A stretch of DNA of 64,000 bases from Branchiostoma floridae (taxonomy: Eukaryota; Chordata; Leptocardii; Amphioxiformes; Branchiostomatidae). The stretch is from NCBI RefSeq assembly GCF_000003815.2, contig NC_049979.1, positions 30,818,386-30,882,385 on the forward strand, read 5' to 3'. Within the stretch, counting starts at the first letter, position 1; each line of letters opens with the position of its first letter. Made by a program: the position numbers and the translations under genes. Under the pieces are notes generated by a model. It ran no database searches, was not told the DNA's origin, and saw only the letters and a list, made by a program, of their open reading frames with translations. Shown here piece by piece: positions 1 to 64,000 of this stretch.

Positions 1-1541
1 AAGAGGTAGAGGTACATGTAAATAGTGGCCGTTGGACCTTATAAATCTTTAAAGGCTCAAACAGAAAAAAAATACTACAGTTTTAATCCTACAGCTGAAC
101 ACTTCGACAACTACTAAATTTAACAGTATAAAGGCTTATTCTATTTGGTCGGCTTTGTTCATACCTTTATTATTGCATACGTGCATTTGTTTGCCACATC
201 GCACCACTCCGCCAACTTTTTTTTACCCGATATCTGTGCACTGTTCTATTAGTTTTAATATTGGCCCTAAGCCAGATACCAAAAAAGATACACGTCGCAA
301 ATTTCGCTAAGAGCTAGCTAGAATACCACTTTTTGAATTATATCTTAAAGACCAAACATGTAATGTTTGTAACTCAATGTAATAATGTAATTAATATTAA
401 CTGATGTATACATTGACAAATTTACATTAATGTTTTTGGCAAATACTCAAGCATTAACGCTTGAGACCTAACTTTGGGCTGTTTTTTTTCCCTATCCACC
501 ATAATCTGGATTAAAAACAGATAATATGTGCCATTGCAAACGATTTATACCAAGCATAATTAACAAAGATCCCCAGACTTTGCGTATCGTTGCTTGGCGT
601 GGCAAATTCCCTTCAAAATCTTGAAACGTGTATTTATTACAGTTTATTACCTTCGCCGAGAAGGTTATATTTTGGGTAGCGTTTGTTTGTTTGTTTGTAT
701 GTAAATTATGATAGGGTAAAGTTTTCACTTTTTCTCTTGTCACCGCTTGTTTGTATGTAAGTACACATTACTTCTGGTAACGTACGAAGAATTTGTTCAA
801 GAAGGTCCTATGTAACAAGGCTTTTATACCCAGCACATGATGACGTTATAAGAACGAAATGGACATCTTGGCGATAAAGTTAAGGGTTTATACATTTTGA
901 TAAACCAAAAAAATGTTGTCTAGAATAACGTACTGGATCCCTCTAGAAGAAGGTAAAGGGGGCCAAGGTATGGAGATAATGAAACATAACGTCAGGAAAA
1001 CAAACCAGACCGGACATTTGGCAGGATATTATATTTACTCTGTAATCTATCGTAGGAAATATGGTCGTAGTCATTTGCATTTTCTATCTAGACTGAAATA
1101 TTTACTTAAAAATCCCCATGTTTGGGCTTGTAGTGCTACAAATTCGCTACTATTTAAGGGTTTTCGTATTCAATACAAATCTTGCGGAGCTAGAGATTTC
1201 GACAGTCTGAAGACCCTCTATCGGAGTTTCTTTGTAGTACAGCGGAACTTCGAGGTGTAGCTTATGGGTATAAAATGTTCTGGCTTTTCTTAGAAGCAAG
1301 GATTTGGGGCAATGAATTTTTTTTTTACATTTGTTAGCCTTAGTGAATTTGTGTATTGTATGAACGTAAGTTTTGACACCAGTTGTGTTATTTGCTGTTC
1401 TATTCTATATTCATTCTATTGACGGCTCTTAACAATTTCAATGCGAGAGTGTGTTTATTCTCAGCATTTCCAATCTCATCAGTTTATTCCGAAGTTTTAC
1501 AATAACTCATATAGTTTCCTAATATGTTCGGTTCTTTTCAT
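1..1541. other. Left flank with no recognised gene
   Basis: This AT-rich stretch lies outside arm 1 of the inverted repeat and has no partner elsewhere in the window. It contains a short GTTT microsatellite near 680-700. An open frame of 115 codons at 913-1260 on the plus strand has no domain I recognise and no clear splice signals, so I do not call it a gene. Confidence 0.5.
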
Positions 1542-2020
1542 TTAACCCTATTCAGACCGGGCTTTTTGTTCATCCCTGGACGGGGGGTGGGGGTGTGCTT
1601 TTAGGGCCCTCCACATCTAAGTCCTATAACTCTTGAACGACGTGTCGTATGGCCACCAAATTTTTAGGATATGATATAGACGAGTATAAGACTTTGACGT
1701 TACGATGACGTAATATGACATTTCAAATAACATATGATTTAATTAATGTAACAAAATAGCAGTAATATAGCATATAAACGTGAAAAATACATTGTTAAAA
1801 CCGAAATTAGCGATTTTTGGCAAAACTGCCTTTCAACAAATGGTTGCCATGCCGACACGAGAAACATGAAAATTTGTCAAACTTCGCGAAATTGTTGTCA
1901 ACAATATTTTAGGCAAACTCACTAACTTTTGTGGCTTTAGCATAAGCCATTCTGGCCTTATAGGACATCAAAGTGGGCGCAGGCCTCAAAAGCACCCCCC
2001 CCCACTCTGAATAGGGTTAG
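1542..2020 (+). mobile_element. piggyBac-like MITE, short copy
   Basis: The left end reads TTAACCCTATTCAGACCGGG. The right end reads in the opposite sense as a related CTAACCCTATTCAGAG. Both have the TTAA-CCCT start expected of piggyBac-type elements, but the right target-site base is changed (TTAG). There is no transposase frame, so the element is non-autonomous. It belongs to the same family as the copies at 14749-15679 and 23703-24658 and shares their internal sequences (the stretch ending with a run of C, and the GTTGCCATG motif). It is shorter than they are, at about 480 bp. The piggyBac assignment is inferred from the ends only. Confidence 0.65.
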
Positions 2021-2110
2021 CTACGGCACGTCGTTGAAGAGTTATAGGACTTAGAAGTAGAGGGCCTCAACCCCCCCCCCCCCCCCTCCAGGGATGACCA
2101 AAAAAACCCG
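2021..2110 (-). mobile_element. Truncated MITE end at the outer edge of arm 1
   Basis: This is the reverse complement of the first ~90 bases of the TTAACCCTATTCAGAC family, ending in a long C run and then GGTCTGAATATGGTC, where the TTAA has decayed. It abuts the right end of the previous MITE without a spacer. Homology between the two arms of the large inverted repeat starts inside this fragment, near 2040. Confidence 0.6.
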
Positions 2111-2149
2111 GTCTGAATATGGTCAAAAGTGTTATGTTTGGATAACCTT

Positions 2150-4392
2150 TTTTTTTTCGAAAACTGTGTGTTTGTCAAAACCGAAGTAAAATGTTAAGTT
2201 TGGAGAAACTCCTGTGATTGTTTAAAGTCATGACTGTAAGATGTAAAGTTGAAGGTTTGTAGAAAATCTTGTTTTTTAAGAGACTGTGTATTTGTAATAG
2301 AAGTGTCTCTGAAGTGAAGTGTTTGAAGAAAATCCTGTTTCTTTTTCTCGGAACATGTGTGTTTGTAAAAGCCATGACTGTAAGATAAAAAAAATGTAAG
2401 ATTCGAAGAAAACCCTTTTTTTGTTTCTTTGTAAAAGACGTGTCTAAAAGAAAAAAAATTGTTCTCTCTTAAAACCTGTGTGTTTGTAAGAGCCGTGTCT
2501 GTGAGATGTAAAATGTAAGGTTTGAAGAAATTCCCCCTTTTTCCTTACGTAACCTGTGTATTTTTAAAAGCCGTCAGTAAGGCGTTAAGTTAAAGGTTTG
2601 GTAAAAATTCTCCTTTTTTTCCCGGAAGCTGTGTGTTTGTAAAAGCCATGTCTGTAAAATGTAAAGTGCATGGTTTAGAGAAAATTCTTTGTTTTTTTCT
2701 CAAACCATGTGTGTTTGTAAAAGCCGCGTCTGTAAAGTTTAAAGTTAGAAAAAATCTTTCTTTCTTGTAGCCGGTGTGTTTGCAATAGCCGGTGTGTTTG
2801 AAATAGCCGTGTATGTAAGATGTAAGGTGCAATGTTTCGAGAAATTCCTCTTTTTTTCTTCTTTCGGAACCTGTGATTAGTAAAAGCCGTGACTTGGAAC
2901 CTATGTGTTTGTAATAGCTGTGTCAGTAAGATGTAAATTGTAAGGTTTGCATAGAATTCATAGAATTTTTTTTCTCGGAACCTGTTTGTTTGTAAAAGCC
3001 GTTGCTGTTAGATAAAAAGTGTAAGGTTCAGTGAAAATTATATGTTCTCTCTCAGATCCTGTGTGTTTGTAATAGCCGTGTCTGTAAGATGTAAAGAGTA
3101 AGGTTCGAAGTAAATTCTCTTTTTTGCTCCTTCGGAATCTGTTTGTAAAAGCCGTGTCATTAAGATGAAAAATGTAACGTTAGGAGAAAATCCTCCGTTT
3201 CTATCTCGGAACCTGTTTGTTTTTAATAACCTTGACTGTAAGATAGAAAGTGTATTGTTTGGAGGAAATCCTCTGTTTTTCTCATGGAACCTATGTGTTT
3301 GCATTAGCTGTGTCTGAAAGATAGAAAGTGTAGGGTTTCGAGAAAATCCTCTGTTCTTTTTTCAGAACCTGTGTGTTTGTAATATCCGTGTCTGTAAGAT
3401 GTTAAGTGTAAGGTTTGGAGAAAATCATCTGTTCTATTTTCTCGCAACCTGTGTGTAAGTCAAATGTAAAGTGTGAGGTTTTGGAGAAAGCTCTTCAATC
3501 TTCTTTCAGAACCTGTGTATTTGTATAAGCCATGTCTGTAAGATGTGAGGTTTGGAGAAAATCCTCTGTTTTATTTTTTTGCAACCTGTGTGTATGTCAG
3601 ATGTAAATTGTAAGGTTTTGGAGAAAGCCCTTCTAATTTTCTTTCAGAACCTGTGTGTTTGTAAAAGCCGTGACTGTAAAATGTAAAATGTAAAATGTAA
3701 GGTCTGGGTCAACTCCTTTTTATCTTCGAACTTGTGATTTTGTAATAGCCGTGTCTGTAAGATTTAAAAGTGCCATGTTTGGATAAAATTCTTTGTTTTT
3801 TTGCCAAATTGTGTGATTTTGTAAAATCCCTGTCTGTAAGATGTGAAGTGTGAGGTTGTTTCTTCTCTTGAAACATGTGTCCTTGTTATAGCAGTGTCAG
3901 AAAGAGAAAAAGTGTAAGGTTTCGGAAAAATTGTCCGTTTTTTAACTTGCAGTTTGTAATAGCCGTGACTGTAAGATAAAAAAGAGATAATGTGTAAATA
4001 AAATCCTCCTTTATTGTGGGAAAATCCGTGTTTGTAAGATTTAAAAGTGCAATGATTGAAAAAAAATCCTTCGTTATTTTTTCGGAACCTGTGTGTACGT
4101 ATGCGAAAGATGCGTCTGTGATATGTAAAGTTTGGAAAAATTCCCCTTTTTCTTCTCCCGGAACCTGTGTATTTGTGAAAAGGGTGACTTAAGGGCGTTA
4201 AGTGTAAGGTTTTAAGAAAATCATCTGTTTTTCTCTTGGAACCTGTGTGTTTGTAATAGCGGTGTCTGTATGATGTGAAGTGTAGGGTTTAACGATAATC
4301 CTCGTTGTTTTTTTTCTTCTCAGAACCTGTGTGTTTGCAAAAGCCGTGTCTGCAAATGTTAAGTGTAGGGTTCAAAGAAAACCCTCCGAAAA
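2150..4392. repeat. Satellite array, ~76-bp degenerate units
   Basis: About 28 to 30 head-to-tail units of roughly 75-80 bp fill this region. Each has a core resembling CCTGTGTGTTTGTAAAAGCC, then TGTCTGTAAGATGTAAAG, then GGTTTGGAGAAAATCCTC and a T-rich block. Units differ by substitutions and small indels, so the array is not freshly amplified. Short open frames here are repeat artefacts. The mirrored array lies at about 61358-63605. Confidence 0.85.
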
Positions 4393-4394
4393 CA

Positions 4395-4625
4395 AAAGTG
4401 TTAGTTGTTAAATTTTCTGTGATATATATATGTATTACGGTAGTTCCCTGTTTCGGAAAATCAATTAATAACGTTACATTTACGTTATATTACTTCATGA
4501 TGATATCAAAATTATCAGGGATCATAAAACTTTATTACCCCCTGCAACCGTACTTATTGTACATAAAGGCGTTTTGAACTTTTTGAAAGGGAATGACATA
4601 AAAGCCCAGTCTGGTAAGGTTTAAA
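4395..4625 (-). mobile_element. Decayed MITE 5' half next to the satellite
   Basis: Read on the minus strand this begins TTTAAACCTTACCAGACTGG, a decayed form of the TTAACCCTATCCAGACTGGG end at 14749. It continues with matching internal sequence: the TTTTATAATT-like block, the ATATCATTATGACGT-like block and GGGAA-TTCCC-like sequence. The other half of the element is missing; the satellite array starts where it should be. Confidence 0.6.
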
Positions 4626-5822
4626 TAGAAGCACGGCCAATTAAGGGGCTTAATCTCCATATTTTAACATCCAGTAGTCTTTAAACTTTTTGTCTATCAT
4701 CTTAAATGTCTGATAGTCACTCAAGTGCTCTCGTTACCTTAGTGACCCTACTGTTAGCAAGACATTGTGTCCGGCGCCCATCAGACAAGCAGTTATGGCG
4801 TCGACATTTAATGTTAACCTACCTCCAACCTCTTAAACTCAACTTCTTATATTCTCTACATTCCAAAATTAGAAAACTGACAAAATTCTTTTGCATAACC
4901 CTAAATGTCTGATAGTAATTTGAATTTATTTCAAGCTACCGTTTGTAAGAAAGGGTGACGGAAGTTGGCTATGCTGGCGAAATGATTTACGGGACACCAT
5001 ATTAGAAGCGGATCCGTACCTGGATTTCAAAAAGGATTACTGTAAAAAAGATACATGAGATAACTTTGCGAAAAGTCGGGTGTACATTTGTTTTCCCAAA
5101 CAATCATCTATCAGAAAATAACACTGGCTTCTAATGGAATGCCACTTGTATTCAATTACCTGGCGAAAGCAATGAAGACATCGAAGTGCGCTTTTGATAT
5201 TTTGATGTTCAATAAGAGTATCAAAAGTGTTTCTATTTGGTACAAATCTCTATGATCTGGAGTAAATCTATAATTATTTAATGTAATCAGACAAAAGTTA
5301 CACTTCGATGTAATCAATGTCAGAAACACTTTAGAATTAGCATTCATAATTTAGGTCACTCAATAAATCTTCTTTGTCACGGGTAAAAGGACTTTTCCCT
5401 ACTTGTCGTATCTGAAAATTCCTCTGTACTCCTAGTTGCAAAGGACTATGACGAACATTTTGTTACGCTGTCCTGATTCGTTACTACTTTTAAAACCAGG
5501 CACCTTTGACCTCTTGCTAGCGTCACGCCTCCTCTAACTATACATGGTAACTACTCTGGGCCAGATCAAGATACGAAAGACTAGAGGAACGGTCAAACGC
5601 TTGTTTGTAAGTACTTATAATTGTTTAAAGATATAGTGAGTAAAGAAGATATGGTATTGATAATTTGGAATTTGAAGGATTTCGCCAACAGAAATAACCT
5701 TTAAATATAATTTCCCATTCGTCTTCTTAGCAATATTCTAGCGATACATGTTACCAATTAATGGCAATACAAGGTCCCTAAATAATTTTTCATATGTATT
5801 GTTGCAGCAGAGGAAGACGAAA
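4626..5822. other. Upstream region of the sulfotransferase gene
   Basis: No coding exon is recognisable. An acceptor-like GTTGCAG just before 5807 suggests that a 5' untranslated exon lies somewhere upstream and splices in there. I could not locate it or a promoter. Confidence 0.35.
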
Positions 5823-5982
5823 ATGAAGAGGAAGACGAAAATGACTACAGTCGGACTGTTTCAACATTTCTTTAAAGCATTGTTGGCGTTCATCTCCGTG
5901 CTAATTATTATCTACATTTATCTATATCATGAGCATGGAACATTGAAAGCTTCTTTTCAAGCGGAAGTTAAAAATGAAGAAG
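5823..5982 (+). CDS. Sulfotransferase exon 1 (signal anchor)
   Basis: Begins at an ATG and encodes a short basic tail (MKRKTK), then the hydrophobic stretch LLAFISVLIIIYIYL, as expected for a type II Golgi protein. A second ATG six codons later (5841) could also be used. The exon ends GAAGAAG before GTAAAG, leaving one base of a codon. Confidence 0.8.
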
Positions 5983-8900
5983 GTAAAGTTGCCGTACTAA
6001 AAATTGTTTAGTGGGGGTAAGGTCTTGCTACCGTCCAAAGAAACTACTTTCAGCGTTAGCTTCTTGGAGGGACATTGATTGACGAGAACCGCTGGGCTAA
6101 TATTTTGCCTGCTTTGGTCGAACCGACGTCCTTTTTTTGTATGACAGAGCTAAAATTTAGCTAATAAAATATCAAATCTTATTTCTATTCTCTGAAAGAT
6201 TATGATGAAGAGGACGTGGACAGATTGGTGGAAGCGGAACAGCAAAGAAGGAAGTCCTTACTTGCCAAATACTGTCAGAGTAATTTTTCGTCAAGTGCGG
6301 TCAGTAATCTCTTGAATTACAAAGTTAATAGCTCAATTTATCTTATTATAACCATATACATCGATAATATTTCAACTGGACCTGTCATCGTAATTCTATG
6401 TTCACGTTGCTAAAAATGATAACATATTGCAAAGAAAAAAGTTCCAAACAATAAAGTCATTTTGCTAACACAAACAAACCATTGTTTGAGACATTATCTA
6501 TGTTTACCATCCTCAAATATGAAACATTTACATCTTACCCAAAACAAATGTGAATGATTTTAAGAACCTTTTCTGATCTTCGTCGAAATAATCTAGCCAA
6601 AAAATTGAAATTGATAACACCATAATTAATCATGTTACGTCGTCCTTGCGACAGATTTCTTAACATCTACAGACTACATCATTCTTTAAAATTTTGCTGG
6701 TCATATGATGATTCATTTTAGAGTTACAGGAGTCAAAAATGGCGGGACATCTAGTTGCTTTGCGTCTAAAGATCACTATGGTACTGACATTTAAAATCCG
6801 ATTTTAAAACAGTCAATATATCTGCTCGTCAATTTAATGAAGCTTTTCTATTAAGATAAAAGATGGCTAAAATGGCATTCTTTTAAACTGTAAATGTAAC
6901 AATCGGCTTGACAAAGATGTGCAAGCTATTGCTGATGTTTCAAAATCCGATGCCCCTTTCCATTCTTTTTCAGAAATCCCTGAATACATTTTACTTCGTC
7001 GTGAGGGAGAATAGAAAAATCATATATTGTCGGACTGGAAAAACAGGAAGCACTACAACATCGGCTTTGTTATATAATCTGGAACATGGTTATAATATGA
7101 CAGCGAAGGAATTGAAGATAAACAAGGGCTCTATCACTTCAAGACTATTAAGCACGTACAATAAGGAAGAGATAGACCATCGTGTATCGTCCTATTACAG
7201 CATTGTCGTTACGAGGAACCCAATAGAAAGGTAAGAATCCGTTTAATATGAGCTGTTCTAAACTTGCTTATATTTATCATCCGTAACAGCGACAGTGGAA
7301 CATATACCAACTGTCTATTTCCCTTTCGTCCATATTACGTTAAATTTGTATTGAATTCTGTTCTTTACCCTATTCTAAATTTACCTCGGGGTATGTAAAG
7401 GCACACCAGTAGGAAGGTAGATATGATGATGTGTAGAGAGGTATAAACGGGTCCCACTAAAAACCGAGAACTACCAAAAACTACCAAAACAAGAGTTCGT
7501 AGACCTCATATCTCTATGAAATAGTCTGATAATGTAAATGTCTTCCACATTTGCATATCTATGATTACTTATATACACCTCTAAAAACTACGCTGGTCAC
7601 TATTTTGATTGTCCAATCATATACCACATCGATGAATTATGGTACTCTGGCATTAATTATGCATATAAGGGACTTAATTGCATAATTGGTATCTGATAAT
7701 TTCCCACCTGCCACATACTACATATATTGCATGTATTTGAGTTCTTCAAAGGAAATACCGCGAATACAGATTTTCCTAATTGGATATGCAAATTAACTGT
7801 CAGTTTGCATAAGTTGCACTTCTTGATGTGAATCTCTGTCTACGCTACCAACACACCAAATATCATGTAAAATTGTCATTCCCTTCTTCAGTTATCGTCC
7901 TTAGAAGATTTTGACAAAAATGCCCCTGCAATTACAGAGCATCCTGCCAGGGGGACCAAATATACACCACATATCCCTTATGTCACAAGTAATCTGCCAC
8001 AAAAAAAATTAAGACCATAGCAGATCCAGTTCAAAAGATTAAAAAACAATGAATTTCTGCTGCAGTACCAAGGTCACAAACCAGGGGGTCAAAAATTGAC
8101 CTTGACCTTCGTCTTCGCAACACCTACTCACAAACCAAATATCATTGAAATCCATTAAGAGGTTATTGAGCTATGCTCACTCCAAAAATCTGGACACACA
8201 GACAGACAGAAACACACACACACACACACACAAAACCATATCTCAATTCTTCATTAAGATAATAACAACCGAAAACAACTTTCACTAATTACCGAAAATA
8301 ACCGAAAACAATTTTAACTAAATACCGAAAACAACTTGAAACTACGAAAAACAACCAAAAACAAGAGTTCGGAGACCTCATATCTCCATTAAATAGTCTG
8401 ATTATGTTAATGACTTGCACATTTGCATCATTTATGCTTAGTTATTTAAAACTGAAAATAACCTACGCTGTTCACTATGTTAATTGTTCAATCATTTACC
8501 ACATCGATAAATTATGGCACTTTTGCATTGATTATGCAAATTGAGGACTTATTTGCATAATTGGTATCTGATAATGTTCCACCTGCCACAAACTACATAT
8601 ATATTTGCGCATGTATTTGCGTTCTATAAAAGAAACACTGCAAATACAGATCTTCCTCATAAGATACGCAAATTAAGTGTTAATTTGCATAATAAGCACT
8701 TCACGCTGTACATCTAAGTCTAAGCTACCTACATACCAATTATCATGTAAAATTGTCATTCCCATCTTCAGTTATCCAACTTAAGAAGATTTTGACAAAA
8801 ATGCCCATGCAGTTCTAGAGCAACCTGCTAGAGGGGCCAAATAGACACCACATATCCCTTACGTCACAAGCTATCTGCCATCCAAATATCAAGACCATAA

Positions 8901-11900
8901 CACATCCAGTTCAAAAGATCCAAAAAAGGATATCCTGCTGCAGTACCAAGGTCACATACCAGGTGGCCCAAAATTGACCTTAACCTTTTTCTTCCCAACA
9001 CCAACCTACAAACCAATTATCATCGTAATCAATCCAGATTTTCATGAGTTATACTCACTACAAAAGTTCGGATACACAGACAGACACACACACAGGCAGA
9101 CACATAGACACACCAAAAACTATATCTCCATTTTTCCAGGAGATAACAACTCGACTCAACCATAAACAACTGATAATTATTGCAATAGGCTATTATTTAG
9201 TATTTCTTTTATTTGATTTTGGACAGGAGTCGGGCTGGGGCGGATTAATTTGTTTGACGACATACGTTATCAATATAATATTAGTAAGAATATTGTCAAC
9301 AATCTCCTTTGCCTGTTCGAATATATTAATGTTCAAATTCAAATTCACGGATTCTGTTATGAATGGGGACTGCTTGATCATCTAGCAAATTTTTAATGGA
9401 TATCCATATCAATGCTTGCAGATAGATGTGCAAAAGTTAGGTGTGACGGGTCGTTCAGTGTAATATAATCAGCTGCTGCCGCGCCGCGTGCCTGCGAAGC
9501 TGGTGTGTTACGCCGAACTCCGGTTATACCGGCTATATAGATACAGATACAGATATACTAGTTGTCATCAATTGTGTATCACCAAGCAGAGGTTACGGTG
9601 GGGGCGGGGTGTAGTAGTGGCCACAACAAAGAATCGCAGTCACGACGAAAACTCTGCTAGGAAACTAAGTTTGCTTATTAATTACTGCTAGCAAATTCTA
9701 CTGCCTATTTAGCCAATATGTACTACTTTTTTTTTCTAGCGACCAAAACAATCCAGTTTATTTGAGAAATGAGGCAAAGAGGGACGCCAAAGCAACTGGA
9801 CTAGCATCAGACTGGGCTGTATACCGGAAGCTCAGAAACAGAGTGGTATCAGTCTGTCGCAGGGCAAAGGTTCAGTTTTACAGGGACACATTTGAAGAAT
9901 GTAGTGGGAACCCGAAAAAGACATGGAATACCATCAACTCCCTTCTTGGAAGGAAACATACTGTAAGTCCAGCCTGTGTGCAAGAAGGCGGAAAGCTTCT
10001 CAGCAAACCCCGGGACATAGCAGAGCATTTCGCAAAGTTCTATGACACCAAGGTTGCCAACCTTCGCTCTGGTATGAGCAACACAGCCGGTGATGAAACA
10101 TACGCAAACCTCGGGCAGGAGGCCTTCGTGTTAAAGTCAGTCACAGTAAGGGACGTGCACAAGATTCTGTCAAGACTTCCGGATGGTAAAACCCCAGGAT
10201 GCGACGGAATAGACAACAAACTCCTGAGGATTTCTTCAGACATTATAGCAGAACCACTGACTTACATAATCAATTTGTCTTTTGCAACAGGAACTTTCCC
10301 AGCAAAATGGAAGCATGCCAAGGTGATACCGCTTCTGAAAGACAGCAGTAAACCACTGTCCGGACAAAACTCTCGCCCTGTAAGTCTCCTTCCAACTTGT
10401 GGCAAGGTATGCGAGATTGTTGCCAGTGAACAGATCGTCTCATACTTCTCCCGTTCAGGTCATCAATCAGAAGCACAACACGCGTACCGTAAACTCCACT
10501 CTACAGAAACAGTCCTTCTGAAGATGACAGATGAGTGGCTGGACAGTATGGACAAAGGACTTATGACCTCGGTAGTGTTGCTGGACTACAGTGCGGCGTT
10601 TGACTTAGTAGACCACTTTCATCTTCAGAAGAAACTCGAAATGTACGGTTTCTCAGAGGAAGCGTTGTCTTGGATCATGTCATACTTGTCAAACCGCAAG
10701 TGGCAGGTCTATGCAAACGGGGCATACAGTCAGAGCCGAGTGTTGCAATGCGGGGTGCCGCAGGGAAGTTGTTTGGGACCACAACTGTACAGCATTTACG
10801 TCAATGACATGTCCAGTACAGTAGAGAATGGGGAACTGGACCAGTATGCTGACGACAGTACAGTACATGCAGCAGGACGCACTGTACAGGACATAAGAAC
10901 AAAGACTCTGGTGGATTTAGAATGTGTGGCTAAATGGTCGGACCACAACATGCTTAAACTGAACAACGGCAAGACAAAGACCATGCTGGTTGGGACGTCT
11001 AAGAAGACAAGAGTCGCACCTCCACTACAGTTGGAACTCAGGGGGCAGAGTTTACAACAAGTACCCACTGTCAAGCTTTTGGGAGTACATGTCGACCAAA
11101 ACCTCACATTCGACAATCACGTAGACCATGTTGTAAAGAACTGTAATAGAAGCATGGCGCAAGTGAACAGGGTGAGGAAATTACTTCCGCGCAGACTGAG
11201 GATAAAACTGATTCAGGCCCTTGTACTAACACATCTAGACTACTGCAGTTCGGTGTGGGCAAGTACGTCTAAGAAGAACATAAACCGGCTACAGGTCGTG
11301 CAGAACAGAGCGGCCAGGATCGCCCTTGGTTGCCACAGGTACACAAGCAGGGACGCTTTGCTGCAGACGCTAGGATGGCTGTCCGTGAAAGACAGAATCC
11401 AGCAGAAAAGCGTAGTGACTTTTCGTAAGATAATGCAAAACAAACAACCAGTCTCTCTGTATAAACAGGTCAAAATGCAGTCCCATGGATATCAAACACG
11501 CTCATCAAAATCCCAAACTATCAGACTACCAAAGCCCAGAACAAATGCTCAAAAGAAAAGGTTCTTGTACAGAATGTCCAGCACATGGAATGGTTTGCAA
11601 TAGATAATTGGTCCCATTGTATATATATATAAGCTCAGGTAGTCATTAAGTTATCTTTTATCAAGTGTGAATTTTATGTACATTGTATAGATTGTATGTC
11701 TTCCTGTGTGTCAGGTTTTTTTTTGTCCTGTTATGTTTAATAATTGTTGATAAAGACCACAGGAAGAGTAGCTTCAATGTACTCCATTGTTATGCTAATT
11801 GTGGATCTTAATAAAGTCAAAGTCAAAGTCAAAGTCATTTCTTGCTCAAATATAACGGATTTCCGCTGCCACAACAACTCGGTTTAAATGGACAAACCAC

Positions 11901-14900
11901 AAACGTGTATTACCACAGAGACCCCACATTTTGGATTAAACTAAATGATCAAAAAGGATTCTGCTATACGCCATAGAACAGTGTGTAATGGAAAGGTGTT
12001 TCCACAGGCTACACCCCATCTGCTGGAAGAATACTTCATTCAGAATCAACCCCATTCTCTCCCTCGGCCGTGGAGAAATTCAAGGGATAGTAACTAGTAG
12101 ATTAAAGAAATAGAAATAAGCACTTTTCAAGTTGTTCTACGTTGTTTTCTAGTGCTGACCGGTTGTCCATGCTTGTTTTGACATGTTTTCGGCGGTTTTG
12201 AGTTGTTTCCGGTATTTGTTAGAGTTTCTTTTTTTTGTGAGACCGCTATACATGAGAAACCATACCAGGGTGTTTCATTCCTAAAAGCTCATTCAAGGAT
12301 GGAGCTGTACTAAATTTATTTAAACATCCATTCGTTGCTTCTCTTCTTAAAACCCCGGTAACAAACAGTCGAACATGGCCTCGCTACTTCACCATTCACT
12401 TTTCATTCGGCCATGAACGGCGGGTCTGTGAAGAGTTGGCTGGTGGTCGCCTCTGGTGTCTGAGAGTGAGTCACCAGTTAAAATTAAATCTTGATCCTGT
12501 ATTAGTCACTGGTAGCTTGCTCCCAACTTATTGAAAATCTACCAATGACTCACACAAAGACCTTTAGACAAAACTCTGCTAACTCATTCGAACCAAAACC
12601 AGAAGGTGGGCGAATTACCAACCGCCCTAACGAGACTGTCGCTCTTTCTGGTAGCTCCCAATCCAAGGTAATCTGGGGCTTTGTATACCATAGTGAGGGC
12701 GTTTATATAATCATGTGCAAAAAAGCTACGATTGACGTGATTCAACACTTTTAAGAAGTCTATTATTAAAGTATCGGTTTGTTTGCCGCTTTTTAGGTTT
12801 GTTGTCGATTCTTCAACAAAGTCCAGGAGTTGTGTTATCTCTTTATCACCATTATCTAAAATATCGTTTAGGATAGCGTGGGATTCAAAATGCTGCATGG
12901 TAGACGTAACCACTATGAGTATAGTAACTTTACAGGCTACGCATGTCAACGAAGCTGGCCTGTAATTGATCAGGTTGTGTAGCTCCTTTTTTGTAAATGG
13001 GAATAATGAACGCGCATGATTGAAACTGAAAACCCATATACCGACCGAGATCTTGTGTGAAAACATGTTTTAAATTGTACTGTGGTGGGTTTTACGTTTG
13101 CAGCAACTATCTTTGTCAGTTCTCTTTCTCTAGAAACGTCCTCTCTAGTGGGAGAAAATACTTGTTTGTTTTTTCTTCAAAACTTGAAATGTCAGTTCTG
13201 TATCTGTATCTATATAGCCGGTATATCCGCCCTTCGGCGTAACACACCAGTTAATATACAAATAACTTGTTGTCGTCTTCTGTTGTTCCATTCTTCCATG
13301 TTATTGTCCCCGTGACTGTGCCCAGATGGGTAGAGATTCACTACATAGAGTAGTTTGTTTATGACGTTGGGATCATGGTTGAAGTTAATTTATGTGCTTG
13401 CACCCTGACATAACTTTTTAGGGAAGGGATGTTTTCTGTGCTTTTCCCCTTCCCCTAAGGTTTAAGGAGTATCAATGTTTTATAAGGTAGATAGTTGTAC
13501 ACGACTTAGAACTTATTAAGGTATATGGAATTCCACCAAAATATTACCCAGGAATTTAAAAAAAGACATCCACGTCCCTTTGATCTACGTGTCATTTTAT
13601 GTTGTATATTTTTAGGCTTGCATCGGCGTGGATAAGCAGATTTCTGTATAATCACCACCTTCGATACAACGATCGATACGGAAGCATGCTTCAAACTGTC
13701 TCTAACACTTCCAACACAGAGGTGTGTATGCCGATTTTAGTGACATGTTTGGTCAATTTATCATATAAAGGTCAACTCGGTAGCCCTGCCGACGTAGAAG
13801 CACGTGGCATCATGGGCAATATTGCTTTTAGATCCTCCTAGAAGATTTGGGTCCGAAGATCCAGATTCCTTTTAGCAAAAGAAGCTACAACTGTGCAAAG
13901 CGTGCAGCAGCAGGACATGACCAAAAGCAGTTATAGAGAAGTTGGACGTCTGCCCAGCAAAATATCTGTGTGCGATAACAGAGCTTCAATGGCCAAAGAA
14001 CATGATAACGAATGACATTCTACANNNNNNNNNNNNNNNNNNNNNNNNNNNNNNNNNNNNNNNNNNNNNNNNNNNNNNNNNNNNNNNNNNNNNNNNNNNN
14101 NNNNNNNNNNNNNNNNNNNNNNNNTTTGCAAACGTTGAGCAATCGATTTGGTCTATGTTTTTAACACATCATCAGCATGCCACAAGACATAGCCTTATTA
14201 AATCTAATTGTGGATCTAAGTAAACTCAACTCAACTCAACATCCGCCGGCTTTCTGGAACTTGACGGAGAATAGCCCTTAGTCAGGGGAAATGGGTTTTT
14301 CATATATGGATAATGTTTGTAACTGTCATTATCCCATAATGCCAGTATTTTTGGTTGCTATAGATTGCCATGTGTGTGTTGCCATGTGGTGATTGACAGC
14401 AACGCATCTCTTATCAGTCCTTGATCTCAGCCTGTGTCGCTTGTGCTGGAGGTGCGAACAGTCAGCTATATGTGAACAAAACGTCTTTCTGAATGTCAAC
14501 TTTCTGTTACACAAAGGAATGAATAAGAAATCGCTATACATAGAATAGCATAGATGTGCCTGCGGGAGAACTTCTGATGGGACAATGGGGCAATGCAGGA
14601 GAGACATATCACGGTTCTGAGAAGTGTGGTTTTCAGAAAGATTGTTTTCCGGTAGTTGTCTGACCATGTATATCATAGATATGTGCTCTATGCCACATAA
14701 AATCTCACCACTGGGCAAAAAAATAAGTCCAGAATCAGCTTCTGCCCTTTAACCCTATCCAGACTGGGCTTTTTGGGCTTCCCCTGGCCGGGGGCGGGGG
14801 GCTGGGCTCATTCGACCCCCCCCCTTCGTATTTTCAAAACGGCTTACTGTAAGATCACCAAATTTTGCAGGGAAGGCTGTGCTCATCGAGTTTTATAATT

Positions 14901-17900
14901 CCTGAAATATTTATATCATTATGACGTAATATGACGTAATTATGACGTCATTAATTCATATTTTTGGCTAAAACGGGGAATTCCCATAATACCTAAAAAT
15001 CTCACTCAAAAAGTTACCAATAAAGGTTTCTCATTTAAGTGTTATTATACTTCTGTTGTCAAAAGCCGACGCAACGACGTCAAAATGACGTCATAGAATG
15101 ACGTCATCTGTAGTTTAGCTATCCGCCATCTTGGATTATCAACCTTACATTTTTCAAGATACATTTTTTTCAACATAAAACTCTAAAAACCCTTGAAAAT
15201 GGATTAAAAACGTTCAAATGAATGTTTTCTGCAAGAAAATATCAAGTAGTGATGAAATTTGAGTGAAAATAAGCTTGTTATACTCTTCATCCTGATATTG
15301 TCGGCCATCTTGGATTTTGACCAATTACGTAATCTCATTAGCATAATTTATAAATATTTATTATGATTGTTTAGCTAAGATGTGTTAGATATTAATGATA
15401 TATGAAAAGAAGTTTAGTTTAGCAAGAAAATCTTAAAGTCCTATTGTTTAAACCAAAATTAGTGATTTTTGTTAAATTTGCCTTTCAGAAACACGTTGCC
15501 ATGGCAACACGAAAAATCATAAACTTACTTGATTTCTTAGAAATTGTTCCCAACAATATTTTAGGAAAACTCACCAAGTTTTGTTGTTCTAGCACAAGCC
15601 GTTTGGGAGCTATAGGAGGTCAAAGTTGCCGCCGGCACTTTTAGCCCACCTCCCCCCCCCCCGATCTGGATAGGGTTAAGCCGCATTGCGTTAACGATGG
15701 TACAAAACTTACAGAAATTATTGTCTATTACCCCTTACATTTGGGCGTATATGGGCTTTCATGACACTATTTGATATACGAATACTTTGTCGTATCTTGT
15801 GTCTTTCAAAATAAATTGGATGCTCTTATGACCAACTGCAGTGCTAGCGAAATGTTTGCGTTCAACCATACTGATACTTCGACGCCAAATGGCGTAAACA
15901 GTGCTTTTTCTTTGTAGACAGGCGCTATTCATTTTCATTCATTCAATACCATTGTAAAGTCTGTGCCGAGGTCTGACTCATTCTACCGAAATTCATTCTT
16001 CAGCAATCCCTAGCGGCGCCTATGTACATAGCTATAATGTTTCTAGAATATATACTTGTACATTTTCTATTTTTTTCTACGTTTTCCTACGTTTGTTTTT
16101 GTTTCATATGGTCCGGTTATCGCCTGAAATAACGAAAAAGGTACGTACCACAGTAACAAAATTAAGTTGGGGTTTCCCAAAACCCAAAACGTAAATTTAA
16201 GAAAAAAACGTAAAAATATGCACTGGTGGAATATAGGATATGTCAAATACATTAGCAAAAAATCATATTGAATTAATTATTTGAAAATTGTCTATTTTCA
16301 GAATATAAAGGACAAGAATAATCAACAAGTACCGTTTTTGGCATTCATAAGAGCAGCAACTGATAACAGAAAAGAATGGCAGAATAGACACTGGATTCCT
16401 GTTTCAGATGCTTGCACCCCTTGTAAGGTATTTATGAATTGTTATAATCGTCAAAAATAAAATCAATGTATATCCAAACACTACCCCTTATCCGACTTGT
16501 AGATTTTGATACTCATCATAGCATATGCAATGTAAGTGCTCCCTGATCTCTTTTTTTGCCATAAACATACCTTTGTCGTGATTATTATTCATGAAATACC
16601 CGATTAATATAAATAATCCTCATACGTCAACTAAGATTTTTTAAATCCATGCAAAATCTATAATAATAAACTTACCTTAACATTATCATATTATATTATT
16701 GCTTAAAAACATTGATACAATAACAATGCTATGGTATAAATGGTAATTGGAAAACTGTCAAATTTATGTAAAAATATATGTTAAAAAATTCAAGACTTAA
16801 TTTTTCAACGTGTGGAAGTCTGCCACCATGACATACACATAAAGTTACCCTTGTAAAATTACCTACAAAGATATTAACTGTTTACTATTTGTTTGGCATT
16901 GTTTTCTGATATATTTATTCATCGATCCATCAGCAACATTGTCACATATTTGTGTAAATGATAAATTTATGGTCATGGACCATTCTCAACAATTGTACCA
17001 CAAAATAGTTAGTGAATTTTAATCTTTGTTGTCCATAAATATTAACATCCCTTGTAATCTTATGTTGCATTTTACATTGTTAAATGTTCATATTTATGCT
17101 ACTTTAAAGACATATTTGATCAGAAACCAAAACGGTGGACAACGTCATTAGCAACCGTTAAATCTGGTTATGTGTCTTTACACAAATTCCATGTCAATTT
17201 GTCACTTAAAATTGATATCAGTGCCGTTGCCATTGGCAAATATTTGGAAGACTCAAATATTAGTAAAAAGACATTAATAGTCAATTTTTCTAAACATCTT
17301 TAAGCAGAACGGAAATTCCCGATTTAGACGGTTTAGCCACAAACAATGTATTATGACGTTATGATTACTTTATATTACCAAACGTATCTTAAAAAGGTAA
17401 AACGAAGAGAAGAATATTCTTTGCGATTTTTTCCATTATAGCCCAAGCCTATCTCGGATACAGGAATCCCCCCAAAGGCCAGCCAAGATTGGGTTACAGA
17501 GATTTAAAAAAAGAAAACTTCATTCAAAATGATCCATGCCAATCATTCTTTTTGCAAATTAGGAAATCTATTGCATAATATGCAGACCACAAACTAAGCT
17601 CTTTTATCTTTTAACTTTTCGTTTTTGTCAACGACTTTCTTTTCAACGCTCTAACCGTACGTAGTAGGCCAATGAATCGCCGTTTATTCACCGTGCCGAA
17701 CATCCTGGGCGAAAGTTTCGCGTATGACCCGAAATGTACTCGAGACCACCCAGGCAATTGCGAACCAGCCGACCAGCTAGCTGGCTTAAGGGGTGACTAA
17801 AAGAACAGTCCGACGCTGACGTGGGCGTTTTATGGTCATAGCGGGTTTCCATTACCCGGTTTCTCAGTTCCTTGCTCAACAACAATTGCTAGGCCTAAAG

Positions 17901-18333
17901 CCAGTGAATTAAGAAAAAAAGCAACAAAAAAAAAAAAATTACGAACAACACTGATTTAATACCCAAATAATATTGTTTCATGTAGAATGTGTAATTACAT
18001 TATTCCTTCAGATTAACCCTACCAGCTTTAATCATATATAGTAAATAATAAAATACTACATTAAATTTGTTTTTCTAGATTCACTATGACTACATAGCAC
18101 ACACAGAGACGCTAGCTGATGACCTGCGTCTCTTTCTCCGGAAAGTGGGAGTCACAAATCGGGATGACATACTGCCACAGACAAAAAAAAGAGGAGCAGA
18201 GAAAAAACTTCGGAACCTCTTCGCATTAATTCCATTAGAAGATTTGAGAAGAGTTGCAAGAAAGTTTAAAGCTGACTTTGAGATGTTCGGATATTCCTAT
18301 GAAGAAGAAGTATTAAAGTTATCGCAGCCTTAG
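5823..18333 (+). CDS. Carbohydrate sulfotransferase (Golgi type II membrane protein), six coding exons
   Basis: I infer six coding exons: 5823-5982, 6199-6299, 6974-7230, 13616-13721, 16302-16427 and 18079-18333. All have GT..AG borders and matching phases, giving 1005 nt and a protein of about 334 residues, normal for the family. The product should transfer sulfate from PAPS to a glycan hydroxyl in the Golgi lumen. Residues 16-35 form the signal anchor. The 5'-phosphosulfate loop is CRTGKTGSTT (106-115). The 3'-phosphate motif is RNPIERLAS with R168 and S176 at the usual spacing, and WIPVSDACTPC follows in the family position. This matches the CHST8-14/HNK-1 sulfotransferase group (Pfam Sulfotransfer_2). 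The exact acceptor sugar cannot be read. The end of exon 2 could instead be 6323, adding eight residues in frame. A poly(A) signal AATAAA lies at 18513. Confidence 0.88.
6199..6299 (+). CDS. Sulfotransferase exon 2 (stem region)
   Basis: Starts after TCTGAAAG and restores the frame as DYDEEDVDRLVEAEQQRRKS, a charged stem typical of these enzymes. I placed the donor at GTCAGT after codon GCG. A GTTAAT donor 24 bases later gives the same phase and is an alternative. Confidence 0.65.
6974..7230 (+). CDS. Sulfotransferase exon 3 (PAPS 5'-phosphosulfate loop)
   Basis: Preceded by a strong pyrimidine tract and CAG. Encodes the loop IIYCRTGKTGSTT and the first half of the 3'-phosphate motif (VVTRNPIE), then splices after AG at a GTAAGA donor. 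Arm 2 has a serine in place of the first arginine of VVRENRK. Confidence 0.88.
7480..9165. repeat. Two diverged tandem copies of an ~840-bp repeat in intron 3
   Basis: The first copy (about 7480-8345) and second copy (about 8346-9165) share the same order of blocks. These are CAAGAGTTCG-AGACCTCATATCTC, then TTGGTATCTGATAAT, then AAATTGTCATTCCC-TCTTCAGTTATC, then TTTTGACAAAAATGCCC, ending with a CAGACAGA/CACACA microsatellite. The copies are clearly diverged, so the duplication is older than the inverted repeat. The open frames here are not genes. Confidence 0.75.
9495..9560. repeat. Dispersed repeat end, inverted relative to 13195-13252
   Basis: The block GCTGGTGTGTTACGCCGAA, then CCGGCTATATAGATACAGAT, reappears in opposite orientation at 13195-13252. 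The pair brackets the LINE, the exon-like frame and a reverse transcriptase relic. It is probably a dispersed family; I cannot say which element type. Confidence 0.55.
9762..11603 (+). CDS. Non-LTR reverse transcriptase, intact but N-terminally truncated
   Basis: An uninterrupted frame of 613 codons reads a linker, then the reverse transcriptase fingers (DGKTPGCDGIDNKLL), SRPVSLLPTCGKV, the palm motif A region (LLDYSAAFDLVDH), CGVPQGSCLGPQLYSIYVND, the catalytic box YADDS, and the thumb/C-terminal block (LTHLDYCSSVW). The catalytic aspartates are present. The first codons come from flanking sequence, so there is no native start. The lack of stops over 1.8 kb suggests recent insertion. Without endonuclease and ORF1 it should be unable to move by itself. 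Confidence 0.9.
   Translation: MRNEAKRDAKATGLASDWAVYRKLRNRVVSVCRRAKVQFYRDTFEECSGNPKKTWNTINSLLGRKHTVSPACVQEGGKLLSKPRDIAEHFAKFYDTKVANLRSGMSNTAGDETYANLGQEAFVLKSVTVRDVHKILSRLPDGKTPGCDGIDNKLLRISSDIIAEPLTYIINLSFATGTFPAKWKHAKVIPLLKDSSKPLSGQNSRPVSLLPTCGKVCEIVASEQIVSYFSRSGHQSEAQHAYRKLHSTETVLLKMTDEWLDSMDKGLMTSVVLLDYSAAFDLVDHFHLQKKLEMYGFSEEALSWIMSYLSNRKWQVYANGAYSQSRVLQCGVPQGSCLGPQLYSIYVNDMSSTVENGELDQYADDSTVHAAGRTVQDIRTKTLVDLECVAKWSDHNMLKLNNGKTKTMLVGTSKKTRVAPPLQLELRGQSLQQVPTVKLLGVHVDQNLTFDNHVDHVVKNCNRSMAQVNRVRKLLPRRLRIKLIQALVLTHLDYCSSVWASTSKKNINRLQVVQNRAARIALGCHRYTSRDALLQTLGWLSVKDRIQQKSVVTFRKIMQNKQPVSLYKQVKMQSHGYQTRSSKSQTIRLPKPRTNAQKKRFLYRMSSTWNGLQ
9764..11836 (+). mobile_element. 5'-truncated LINE (CR1/L2/Crack-like group)
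   Basis: The element starts inside the linker before the reverse transcriptase, so ORF1 and the endonuclease are missing. It ends in an AATAAAGTC-AAAGTC-AAAGTC microsatellite tail instead of poly(A). A 4-bp target duplication (ATTT, 9760-9763 and 11837-11840) flanks it. The pre-insertion site is intact in arm 2 near 55882-55890, which proves both ends and shows that the insertion happened after the arms diverged, or is polymorphic. Confidence 0.88.
11980..12580. other. Intronic stretch with a dispersed repeat
   Basis: No gene is recognised. Around 12120-12245 there is a block with GTTGTTCTACGTTGTTTTC and ATGTTTTCGGCGGTTTTGAG. It resembles, in inverted sense, sequences near 31320 and 7480-8345 and is probably part of a dispersed repeat family. 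Confidence 0.4.
12584..13066 (-). pseudogene. LINE reverse transcriptase relic
   Basis: A 160-codon frame contains NYRPASLTCVACKV, TSTMQHFESHAILND, TQLLDFVEESTTNLKSGKQ and IIDFLKVLNHVN. This is the order of conserved reverse transcriptase blocks before and at motif A in RTE/CR1-like elements. The usual QHGFR segment is missing (internal deletion) and the catalytic YADD box is absent. The frame is open but the enzyme cannot be functional. The mirrored copy is at 54653-55135. Confidence 0.7.
13195..13252. repeat. Dispersed repeat end, inverted partner of 9495-9560
   Basis: Reads CTGTATCTGTATCTATATAG, then CCGGTATATCCGCCCTTCGG and CGTAACACACCAG. This is the reverse complement of the block near 9495 with a few changes. 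Confidence 0.55.
13616..13721 (+). CDS. Sulfotransferase exon 4 (3'-phosphate motif)
   Basis: Follows TTTTTAG; its first base completes the split arginine codon of exon 3. Encodes LASAWISRFLYN and ends at GAG before GTGTGT in phase 0. The previous intron is about 6.4 kb and contains the LINE and several repeats. Confidence 0.85.
14025..14124. other. Assembly gap (100 N), bridged by arm 2
   Basis: Comparison with 53096-53135 shows that the missing stretch is only about 20-25 bases and contains a run of C. The 100 N are therefore a placeholder, and the open frames running through them are meaningless. Confidence 0.85.
14125..14241 (+). mobile_element. LINE 3' end relic
   Basis: Ends with CTAATTGTGGATCTAAGTAA followed by ACTCAACTCAACTCAAC. 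The 2.07-kb LINE ends CTAATTGTGGATCTTAATAA plus AGTCAAAGTC repeats. The shared 3' end and microsatellite tail mark a related, older insertion. Confidence 0.55.
14749..15679 (+). mobile_element. piggyBac-like MITE, 0.93 kb
   Basis: TTAA sits at both ends (14749-14752 and 15676-15679). The imperfect terminal repeats are TTAACCCTATCCAGACTGGG on the left and TTAACCCTATCCAGATCGGG read inward from the right. The interior is AT-rich, contains several TGACGTCA palindromes, the GTTGCCATGGCAAC palindrome near 15497, G/C runs just inside both ends, and no transposase frame. It lies in intron 4 of the sulfotransferase. In arm 2 only its left half is resolved (51969-52476). Confidence 0.75.
15700..18078. 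other. Sulfotransferase introns 4 and 5 around exon 5
   Basis: Apart from exon 5 (16302-16427) I see no coding signal in this AT-rich stretch. Around 17320-17380 there is a short block (GACGGTTTAGCCACAAACAA) whose reverse sense resembles 19520-19545, suggesting dispersed repeat pieces. Confidence 0.4.
16302..16427 (+). CDS. Sulfotransferase exon 5
   Basis: A 42-codon exon between TATTTTCAG and GTATTT, too short to stand out as an open frame on its own. It encodes PFLAFIRAATD and HWIPVSDACTPCK, the conserved HW...C.PC block of the CHST group. Its partner in arm 2 falls in a gap. Confidence 0.87.
18079..18333 (+). CDS. Sulfotransferase exon 6 (C-terminus)
   Basis: Starts after TTTTTCTAG with IHYDYIAHTETLADDLRL, the usual family continuation after the CxPC block. 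It ends FGYSYEEEVLKLSQP and a TAG stop, matching the family's C-terminal FGY motif. Arm 2 carries a one-base insertion in this exon. Confidence 0.9.
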   Translation: MHYDYIAHTETLADDLRLFLRKVGVTNRDDILPQTKKRGAEKKLRNLFALIPLEDLRRVARKFKADFEMFGYSYEEEVLKLSQP

Positions 18334-19570
18334 TTGTTTACAGAGAGCTCGCTATATCTTGATAATATACAACACATTGTCAAAGATTATTGTCAAAACA
18401 TATTTTTCGCTTTAGCTCTCTGAAATCATTACTTATTTGTATTTTAGGATGTTTTATTAGATAACTCGTATTACATGTATAACTCGTTGTTTTATGGGGC
18501 ATATTTTTGGCCAATAAATATTTCACTGCTTAGTAGTTATATAGAAAATATGGAAATACCCCCTTAAATTTGATTACTGTTCAATTTACATTTGTGACAA
18601 AGTAATAAGGGATAAAGATTTACATTATGTACGTTGAGAGCAAATGTGTGTTGTTGTTGGCATCCGTCTGCATCCGTCTTTTTGATCAAAACTTCTTGTT
18701 GCCATGGTAACGGGCAAATTAAGTTTAATGGCCATTTTGCCAAAGTTTTGGATCTAAAAACAGGGAAATCAGTCTATTTCACGGCATTGTCTTCCCAACA
18801 CCTTTAAACCTATCGTTAAAACAAAACCAGATCTAAATAGACCAACATTTTGTCTTTGTTGAAATTTTCAACATTTTTGCTCTTGGGCAGCCTAAAAACA
18901 ATGCGATGTTTCAAGCTTAAAAAAATTGAATTTTTTGGGCAAATTTTGAAACGCTGTAAGTGCCACTCTGCTAATTTTTTTTAGCTTGAAATTTGTACCG
19001 CATATAGATAATTTGATTATCTATTAATTGCATTATTGCGAAATTTGTGGTCTTGTGTAGTTGTCATGTGGTTGTCCCTGAAATTAATTCAGTTTTGTTG
19101 TTTTTGCGAAAATTGTGAACTTTAGCCATGTTCAAAGTACTCTACGCGACGAAGTAAAATAGGATTCTGCTTCAACTTCTAGTCAAAGTTAGATCCTTCA
19201 GACATTTGCTCTTAAGAATTAATAAACATTATTATTAGGAAAACATTATTTCATTTGCAGCACACTGCCGCAAAACGTATATAGAAAAGAATTGCAATTA
19301 TGATGTTGGAATGTAGGAATGAATAAGGCATTGATTTGTGAAAATTAATTTTATCATCATTTTGGTAGTCATTGCCGACAAAAGACTTGGGAGACCAACA
19401 ATGTATTTTTTATAGCTAACGTTTTGTTTATTACCTAGTACAATGTATTTTTTTTGTAATTTTGATAACGTTATGACGTAATATGAACAAGTAATTATAT
19501 ATATTACGTCATGATGTCATATTTGGGCTAAAGCCGTCTAGATAAGGAATTTTCGCTATACATGTATACA
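18334..19570. other. 3' flank of the sulfotransferase
   Basis: AATAAA at 18513-18518, about 180 bases after the stop, is a plausible poly(A) signal. The remainder is AT-rich with MITE-like fragments (GTTGCCATGGTAAC near 18696, TTATGACGTAATATGA near 19470). No gene is recognised. Confidence 0.4.
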
Positions 19571-19574
19571 AAGT

Positions 19575-21480
19575 CTTCTGGCTAAGCATGCACAACTAGA
19601 AATCCTTGCTGCTGAGAGAAAAGTCGACATAACAGGGTTAACCGAAACTCAGCTGTGTGACGACTTTCCAGACGATACTATAAAAATACCCGGATATGTG
19701 CTCCTCAGAAGGGATAGGGGTTCTAGGCATGCTAGCGATATGACCTTTAATATCATGGACTCCATCGCATTAAAGGAAAGGAGCAACAACAACAAAATTG
19801 GAATTTTAACTTTGGTTAATTATTTTTTCTGATGTATCTGCTTTAATTTTAATGTATCATATATCAATAACATGCTTGTGTGATGCCCTTCCATATGGTT
19901 ACAGACTCATTATGATTGTGAACTCTCGAAACGAGCACAGGGCCTTCGTACTTGAGGGGTCACCAAAAAAGTACCCACATTTGACTGTTTGTGTAAAACG
20001 CTGTTTCGTCCTGCTGGTATCGGTGGGTGTGTCAGTTAGTCAACCAATCCCTTTTTCACGTCGTGTTTGGTAAACGGAACATACACGTTTGTTTTAGCAC
20101 ATTTGTGTAGAGATTATCTACCCTTTCGGCAATTTAATGGCTGAATCAAAGCGTGGAGGCGGCAAGGAGAACTGCACAATGACACGACCGGATTAACTTT
20201 CAGCGCTTGGTAGTTGAGGCAGCGTCACACAGAGCAAGGGCCATAGCAGACCAAAGCAAAGATGCGATGCTGGAGTACAGTCATAGGATTGGATAGCCTT
20301 CCTACGGTTACCGCAGCACTCAATTGAACACCTCTTTGTTCAGATTGTTAGCTTGACTAAAGAGTAACAGTGCCTTTGATTAATATGTCATGTTTATTCA
20401 ACTTACATTCATTCACAAGTAAGAAAGAACGTCGACGGAAGAAAATCGCCTGAATGTAATTTCGGCACTTTATTTTTTTAAAGACTTCATAGTAAATTTC
20501 GAGAGAGTCCCGTGGTTAACGATGCCTGTATTTGAGTTTGTATTGGACATGTGGTCTGCCTGAAAATCTCTTTTTGAAAGAGTTTGTAATTAACATTACC
20601 CAATTAAGAAGTTCAAGGTCAAAGGAACTGAACGGTCACCCTTGCTCTCCGACAATATTCGGGAGATTATGTCCCTGCGTGACCAGACGAGATGCACGGG
20701 CGAACGAACGGGGAATGTGAAGGACTTGGAAGCCTGCAGGCACATGAGAAATCACACAAAAGACTGTTTGTCTCAAGAACGTTTAGCCATTACACCGAGG
20801 AGATAAACAAGGGCTCAACTAAGAATATGTGAAAATTCCTCAAGTCTCTTTTTGGTAAATCCAAGTCCAGCGGCATTCTAAGCATGAAGGACGACACGGG
20901 AGAGACGAGCTACTCCCCGGATATAGCCAACAAATTGAACAACTAATTTTTGGGACAGTAGCTGAAAAGCTGGCTAAATCTATCAAGAGAATCATGTCAT
21001 CTTTTAGCCCCTTGTCTGCGTAAGAAGATCCCTAGCTCGTTTCTCTTTCAAGATAACAACAGCAGACTTTGTCAAACAGGAGCTCAAACTCCTAAATTCA
21101 AACAAAGCTACTGGCCTCGACCATCTCAATAACAGGCTTTGAATGCTGCGACCAAGGTGATCGCCACATATTTACAACCAGCTTGAATGAATCACTGAAA
21201 AAAATATTAGTTTCCGGAGGATTGGAAGGGAGCGAGGGTAACACCGATTCACAAGGTTTACCAAACAATTACAGTATTTTTCCGGCTGTGTCTAAAATTC
21301 TGAAGAGGGCTGTGCATATTCAGCTTTACTGTACTGAAAACAACCCACTTTCTGAGGTTCAATCAGGTTTTAGACCTAAACACCCTAGCGGAGGCCGCCC
21401 TAAGATGCTTTCTGCCCTAAGATGCCACGGATGTTATGCAAATCTTATTATTCATAAGTTTGCCGTGTTTGTTGCCACTG
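19575..21480 (+). pseudogene. Decayed LINE: endonuclease and reverse transcriptase pieces
   Basis: Near 19575-19750 one frame reads AQLEILAAERKVDITGLTET and then IKIPGYVLLRRDRGSR, the N-terminal apurinic endonuclease motifs of a LINE. Linker pieces follow around 20630-20720. Reverse transcriptase pieces follow from about 20840: FVKQELKLLNSNKATGLDHL, then after 21240 NNYSIFPAVSKILKRAVHIQ and LSEVQSGFRPK. Stops, deletions and frame changes break it throughout, and unrelated sequence lies between the parts. The mirrored relic is at 46870-48720. Confidence 0.7.
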
Positions 21481-21719
21481 AGTATGATGATTAGAAAGGT
21501 AAGTAAACCAAGTTTAACACGACAGTCGGTTGCTAGGGTATTCTTTCCCGTTGCTATGCGAGTTCGACAGAGTATCGGGTTACAAAAGGCCTATTATTTG
21601 CAAACCGTAAAAAATTTCAAAATAAAGAAAATGTTCTCACAAGGAAAATGTATTCAAAATAAGATTAAATTCGCAATTTTAGATAGTTTAAATCTTCCCG
21701 TTTAAATTGAGATAGTTGT

Positions 21720-22050
21720 TTTGTTTCGATTTTGCTTCCAAAGACGATTATTTTCTGTTTCAAGGATGGCCTTTAATTTGACCATATTCTTGATATTCTT
21801 GGCAAGTGCTATGGAAAATTCTCGATTTTTGTCTTTTTCGTCATCTGAGAGGTTCCACACATCCCTCCATGGCGAGTAGCTTCTGGATCTTTTTCCTTTT
21901 CCTTGCTGGCAGTAGCAGTGACTGCTAGCAGAGGTGTACCTGTTAGTAGGCAATGCAGCTCTCCTAACTCAGAAAAACACTCCCTGAACGGTGTATCACT
22001 GCCAGCATCTTCTCCTGCTTGGCCCCTCAAATAAGACAATACAGAAAAAA
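21720..22050 (-). pseudogene. RecQ-like helicase fragment, frameshifted
   Basis: One frame reads FRECFSELGELHCLL and then TPLLAVTATASKE, matching RecQ-family helicases around motif III (FR..Y..LG.LR... P..ALTATA). It drifts out of frame in the AAGGAAAAGG run. The continuation KKIQKLLAMEGCVEPL and then DDEKDKNREFSIALAKNIKN lies in the two other frames. At least two frameshifts are therefore needed, and motif IV onwards is absent. An exon relic or a transposon-borne helicase piece would both fit. Arm 2 has the same sequence at 46247-46560. Confidence 0.6.
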
Positions 22051-22959
22051 AAGGAATTCTTGGGTGCACATTCAGCACTTACATTTTAGGTCGAACAGTT
22101 GGTATGATGTGAGAAGAAGACATGGGCATAACTTGCTACATATTACACATTTTGGGTAGCTAACTATTATCTATAAGCCCAGGAAAAAATGTTGTGTTCC
22201 CTACCTACCCTAGAAAAAAACTGCTGACCCCATTTTTTGTGGGGGGGGGGGCAGTGGAGTCACATAACTTCCAGTTAGAATCTATTCAGCCTTCTTTCTA
22301 TTGAAGTAAAAACTACTTGCTTGTCCTACCGACCCTAATATTTTCAGGACTGAAACAGGAGACACAACAGTTTTTCTCTAGACCTAAGGTTTGGGAACCA
22401 TACATATATATATGTGTTGACATTGGGCAAATGATTTAAAATTGTAGCTACTAGAGAACTTCAAATCATATTTGAATACCTTCAAATTACATTGAAAGGT
22501 AATTTCTATATCTGAAATGGATATTAATCGCAAAACAATTCGGTTTACTTTTTTTTTGCTTGATTGAATTGATTCCCCCATATATCCATGATTCATCATT
22601 ATCCATAGTTCAACCGTTCCAACTGTGCCAAAAGTGTGACTTACCACTGGACAACAGTAAGCGCTTCGTCGACCACAACCAGTCCAACACGACCCTTGTA
22701 CGCTTCAGATCGTAACATCCTTCTGAATATGTGGTCGTTGAGAATTGTATTTGTATTACAGTTTCACTAGTCTATTTGGGAAAGTTTGACATGAGAAGGT
22801 GTGAATAATTCTATATCAAAATGTATGCAAAAGATCGTTAAGTCAACATTTTGCTCTTACCAAATCCGACCGGGGAGGACATTTTTAATACCGTACCAAA
22901 TAAATGTAACATAGCTCCTGCACGACTTACTTTAGGGCCACCAGAATTGGTATCTTTTC

Positions 22960-23600
22960 AGAAAATATCATAGTAAATAATTCAAGTGAATGAGTGAATT
23001 CAAGTGTAAGTTCATCATTTCTCATGCTGCCATGGCAACGGAAGTCGTACGGGCTTATTCTTTATAAAATAAGTTAGGTTTTAACAGTTAAGTTTTGAAA
23101 TGTTCTTGACAACAACATTTGTTTATGACATCTACGTCAAGTTCACTATTCAATGCTCACTTTTAATGTACTTCAATATGATGACGTCATCGGTCAAAAT
23201 TCCAACATGGCAGCTCATATTACATAAATGACATCATAATGACTTTATATAACATGATACTGACAAAAAAAATTATCTTACTTTTTCATATGTTAATGTC
23301 ATTTTTCATGTTGCCATGACAACGTAGTTCTGACAGGAATATTCAATGCAAAATTTTCTAATTTTGGCTTGAACATTCAAGTTTTACATTTTTCTTGGCA
23401 AACCACACTTGTTCATGACATCTTCTAACGTAAATTCTATGATCCAATATTCATAATTCATGCTAATTTGATAATGTCATCTGTCAAAATACAATATATG
23501 CTAGATGACGTCATAACATCGTCAAATAACATGATAATGACACAAAGGTTGTTGCCATAAATTCGTTTCACATGCATATCAATCTCTAAAATTCCGTGAT
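22960..23600. repeat. Diverged tandem MITE-like segment rich in TGACGTCA
   Basis: Two related units of about 300 bp share, in order: CATGCTGCCATGGCAACG or CATGTTGCCATGACAACG, a TTCAAG-type block, GTTTATGACATCTACG or GTTCATGACATCTTCT, then TGATGACGTCATC-type sequence and AACATGATA-TGAC. These are the internal motifs of the TTAACCCTAT MITE family, so this is probably a partly duplicated member without recognisable ends. Confidence 0.55.
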
Positions 23601-23702
23601 CATACGATGAGTTGTTTAGGTGTGGGTCTCAAAAGTTTGTTTAAGAAAATACTGCGGTCAATTTTGACCCCACAGGACCATGCATAGACTTTCCAGGATA
23701 AC

Positions 23703-24658
23703 TTAACCCTATTCAGACCGGGCTTTTTGGTCATCCCTGGACCGGGGGGTGGGGCTTTTGAGGCCCTCCACTTCTAAGTCCTATAACTCTAAGACGACGT
23801 GCCATAGGGCCATCAAATTTTTTAGGACATGATATCAACATAATATCTGACAAGTATATGGCGTTTGACGTTACGCTGGAGTACGATGACGTAATTATGA
23901 CGTCATCAATTTGATTATATTGGCCGAACCCATGAAAAAAGGGTATTCTCAGAAAACTTCAAGTTATGCTACAAAAATGTAGCAACAAGTGCAGATAACA
24001 GAATAATAAATGTTTATACCGACTTTTGTTGCCAATAGCAACATCAATGACGTCAAAATGACGTCATAAAATGACGTCATGCACATCTCATATACGAGTT
24101 GGGCTTCTAGGTATTATATCCACCACATTGAATTTTTAAAAATACTTTTTTTGCAACAAATAATGACAAAGGGCAATGGAAATAGACTAAATTCATTCAT
24201 TTAGATGGTTTTTGATGGAAAAATACCAGGTGGTTACAAATTTGAAGGGATGATTTGCTTGTTAGTCTTGATCCGGCCATACGGTCCACCATCTTGGATT
24301 TGGACTGATGACGTCATCAAATTAGCATAATTTATGCACATATAATTATGAAAGATATGCTAAATAATATTAAAGTTTATTTATGTAACAAAATAGCAGT
24401 AATATAGCAATAAATATGAAAAATACATTGTTAGAACCAAAAATAGTGATTTTTGGCAAAACTGCCTGTCAACAAACGGTTGCCATGGCAACACGAAAAA
24501 ATGGAAAATTTGTCAAACTTCGTAAAATTGTTGCCAACAATACTTTAGGAAAACTCAACAAGTTTGGTGGCTCTAGCGTTAGCCGTTCTGGCGTTAAAGG
24601 ACATCAAAGTAAGCGCGGGCCTCAAAAGCCACCCCCCCCCCCACCTCAATAGGGTTAA
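23703..24658 (+). mobile_element. piggyBac-like MITE, 0.96 kb
   Basis: Flanked by TTAA (23703-23706 and 24655-24658). The ends are TTAACCCTATTCAGACCGGG and, read inward from the right, TTAACCCTATTGAGGTGGGG. The interior has five full TGACGTCA palindromes, a GTTGCCATGGCAAC palindrome and no transposase. It may sit inside a second TTAA-type element whose right end is the TTAACCCTCAAACCACCGTA (minus strand) near 24797-24816. Arm 2 has it at 43363-44317. Confidence 0.75.
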
Positions 24659-24815
24659 TGAACAATTAGCCAATCTCGGTAAAAACGTATGAGAAGTTAT
24701 AAGATATACACACAAACAAACTCATGGGAGGAAATTTGTTTTCGACCAGAAATGCGATAATGGCACATATTAATACGCCTGGGGTCAGTTTCGACCCAAT
24801 ACGGTGGTTTGAGGG

Positions 24816-25178
24816 TTAAAAGTAAAAAGCCCCCAAATTCCAGATGGATGATGGAGCATTAGTACCTTTAGACAGACTTACCACTAAGCTCACAAGGGCG
24901 TGTATAGCAGATTGACCATACAGACTTTTGTGTATTATGTTTCCCAGAAAGGAAACATTCTTTTTTTTACGTTCGTTGTCATCTTTTTCCCGGATGCAAT
25001 CAAAACTCAGAGCTTTAACATGCTCTCCACGTTTCCAGCTTTTTGGTTGGCCGAACATTTGCTTTTCTCGGTGATACGTCAATGGTGGACCTATTAGTGG
25101 GCAGAACCGGGATGCAATGAAAACGCAGAAGACAAAAATAGAGAGGGACAGAAGCGAACTGGTCATTCGGTCGACCAA
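24816..25178 (-). other. Unassigned open frame, broken in arm 2
   Basis: A 120-codon frame with no recognised domain. In arm 2 the same sequence has a TAG in place of the AAG of REKQMFGQ, so only the second part stays open (42963-43205). That argues against a conserved gene. It starts next to a TTAACCCTC transposon-like end. Confidence 0.25.
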
Positions 25179-25880
25179 GAAGGCGTTCCAGGAAGAAGTT
25201 GGCCATGGAACAAGCCATGACCTACATCTCCATACCTCTTAAAACATGTAAAATATGTGTTGAAAGTGGTGTACTGTTCAGTGCATCGTGAATCCCAACC
25301 ATTTTAGCAGCTTTGACCCAAGTTCGAGTCAACACTTGTCCTTTTGACCTTTTTAATCATCCATTTGATATAGGAATACTTCCGCCTTGCAACCAGAACC
25401 ATCAAAACCCACCTTTTGGACTTTCTGTTCTGCATTTGCGTTCATTTAAAAATTATTGATGAATAAATAAAATGTTGTTATATAATTCTATTAGAATAGA
25501 TAATAAGCTTGTTATTCTTCATCTCGTTATATGTTACGATACCGTGAATGTTGGACAATAACACTTAAGTAAGCATGATTTATAAAACTTTTTGAACCGC
25601 TAAATTACAGGTAAGAATTTTGTTAGGGGTATCTTTAGATAGAGTCGATTCCATGATACCTCGCGGGTTTTCTAAATACATTTTAATAGGTTCAGATTAT
25701 TGTCTAATTGTTGTAAACTTTGAAAATGGTTCTTTTATTATTCTAAAAAGTGCTAAGAACGCAGGGACATCAATTCGAAATAGATCTTTATATTGACAAA
25801 AAATTCAAATCATGTTGTCAAAATCTGTCTTTGTTTAAGATCTCTTAGAAACGTACATCGGCTTTCGAAACAATTCGAAA

Positions 25881-26270
25881 TTTTTATTGACACGCTAATC
25901 CCCTCGCCACATGCACACTCGGCTTCAGCTTATTTTTAGACAGGGCAGCGCAGCGGGAAGCGCGACTGCCTGGGTCCTGCCTGGCTCCGGCGTGCTATGA
26001 ATTGGGCCGGCCGACCGGCAGCACATAGCACCGTAGCGGGGAGGTCCCCATGGTACGGTTCTCAGGCCAGTGTAGCGCGGTAAACAAGATCAAAGCAATG
26101 TTTGACGTGTTTTTATTTTGTATCGTCTCACCGCCCAAGCAAGAAAAAAGTGGTACATCTAGTCACTCTACAAAATAGAAGCCCGACAAAAAACGCCTAA
26201 ACACACGTCAAAAACAGCCGATTTAATGCAGCAGTCTTTTGAGTTCAGGAATGTTCCTATAGGTTACATG
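25881..26270. other. Start of the single-copy spacer
   Basis: No gene is recognised. A GC-rich patch at about 25935-26090 contrasts with the AT-rich surroundings. It contains GGGCAGCGCAGCGGGAAGCG, which faintly resembles a pol III A box, and a GTGCTATG/CATAGCAC stem. A SINE-like repeat is possible but not supported further. Confidence 0.3.
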
Positions 26271-27069
26271 TCTATGTTCCGAAATCTCTATGCTCCGAAA
26301 TCTCTATGTTCCTAAATCTCTATGTTCCGAAATTTCTATGTTCCGAAATATATAATCATGTACATATAACGTGGATGGTGTTTAAGTCTATAGTAACTCG
26401 TACTAAGCTCATGCCCACAAATTAAGGTTCCGATACCCTTCTTGAACGCCGACCCGATTCCGCACAGTTTTCTAACCGCAATTTATCTGGTCTCGTGTAT
26501 AATGCGGATAATCGCATGTATATTTTAAAATAATGTTTCCTTTGTATGCATATATCATTATATTTAGTTATTGGTTTATGTAACTTGTTATTAATATATA
26601 TTTTTTATGATTGAGAGTATATTTTTATTCTTCGTCAAAAGTTTCGATGCCATGCTATCAAGGTGGTGCGAGGTCATTACAGGTCACTAAATGGCGCTTC
26701 CCAAGTTTGACGAAAATTCGTCTGACAATACGATGGAGTTGGAGTTCGTCCACCCAAATTGTAGAAAATGAGAATTAAAAGGCGAAGGTATTTGATCAAA
26801 GAATATGAAACGCCGCCATTGTCCGTGTTAGATACTTGTAGGCTGTTAATCGCCGTGAGCCAGGCCGGAGCTAGCCTGTTCCTCCCCAACGATCGCTCAC
26901 TTCGTCGGCCGCCTGCATACATGTAGTATATCGGAATATAATATATCACAGGCTTCAGGAACCATTTATATAGAGATTTCGGAACATAGAGATTTTGGAA
27001 CATAGAGATTTCGGAACATAGAGATTTCGGAACATAGAGATTTCGGAACATAGAGATTTCGGAACATAG
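26271..27069. repeat. Foldback-like pair of inverted 16-bp tandem arrays
   Basis: Left array: five units of TCTATGTTCCGAAATC (26271-26350) with single-base variants. Right array: six units of the reverse complement, AGATTTCGGAACATAG (26974-27069). The 620 bp between them hold no recognised gene. Paired inverted arrays of short tandem units are the layout of Foldback-type elements; no transposase or clear target duplication is visible. Confidence 0.65.
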
Positions 27070-27075
27070 AGCGGT

Positions 27076-28080
27076 CACCGTAAAATTCGTTTTTATTATC
27101 GGGCCGCCTCCTGGTCGACTGAGGAGCCAGCAGTCCTGAAATCGCAGTCCTGAAATGTGTCAGGAGATCCAGTGGAAATGTCATAGCATGGCATTTATCG
27201 GGATACAATGTTTTCAGAGGCATTTCCCAAGTCATGACAGAACCCAGCTTCAATAAGACATTGGTTCAATTTCAATCCTCTCGCCCGTTGCCAAACTCGC
27301 GCCTGGTACACACAGACACGGACGCAGTGGTAACCCAGAGTAATCTATACCACCCAATCTCTGGAGGTCTTCAAGTTAAAGTCAAAATTAGCAAAAATGC
27401 TAGTCTCCGAGCAGATGTGTCAGCTGGATGGAAAAAACATAGAAAAACAAGTTGCCATGGAACTTCAGTCACTCTTTTGCAGTCTATCGTAGTCTCTAGC
27501 AGACGTGTCAGCTGGACGACAAAAGAGAAAAAAATATAGACAAATAAGTTGCCACGGGATATCAGTCAGTGCTGTCTTTGAAGTCCGCTAATGAGTTTCT
27601 AATAGGTGCCAAGTATTTCTATTGCTTTTGCAAGTGGATCGTGACAGAACAGTGGAGCCCATGATCAGGAAGTGCCTAATCCGTCATGAAAATTTGTTTT
27701 GTCCTAGCTACCGGGCCGTACTCTCAAAGCAGCATTTGCAAATGCACACCCTTGACCTAGTACCCTTGGTCAGCTACACTCCTTGGCCAACTTCCATCAA
27801 TCAATCAAAAATGGTTTATTAGTAAAACAAAGTACTGGCAGCCAGGGGCTATATTGTGACTTGTTGTACATTACAATCTCTGCTTACGTAATATAGTTAA
27901 CATACAGAATCAACTTCTAGCAACAACTTTGATACTATCTTATGCCACCGTAGGATCTGCTTGGAGATTACTGAACTCATCTGTTTACTCCAATGCCAAT
28001 TAACTCCTTCTAGGCTATTATTCATATCTTGGCCAAAGTCCCCTATTATCCTCATATATTTCCTCATATATTTCCTCACT
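27076..28080. other. Spacer stretch without a recognised gene
   Basis: Short open frames only. A weak internal duplication (GTCTCCGAGCAGATGTGTCA near 27400 and GTCTCTAGCAGACGTGTCAG near 27490, each followed by GCTGGA) is visible. I see no conserved protein motif. Confidence 0.35.
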
Positions 28081-28248
28081 TAAGCGCTGACAAATTAATA
28101 TTTCTCGTGCGTTTTGACAAACCGACTGTTACCATAAACCCATACAGTTGGATAAGAACATATATGTTCTGTCTATGCTGTAACCTGTGCTTAGCTCTGT
28201 GGGCAAAAATGTACAATAAAGGTCTTCATTCACAAATCCTTTTGCCAG
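28080..28248 (+). mobile_element. LINE 3' end
   Basis: Encodes the reverse transcriptase C-terminal tail SADKLIFLVRFDKPTVT, followed by a 3' untranslated end with GTGCTTAGCTCTGTGGGCAA and ACAATAAAGGTCTTCATTC. The minus-strand copy at 34740-35050 has the same tail and 3' end. Only the last ~170 bases of the element remain here. Confidence 0.65.
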
Positions 28249-28249
28249 G

Positions 28250-29896
28250 CGTTAGTGGGTGTAAAAACAGCTGGAGACGAACATCTGCTTGGACAGTATC
28301 CCTTTGTTTGTTTACATTGCAACATATGGAAATGTTGCTGAAGATGCTGATGGGCAGATACAGGACCTTGATAAGGTACGCACGGGCACTTTAAGGCCTG
28401 TGACAATTTTGGTCGAACATGAAACCCGAACCACTGCGTGACCTCAGGTAACCCCGCCGGGCCGGAGCGTTTTTAGAACGGTCCAATGTCAGTACCTAAT
28501 GTTACATTGCGAAAACAGGAACTTACGATGCACGGGCCACACTAACTACTTTTCTTGAGACTTATTAATGTTGAATGTTAAAGATATTGATCTAGTATTT
28601 ATCGAATATCGGCATAACTAGAAGCGGTTAACAAAAGGGCACCCCCGCGAGAGCTGCAAGTGGTACAGTCCGAACATGAGTTCCGACCTCCCGGGGTGTG
28701 GAGTGGCGGGAAAACAGCGAGGCGCTCATACTTCAAGGAAACAGCAAAATAATGCTATAAATCGGTATTTCTAGCCCAAAATGATTGTATGGCAGTTGAC
28801 TGATGCCTTATAAGGCTAACTGCTTGCGAAATTTCGCATTGATACAACAGCGATTTAACAGATACAGACATAAAACATTCATATTTTACTATCGGTTAAC
28901 GCTACGTACAGTCAAACATGTCTTACTTGGGCGCAGTTCTTGTAGGGTAAGTAATGTTTCGTCGGCCCCTGCCCACATCAGGGCACCAGTTTTATTACGA
29001 GTTTTGGGCAGATTTAGGTTCATTAAGCCTTAGACCTTCAGAAATCAAGCGGGTCTTCTTGCAATATGTTTGATTTCCGTAGCTGTATTGATATTTGTAC
29101 GAAAAATACCAAAAAATTGTCAAAAAATTCTGTTTTTGCCCCAAAATTGAGCCTTACCTAGGTATAGCGGCAAGATCCCCAGGCATATTAGATATCACAG
29201 AGATATAATCTATCACTCCAGAAAATATGACTCAGTTAGACAATCATTTCATAGTGGGCACAGACCCATTTTAATAGCATCCCTATTTTTTACCAAAAAA
29301 TGTTTTTTTAAACCCAAAATATTGAGGATGCACAATTTTCTTGTCATCATATTTTGAATATGGGTGAATTACGTTAACTGGCCAAAAATTGTTGAAAAAA
29401 GATGGTTACATCAAAAGTTATGGCCATATAACTGCTCGACTGAGAATCTACAGGTGTCACATGCCTTAAACTGCCTGTGCGATCTGTTTGTTTTGTGTTC
29501 TTCTGTTCTGATGTGCTTATCCGTATGTCCAGTCGCAAGGCCTTCTTGTTTGAGACCTGTTCAAAGAAATGTTTTATTTGTTCGGCTGGGTCTCGCTAGA
29601 TCAAGTTCTCACGGTACAGGCAAGGTGGTCACTGACTGTACAGGTTGGCACCGTCATGAGCAAGGTGTGAAGAATGTGTTGTTTTCCTTTTTACAAGGCA
29701 ATAAACAGCACACCACCCCCACCAGACGCCCAGTACCAGTTAGTACCTACAGAGGGGGGTCTCTGTCGGGGTCTTTGCATTTTTGTATATTTAGAAAGAT
29801 CACTGTCAGTCTTGTGACTACACCGCTACCGTCCTGACATCATTGTGACTGTTCCGACTCTTCCTTCGCGCTGCGACCGTATCTCTTTCTTCCGTC
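28250..29896. other. Upstream region of the DM-domain gene
   Basis: I recognise no exon, LINE or MITE here. A 157-codon open frame at 29364-29837 has no identifiable domain. Promoter and transcription start for the downstream gene cannot be placed from sequence alone. Confidence 0.35.
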
Positions 29897-32175
29897 ATGG
29901 AGAGGAAAGAATACCAGTGCAAGAAGTGCCGTTTACACGGTGTGGACGTGCCCCTCAAGGGCCACAAGGGAACTTGCCCCTGGGAAGAGTGCTTCTGCGA
30001 CAAGTGCCAGCAGGTCAGCAGCTATAGGAGACAACATATGCTGGACGGTCGGAGGAACGGTAGTGAAAACGAGCTGACAGCCGCCGACGTAATTGGCATC
30101 GCCAATCGTCACAGGAAAGTCCCCGAGACTCTCAGCGCAACAAAGAGGGTCGCCCAGAAGCAGCAGGCAAGGGGCGTGAGGAATGAACCGATGTATGCGA
30201 TAATGAACCGGTCCATGGTGGAGTTGGCAGGAACGACACCGACCGGCAACCCAGTCCACCACTTGCGGAACGCGATGTCGGACTTTACTGCGACCAAACA
30301 GGCGACGTCCAAGACCAAGGGGGCGGGGAGTAAGTACACCTACACCTCGACGGAGATGTACAAGGGGTATCCTCCCCGCCAGGCAGACGACGGCGCGGGT
30401 CCCAGCAGCAGGAGTCATCCTTGGGAGGATGACTACCGCAGTCCAAGCTCATCTTGCGCCCCAACCTCAGCTCGCGCCCCGACCTCAGCTCGCGCCCCTA
30501 CCTCAGCTCGCGCCCCGACCTCAGCTCGCGCCCCGACCTCAGCTCGCGCCCCGACCTCAGCTCGCGCCCCGACCTCAGCTCGCGCCCCGACCTCAGCTCG
30601 CGCCCCGACCTCAGCTCGCGCCCCGACCTCAGCTCGCGCCCCGACCTCAGCTCGCGCCCCGACCTCAGCTGACGTCGAAAACGATGTCAGAACGCTGATG
30701 GAATTGTTTCCGGGCGCCCAGGACAGTCTGGGCCAGAACGCCCTGATGGACATCAGGGCCGGCTCCGACACCATGGAGAGTGCCGTGGATCGCATTATTA
30801 GTATTCTACAACCGAATACACCCTCGCCGGAGCGCAAGTGCCCATCCAGAGTGTCGAAGCTGACCACCATGTTCCCTCAGGTGAGTGTATAAATATTTAT
30901 GCGTCCATCATTTATGCTAGACAACTTGTAGAGATAACAAAACTTCGTCGTTTTTCGCACGCGACCATCAATTTGGCAGTGCCCAGACAAATCAGCGTAA
31001 GTCAGGGCCAAAGGAAGTTACCTCATAATTGGATTAGGTTCACACGTTTACTCGAAAAATTGGTCCTGGTTTTATTAACTGGAAGCGGGCAAGGAAAGGT
31101 GCAAATAGTTTCTCTCTTTTGTTTGAGTCGAGCATTTTCTGTGCTGTTTTCGTTGTCATTTATGTCAATGTGAAAGCTAGTACTTCCGGCAGGTTATTTA
31201 GAGAACTTTAGCCACGTTGTTGAATCGTTCGCGAATAATCGTTTCACTACCAAAAGTAATAACCAGTCGTGCTTTTAAATTTGTACCGTTTTCATTATGT
31301 TTGCCGGTCACCAAAAAAACTAGAAATCCCGACAAACCGCCGAAAACATGTTAAGAATAGCCGGAGCCGAACCTCTCTTTGGAGAGCATCCATCAATAAT
31401 GCCATATTCCGGGCGTTCATTCGTTAATCTCCAAGCAGACGTCGTTTCGTCCGAGTACCAGTGCTGCACGTGTGTACTTGATTGCCTGGTATTAGAGCTC
31501 CCGAGTGTCTTCTGTACATGCAGATAGGACAGAACAGACTAGGGAACTGTAATACCAGGCACAGGTTTCATAAGAAAGAATATGTCTTTAAAATGTTGGC
31601 AAAGACATACGTAAAACATTAAAACCACGTCAGTCCTACTCTCCAAGCAGTTTGCAGAGAGAATTGTGACATACTTGACATAGTCTAATTATATATAAGC
31701 CGCGTTTTTTTTCGTCCAACAACATCCGCACAGCAACCTCTGCCTCCAGAGTACTAGTATCAGTCCCATCTTTTTTGGGAAATAATGTGTTTGTCGTTCC
31801 AGTGGCCGTTATTGTGTTTGGAGTCGATTATTGGAAGCTACGTTCAGGAATCGCAAGCTGTAGCACAAGAACTTAAAAACTTTTTCATTTCACCCATTTC
31901 AAGAACCTGATCGTGAATTGACATTAATTACTGTCTACACCTTTGTTTTTCATCTGCAGGTTTCCAAGGTTCTGCTTAGGAAGATCAGCCAGCAGGCTGA
32001 GAACACCCCGGCGGCAGAAGAGACCGTCAGGCGGCTGTTCACCTCACCCCAGGGCAGGGACGCGGAGATTCGGCCGACGCCATCCTGCCACAACACACCG
32101 CGAGTCAAGCGGAGGAAGCTTTTCGGAAGGAAGGAAACCGAACCCCAAAGTCTGACCATCCGGCGGGGATCCTAA
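29897..32175 (+). CDS. DM-domain (DMRT-like) transcription factor, two exons
   Basis: Exon 1 is 29897-30880 and exon 2 is 31960-32175 (GTGAGT donor, CTGCAG acceptor, phase 0), giving about 399 residues. The ATG has G at -3 and +4, and an in-frame stop lies upstream. Residues 6-45 are a DM domain, a DNA-binding zinc module: CKKCRLHG, LKGHK, then CPWEECFCDKC. All eight zinc ligands (C8, C11, H14, H23, C27, C32, C34, C37) have exactly the DMRT spacing. Residues ~186-258 are a 12-fold AP-T-S-A-R repeat. Residues ~262-305 (VRTLMELFPGAQDS, then AVDRIISIL) resemble a CUE/DMA domain, and VSKLTTMFPQVSKVLL...AEETVRRLF across the splice looks like a second one. Exon 2 also has an RRKLF basic motif. The DM part is certain; the tandem CUE/DMA reading is inference. 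It lies in the loop of the inverted repeat. Confidence 0.85.
30456..30671 (+). repeat. In-frame 18-bp coding minisatellite (12 units)
   Basis: Twelve uninterrupted units of GCGCCCCGACCTCAGCTC, almost identical, with single-base variants in the first and third units. As 18 is a multiple of 3 the array adds six residues per unit to the DM-domain protein. Frames on both strands stay open through it, which explains several overlapping spurious frames. Confidence 0.95.
30881..31959 (+). other. Intron of the DM-domain gene
   Basis: Bounded by CAG|GTGAGT and CATCTGCAG|GTT. Near 31320-31445 it holds a repeat-like block (CCGCCGAAAACATGTTAAGA, then GGAGCCGAACCTCTCTTTGG) related to the inverted-repeat elements at 32700 and 33128. 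No further exon is recognised. Confidence 0.7.
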
Positions 32176-32426
32176 ACTTCAACAAAGACGTGGGCAGGGC
32201 ACGGCAGGCGGCAGATCTGGCAGAGGACACATCAGGTGGAACAACCTACACCATTGGCATCGCGGGCGCTGACTCACGCCAGACTCCCATCAAAAAGAGA
32301 GTTGTTGCCTGTAAAGTGTGTGGCAACAAATGCGACAAGCGAGACAACTTTTGTCGCAAGTGTGGCAACATCCTGTCCAACCGCCATGAGCGATATTTGA
32401 CTTTATACCGTAGTAGAGTAGAGTAG
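32001..32426 (+). CDS. Zinc-ribbon segment, open in a different frame from exon 2
   Basis: Overlapping and following exon 2 of the DM gene, another frame stays open from 32001 to a TAG at 32424-32426. It reads AEEAFRKEGNRTPKSDHPAG and GRARQAADLAEDTSGGTTYT, then the compact zinc ribbon ACKVCGNKCDKRDNFCRKCG (about 32307-32366), with paired CxxC knuckles. It has no ATG near its start. It is either the true C-terminus, reached by an unseen splice or after a frameshift error in 32000-32175, or a neighbouring exon. A GTAGA/AGTAG simple repeat follows the stop. Confidence 0.45.
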   Translation, partial: EHPGGRRDRQAAVHLTPGQGRGDSADAILPQHTASQAEEAFRKEGNRTPKSDHPAGILNFNKDVGRARQAADLAEDTSGGTTYTIGIAGADSRQTPIKKRVVACKVCGNKCDKRDNFCRKCGNILSNRHERYLTLYRSRVE

Positions 32427-32506
32427 AGCAGATTAGAGTAGAGTCTCTTCGTCCAGGTAGGAAACGGCTGGTTCAAAAGTGATGTCATGTCTTTCTGGAG
32501 TCTATT

Positions 32507-32606
32507 NNNNNNNNNNNNNNNNNNNNNNNNNNNNNNNNNNNNNNNNNNNNNNNNNNNNNNNNNNNNNNNNNNNNNNNNNNNNNNNNNNNNNNNNNNNNNN
32601 NNNNNN
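32507..32606. other. Assembly gap (100 N) downstream of the DM-domain gene
   Basis: A run of 100 N, probably a default placeholder. Any further 3' sequence of the DM-domain transcript could be lost here. Confidence 0.9.
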
Positions 32607-32702
32607 CAGTTGACTACTCTCTACTTATTTACGGTATGTGTCTTTCTGATTAATCAACTAGACTGAAGTATCAATTACACAGCTTTAAATATATATCTTC
32701 AT

Positions 32703-32790
32703 TCAGAGGTTCAGCTCCCGCGGCAGCGATACTTAAAGATAAAGTCACAAAATCAGCCAAAAACAACCACATCTGAACCTCTGTTTGGCG
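32703..32790. mobile_element. Tiny inverted-repeat element
   Basis: CAGAGGTTCAGCTCC on the left faces ATCTGAACCTCTGTTTGG on the right, separated by about 50 bp of A-rich sequence. It shares its end motif with the larger element at 33128-33280. Confidence 0.45.
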
Positions 32791-33127
32791 AGTACTTTGT
32801 ACGGCGATGCAGGAAAAATGTAACTAGAGACTGTCTGGCCCCATGACTACCCGCCTTCCACCGTGCTGAATGCCGGTTTAGACATTTCTTAGCCAGGAAA
32901 AATCGGAATCTGTGCAAAATAAAGAAAATATATTATTCCAAGATCAAGTAACTACAAATATTGCTTAATTTCTTGAAAGTCAAACAAGTATGAGACTATT
33001 CAAACTCTAAATGATATACTGATTTTAGTGCTGGCAGGAAACGAAATGGGAACCAAACAGAACAGAACAGAACTTGCGAACATAACGTATATTAGTAGCC
33101 TTCGGAAGCTTTGGTTAGCGACTACTT

Positions 33128-33280
33128 TCCAAGCAGAGGTTCGGCTCGGGACTTTTTAACGTGTTTTATCAGGCGCTTTCAGTGGGCTTTATAGGTTGTA
33201 CCCTTTCTTTGCAAAATAGAAACCCTGATACAAACCCATAACAAAAGTAAAACAAAAACCGGAGCCGACTGCTTGAAGAA
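33128..33280. mobile_element. Small MITE with GGTTCGGCTC ends
   Basis: TTCCAAGCAGAGGTTCGGCT at the left and CCGGAGCCGACTGCTTGAAG at the right form an imperfect inverted repeat around 110 bp of AT-rich DNA with AAAATAGAAACCCTGATA. Fragments with the same motifs occur near 31360, 32703 and 34240-34320. Confidence 0.5.
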
Positions 33281-33374
33281 GTGGTAGCGACCGTTGAAAC
33301 GAGGTAAAACCAACAAGGCCGGACTCTACCCTCCTTGACCCCCACCGGGCTCTTGGGGCATTGGCGAAAGTTGT

Positions 33375-33540
33375 TTAGGGTAGGGTTGTGACGGGGGAGG
33401 GCGATTCGTGAATTTTGCCGGGAGCTGGAGGCGATTTGTGGTCAGACTAATCACCTCCCAGCATATATTCCTTTCCCGGCATAAGAACCTTCATGGTTGA
33501 AAATCGTGAATCGCCCTCCCTCGTCACAACCCTACCTAAT
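33375..33540. mobile_element. Small MITE with ~30-bp inverted ends
   Basis: GTAGGGTTGTGACGGGGGAG plus GGCGATTCGTGA at the left matches the reverse complement of the right end (TCGTGAATCGCCCTCCCTCG, then TCACAACCCTAC) with few mismatches. TTAGG lies outside each end. Non-coding, about 165 bp, strong hairpin potential. Confidence 0.65.
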
Positions 33541-34739
33541 AAAAAAAACTTGCACCAAAAACTACACCAATGTCCACGGATCAATGAAGGAGGCTAGCCG
33601 GACTTTAGGTACTCGAAACTGAACACGGAAATATAAATGGAAACATAATTTGTGTCACGTTTTGTTGAGTAATGTTCGTGTGTCCGTGCAGAAATTCATT
33701 CCCAGTATCAGGTCACTCGTCATCTTCACTGGTACATTTTTGATTTTCTGTGGGTGGGAAGATTCATGGTAAAACAACTAAAGTGAAATTTTAAATGATT
33801 CTATTCTTGTAACATTTAATTATATACATTTACGTATATTCAGACGGGTGCAGTCTACTATAAATTGGACTGTTTTCCTAGAAATTATATACCTGATTGG
33901 AGAAAACGCGTTGTGTACATGCGAAGTGGAAATAGTATCAAATGTCACTTGCCTGGCCCTTGGAAAGTATTAAATTAGACGGGATCAGAGTTTACATAAC
34001 CCGATTTCTTTCGACCTAATTTTTTTCTTCACCATAACCTGCAAAAGTAATAAAATGCAACTGTCTACTTGTCGAAGTCAGATTATACCTGACAGGGTCA
34101 TCCCCTCAAGTGCGAAAGTTTTGATCCGGCGGTGATATCGCACAGCGGTGCGAAATATCTATAGTATTTAATTTCGAGGCGATACATGAAAACATGCGCA
34201 ACATATATATATACATGGAAATTCCGTTAGACCGGGAGACTTCAAGAAAGAGTACAAAATAGAAAACCCGATAAAAACGACTAAAAAACGCAAAAAAAAA
34301 CATCCGGAGACCGGAGCCTAAAAGCGGTGATCGAAATACTTCTTTTATGCAACGCGCCCAGGTGGCATTCTGAGACAAAAGCCAGGCTGTGCCATCAACA
34401 CGTCAGGTTGCACTTTCAAAGTGCTGTCTTCAGATCAGCTAGAGTCTCTATTGATCCATTAGCTTTTCTTCCAGTTGCATGTAGACCTAAGTACTTATGT
34501 TTTATATTTTCTAGAAATAAAGACAAGAGCTTTTAAACAGCATGTTGTATTAAAAAATACTGCCTTCCCCTCAGGTTTCTTTGGGTGCAAAGTGACCTAG
34601 AGTGACCTACATTATGTATTTCGAAATCACCTGGCTCTTCTTGTACGATTCAAAATGAGTTTTGATGGGGAATAAATTGAATTTGATACGAACCTGATGC
34701 GGCATTTCCGAGACTCTTTTTGCCTTCTCGTCGTCTTTA
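33541..34739. other. Spacer stretch without a recognised gene
   Basis: AT-rich sequence with repeat fragments only. The block at 34240-34320 (AAAATAGAAAACCCGATAAA, then CCGGAGACCGGAGCC) belongs with the 33128 MITE family. Confidence 0.35.
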
Positions 34740-35050
34740 TCATTTAAAGAATGAAGACCTTTATTGCACATTTTTGCCCCACTGGGCTAAGTACAGGTCA
34801 CACGGTAAGAATCACATATAGGTAACACTGGAAACAATCATACACATCTATGTATGCAGATGTGCGTCTAGTCTATTCTAGGACATTCGACTTCCTCTCG
34901 CTTCTTGGTAATTGCATAAATGTAGCTAGCTGTATGGTTTGTTAGAGTTGGTTTATCAAAAGCTGTCAGGAATATAAATTTATCTTTACTATTTGAATAT
35001 CTAAAGTGGGGACATTTACTTAACACATAGTCACAGTGTGACTGAGTCGA
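34740..35050 (-). mobile_element. LINE 3' end, opposite orientation to 28080-28248
   Basis: Minus-strand frame with CDYVLSKCPHFRYSNSKDKF and IFLTAFDKPTLT, the C-terminal Cys/His region of a LINE reverse transcriptase, ending near 34868. Its 3' untranslated end reads GTACTTAGCCCAGTGGGGCA and GCAATAAAGGTCTTCATTC, homologous to the plus-strand copy. Sequence up to 35339 may be more of the same element but is too decayed to assign. Confidence 0.65.
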
Positions 35051-36160
35051 TTCTTGCCTCAAGTTTCTTGTGCACGTGAGATTTGGAAGCCCAAGCTTCC
35101 TAGACGTCGTTTCCTCCAAATAGTACGCAGATTCGGCATCTGATTCCACCATTGTCCTTGTCCCCCAGCCGTAGATGTACATGAAGTAGTTTCCACCTCG
35201 TCTGATTCCACCGCTGCTTGTTTTCCCTCAGAGCTTGAAGTAAGAACAGCAGTTTCGGCATCGCCATTTTATTCTTGACTGGTTGACGCCTTTGCAAAAT
35301 ACTTGAGTAGGACTGAGTATCTATTTTGTCCTGTCCCAACCATGTTTACAAGGGACAAGTGCTCAAAACATTCACACAAAATTCGATATCGAGGCTCGGA
35401 GGTTCAGAAATTTCCGTCATTTCCGTGATTTACAACAAATCATGGCAAATTTCAAGTTCTAAGTAACGCCATTTCCCGGGCTATTCATCAAGATTCGCGG
35501 TTTGATTACTGACATGTCACATGGTATCACAAAGCGCCGCTTTTGGTAGGGGCCGCTGTGATTGGTTAGAAGTTGATTAAAGGCTGCCGCAAGTGCCTTT
35601 GCCATGGTAACGACACGTGCCGCATCCCTTCCCATGCAGATCGTGTTCCCAACTCGCTACTGTAAAGAAGTTGGGGGAAAAGCAGTGTTCCCGCTGCAAA
35701 ATTTCGGGTTGAAAATTAAGTTGCGCACGTTGCGATTACTGCAAGTGGGCAAATGGGTAGCTCAAGCACATGCCGTGTACATGTCTATCGATCGAAATAC
35801 CATGGACAACGCAGACAAAATCACTGCACTCCTTTTATTTTGTCGGCCAAGAATCCATCGGTGGAAAAAATTAAACAACAAAACAATTGATCACACCTAC
35901 TAGGAACTGTGATCCCGGACCACCACTTGCCAACATCCGGCCCGCTCGGGTTTGAACATGGAAAAGGTTCTTCTTCCTCTATTGTGTCATTACTACATGA
36001 AAAAATGTTAGGATTCTGTAATTGGAATCCTCTTAGCCACAGCATGGCCGTAATATGCCACAGGCGTCAGAGTAACAAGTTCTGACAAACTACAAGGTCG
36101 GATTTCCTATCAGTAGAGACTCTATCACCTCTTTGCGAAATCCAGTATTCACACTGTTTG
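35051..36160. other. Spacer stretch without a recognised gene
   Basis: No conserved motif in the short open frames (for example 35604-35903, plus strand). It lies between two LINE 3' ends. Confidence 0.35.
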
Positions 36161-36751
36161 CACTTGAGTTTGAGTTTGAGTTTATTTATTCGCACGTAGA
36201 ACACAAAAACAGAGAAATGTACATTGGATAAAACAAATACTGTGCGGGAGGAAGGGAGGAAGCCTAACGGCTTATGCGAGCCCTCCTCCTATAACATATG
36301 CAATTCTAATGAAATAGTTGAGGTGATAAACAATTGATAACAAAACAAGGAAATGTATCAACTAAATTAACACATAAAAGCCATCAAATAGAGAAGCTAA
36401 ATAACAATTAAATTATTAAAAGCAGGGAAATATATCAACTAAATAACAACTTAAGCTATCAAATGGAGAAGTTAAGGAAAAAATTATGGCAACAATTTAA
36501 ATATTGAATATATCGTAACACAAATGAAGCTATATAATATAATAGAGAAGCTAAAGTTAACGAATTAAGAAAAAACAAGGATATATCGTAACTAAAGTGA
36601 TACAAATAAAGCTTTTATCAAATGACTAAAACAAGGAAATGTAGCAGCTAAATACCAAATGATTAAAACAACAATTAAATCATTGAAAGCAGGGAAATAT
36701 ATCAACTAAATAGCAACTTAAGCTATCAAATGGAGAAGTTAAGATAAGATG

Positions 36752-38455
36752 TCAAATGTCAGTGGGAAAGGAAAGTAGGTGATTTTTTAGATTGCGTTTA
36801 AAACTAAGTATTGATGTTAAACATTTTAGATGGAGGGGGAGATTATTCCAATTAATTATACATTTGTATTTTACACTCATTTGGGCTAATGACGTTCTAA
36901 CTAGGGGAATATGGAAATGGGCACTTTGTCGAGTTTGGTAATTATGAAAATGAGAATTAAGATTTAGTAGACCATTAAATGTTTCTGGAAGAGAACAGTT
37001 TAGGAATTTAAACGTAAATAGCATCAGATGAAGTCTGTTGATATCAAAAATATTCAAAATCTTAAGTTTTGTAAACAAAGGTGCAGAATGTGCATGAAAA
37101 CTGGCGCCCGTGGCTGAACGAACAAATCTTTTTTGGAGCAATATCAGGGGCTGTAGTGTGGTTTTGTAGGCGCATCCCCAGACTATATTCCCGTAGGTTA
37201 GATACGGGTATATTAAACTATTACATAAGGTAATAATGGTTTTTTGAGTAAGAATATGTTTAAGTTTTCCAATGATACCGATAGTTTTTGAAATCTTTTT
37301 ACCTAACATAGTTATATGCGATTTCCAGGTCAGTCGATCATCAATGATTATACCTAAGAATTTGGCTTGACTCTCTTGAGACAGGGGCACACTTTTTAAA
37401 AAGATTTTGGCACTTTTGGTATAGGTTTTATTTCTATTACAGAAAATTAGATAATATGTCTTCTTAACATTTACTGATAATTTATTTGCCTCAAACCACG
37501 ACATAACCTTTTTCATTTCTTCGTTAGCAAGTTTTACTAGCGTATCAAAATTCGAGTTTGAAAGAAAAAGATTTGAATCATCTGCAAATAGGATAAAGAA
37601 TATAATTGAGGATGCTTTTTCGAGATCATTTATATAAATCAGAAAAAGTAGTGGTCCTAATATCGAACCCTGTGGGACACCACATTCTATTATTTTGGGT
37701 TGTGATTTATTATCGTTAAGAGCTACGTATTGTTGTCTATTGGATAGATAAGACGAGAACCATTTTATTGCGGAGTCACATATACCGTATCGTTTTAGTT
37801 TATTGAGTAGAATGGAATGATTAACCGTATCAAATGCTTTTGATAGATCGAGAAAGATTCCTATTGTGTATTCTGAATTATCTATGGTGGTAGAAAATTT
37901 TTCCATTAAGTGTATGAGTGCCAGAGAGGTAGAATAGCCCTTTCGGAAACCATATTGATGTTTATATAGGATGTTATTTTGATTTAAATGTTTCAAAAGA
38001 CGACTATATACTAGCTTTTCCAAGACTTTAGATATGCAGGGAAGGACAGATATTGGTCGATAGTTGTTAACATTTAGTGGGTCACTGCTTTTAAAAATAG
38101 GCGTCACTTTTGCGACTTTTAGTGGGTGGGGAACAATTCCATTTTGCAAGGATAGAGAAAGAATATGTGTTAGAGGGGCAATAACATAGGGTAGTGACAA
38201 CTTTAGTACTTTAGGGCTAATTTCGTCATGACCAGCAGCTGAGTCTTTTAAGTTTTTTACAATATCTGTAATTTCAGCATCAGTTGGTGGCACAAAAGTT
38301 GATAGGTTAGAATTTACTTGTAAAGTGATGTCAGTAGCTAAGAGAATCTTGTGTTCCTTTTGGGATTTTACTTTCAAGTGAAGGTCCAATATTAGTGAAA
38401 AAATCATTGAATTCATTACATATTTCATCTTTATTTTCGGTAGTTTTGGTACCAA
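36752..38455 (-). CDS. LINE ORF2, C-terminal part: reverse transcriptase
   Basis: Frame of 567 codons. Its first ~50 codons are not native; the true frame joins at a second one-base shift somewhere in 38310-38400. Then come PPTDAEITDIVKNLKDSAAG, NNYRPISVLPCISKVLE, FLDLSKAFDTVNHSILL (motif A), GVPQGSILGPLLFLIYIND, and the catalytic FADDSNLF. The C-terminal block LIYPYLTYGNIVWG ends at SFPTDI. The reverse transcriptase core itself has no lesions. Confidence 0.9.
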   Translation of the reverse strand: MVPKLPKIKMKYVMNSMIFSLILDLHLKVKSQKEHKILLATDITLQVNSNLSTFVPPTDAEITDIVKNLKDSAAGHDEISPKVLKLSLPYVIAPLTHILSLSLQNGIVPHPLKVAKVTPIFKSSDPLNVNNYRPISVLPCISKVLEKLVYSRLLKHLNQNNILYKHQYGFRKGYSTSLALIHLMEKFSTTIDNSEYTIGIFLDLSKAFDTVNHSILLNKLKRYGICDSAIKWFSSYLSNRQQYVALNDNKSQPKIIECGVPQGSILGPLLFLIYINDLEKASSIIFFILFADDSNLFLSNSNFDTLVKLANEEMKKVMSWFEANKLSVNVKKTYYLIFCNRNKTYTKSAKIFLKSVPLSQESQAKFLGIIIDDRLTWKSHITMLGKKISKTIGIIGKLKHILTQKTIITLCNSLIYPYLTYGNIVWGCAYKTTLQPLILLQKRFVRSATGASFHAHSAPLFTKLKILNIFDINRLHLMLFTFKFLNCSLPETFNGLLNLNSHFHNYQTRQSAHFHIPLVRTSLAQMSVKYKCIINWNNLPLHLKCLTSILSFKRNLKNHLLSFPTDI

Positions 38456-38604
38456 TTTGTATTTTGTTTGGACCAGCTGAGTTGCTTTTGTTACGATTTA
38501 TAACTTCATTTATCAGGGACCATGTTTGTTTTATGTTACTGGTAGCTTCATTGAACTTTTTGTGGTAGTAATCCTTCTTTGTAGTTTTTAGGAGATGATT
38601 TAAC

Positions 38605-39816
38605 TTATTCCGGTATTTTTTTATAGATACTGTGGTTTAAGGGCGTGGGGTTCTTGACATATTTAGTGTAGAGCTTGTTTTTTCTGCGTATTGACTTTAA
38701 CAATCCATTGCTAAGCCAGGGTTTTTTGCGAGAGTGCTGGGAGATTTTTGTAGTTTTCTTTGGGAAACATTTTTCGTATAACGATCCGTATGTTTCGAGA
38801 AACTGATTATATGCTTTCTCTGTGTCTGTTTCGTTTAATACGTCGCTCCATACTATTTCTGATAGGGATTGTGTAAATTTCTGAATGTTAGTTGTGTTAA
38901 CTTGGCGATAAGATATTTTGTCTGCCTGTCTGACTGGCTCGTTTAATTCGGATGAAAGGAATATTGGAAAGTGATCTGATATGTCAGTGATGAGGATGCC
39001 AACCTTGATATTGTTGCTACCTGAGTTTGTATAAATGTTGTCTATTAAGGTGGCAGAGTAAGGTGTAATTCTGGTAGGTCTGCATATAAGTGGGTAGAAG
39101 CCAGATGAGAACATTTCATTTATATGATCAGTAGTGGGTTGGTTAGTATTGTTTAATAGATTAATATTGAAATCACCAATAATATAACAAGTCGCTCTTT
39201 CCCTATTAATATTGTTTATAGATTCCTTTATGCGCTCATTGAATTCTATAATGTCGGTATTTGGTGGGCGATACACACAGCTCAATATTGTTTTTTTCTC
39301 CTTCGGGTTACTTGGAATGATCTCAATGGATATGCTCTTTGTGCCTGTGTCGTCGATAACAAATTCAAGGTCACCTCGTTCTTGATGATACATGTCGTTT
39401 CTAATGTATAGTGACACACCCCCTCCAGATCTATTCTTTCTGCAGTGGTGTATGCTGTTATAACCAGGTATACTATAATTTTCCACGATATTTTCTGTTA
39501 GCCATGTTTCTGTTAATGCAATAACTGTAAAATGTTGGTGCAGGGAAGAGATATATTCATTCAGTTCATCAAAATGGCATGGAAGGCTTCGTACGTTTAA
39601 GTGGTACAACGATAGAGTGTTACAACAGGGTGTGCTACAAGATTTATTAAAGGATTCAACAGTATGATATTGGGAAGTTGTATTTATAGAAGTGTAAAAG
39701 TCATTCAGAAAGTTAGTATCAGGATCCAGTGGGGAGATTTGTGACCCATTATCTAAATTATTCAGGTCACATGGATTAAAAATCAAGGTGCTAGGTTGTG
39801 GGGGGTTTGAGTTCAT
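38605..39816 (-). CDS. LINE ORF2, N-terminal part: apurinic-like endonuclease
   Basis: Begins MNSNPPQPSTL. Shows the endonuclease motifs in order: LNVRSL, TETWL, GGGVSLYI, YRPPN, GDFNINLL, RPTRITPYSATLIDNIYT and SDHFPIF. These are the metal and catalytic residues that nick the target DNA. It ends at a premature stop just after a run of seven A near 38618. With one A fewer the frame continues as YRNKLNHLLKTTKKDYYHKK, so this is a one-base insertion or a base-calling error. Confidence 0.85.
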   Translation of the reverse strand: MNSNPPQPSTLIFNPCDLNNLDNGSQISPLDPDTNFLNDFYTSINTTSQYHTVESFNKSCSTPCCNTLSLYHLNVRSLPCHFDELNEYISSLHQHFTVIALTETWLTENIVENYSIPGYNSIHHCRKNRSGGGVSLYIRNDMYHQERGDLEFVIDDTGTKSISIEIIPSNPKEKKTILSCVYRPPNTDIIEFNERIKESINNINRERATCYIIGDFNINLLNNTNQPTTDHINEMFSSGFYPLICRPTRITPYSATLIDNIYTNSGSNNIKVGILITDISDHFPIFLSSELNEPVRQADKISYRQVNTTNIQKFTQSLSEIVWSDVLNETDTEKAYNQFLETYGSLYEKCFPKKTTKISQHSRKKPWLSNGLLKSIRRKNKLYTKYVKNPTPLNHSIYKKIPE

Positions 39817-39874
39817 GTTGGGTGGTTAAGGGTTATTTGACTTAGCTCAAAACAGTTCAGGAAATTCCGTGTCT

Positions 39875-40633
39875 TCAGTGTCTGGAGTCGGCTCTAGTGC
39901 GCCTGCGATCTGCTCCTCCCTCTCCAGGTGGGTGGACAATAAGTTTGTCAAATTTCAGGTACGCGATGTTTACACGTTCACGTGCAGCTTTCATTTCCGG
40001 GATCAGTTCCTTCCTCTTCTGTCTCACCTTCTCGGAAAAATCCTCGTTCATGTAGATAGTGCTTCCTTTCAGATACTTTGCTCGTTTGATGATTGTGTCC
40101 TTGTCCTTGAATCTTAGCAGTTTCGCTACGATTGGGCGCGGTCGTCCTCCGTCCTGAAAACGTCCGTTCCTGTGCGCTCTTTCTATTTCTATCTGTTTTG
40201 GATCTAGCTTCAGTTTTTCCTTGAGTAGATCCCTTACTTTCTGCTCACACTGGTCCCAAGTCTCGTCCTTCGTGTCAGCGACTCCGTCAATCAATATATT
40301 ATTTCTTCGCGATTGATTTTCAAGGTAGTCAACTTTGGTGTCGTTTGCGGTGATGTCTTTCTTGAGTAGGGTTATTTCTGTTTCTATGTCCTCTACCTTT
40401 TGTACATGTCGATATAGGTTGAGTTTGTTGTCGTCGATTTCCTTTTGTGAGAAGTGAAGGCTGTCCTTAATCTCTTGAACTTCCCGTATAATGTTGTCCA
40501 TTCTCTTGTGTGTTGACTCCACAATCGTGTCCAGGAATGATTTGAAGTTCCTCTCTTGTAGTTCTAGTAGTTCTTTGACAACTGACAGAGATACAGAATC
40601 GTCTTCGGAAGTGTTGCCTTTTCTTGGTGCCAT
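39875..40633 (-). CDS. LINE ORF1 protein (coiled coil plus RRM, L1-like)
   Basis: Intact 252-codon frame from an ATG. It has a charged heptad-rich stretch (residues ~20-100, ending ITANDTKVDYLENQSRRNN), an RRM-like block (NILIDGVADTKDETWDQCEQ) and a C-terminal domain with IEIERAHRNG and RPRPIVAKLLRFKDKDTIIK. This is the architecture of the RNA-binding chaperone ORF1p of L1-type elements, which packages the element RNA into a trimeric particle. It ends 58 bases before the ORF2 start. Confidence 0.85.
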   Translation of the reverse strand: MAPRKGNTSEDDSVSLSVVKELLELQERNFKSFLDTIVESTHKRMDNIIREVQEIKDSLHFSQKEIDDNKLNLYRHVQKVEDIETEITLLKKDITANDTKVDYLENQSRRNNILIDGVADTKDETWDQCEQKVRDLLKEKLKLDPKQIEIERAHRNGRFQDGGRPRPIVAKLLRFKDKDTIIKRAKYLKGSTIYMNEDFSEKVRQKRKELIPEMKAARERVNIAYLKFDKLIVHPPGEGGADRRRTRADSRH

Positions 40634-41075
40634 TCTGCCGGGGGGGGGGGGGGGGGGTACTGAAATGACAAGAGATACTCTCGGCAGCGACGAGCTGGTG
40701 ATAAATCACCACAAACAAACACAGACTATGTAAAAAATCAGTGTGAATGTTGCAGAGGGAGAAACCTACCGGCGGGGGCTCCAACTAAGGGAGCCCGCTG
40801 CGGTGTTTCCGCTGGCGAGAAAGTGGCGTCCTTTGTTGTTGCCCGGATACAGCGTCTTTTGTTGTCTGGGAGACCAGGTTTTTCCGTCCAATATCTCCGC
40901 TCAGATTCGTCAAACGTCCAATTTTCTCATACAGAATAAGCCTTAAGACATTCAACTTTCAGATTCTGGTATGATTTATGGACGATGGCAAGATTTTAGG
41001 ACAGAATTACAATCATATGATAAAGATGAGAGCTCAGACAAAAGCAGCTGCCGCCATCTTGGACCGTTCCATTCC

Positions 41076-41409
41076 TGTAGATAAGCCGTACTGCTAATCT
41101 ACATTCTAATCTAATAGTTGGGCGACTGCTTATGAAAATACTAGTAGTGATCATGAAGACCCGGATGCTAGTGACCTATGGCAGCAGACCGACATATATG
41201 TGAAAGCGAAAAGAGCGACGGAGCCCACCAGGATCAGTCCAAAATAGTTGAAAATAAAACAAAAAACAAAGTTAATTCACATTTTGAAAGAATAAAGGAA
41301 ACTTATACAAAGCTACATGGGAAGGGGGGTAATCCTGGGTCGGCAGGTGTGGTAAAACAACACTGTTTTTAATAACAAAGGATGTAATGAACGCGCTCTA
41401 GTCGAGGTA
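41076..41409. other. End of the spacer before the gap
   Basis: No gene is recognised; AT-rich sequence with a short open frame at 41178-41372 without motifs. Confidence 0.35.
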
Positions 41410-42140
41410 NNNNNNNNNNNNNNNNNNNNNNNNNNNNNNNNNNNNNNNNNNNNNNNNNNNNNNNNNNNNNNNNNNNNNNNNNNNNNNNNNNNNNNNNNNN
41501 NNNNNNNNNNNNNNNNNNNNNNNNNNNNNNNNNNNNNNNNNNNNNNNNNNNNNNNNNNNNNNNNNNNNNNNNNNNNNNNNNNNNNNNNNNNNNNNNNNNN
41601 NNNNNNNNNNNNNNNNNNNNNNNNNNNNNNNNNNNNNNNNNNNNNNNNNNNNNNNNNNNNNNNNNNNNNNNNNNNNNNNNNNNNNNNNNNNNNNNNNNNN
41701 NNNNNNNNNNNNNNNNNNNNNNNNNNNNNNNNNNNNNNNNNNNNNNNNNNNNNNNNNNNNNNNNNNNNNNNNNNNNNNNNNNNNNNNNNNNNNNNNNNNN
41801 NNNNNNNNNNNNNNNNNNNNNNNNNNNNNNNNNNNNNNNNNNNNNNNNNNNNNNNNNNNNNNNNNNNNNNNNNNNNNNNNNNNNNNNNNNNNNNNNNNNN
41901 NNNNNNNNNNNNNNNNNNNNNNNNNNNNNNNNNNNNNNNNNNNNNNNNNNNNNNNNNNNNNNNNNNNNNNNNNNNNNNNNNNNNNNNNNNNNNNNNNNNN
42001 NNNNNNNNNNNNNNNNNNNNNNNNNNNNNNNNNNNNNNNNNNNNNNNNNNNNNNNNNNNNNNNNNNNNNNNNNNNNNNNNNNNNNNNNNNNNNNNNNNNN
42101 NNNNNNNNNNNNNNNNNNNNNNNNNNNNNNNNNNNNNNNN
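41410..42140. other. Assembly gap (731 N) at the inner edge of arm 2
   Basis: Arm 2 homology begins immediately after this gap, so the true inner junction of the inverted repeat is not visible. This is the point where a scaffold join or misjoin would sit. Confidence 0.95.
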
Positions 42141-43362
42141 TTTCGAATTGTTTCGAAAGCCGATGTACGTTTCTAAGAGATCTTAAACAAAGACAGATTT
42201 TGACAACATGATTTGAATTTTTTGTCAATATAAAGATCTATTTCGAATTGATGTCCCTGCGTTCTTAGCACTTTTTAGAATAATAAAAGAACCATTTTCA
42301 AAGTTTACAACAATTAGACAATAATCTGAACCTATTAAAATGTATTTAGAAAACCCGCGAGGTATCATGGAATCGACTCTATCTAAAGATACCCCTAACA
42401 AAATTCTTACCTGTAATTTAGCGGTTCAAAAAGTTTTATAAATCATGCTTACTTAAGTGTTATTGTCCAACATTCACGGTATCGTAACATATAACGAGAT
42501 GAAGAATAACAAGCTTATTATCTATTCTAATAGAATTATATAACAACATTTTATTTATTCATCAATAATTTTTAAATGAACGCAAATGCAGAACAGAAAG
42601 TCCAAAAGGTGGGTTTTGATGGTTCTGGTTGCAAGGCGGAAGTATTCCTATATCAAATGGATGATTAAAAAGGTCAAAAGGACAAGTGTTGACTCGAACT
42701 TGGGTCAAAGCTGCTAAAATGGTTGGGATTCACGATGCACTGAACAGTACACCACTTTCAACACATATTTTACATGTTTTAAGAGGTATGGAGATGTAGG
42801 TCATGGCTTGTTCCATGGCCAACTTCTTCCTGGAACGCCTTCTTGGTCGACCGAATGACCAGTTCGCTTCTGTCCCTCTCTATTTTTGTCTTCTGCGTTT
42901 TCATTGCATCCCGGTTCTGCCCACTAATAGGTCCACCATTGACGTATCACCGAGAATAGCAAATGTTCGGCCAACCAAAAAGCTGGAAACGTGGAGAGCA
43001 TGTTAAAGCTCTGAGTTTTGATTGCATCCGGGAAAAAGATGACAACGAACGTAAAAAAAAGAATGTTTCCTTTCTGGGAAACATAATACACAAAAGTCTG
43101 TATGGTCAATCTGCTATACACGCCCTTGTGAGCTTAGTGGTAAGTCTGTCTAAAGGTACTAATGCTCCATCATCCATCTGGAATTTGGGGGCTTTTTACT
43201 TTTAACCCTCAAACCACCGTATTGGGTCGAAACTGACCCCAGGCGTATTAATATGTGCCATTATCGCATTTCTGGTCGAAAACAAATTTCCTCCCATGAG
43301 TTTGTTTGTGTGTATATCTTATAACTTCTCATACGTTTTTACCGAGATTGGCTAATTGTTCA

Positions 43363-44317
43363 TTAACCCTATTGAGGTGGGGGGGGGGGTGGCTTTTGAG
43401 GCCCGCGCTTACTTTGATGTCCTTTAACGCCAGAACGGCTAACGCTAGAGCCACCAAACTTGTTGAGTTTTCCTAAAGTATTGTTGGCAACAATTTTACG
43501 AAGTTTGACAAATTTTCCATTTTTCGTGTTGCCATGGCAACCGTTTGTTGACAGGCAGTTTTGCCAAAAATCACTATTTTTGGTTCTAACAATGTATTTT
43601 TCATATTTATTGCTATATTACTGCTATTTTGTTACATAAATAAACTTTAATATTATTTAGCATATCTTTCATAATTATATGTGCATAAATTATGCTAATT
43701 TGATGACGTCATCAGTCCAAATCCAAGATGGTGGACCGTATGGCCGGATCAAGACTAACAAGCAAATCATCCCTTCAAATTTGTAACCACCTGGTATTTT
43801 TTCATCAAAAACCATCTAAATGAATGAATTTAGTCTATTTCCATTGCCCTTTGTCATTATTTGTTGCAAAAAAAGTATTTTTAAAAATTCAATGTGGTGG
43901 ATATAATATGGAGAAGCCCAACTCGTATATGAGATGTGCATGACGTCATTTTATGACGTCATTTTGACATCATTGATGTTGCTATTGGCAACAAAAGTCG
44001 GTATAAACATTTATTATTCTGTTATCTGCACTTGTTGCTACATTTTTGTAGCATAACTTGAAGTTTTCTGAGAATACCCTTTTTTCAAGGGTTCGGCCAA
44101 TATAATCAAATTGATGACGTCATAATTACGTCATCGTACTCCAGCGTAACGTCAAACGCCATATACTTGTCAGATATTATGTTGATATCATGTCCTAAAA
44201 AATTTGATGGCCCTATGGCACGTCGTCTTAGAGTTATAGGACTTAGAAGTGGAGGGCCTCAAAAGCCCCACCCCCCGGTCCAGGGATGACCAAAAAGCCC
44301 GGTCTGAATAGGGTTAA
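43363..44317 (-). mobile_element. piggyBac-like MITE (arm 2 copy of 23703-24658)
   Basis: TTAA at 43363-43366 and 44314-44317 with the same ends and interior as in arm 1; a few single-base differences, one of which changes a TGACGTCA to TGACATCA. Confidence 0.75.
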
Positions 44318-44429
44318 GTTATCCTGGAAAGTCTATGCATGGTCCTGTGGGGTCAAAATTGACCGCAGTATTTTCTTAAACAAACTTTTGAGACCCACAC
44401 CTAAACAACTCATCGTATGATCACGGAAT

Positions 44430-45060
44430 TTTAGAGATTGATATGCATGTGAAACGAATTTATGGCAACAACCTTTGTGTCATTATCATGTTATTTGACG
44501 ATGTTATGACGTCATCTAGCATATATTGTATTTTGACAGATGACATTATCAAATTAGCATGAATTATGAATATTGGATCATAGAATTTACGTTAGAAGAT
44601 GTCATGAACAAGTGTGGTTTGCCAAGAAAAATGTAAAACTTGAATGTTCAAGCCAAAATTAGAAAATTTTGCATTGAATATTCCTGTCAGAACTACGTTG
44701 TCATGGCAACATGAAAAATGACATTAACATATGAAAAAGTAAGATAATTTTTTTTGTCAGTATCATGTTATATAAAGTCATTATGATGTCATTTATGTAA
44801 TATGAGCTGCCATGTTGGAATTTTGACCGATGACGTCATCATATTGAAGTACATTAAAAGTGAGCATTGAATAGTGAACTTGACGTAGATGTCATAAACA
44901 AATGTTGTTGTCAAGAACATTTCAAAACTTAACTGTTAAAACCTAACTTATTTTATAAAGAATAAGCCCGTACGACTTCCGTTGCCATGGCAGCATGAGA
45001 AATGATGAACTTACACTTGAATTCACTCATTCACTTGAATTATTTACTATGATATTTTCT
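44430..45060. repeat. Diverged tandem TGACGTCA-rich segment (arm 2)
   Basis: Mirror of 22960-23600, with the same two units of about 300 bp. Confidence 0.5.
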
Positions 45061-45252
45061 GAAAAGATACCAATTCTGGTGGTCCTAAAGTAAGTCGTGC
45101 AGGAGCTATGTTACATTTATTTGGTACGGTATTAAAAATGTCCTCCCCGGTCGGATTCGGTAAGAGCAAAATGTTGACTTAACGATCTTTTGCATACATT
45201 TTGACCATAGAATTATTCACACCTTCTCATGTCAAACTTTCCCAAATAGACN

Positions 45253-45961
45253 NNNNNNNNNNNNNNNNNNNNNNNNNNNNNNNNNNNNNNNNNNNNNNNN
45301 NNNNNNNNNNNNNNNNNNNNNNNNNNNNNNNNNNNNNNNNNNNNNNNNNNNNNNNNNNNNNNNNNNNNNNNNNNNNNNNNNNNNNNNNNNNNNNNNNNNN
45401 NNNNNNNNNNNNNNNNNNNNNNNNNNNNNNNNNNNNNNNNNNNNNNNNNNNNNNNNNNNNNNNNNNNNNNNNNNNNNNNNNNNNNNNNNNNNNNNNNNNN
45501 NNNNNNNNNNNNNNNNNNNNNNNNNNNNNNNNNNNNNNNNNNNNNNNNNNNNNNNNNNNNNNNNNNNNNNNNNNNNNNNNNNNNNNNNNNNNNNNNNNNN
45601 NNNNNNNNNNNNNNNNNNNNNNNNNNNNNNNNNNNNNNNNNNNNNNNNNNNNNNNNNNNNNNNNNNNNNNNNNNNNNNNNNNNNNNNNNNNNNNNNNNNN
45701 NNNNNNNNNNNNNNNNNNNNNNNNNNNNNNNNNNNNNNNNNNNNNNNNNNNNNNNNNNNNNNNNNNNNNNNNNNNNNNNNNNNNNNNNNNNNNNNNNNNN
45801 NNNNNNNNNNNNNNNNNNNNNNNNNNNNNNNNNNNNNNNNNNNNNNNNNNNNNNNNNNNNNNNNNNNNNNNNNNNNNNNNNNNNNNNNNNNNNNNNNNNN
45901 NNNNNNNNNNNNNNNNNNNNNNNNNNNNNNNNNNNNNNNNNNNNNNNNNNNNNNNNNNNNN
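45253..45961. other. Assembly gap (709 N)
   Basis: In arm 1 the corresponding interval (about 22326 to 22770) is only about 445 bases, so the gap length is overestimated or arm 2 has extra sequence. Frames drawn through the N are meaningless. Confidence 0.85.
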
Positions 45962-46246
45962 GGACAAGCAAGTAGTTTTTACTTCAATAGAAAGAAGGCT
46001 GAATAGATTCTAACTGGAAGTTATGTGACTCCACTGCCCCCCCCCCCACAAAAAATGGGGTCAGCAGTTTTTTCTAGGGTAGGTAGGGAACACAACATTT
46101 TTTCCTGGCCTTATAGATAATAGTTAGCTACCCAAAATGTGTAATATGTAGCAAGTTATGCCCATGTCTTCTTCTCACATCATACCAACTGTTCGACCTA
46201 AAATGTAAGTGCTGAATGTGCACCCAAGAATTCCTTTTTTTTCTGT

Positions 46247-46560
46247 ATTGTCTTATTTGAGGGGCCAAGCAGGAGAAGATGCTGGCAGTGATACACCGTT
46301 CAGGGAGTGTTTTTCTGAGTTAGGAGAGCTGCATTGCCTACTAACAGGTACACCTCTGCTAGCAGTCACTGCTACTGCCAGCAAGGAAAAGGAAAAAGAT
46401 CCAGAAGCTACTCGCCATGGAGGGATGTGTGGAACCTCTCAGATGACGAAAAAGACAAAAATCGAGAATTTTCCATAGCACTTGCCAAGAATATCAAGAA
46501 TATGGTCAAATTAAAGGCCATCCTTGAAACAGAAAATAATCGTCTTTGGAAGCAAAATCG
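46247..46560 (+). pseudogene. RecQ-like helicase fragment (arm 2 copy)
   Basis: Same FRECFSELGELHCLL ... TPLLAVTATASKE segment and same frame breaks as at 21720-22050. The lesions therefore predate the separation of the arms. Confidence 0.6.
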
Positions 46561-46869
46561 AAACAAAACAACTATCTCAATTTAAACGGGAAGATTTAAA
46601 CTATCTAAAATTGCGAATTTAATCTTATTTTGAATACATTTTCCTTGTGAGAACATTTTCTTTATTTTGAAATTTTTTACGGTTTGCAAATAATAGGCCT
46701 TTTGTAACCCGATACTCTGTCGAACTCGCATAGCAACGGGAAAGAATACCCTAGCAACCGACTGTCGTGTTAAACTTGGTTTACTTACCTTTCTAATCAT
46801 CATACTCAGTGGCAACAAACACGGCAAACTTATGAATAATAAGATTTGCATAACATCCGTGGCATCTTA

Positions 46870-48720
46870 GGGCAGAAAGCATCTTAGGGCGGCCTCCGCT
46901 AGGGTGTTTAGGTCTAAAACCTGATTGAACCTCAGAAAGTGGGTTGTTTTCAGTACAGTAAAGCTGAATATGCACAGCCCTCTTCAGAATTTTAGACACA
47001 GCCGGAAAAATACTGTAATTGTTTGGTAAACCTTGTGAATCGGTGTTACCCTCGCTCCCTTCCAATCCTCCGGAAACTAATATTTTTTTCAGTGATTCAT
47101 TCAAGCTGGTTGTAAATATGTGGCGATCACCTTGGTCGCAGCATTCAAAGCCTGTTATTGAGATGGTCGAGGCCAGTAGCTTTGTTTGAATTTAGGAGTT
47201 TGAGCTCCTGTTTGACAAAGTCTGCTGTTGTTATCTTGAAAGAGAAACGAGCTAGGGATCTTCTTACGCAGACAAGGGGCTAAAAGATGACATGATTCTC
47301 TTGATAGATTTAGCCAGCTTTTCAGCTACTGTCCCAAAAATTAGTTGTTCAATTTGTTGGCTATATCCGGGGAGTAGCTCGTCTCTCCCGTGTCGTCCTT
47401 CATGCTTAGAATGCCGCTGGACTTGGATTTACCAAAAAGAGACTTGAGGAATTTTCACATATTCTTAGTTGAGCCCTTGTTTATCTCCTCGGTGTAATGG
47501 CTAAACGTTCTTGAGACAAACAGTCTTTTGTGTGATTTCTCATGTGCCTGCAGGCTTCCAAGTCCTTCACATTCCCCGTTCGTTCGCCCGTGCATCTCGT
47601 CTGGTCACGCAGGGACATAATCTCCCGAATATTGTCGGAGAGCAAGGGTGACCGTTCAGTTCCTTTGACCTTGAACTTCTTAATTGGGTAATGTTAATTA
47701 CAAACTCTTTCAAAAAGAGATTTTCAGGCAGACCACATGTCCAATACAAACTCAAATACAGGCATCGTTAACCACGGGACTCTCTCGAAATTTACTATGA
47801 AGTCTTTAAAAAAATAAAGTGCCGAAATTACATTCAGGCGATTTTCTTCCGTCGACGTTCTTTCTTACTTGTGAATGAATGTAAGTTGAATAAACATGAC
47901 ATATTAATCAAAGGCACTGTTACTCTTTAGTCAAGCTAACAATCTGAACAAAGAGGTGTTCAATTGAGTGCTNNNNNNNNNNNNNNNNNNNNNNNNNNNN
48001 NNNNNNNNNNNNNNNNNNNNNNNNNNNNNNNNNNNNNNNNNNNNNNNNNNNNNNNNNNNNNNNNNNNNNNNNNNNNNNNNNNNNNNNNNNNNNNNNNNNN
48101 NNNNNNNNNNNNNNNNNNNNNNNNNNNNNNNNNNNNNNNNNNNNNNNNNNNNNNNNNNNNNNNNNNTAGATAATCTCTACACAAATGTGCTAAAACAAAC
48201 GTGTATGTTCCGTTTACCAAACACGACGTGAAAAAGGGATTGGTTGACTAACTGACACACCCACCGATACCAGCAGGACGAAACAGCGTTTTACACAAAC
48301 AGTCAAATGTGGGTACTTTTTTGGTGACCCCTCAAGTACGAAGGCCCTGTGCTCGTTTCGAGAGTTCACAATCATAATGAGTCTGTAACCATATGGAAGG
48401 GCATCACACAAGCATGTTATTGATATATGATACATTAAAATTAAAGCAGATACATCAGAAAAAATAATTAACCAAAGTTAACATTCCAATTTTGTTGTTG
48501 TTGCTCCTTTCCTTGAATGCGATGGAGTCCATGATATTAAAGGTCATATCGCTAGCATGCCTAGAACCCCTATCCCTTCTGAGGAGCACATATCCGGGTA
48601 TTTTTATAGTATCGTCTGGAAAGTCGTCACACAGCTGAGTTTCGGTTAACCCTGTTATGTCGACTTTTCTCTCAGCAGCAAGGATTTCTAGTTGTGCATG
48701 CTTAGCCAGAAGACTTTGTA
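46870..48720 (-). pseudogene. Decayed LINE (arm 2 copy), with a 194-N gap
   Basis: Mirrors 19575-21480: reverse transcriptase pieces at 46870-47340, linker near 47600-47690 and the endonuclease piece near 48530-48715. The run of N at 47973-48166 replaces a similar length of arm 1. Confidence 0.65.
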
Positions 48721-49958
48721 TACATGTATAGCGAAAATTCCTTATCTAGACGGCTTTAGCCCAAATATGACATCATGACGTAATATATATAATTACTTGT
48801 TCATATTACGTCATAACGTTATCAAAATTACAAAAAAAATACATTGTACTAGGTAATAAACAAAACGTTAGCTATAAAAAATACATTGTTGGTCTCCCAA
48901 GTCTTTTGTCGGCAATGACTACCAAAATGATGATAAAATTAATTTTCACAAATCAATGCCTTATTCATTCCTACATTCCAACATCATAATTGCAATTCTT
49001 TTCTGGATAAAATACGTTTTGCGGCAGTGTGCTGCAAATGAAATAATGTTTTCCTAATAAAAATGTTTATTAATTCTTAAGAGCAAATGTCTGAAGGATC
49101 TAACTTTGACTAGAAGTTGAAGCAGAATCCTATTTTACTTCGTCGCGTAGAGTACTTTGAACATGGCTAAAGTTCACAATTTTCGCAAAAACAACAAAAC
49201 TGAATTAATTTCAGGGACAACCACATGACAACTACACAAGACCACAAATTTCGCAACAATGCAATTAATAGATAATCAAATTATCTATATGCGGTACAAA
49301 TTTCAAGCTAAAAAAAATTAGCAGAGTGGCACTTAAAGCGTTTCAAAATTTGCCCAAAAAATTCAATTTTTTTAAGCTTGAAACATCGCATTGTTTTTAG
49401 GCTGCCCAAGAGCAAAAATGTTGAAAATTTCAACAAAGACAAAATGTTGGTCTATTTAGATCTGGTTTTGTTTTAACGATAGGTTTAAAGGTGTTGGGAA
49501 GACAATGCCGTGAAATAGACTGATTTCCCTGTTTTTAGATCCAAAACTTTGGCAAAATGGCCATTAAACTTAATTTGCCCGTTACCATGGCAACAAGAAG
49601 TTTTGATCAAAAAGACGGATGCAGACGGATGCCAACAACAACACACATTTGCTCTCAACGTACATAATGTAAATCTTTATCCCTTATTACTTTGTCACAA
49701 ATGTAAATTGAACAGTAATCAAATTTAAGGGGGTATTTCCATATTTTCTATATAACTACTAAGCAGTGAAATATTTATTGGCCAAAAATATGCCCCATAA
49801 AACAACGAGTTATACATGTAATACGAGTTATCTAATAAAACATCCTAAAATACAAATAAGTAATGATTTCAGAGAGCTAAAGCGAAAAATATGTTTTGAC
49901 AATAATCTTTGACAATGTGTTGTATATTATCAAGATATAGCGAGCTCTCTGTAAACAA

Positions 49959-50214
49959 CTAAGGCTGCGATAACTTTAATACTTCTTCTTCATAGGAATA
50001 TCCGAACATCTCAAAGTCAGCTTTAAACTTTCTTGCAACTCTTCTCAAATCTTCTAATGGAATTAATGCGAAGAGGTTCCGAAAGTTTTTTCTCTGCTCC
50101 TCTTTTTTTTGTCTGTGGCAGTATGTCATCCCGATTTGTGACTCCCACTTTCCGGAGAAAGAGACGCAGGTCATCAGCTAGCGTCTCTGTGTGTGCTATG
50201 TAGTCATAGTGAAT
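49959..50214 (-). pseudogene. Frameshifted sulfotransferase exon 6 (arm 2)
   Basis: Starts with the same IHYDYIAHTETLADDLRL after a TTTTTCTAG acceptor. The sequence GAAAAAACTTTCGG here replaces GAAAAAACTTCGG in arm 1. The downstream codons (NLFALIPLEDLRRV and so on) remain intact in the shifted frame. Confidence 0.85.
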
Positions 50215-51267
50215 CTAGAAAAACAAATTTAATGTAGTATTTTATTATTTACTATATATGATTAAAGCTGGTAGGGTTAATCTGAAGGAATAATGTAATT
50301 ACACATTCTACATGAAACAATATTATTTGGGTATTAAATCAGTGTTGTTCGTAATTTTTTTTTTTTTGTTGCTTTTTTTCTTAATTCACTGGCTTTAGGC
50401 CTAGCAATTGTTGTTGAGCAAGGAACTGAGAAACCGGGTAATGGAAACCCGCTATGACCATAAAACGCCCACGTCAGCGTCGGACTGTTCTTTTAGTCAC
50501 CCCTTAAGCCAGCTAGCTGGTCGGCTGGTTCGCAATTGCCTGGGTGGTCTCGAGTACATTTCGGGTCATACGCGAAACTTTCGCCCAGGATGTTCGGCAC
50601 GGTGAATAAACGGCGATTCATTGGCCTACTACGTACGGTTAGAGCGTTGAAAAGAAAGTCGTTGACAAAAACGAAAAGTTAAAAGATAAAAGAGCTTAGT
50701 TTGTGGTCTGCATATTATGCAATAGAATTCCTAATTTGCAAAAAGAATGATTGGCATGGATCATTTTGAATGAAGTTTTCTTTTTTTTTTAAATCTCTGT
50801 AACCCAATCTTGGCTGGCCTTTGGGGGGATTCCTGTATCCGAGATAGGCTTGGGCTATAATGAAAAAAATCGCAAAGAATATTCTTCTCTTCGTTTTACC
50901 TTTTTAAGATGCTGGTATCGTTTTGATACATTTGGTAATATAAAGTAATCATAACGTCATAATACATTGTTTGTGGCTAAACCGTCTAAATCGGGAATTT
51001 CCGTTCTGCTTAAAGATGTTTAGAAAAATTGACTATTAATGTCTTTTTACTAATATTTGAGTCTTCCAAATATTTGCCAATGGCAACGGCACTGATATCA
51101 ATTTTAAGTGACAAATTGACATGGAATTTGTGTAAAGACACATAACCAGATTTAACGGTTGCTAATGACGTTGTCCACCGTTTTGGTTTCTGATCAAATA
51201 TGTCTTTAAAGTAGCATAAATATGAACATTTAACAATGTAAAATGCAACATAAGATTACAAGGGATG

Positions 51268-51968
51268 NNNNNNNNNNNNNNNNNNNNNNNNNNNNNNNNN
51301 NNNNNNNNNNNNNNNNNNNNNNNNNNNNNNNNNNNNNNNNNNNNNNNNNNNNNNNNNNNNNNNNNNNNNNNNNNNNNNNNNNNNNNNNNNNNNNNNNNNN
51401 NNNNNNNNNNNNNNNNNNNNNNNNNNNNNNNNNNNNNNNNNNNNNNNNNNNNNNNNNNNNNNNNNNNNNNNNNNNNNNNNNNNNNNNNNNNNNNNNNNNN
51501 NNNNNNNNNNNNNNNNNNNNNNNNNNNNNNNNNNNNNNNNNNNNNNNNNNNNNNNNNNNNNNNNNNNNNNNNNNNNNNNNNNNNNNNNNNNNNNNNNNNN
51601 NNNNNNNNNNNNNNNNNNNNNNNNNNNNNNNNNNNNNNNNNNNNNNNNNNNNNNNNNNNNNNNNNNNNNNNNNNNNNNNNNNNNNNNNNNNNNNNNNNNN
51701 NNNNNNNNNNNNNNNNNNNNNNNNNNNNNNNNNNNNNNNNNNNNNNNNNNNNNNNNNNNNNNNNNNNNNNNNNNNNNNNNNNNNNNNNNNNNNNNNNNNN
51801 NNNNNNNNNNNNNNNNNNNNNNNNNNNNNNNNNNNNNNNNNNNNNNNNNNNNNNNNNNNNNNNNNNNNNNNNNNNNNNNNNNNNNNNNNNNNNNNNNNNN
51901 NNNNNNNNNNNNNNNNNNNNNNNNNNNNNNNNNNNNNNNNNNNNNNNNNNNNNNNNNNNNNNNNNNNN
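51268..51968. other. Assembly gap (701 N) covering sulfotransferase exon 5
   Basis: The flanks match arm 1 at about 17046 and 15260, which are roughly 1.79 kb apart. About 1.1 kb is therefore unaccounted for if the gap length is right; more likely the estimate is wrong. Exon 5 and half a MITE should be inside. Confidence 0.85.
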
Positions 51969-52476
51969 TTTCATCACTACTTGATATTTTCTTGCAGAAA
52001 ACATTCATTTGAACGTTTTTAATCCATTTTCAAGGGTTTTTAGAGTTTTATGTTGAAAAAAATGTATCTTGAAAAATGTAAGGTTGATAATCCAAGATGG
52101 CGGATAGCTAAACTACAGATGACGTCATTCTATGACGTCATTTTGACGTCGTTGCGTCGGCTTTTGACAACAGAAGTATAATAACACTTAAATGAGAAAC
52201 CTTTATTGGTAACTTTTTGAGTGAGATTTTTAGGTATTATGGGAATTCCCCGTTTTAGCCAAAAATATGAATTAATGACGTCATAATTACGTCATATTAC
52301 GTCATAATGATATAGATATTTCAGGAAATATAAAACTCGATGAGCACAGCCTTCCCTGCAAAATTTGGTGATCTTACAGTAAGCCGTTTTGAAAATACGA
52401 AGGGGGGGGTCGAATGAGCCCAGCCCCCCGCCCCCGGCCAGGGAAGGCCCAAAAAGCCCAGTCTGGATAGGGTTAA
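51969..52476 (-). mobile_element. piggyBac-like MITE, partial (arm 2 copy of 14749-15679)
   Basis: The left half of the arm 1 element, ending in CAGTCTGGATAGGGTTAA; the rest lies in the preceding gap. Confidence 0.7.
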
Positions 52477-53980
52477 AGGGCAGAAGCTGATTCTGGAATT
52501 ATTTTCTTGCCCAGTGGTGAGATTTTATGTGGCATAGAGCACATATCTATGATATACATGGTCAGACAACTACCGGAAAACAATCTTTCTGAAAACCACA
52601 CTTCTCAGAACCGTGATATGTCTCTCCTGCATTGCCCCATTGTCCCATCAGAAGTTCTCCCGCAGGCACATCTATGCTATTCTATGTATAGCGATTTCTT
52701 ATTCATTCCTTTGTGTAACAGAAAGTTAACAATCAGAAAGACGTTTTGTTCACATATAGCTGACTGTTCGCACCTCCAGCACAAGCGACACAGGCTGAGA
52801 TCAAGGACTGATAAGAGATGCGTTGCTGTCAATCACCACATGGCAACACACACATGGCAATCTATAGCAACCAAAAATACTGGCATTATGGGATAATGAC
52901 AGTTACAAACATTATCCATATATGAAAAACCCATTTCCCCTGACTAAGGGCTATTCTCCGTCAAGTTCCAGAAAGCCGGCGGATGTTGAGTTGAGTTGAG
53001 TTTACTTAGATCCACAATTAGATTTAATAAGGCTATGTCTTGTGGCATGCTGATGATGTGTTAAAAACATAGACCAAATCGATTGCTCAACGTTTGCAAA
53101 GAGGGGGGGGGGGTTTACAGGTTTTGTGTAGAATGTCATTCGTTATCATGTTTCTTGGCCATTGAAGCTCTGTTATCGCACACAGATATTTTTGCTGGCA
53201 GACGTCCAACTTCTCTATAACTGCTTTTGGTCATGTCCTGCTGCTGCACGCTTTGCACAGTTGTAGCTTCTTTTGCTAAAAGGAATCTGGATCTTCGGAC
53301 CCAAATCTTCTAGGAGGATCTAAAAGCAATATTGCCCATGATGCCACGTGCTTCTACGTCGGCAGGGCTACCGAGTTGACCTTTATATGATAAATTGACC
53401 AAACATGTCACTAAAATCGGCATACACACCTCTGTGTTGGAAGTGTTAGAGACAGTTTGAAGCATGCTTCCGTATCGATCGTTGTATCGAAGGTGGTGAT
53501 TATACAGAAATCTGCTTATCCACGCCGATGCAAGCCTAAAAATATACAACATAAAATGACACGTAGATCAAAGGGACGTGGATGTCTTTTTTTAAATTCC
53601 TGGGTAATATTTTGGTGGAATTCCATATACCTTAATAAGTTCTAAGTCGTGTACAACTATCTACCTTATAAAACATTGATACTCCTTAAACCTTAGGGGA
53701 AGGGGAAAAGCACAGAAAACATCCCTTCCCTAAAAAGTTATGTCAGGGTGCAAGCACATAAATTAACTTCAACCATGATCCCAACGTCATAAACAAACTA
53801 CTCTATGTAGTGAATCTCTACCCATCTGGGCACAGTCACGGGGACAATAACATGGAAGAATGGAACAACAGAAGACGACAACAAGTTATTTGTATATTAA
53901 CTGGTGTGTTACGCCGAAGGGCGGATATACCGGCTATATAGATACAGATACAGAACTGACATTTCAAGTTTTGAAGAAAA

Positions 53981-54838
53981 AACAAACAAGTATTTTCTCC
54001 CACTAGAGAGGACGTTTCTAGAGAAAGAGAACTGACAAAGATAGTTGCTGCAAACGTAAAACCCACCACAGTACAATTTAAAACATGTTTTCACACAAGA
54101 TCTCGGTCGGTATATGGGTTTTCAGTTTCAATCATGCGCGTTCATTATTCCCATTTACAAAAAAGGAGCTACACAACCTGATCAATTACAGGCCAGCTTC
54201 GTTGACATGCGTAGCCTGTAAAGTTACTATACTCATAGTGGTTACGTCTACCATGCAGCATTTTGAATCCNNNNNNNNNNNNNNNNNNNNNNNNNNNNNN
54301 NNNNNNNNNNNNNNNNNNNNNNNNNNNNNNNNNNNNNNNNNNNNNNNNNNNNNNNNNNNNNNNNNNNNNNNNNNNNNNNNNNNNNNNNNNNNNNNNNNNN
54401 NNNNNNNNNNNNNNNNNNNNNNNNNNNNNNNNNNNNNNNNNNNNNNNNNNNNNNNNNNNNNNNNNNNNNNNNNNNNNNNNNNNNNNNNNNNNNNNNNNNN
54501 NNNNNNNNNNNNNNNNNNNNNNNNNNNNNNNNNNNNNNNNNNNNNNNNAACAAACAAGTATTTTCTCCCACTAGAGAGGACGTTTCTAGAGAAAGAGAAC
54601 TGACAAAGATAGTTGCTGCAAACGTAAAACCCACCACAGTACAATTTAAAACATGTTTTCACACAAGATCTCGGTCGGTATATGGGTTTTCAGTTTCAAT
54701 CATGCGCGTTCATTATTCCCATTTACAAAAAAGGAGCTACACAACCTGATCAATTACAGGCCAGCTTCGTTGACATGCGTAGCCTGTAAAGTTACTATAC
54801 TCATAGTGGTTACGTCTACCATGCAGCATTTTGAATCC
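53981..54838. other. Unmerged contig overlap flanking a 278-N gap
   Basis: Bases 53981-54270 are repeated without visible difference at 54549-54838, on either side of the N run, and arm 1 has this sequence once. A contig ending in the same 290 bases with which the next begins is the signature of a failed merge, not of a biological duplication. Confidence 0.85.
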
Positions 54839-55135
54839 CACGCTATCCTAAACGATATTTTAGATAATGGTGATAAAGAGATAACACAACTCCTGGACTT
54901 TGTTGAAGAATCGACAACAAACCTAAAAAGCGGCAAACAAACCGATACTTTAATAATAGACTTCTTAAAAGTGTTGAATCACGTCAATCGTAGCTTTTTT
55001 GCACATGATTATATAAACGCCCTCACTATGGTATACAAAGCCCCAGATTACCTTGGATTGGGAGCTACCAGAAAGAGCGACAGTCTCGTTAGGGCGGTTG
55101 GTAATTCGCCCACCTTCTGGTTTTGGTTCGAATGA
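54653..55135 (+). pseudogene. LINE reverse transcriptase relic (arm 2 copy)
   Basis: Same 160-codon frame as 12584-13066, with NYRPASLTCVACKV and GKQTDTLIIDFLKVLNHVN. A truncated duplicate at 54085 is produced by the contig overlap. Confidence 0.65.
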
Positions 55136-55749
55136 GTTAGCAGAGTTTTGTCTAAAGGTCTTTGTGTGAGTCATTGGTAGATTTTCAATAAGTTGGGAGC
55201 AAGCTACCAGTGACTAATACAGGATCAAGATTTAATTTTAACTGGTGACTCACTCTCAGACACCAGAGGCGACCACCAGCCAACTCTTCACAGACCCGCC
55301 GTTCATGGCCGAATGAAAAGTGAATGGTGAAGTAGCGAGGCCATGTTCGACTGTTTGTTACCGGGGTTTTAAGAAGAGAAGCAACGAATGGATGTTTAAA
55401 TAAATTTAGTACAGCTCCATCCTTGAATGAGCTTTTAGGAATGAAACACCCTGGTATGGTTTCTCATGTATAGCGGTCTCACAAAAAAAAAAAGAAACTC
55501 TAACAAATACCGGAAACAACTCAAAACCGCCGAAAACATGTCAAAACAAGCATGGACAACCGGTCAGCACTAGAAAACAACGTAGAACAACTTGAAAAGT
55601 GCTTATTTCTATTTCTTTAATCTACTAGTTACTATCCCTTGAATTAATTTCTCCACGGCCGAGGGAGAGAATGGGGTTGATTCTGAATGAAGTATTCTTC
55701 CAGCAGATGGGGTGTAGCCTGAGGAAACACCTTTCCATTACACACTGTT

Positions 55750-55909
55750 TTATGGCGTATAGCAGAATCCTTTTTGATCATTTAGTTTAATCCAAAATGT
55801 GGGGTCTCTGTGGTAATACACGTTTGTGGTTTGTCCATTTAAACCGAGTTGTTGTGGCAGCGGAAATCCGTTATATTTGAGCAAGAAATAAACTGGATTG
55901 TTTTGGTCG
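55750..55909 (-). CDS. Exon-like open segment, uninterrupted in arm 2
   Basis: Follows a pyrimidine tract and CTAG on the minus strand. Encodes DQNNPVYFLLKYNGFPLPQQ, LGLNGQTTNVYYHRDPTFWI and KLNDQKGFCYTP, then a stop: 52 residues plus one leading base. It has the look of a last exon, but I cannot assign a family and found no partner exon nearby. The same site is disrupted by the LINE in arm 1. Confidence 0.4.
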
Positions 55910-56479
55910 CTAGAAAAAAAAAAGTAGTACATATTGGCTAAATAGGCAGTAGAATTTGCTAGCAGTAATTAATAAGCAAACTTAGTTTCCTAGCAGAGTT
56001 TTCGTCGTGACTGCGATTCTTTGTTGTGGCCACTACTACACCCCGCCCCCACCGTAACCTCTGCTTGGTGATACACAATTGATGACAACTAGTATATCTG
56101 TATCTGTATCTATATAGCCGGTATAACCGCCGTTCGGCGTAACACACCAGCTTCGCAGGCACGCGGCGCGGCAGCAGCTGATTATATTACACTGAACTAC
56201 CCGTCACACCTAACTTTTGCACATCTATCTGCAAGCATTGATATGGATATCCATTAAAAATTTGCTAGATGATCAAGCAGTCCCCATTCATAACAGAATC
56301 CGTGAATTTGAATTTGAACATTAATATATTCGAACAGGCAAAGGAGATTGTTGACAATATTCTTACTAATATTATATTGATAACGTATGTCGTCAAACAA
56401 ATTAATCCGCCCCAGCCCGACTCCTGTCCAAAATCAAATAAAAGAAATACTAAATAATAGCCTATTGCAATAATTATCA

Positions 56480-58290
56480 GTTGTTTATGGTTGAGTCGAG
56501 TTGTTATCTCCTGGAAAAATGGAGATATAGTTTTTGGTGTGTCTATGTGTCTGCCTGTGTGTGTGTCTGTCTGTGTATCCGAACTTTTGTAGTGAGTATA
56601 ACTCATGAAAATCTGGATTGATTACGATGATAATTGGTTTGTAGGTTGGTGTTTGGAAGAAAAAGGTTAAGGTCAATTTTGGGCCACCTGGTATGTGACC
56701 TTGGTACTGCAGCAGGATANNNNNNNNNNNNNNNNNNNNNNNNNNNNNNNNNNNNNNNNNNNNNNNNNNNNNNNNNNNNNNNNNNNNNNNNNNNNNNNNN
56801 NNNNNNNNNNNNNNNNNNNCTTTTGAACTGGATGTGTTATGGTCTTGATATTTGGATGGCAGATAGCTTGTGACGTAAGGGATATGTGGTGTCTATTTGG
56901 CCCCTCTAGCAGGTTGCTCTAGAACTGCATGGGCATTTTTGTCAAAATCTTCTTAAGTTGGATAACTGAAGATGGGAATGACAATTTTACATGATAATTG
57001 GTATGTAGGTAGCTTAGACTTAGATGTACAGCGTGAAGTGCTTATTATGCAAATTAACACTTAATTTGCGTATCTTATGAGGAAGATCTGTATTTGCAGT
57101 GTTTCTTTTATAGAACGCAAATACATGCGCAAATATATATGTAGTTTGTGGCAGGTGGAACATTATCAGATACCAATTATGCAAATAAGTCCTCAATTTG
57201 CATAATCAATGCAAAAGTGCCATAATTTATCGATGTGGTAAATGATTGAACAATTAACATAGTGAACAGCGTAGGTTATTTTCAGTTTTAAATAACTAAG
57301 CATAAATGATGCAAATGTGCAAGTCATTAACATAATCAGACTATTTAATGGAGATATGAGGTCTCCGAACTCTTGTTTTTGGTTGTTTTTCGTAGTTTCA
57401 AGTTGTTTTCGGTATTTAGTTAAAATTGTTTTCTGTTATTTTCGGTAATTAGTGAAAGTTGTTTTCGGTTGTTATTATCTTAATGAAGAATTGAGATATG
57501 GTTTTGTGTGTGTGTGTGTGTTTCTGTCTGTCTGTGTGTCCAGATTTTTGGAGTGAGCATAGCTCAATAACCTCTTAATGGATTTCAATGATATTTGGTT
57601 TGTGAGTAGGTGTTGCGAAGACGAAGGTCAAGGTCAATTTTTGACCCCCTGGTTTGTGACCTTGGTACTGCAGCAGAAATTCATTGTTTTTTTTATCTTT
57701 TGAACTGGATCTGCTATGGTCTTAATTTTTTTTGTGGCAGATTACTTGTGACATAAGGGATATGTGGTGTATATTTGGTCCCCCTGGCAGGATGCTCTGT
57801 AATTGCAGGGGCATTTTTGTCAAAATCTTCTAAGGACGATAACTGAAGAAGGGAATGACAATTTTACATGATATTTGGTGTGTTGGTAGCGTAGACAGAG
57901 ATTCACATCAAGAAGTGCAACTTATGCAAACTGACAGTTAATTTGCATATCCAATTAGGAAAATCTGTATTCGCGGTATTTCCTTTGAAGAACTCAAATA
58001 CATGCAATATATGTAGTATGTGGCAGGTGGGAAATTATCAGATACCAATTATGCAATTAAGTCCCTTATATGCATAATTAATGCCAGAGTACCATAATTC
58101 ATCGATGTCGTATATGATTGGACAATCAAAATAGTGACCAGCGTAGTTTTTTAGAGGTGTATATAAGTAATCATAGATATGCAAATGTGGAAGACATTTA
58201 CATTATCAGACTATTTCATAGAGATATGAGGTCTACGAACTCTTGTTTTGGTAGTTTTTGGTAGTTCTCGGTTTTTAGTGGGACCCGTTT
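56480..58290. repeat. Two tandem ~840-bp repeat copies (arm 2)
   Basis: Mirror of 7480-9165, with a 100-N gap at 56720-56819 that arm 1 shows to be only about 14 bases (a T-rich stretch). Confidence 0.75.
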
Positions 58291-61119
58291 ATACCTCTCT
58301 ACACATCATCATATCTACCTTCCTACTGGTGTGCCTTTACATACCCCGAGGTAAATTTAGAATAGGGTAAAGAACAGAATTCAATACAAATTTAACGTAA
58401 TATGGACGAAAGGGAAATAGACAGTTGGTATATGTTCCACTGTCGCTGTTACGGATGATAAATATAAGCAACTTTTAGCAAGTTTAGAACAGCTCATATT
58501 AAACGGATTCTTACCTTTCTATTGGGTTCCTCGTAACGACAATGCTGTAATAGGACGATACACGATGGTCTATCTCTTCCTTATTGTACGTGCTTAATAG
58601 TCTTGAAGTGATAGAGCCCTTGTTTATCTTCAATTCCTTCGCTGTCATATTATAACCATGTTCCAGATTATATAACAAAGCCGATGTTGTAGTGCTTCCT
58701 GTTTTTCCAGTCCGACAATATATGATTTTTCTATTTTCACTCACGACGAAGTAAAATGTATTCAGGGATTTCTGAAAAAGAATGGAAAGGGGCATCGGAT
58801 TTTGAAACATCAGCAATAGCTTGCACATCTTTGTCAAGCCGATTGTTACATTTACAGTTTAAAAGAATGCCATTTTAGCCATCTTTTATCTTAATAGAAA
58901 AGCTTCATTAAATTGACGAGCAGATATATTGACTGTTTTAAAATCGGATTTTAAATGTCAGTACCATAGTGATCTTTAGACGCAAAGCAACTAGATGTCC
59001 CGCCATTTTTGACTCCTGTAACTCTAAAATGAATCATCATATGACCAGCAAAATTTTAAAGAATGATGTAGTCTGTAGATGTTAAGAAATCTGTCGCAAG
59101 GACGACGTAACATGATTAATTATGGTGTTATCAATTTCAATTTTTTGGCTAGATTATTTCGACGAAGATCAGAAAAGGTTCTTAAAATCATTCACATTTG
59201 TTTTGGGTAAGATGTAAATGTTTCATATTTGAGGATGGTAAACATAGATAATGTCTCAAACAATGGTTTGTTTGTGTTAGCAAAATGACTTTATTGAATG
59301 GAACTTTTTTCTTTGCAATATGTTATCATTTTTAGCAACGTGAACATAGAATTACGATGACAGGTCCAGTTGAAATATTATCGATGTATATGGTTGTAAT
59401 AAGATAAATTGAGCTATTAACTTTGTAATTCAAGAGATTACTGACCGCACTTGACGAAAAATTACTCTGACAGTATTTGGCAAGTAAGGACTTCCTTCTT
59501 TGCTGTTCCGCTTCCACCAATCTGTCCACGTCCTCTTCATCATAATCTTTCAGAGAATAGAAATAAGATTTGATATTTTATTAGCTAAATTTTAGCTCTG
59601 TCATACAAAAAAAGGACGTCGGTTCGACCAAAGCAGGCAAAATATTAGCCCAGCGGTTCTCGTCAATCAATGTCCCTCCAAGAAGCTAACGCTGAAAGTA
59701 GTTTCTTTGGACGGTAGCAAGACCTTACCCCCACTAAACAATTTTTAGTACGGCAACTTTACCTTCTTCATTTTTAACTTCCGCTTGAAAAGAAGCTTTC
59801 AATGTTCCATGCTCATGATAAAGATAAATGTAGATAATAATTAGCACGGAGATGAACGCCAACAATGCTTTAAAGAAATGTTGAAACAGTCCGACTGTAG
59901 TCATTTTCGTCTTCCTCTTCATTTTCGTCTTCCTCTGCTGCAACAATACATATGAAAAATTATTTAGGGACCTTGTATTGCCATTAATTGGTAACATGTA
60001 TCGCTAGAATATTGCTAAGAAGACAAATGGGAAATTATATTTAAAGGTTATTTCTGTTGGCGAAATCCTTCAAATTCCAAATTATCAATACCATATCTTC
60101 TTTACTCACTATATCTTTAAACAATTATAAGTACTTACAAACAAGCGTTTGACCGTTCCTCTAGTCTTTCGTATCTTGATCTGGCCCAGAGTAGTTACCA
60201 TGTATAGTTAGAGGAGGCGTGACGCTAGCAAGAGGTCAAAGGTGCCTGGTTTTAAAAGTAGTAACGAATCAGGACAGCGTAACAAAATGTTCGTCATAGT
60301 CCTTTGCAACTAGGAGTACAGAGGAATTTTCAGATACGACAAGTAGGGAAAAGTCCTTTTACCCGTGACAAAGAAGATTTATTGAGTGACCTAAATTATG
60401 AATGCTAATTCTAAAGTGTTTCTGACATTAATTACATCGAAGTGTAACTTTTGTCTGATTACATTAAATAATTATAGATTTACTCCAGATCATAGAGATT
60501 TGTACCAAATAGAAACACTTTTGATACTCTTATTGAACATCAAGATATCAAAAGCGCACTTCGATGTCTTCATTGCTTTCGCCAGGTAATTGAATACAAG
60601 TGGCATTCCATTAGAAGCCAGTGTTATTTTCTGATAGATGATTGTTTGGGAAAACAAATGTACCCCCGACTTTTCGCAAAGTTATCTCATGTATCTTTTT
60701 TACAGTAATCCTTTTTGAAATCCAGGTACGGATCCGCTTCTAATATGGTGTGCCGGAAATCATTTCGCCAGCATAGCCAACTTCCGTCACCCTTTCTTAC
60801 AAACGGTAGCTTGAAATAAATTCAAATTACTATCAGACATTTAGGGTTATGCAAAAGAATTTTGTCAGTTTTCTAATTTTGGAATGTGGAGAATATAAGA
60901 AGTTGAGTTTAAGAGGTTGGAGGTAGGTTAACATTAAATGTCGACGCCATAACTGCTTGTCTGATGGGCGCCGGACACAATGTCTTGCTAACAGTAGGGT
61001 CACTAAGGTAACGAGAGCACTTGAGTGACTATCAGACATTTAAGATGATACACAAAAAGTTTAAAGACTAGTGGATGTTAAAATATGGAGATTAAGCCCC
61101 TTAATTGGCCGTGCTTCTA

Positions 61120-61355
61120 TTTAAACCTTACCAGACTGGGCTTTTATGTCATTCCCTTTCAAAAAGTTCAAAACGCCTTTATGTACAATAAGTACGATTG
61201 CAGGGGGTAATAAAGTTTTATGATCCCTGATAATTTTGATATCATCATGAAGTAATATAACGTAAATGTAACGTTATTAATTGATTTTCCGAAACAGGGA
61301 ACTACCGTAATACATATATATATCACAGAAAATTTAACAACTAACACTTTTGTTT
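61120..61355 (+). mobile_element. Decayed MITE half (arm 2 copy)
   Basis: Begins TTAAACCTTACCAGACTGGG; mirror of 4395-4625, again directly abutting the satellite. Confidence 0.55.
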
Positions 61356-61357
61356 TC

Positions 61358-63605
61358 GGAGGGTTTTCTTTGAACCCTACACTTAACATTTGCAGACACG
61401 GCTTTTGCAAACACACAGGTTCTGAGAAGAAAAAAAACAACGAGGATTATCGTTAAACCCTACACTTCACATCATACAGACACCGCTATTACAAACACAC
61501 AGGTTCCAAGAGAAAAACAGATGATTTTCTTAAAACCTTACACTTAACGCCCTTAAGTCACCCTTTTCACAAATACACAGGTTCCGGGAGAAGAAAAAGG
61601 GGAATTTTTCCAAACTTTACATATCACAGACGCATCTTTCGCATACGTACACACAGGTTCCGAAAAAATAACGAAGGATTTTTTTTCAATCATTGCACTT
61701 TTAAATCTTACAAACACGGATTTTCCCACAATAAAGGAGGATTTTATTTACACATTATCTCTTTTTATCTTACAGTCACGGCTATTACAAACTGCAAGTT
61801 AAAAAACGGACAATTTTTCCGAAACCTTACACTTTTTCTCTTTCTGACACTGCTATAAGAAGGACACATGTTTCAAGAGAAGAAACAACCTCACACTTCA
61901 CATCTTACAGACAGGGATTTTACAAAATCACACAATTTGGCAAAAAAAACAAAGAATTTTGTCCAAACATGGCACTTTTAAATCTTACAGACACGGCTAT
62001 TACAAAATCACAAGTTCGAAGATAAAAAGGAGTTGACCCAGACCTTACATTTTACATTTTACATTTTACAGTCACGGCTTTTACAAACACACAGGTTCTG
62101 AAAGAAAATTAGAAGGGCTTTCTCCAAAACCTTACAATTTACATCTGACATACACACAGGTTGCAAAAAAATAAAACAGAGGATTTTCTCCAAACCTCAC
62201 ATCTTACAGACATGGCTTATACAAATACACAGGTTCTGAAAGAAGATTGAAGAGCTTTATCCAAAACCTCACACTTTACATTTGACTTACACACAGGTTG
62301 CGAGAAAATAGAACAGATGATTTTCTACAAACCTTACACTTAACATCTTACAGACACGGATATTACAAACACACATGTTCTGAAAAAAGAACAGAGGATT
62401 TTCTCGAAACCCTACACTTTCTATCTTTCAGACACAGCTAATGCAAACACATAGGTTCCATCAGAAAAACAGAGGATTTCCTCCAAACAATACACTTTCT
62501 ATCTTACAGTCAAGGTTATTAAAAACAAACAGGTTCCGAGATAGAAACGGAGGATTTTCTCCTAACGTTACATTTTTCATCTTAATGACACGGCTTTTAC
62601 AAACAGATTCCGAAGGAGCAAAAAAAGAGAATTTACTTCAAACCTTACTCTTTACATCTTACAGACACGGCTATTACAAACACACAGGATCTGAGAGAGA
62701 ACAGATAATTTTCACTGAACCTTACACTTTTCATCTAACAGCAACGGCTTTTACAAACAAACAGGTTCCGAGAAAAAAAATTCTATGAATTCTATGCAAA
62801 CCTTACAATTTACATCTTACTGACACAGCTATTACAAACACATAGGTTCCAAGTCACGGCTTTTACTAATCACAGGTTCCGAAAGAAGAAAAAAAGAGGA
62901 ATTTCTCGAAACATTGCACCTTACATCTTACATACGAGGCTATTTCAAACACACCGGCTATTGCAAACACACCGGCTACAAGAAAGAAAGATTTTTTTTT
63001 CTAACTTTAAACTTTACAGACACGGCTTTTACAAACACACATGGTTTGAGAAAAAAACAAAGAATTTTCTCTAAACCATGCACTTTACATTTTACAGACA
63101 TGGCTTTTACAAACACACAGCTTCCGGGAAAAAAAGGAGAATTTTTACCAAACCTTTAACTTAACGCCTTACTGACGGCTTTTAAAAATACACAGGTTAC
63201 GTAAGGAAAAAGGGGGAATTTCTTCAAACCTTACATTTTACATCTCACAGACACGGCTCTTACAAACACACAGGTTCTAAGAGAGAACAATTTTTTTTCT
63301 TTTAGACACGTCTTTTACAAAGAAACAAAAAAAGGGTTTTCTTCGAATCTTACATTTTTTTTATCTTACAGTCATGGCTTTTACAAACACACATGTTCCG
63401 AGAAAAAGAAACAGGATTTTCTTCAAACACTTCACTTCAGAGACACTTCTATTACAAATACACAGTCTCTTAAAAAACAAGATTTTCTACAAACCTTCAA
63501 CTTTACATCTTACAGTCATGACTTTAAACAATCACAGGAGTTTCTCCAAACTTAACATTTTACTTCGGTTTTGACAAACACACAGTTTTCGAAAAAAAAA
63601 AGGTT
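61358..63605. repeat. Satellite array (arm 2)
   Basis: Reverse complement of 2150-4392 with the same unit order; scattered substitutions and single-base length changes in homopolymers. Confidence 0.85.
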
Positions 63606-63624
63606 ATCCAAACATAACACTTTT

Positions 63625-63708
63625 GACCATATTCAGACCGGGCTTTTTTGGTCATCCCTGGACGGGGGGGGGGGGGGTGAGGCCCTCTACTTCTAAGTCC
63701 TATAACTA
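63625..63708 (+). mobile_element. Truncated MITE end at the outer edge of arm 2
   Basis: GACCATATTCAGACCGGGCT followed by a run of G and TCCTATAACT. It stops at 63708, where homology to arm 1 stops, and is fused to a LINE. Confidence 0.65.
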
Positions 63709-63710
63709 TC

Positions 63711-64000
63711 TTCGAAAAAACGGTCACTGAATACCTTAATCAGTTAAATGATCATACCCCAAACCCGTTAAATTTCCCATTCACTCCAGTGGAAGTCTTG
63801 AATGGTTTGAAATTATTAAAAACGGGAAAAGCTTCCGGTATTGACTCAATCTCAAATGAAATGTTAAAGTATGGTGCAAAACATCTATGTCAACCTTTAG
63901 TGAGTCTTTTCAATACTATACTTAATAAAGGCACATTTCCTTCCAACTGGAATACAAGCATTCTTACGCCAATACATAAATCAGGTGATAAATGTAATGC
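63711..64000 (+). CDS. LINE reverse transcriptase fragment running off the window
   Basis: One open frame from the arm junction to the window end reads FEKTVTEYLNQLND, LNGLKLLKTGKASGIDSISN, EMLKYGAKHLCQPLVSLFNT and FPSNWNTSILTPIHKSGDK. This is the N-terminal reverse transcriptase segment of a non-LTR element of a family different from the others here. Its upstream part is missing at the junction, and it has no start codon of its own. Confidence 0.8.

Follow-up and report, generated by a model that had tools for sequence, protein, structure and literature searches.

Does the large inverted repeat at this locus represent a true palindrome, or have two versions of a single locus been set facing each other by the assembly? 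Self-BLAST of the window, i.e. the whole 64,000-nucleotide stretch of Branchiostoma floridae DNA analysed here, confirms that the repeat is present as eight blocks in mirror order, matching 2040-25880 with 42141-63707 (Table 1). Identity per block is 98.9-99.9%, seven of the eight blocks exceeding 99% and one standing at 98.9% with gaps counted, a match between the arms far above chance level. The near-identical facing arms of 23.8 and 21.6 kb described in an earlier sequence-only reading thus hold in both length and coordinates, and the spacer it placed between them, a single-copy loop of 16 kb, exists with its size corrected to 15.5 kb (a 100-N gap included) and leads up to the 731-N gap. 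Base by base, the arms differ by 68 substitutions (0.35%; 30 transitions and 38 transversions) and 25 indel events (64 bases) in 19,573 aligned columns, a total that takes in twice the 290-bp overlap between two arm 2 contigs. The arm 1 parts facing N gaps in arm 2 (15258-17045, 20121-20314 and 22327-22769) were left out of this comparison. The arms are distinct sequences, not a single sequence written twice, because a LINE at 9764-11836 is present in arm 1 and its site in arm 2 is empty.

Table 1. Coordinates of the arms, their matching blocks and the other features of the window.
Feature	Position	Strand	Remarks
Arm 1	2040-25880	+	contig 1-14024, 100-N gap, contig 14125-32506
Arm 2	42141-63707	-	six contigs; the outermost, 56820-64000, extends beyond the arm
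Arm 2 contigs	42141-45251, 45962-47972, 48167-51267, 51969-54270, 54549-56719, 56820-64000		
Block 1	2040-8917 / 63707-56820	inverted	self-BLAST
Block 2	8931-9763 / 56719-55886	inverted	self-BLAST
Block 3	11837-13170 / 55889-54549	inverted	self-BLAST
Block 4	12881-14024 / 54270-53127	inverted	self-BLAST
Block 5	14125-15257 / 53100-51969	inverted	self-BLAST
Block 6	17046-20120 / 51267-48167	inverted	self-BLAST
Block 7	20315-22326 / 47972-45962	inverted	self-BLAST
Block 8	22770-25880 / 45251-42141	inverted	self-BLAST
Single-copy loop	25881-41409		15.5 kb; 100-N gap at 32507-32606
731-N gap	41410-42140		join placing arm 2 opposite arm 1
Unmerged overlap, copy 1	53981-54270	+	290 bp, letter for letter the same as 54549-54838
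Unmerged overlap, copy 2	54549-54838	+	beyond the 278-N gap 54271-54548
LINE segment, arm 1 only	9764-11836	+	2,073 bp; reverse transcriptase ORF 9762-11603; empty site 55886-55889 in arm 2
Reverse-transcriptase-coding DNA	63708-64000	+	outer edge of arm 2; probably a LINE; continues past the window
Sulfotransfer_2 gene piece, arm 1	6995-7230	+	Pfam E 4.2e-9; 6995 marks where the Pfam match begins and not necessarily the exon; GT follows at 7231; copy in arm 2 within 58464-58843
Sulfotransfer_2 likely last exon, arm 1	18079-18333	+	E 6.8e-6; preceding AG, terminal stop; arm 2 copy within 49964-50253
DM-domain ORF, loop	29897-30892	+	331 aa; DM DNA-binding domain, Pfam E 6.2e-14
LINE, loop	36752-40633	-	reverse transcriptase, endonuclease and ORF1-like ORFs

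The edges of arm 2 bear directly on this question. Its inner edge (42141) is a contig end adjoining the 731-N gap, while on the arm 1 side contig 14125-32506 passes 25880/25881 unbroken into the loop, an asymmetry that argues for arm 2 being a second haplotype. No contiguous sequence leads from arm 2 to the loop within the window, only the 731-N gap, which is missing evidence and not disproof, and the reversed orientation of arm 2 depends on this one gapped join alone. The two loop contigs share only three short matches, of 75, 75 and 47 bp, one in direct and two in inverted orientation. A haplotype interpretation is weakened here, since an allelic join would call for long homology between the loop contigs, of which there is none. 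The suggestion that the second haplotype extends from arm 2 into 32607-41409 was dropped, as the longest match between the loop contigs is 75 bp.

At the outer edge arm 2 ceases to match arm 1 at 63707, and the matching arm 1 point, 2040, sits in a small interspersed repeat with further copies at 1541 and 23703. Over the 18 bp past 2040, arm 1 agrees with these two copies at 16/18 and 14/18 positions, respectively, and arm 2 agrees with arm 1 at 5/18; arm 1 then departs from both copies, entering another repeat piece in opposite orientation. On this short (18-bp) evidence the site appears to be intact in arm 1. Beyond 63707 the sequence is open in one frame as far as 64000 and is related by BLASTP to the reverse transcriptase ORFs at 9762 and 36752 (32-34% identity; E 1.5e-10 and 1.4e-7, respectively). 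Its translation from 63708 compares with PDB reverse transcriptases at E 0.014 or worse, and a Pfam scan of the plus strand of 63708-64000 gave no match. The simplest reading is that a 5'-truncated LINE has been inserted in arm 2 only, with its far end outside the window, and homology to 1-2039 may resume beyond it. That arm 1 follows the small repeat for 18 bp, where arm 2 turns to reverse-transcriptase-coding sequence, is again consistent with two haplotypes. At neither edge of arm 2 is the homology shown to end.

Within the arms, the LINE segment of arm 1 encodes a reverse transcriptase (Pfam RVT_1, E 1.9e-24) and has AAAGTC repeats at its 3' end. ATTT flanks the insert on both sides, and as a target duplication this is short at 4 bp and might be chance. 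Arm 2 crosses the site uninterrupted within one contig, and a LINE in one arm facing an empty site inside a single contig of the other points to haplotypes that differ by an insertion. The substitutions, indels and LINE presence or absence all appear allele-like, and alone they would not separate alleles from recent paralogues. Differences per kb (substitutions plus indels) range from 0 to 11 over 17 windows and are clumped, with a mean of 4.7 and a variance of 9.8. Long difference-free runs are seen at 12237-13954 and also at 19806-22177, except 20121-20314, which was not compared. Fifteen of the 25 indels lie in homopolymers. Arm 2 is the longer at 18 of the 25 (P 0.043), a bias not used as evidence because merging neighbouring indels gives 15/22 and P 0.13.

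The contig structure of the window is uneven. Eight N runs divide it into nine contigs, with five gaps (1,983 N) in arm 2 and one (100 N, corresponding to 26 bp in arm 2) in arm 1, a 5/6 split towards arm 2 that is weak when taken as a count (P 0.22). The 278-N gap at 54271-54548 is not real, because the facing contig ends carry an identical 290 bp, i.e. the flanking contigs overlap. The fragmentation of arm 2 into contigs separated by five gaps, together with this unmerged identical overlap, favours a haplotype origin. The inner-edge gap and the contig faults of arm 2, which in the earlier view made such an origin a serious option, correspond to the 731-N gap, the six contigs and the unmerged overlap. 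The contig ends in arm 2 (n=11) also lie farther from the differences between the arms than random aligned positions do, the mean distance to the closest difference being 368 bp against 213 bp (one-sided P 0.035). Such a pattern is expected of an assembly graph that splits where two copies are nearly the same, and it too speaks for two haplotypes, an argument weakened because a real near-identical duplication gives fork and fragmentation signals as well. The N-gap sizes in arm 2 compare with the corresponding arm 1 distances as 710 to 443, 194 to 194, 701 to 1,788 and 100 to 13, indicating that the gap-size estimates are informative to a degree but, provided the arms are equally long there, err by amounts that reach hundreds of bases and beyond. 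The haplotype reading loses some ground on this account, since the gap sizes are estimates (194 N for 194 bp) and the 731-N join is thus probably link-based.

A real large inverted duplication, in which young or gene-converted arms form a palindrome around a single-copy spacer with the DM-domain gene, would be in keeping with arms of 21.6-23.8 kb in mirror order at such identity, with difference-free stretches as long as 12237-13954, with the DM-domain ORF in the spacer and with a join that carries an estimated gap size. The clumping of differences fits it too, and is equally expected of alleles. According to PMC8981503, mammalian sex-chromosome palindromes have arm identities >99% and the median arm of primate X palindromes is 37 kb, values with which the identity and arm length at this locus are compatible. 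As assembled, the locus is like these palindromes in having long inverted arms >99% identical around a single-copy spacer. It is unlike them in that no contiguous junction ties arm 2 to the spacer, where the arm ends instead at a contig end and a gap, and in an arm identity below the primate X median of 99.953% (PMC8981503). Base composition is a further, weak argument against a palindrome. Raised G+C in the arms would be one sign of gene conversion between them; here the arms (G+C 0.370-0.375) are poorer than the loop (0.420; arm 1 below the loop in 1-kb windows, P 0.026) and exceed the 2-kb left flank (0.363) by little. The argument is weak because PMC8981503 describes palindrome arms as raised in G+C over flanks and as not significantly different from spacers. 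The outer edge, moreover, resembles a LINE insertion. We consider a palindrome unlikely. Were it true, a palindrome around a DM-domain gene would offer a testable candidate sex-linked region. The fuller proposal, of a palindrome with ~24-kb arms, a divergent DM-domain (Dmrt-like) spacer gene and duplicated sulfotransferase genes as a candidate sex-linked region like those of the mammalian X and Y, is highly improbable. It is just as improbable that arm 2 is a genuine paralogue, dispersed or tandem, which lies elsewhere in the genome and was misplaced here in reverse. The gap-only join to the loop would suit such a copy, as nothing contiguous within the window anchors arm 2 here, but a recent duplication plus a misjoin would be required, and the outer flank breaks at reverse-transcriptase-coding DNA with no recognisable duplication boundary.

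The best explanation is that the arms are probably both haplotypes of a single locus in an outbred animal, arm 2 being the counterpart of arm 1 but scaffolded in reverse. The assembler would have held them apart owing to substitutions and small indels, together with one LINE insertion and probably a second. The haplotype seen in arm 2 would have persisted as a string of short contigs, which the scaffolder would have attached in reverse to the distal end of the other haplotype's scaffold, with the 731-N gap between them. The wrong gapped join, the allelic status of the arms and the outer-edge LINE insertion are all three things we infer from the assembled letters. Such a history would account, with no new biology, for the contig anatomy, for edges that are not demonstrated boundaries, for differences of the kind alleles show and for a LINE present in one arm and absent from the other. 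It is weakened because inverted placement beyond a 15.5-kb loop requires an additional misjoin. Of the two options offered by the sequence-only reading, the reversed second haplotype is thus the better supported, and the palindrome kept alike by gene conversion is left without specific support.

Read depth is the usual proof of heterotype false duplication. PMC9516828 describes false duplications, mainly haplotypic, as making up 4-16% of the sequence in earlier assemblies of three vertebrates, and that such errors are known to be common adds to the case for two haplotypes. The window resembles the heterotype class (PMC9516828) in that two sequences, probably haplotypes of one locus, are represented separately in a single assembly. 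Gaps and the unmerged overlap accompany them here, and the copies differ in transposon presence or absence. It is unlike that class in that the second copy is reversed and lies past a unique loop. The likelihoods assigned above to the three readings were weighed without species heterozygosity, the best yardstick for the 0.35%, and in a very heterozygous species the palindrome would gain. Amphioxus heterozygosity is given as 3.2-4.2% in PMC12500494, against which 0.35% between the arms would be low for alleles, and by this measure too the palindrome would gain.

The gene content of the arms would be affected by this choice. Both arms carry pieces of a sulfotransferase gene (Table 1), the arm 2 copy of the first piece having one synonymous difference and one R to S change relative to arm 1. 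In the likely last exon, arm 2 has one additional base that shifts the reading frame, and this may be either a mutation or an assembly error. These coding differences are too few for dating the copies. The middle exons of the gene were not found in Pfam scans, in which arm 2 itself was left out. If the arms are haplotypes, the local gene count is inflated, the two sulfotransferase copies being alleles of a single gene, and the inversion is unusable as a structural feature.

The Pfam scans covered the window outside 1-4399, 14125-14199, 40634-41409, LINE stretches beyond the listed ORFs, the minus strand of 63708-64000 and arm 2. In the scanned regions RVT_1, Exo_endo_phos, DM, Sulfotransfer_2 and Hexapep lie above the curated cut-offs, and DUF1388, Cytadhesin_P30, DUF1515, Fib_alpha, Exo_endo_phos_2, CUE, Cyto_heme_lyase and zf-RRPl_C4 below them. 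The DM domain, the LINEs and the intron-split gene suggest animal DNA. Neither ARAGORN nor Rfam at the gathering threshold gave a match in the window (0 each). The ORF1-like coding part of the loop LINE at 36752-40633 has Pfam matches below cut-off and is presumably ORF1. The DM-domain ORF in the loop also matches DMRT1 in the PDB (chain 4yj0, E 4.3e-8) and has a weak CUE-like match at its C-terminus (E 0.0034, under the curated cut-off). It holds an 18-bp tandem repeat of 12.4 copies, and the Hexapep match falls on that repeat.

The 331-aa ORF in the loop, the single-copy stretch between arm 1 and the 731-N gap, is a Dmrt-like gene, with a divergent DM domain (residues 4-45), 12 copies of its 18-bp repeat, encoding APTSAR units, and a C-terminus that is a weak CUE-like match. 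The loop also holds a LINE, probably of recent age, one open frame of which we presume to be ORF1-like.

Features of the arms and loop
Feature	Position	Strand	Details
Interspersed repeat	1541-2126, 14748-14866, 23703-23890; counterparts in arm 2		
Degenerate minisatellite array	2200-4390 (arm 1); 61350-63540 (arm 2)		unit ~78 bp
Short arrays, two	26271-26349; 26970-27071 (loop)		16-bp unit
331-aa ORF	29897-30892	+	DM domain, 18-bp repeat, CUE-like C-terminus
LINE	36752-40633	-	three long open frames: RT, endonuclease, presumed ORF1-like

Arm 2, the inverted near-identical counterpart of arm 1, carries in contig 48167-51267 one additional base opposite arm 1 position 18210, which causes a frameshift in the final exon of the sulfotransferase gene and represents either a null allele or an assembly error. 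The minisatellite is common to both arms, and the two 16-bp-unit arrays lie in mutually opposite orientation. The interspersed repeat, which we label MITE-like, resembles TAACCCTATTCAGACCGGG at one end, and several diverged copies are present in the window.
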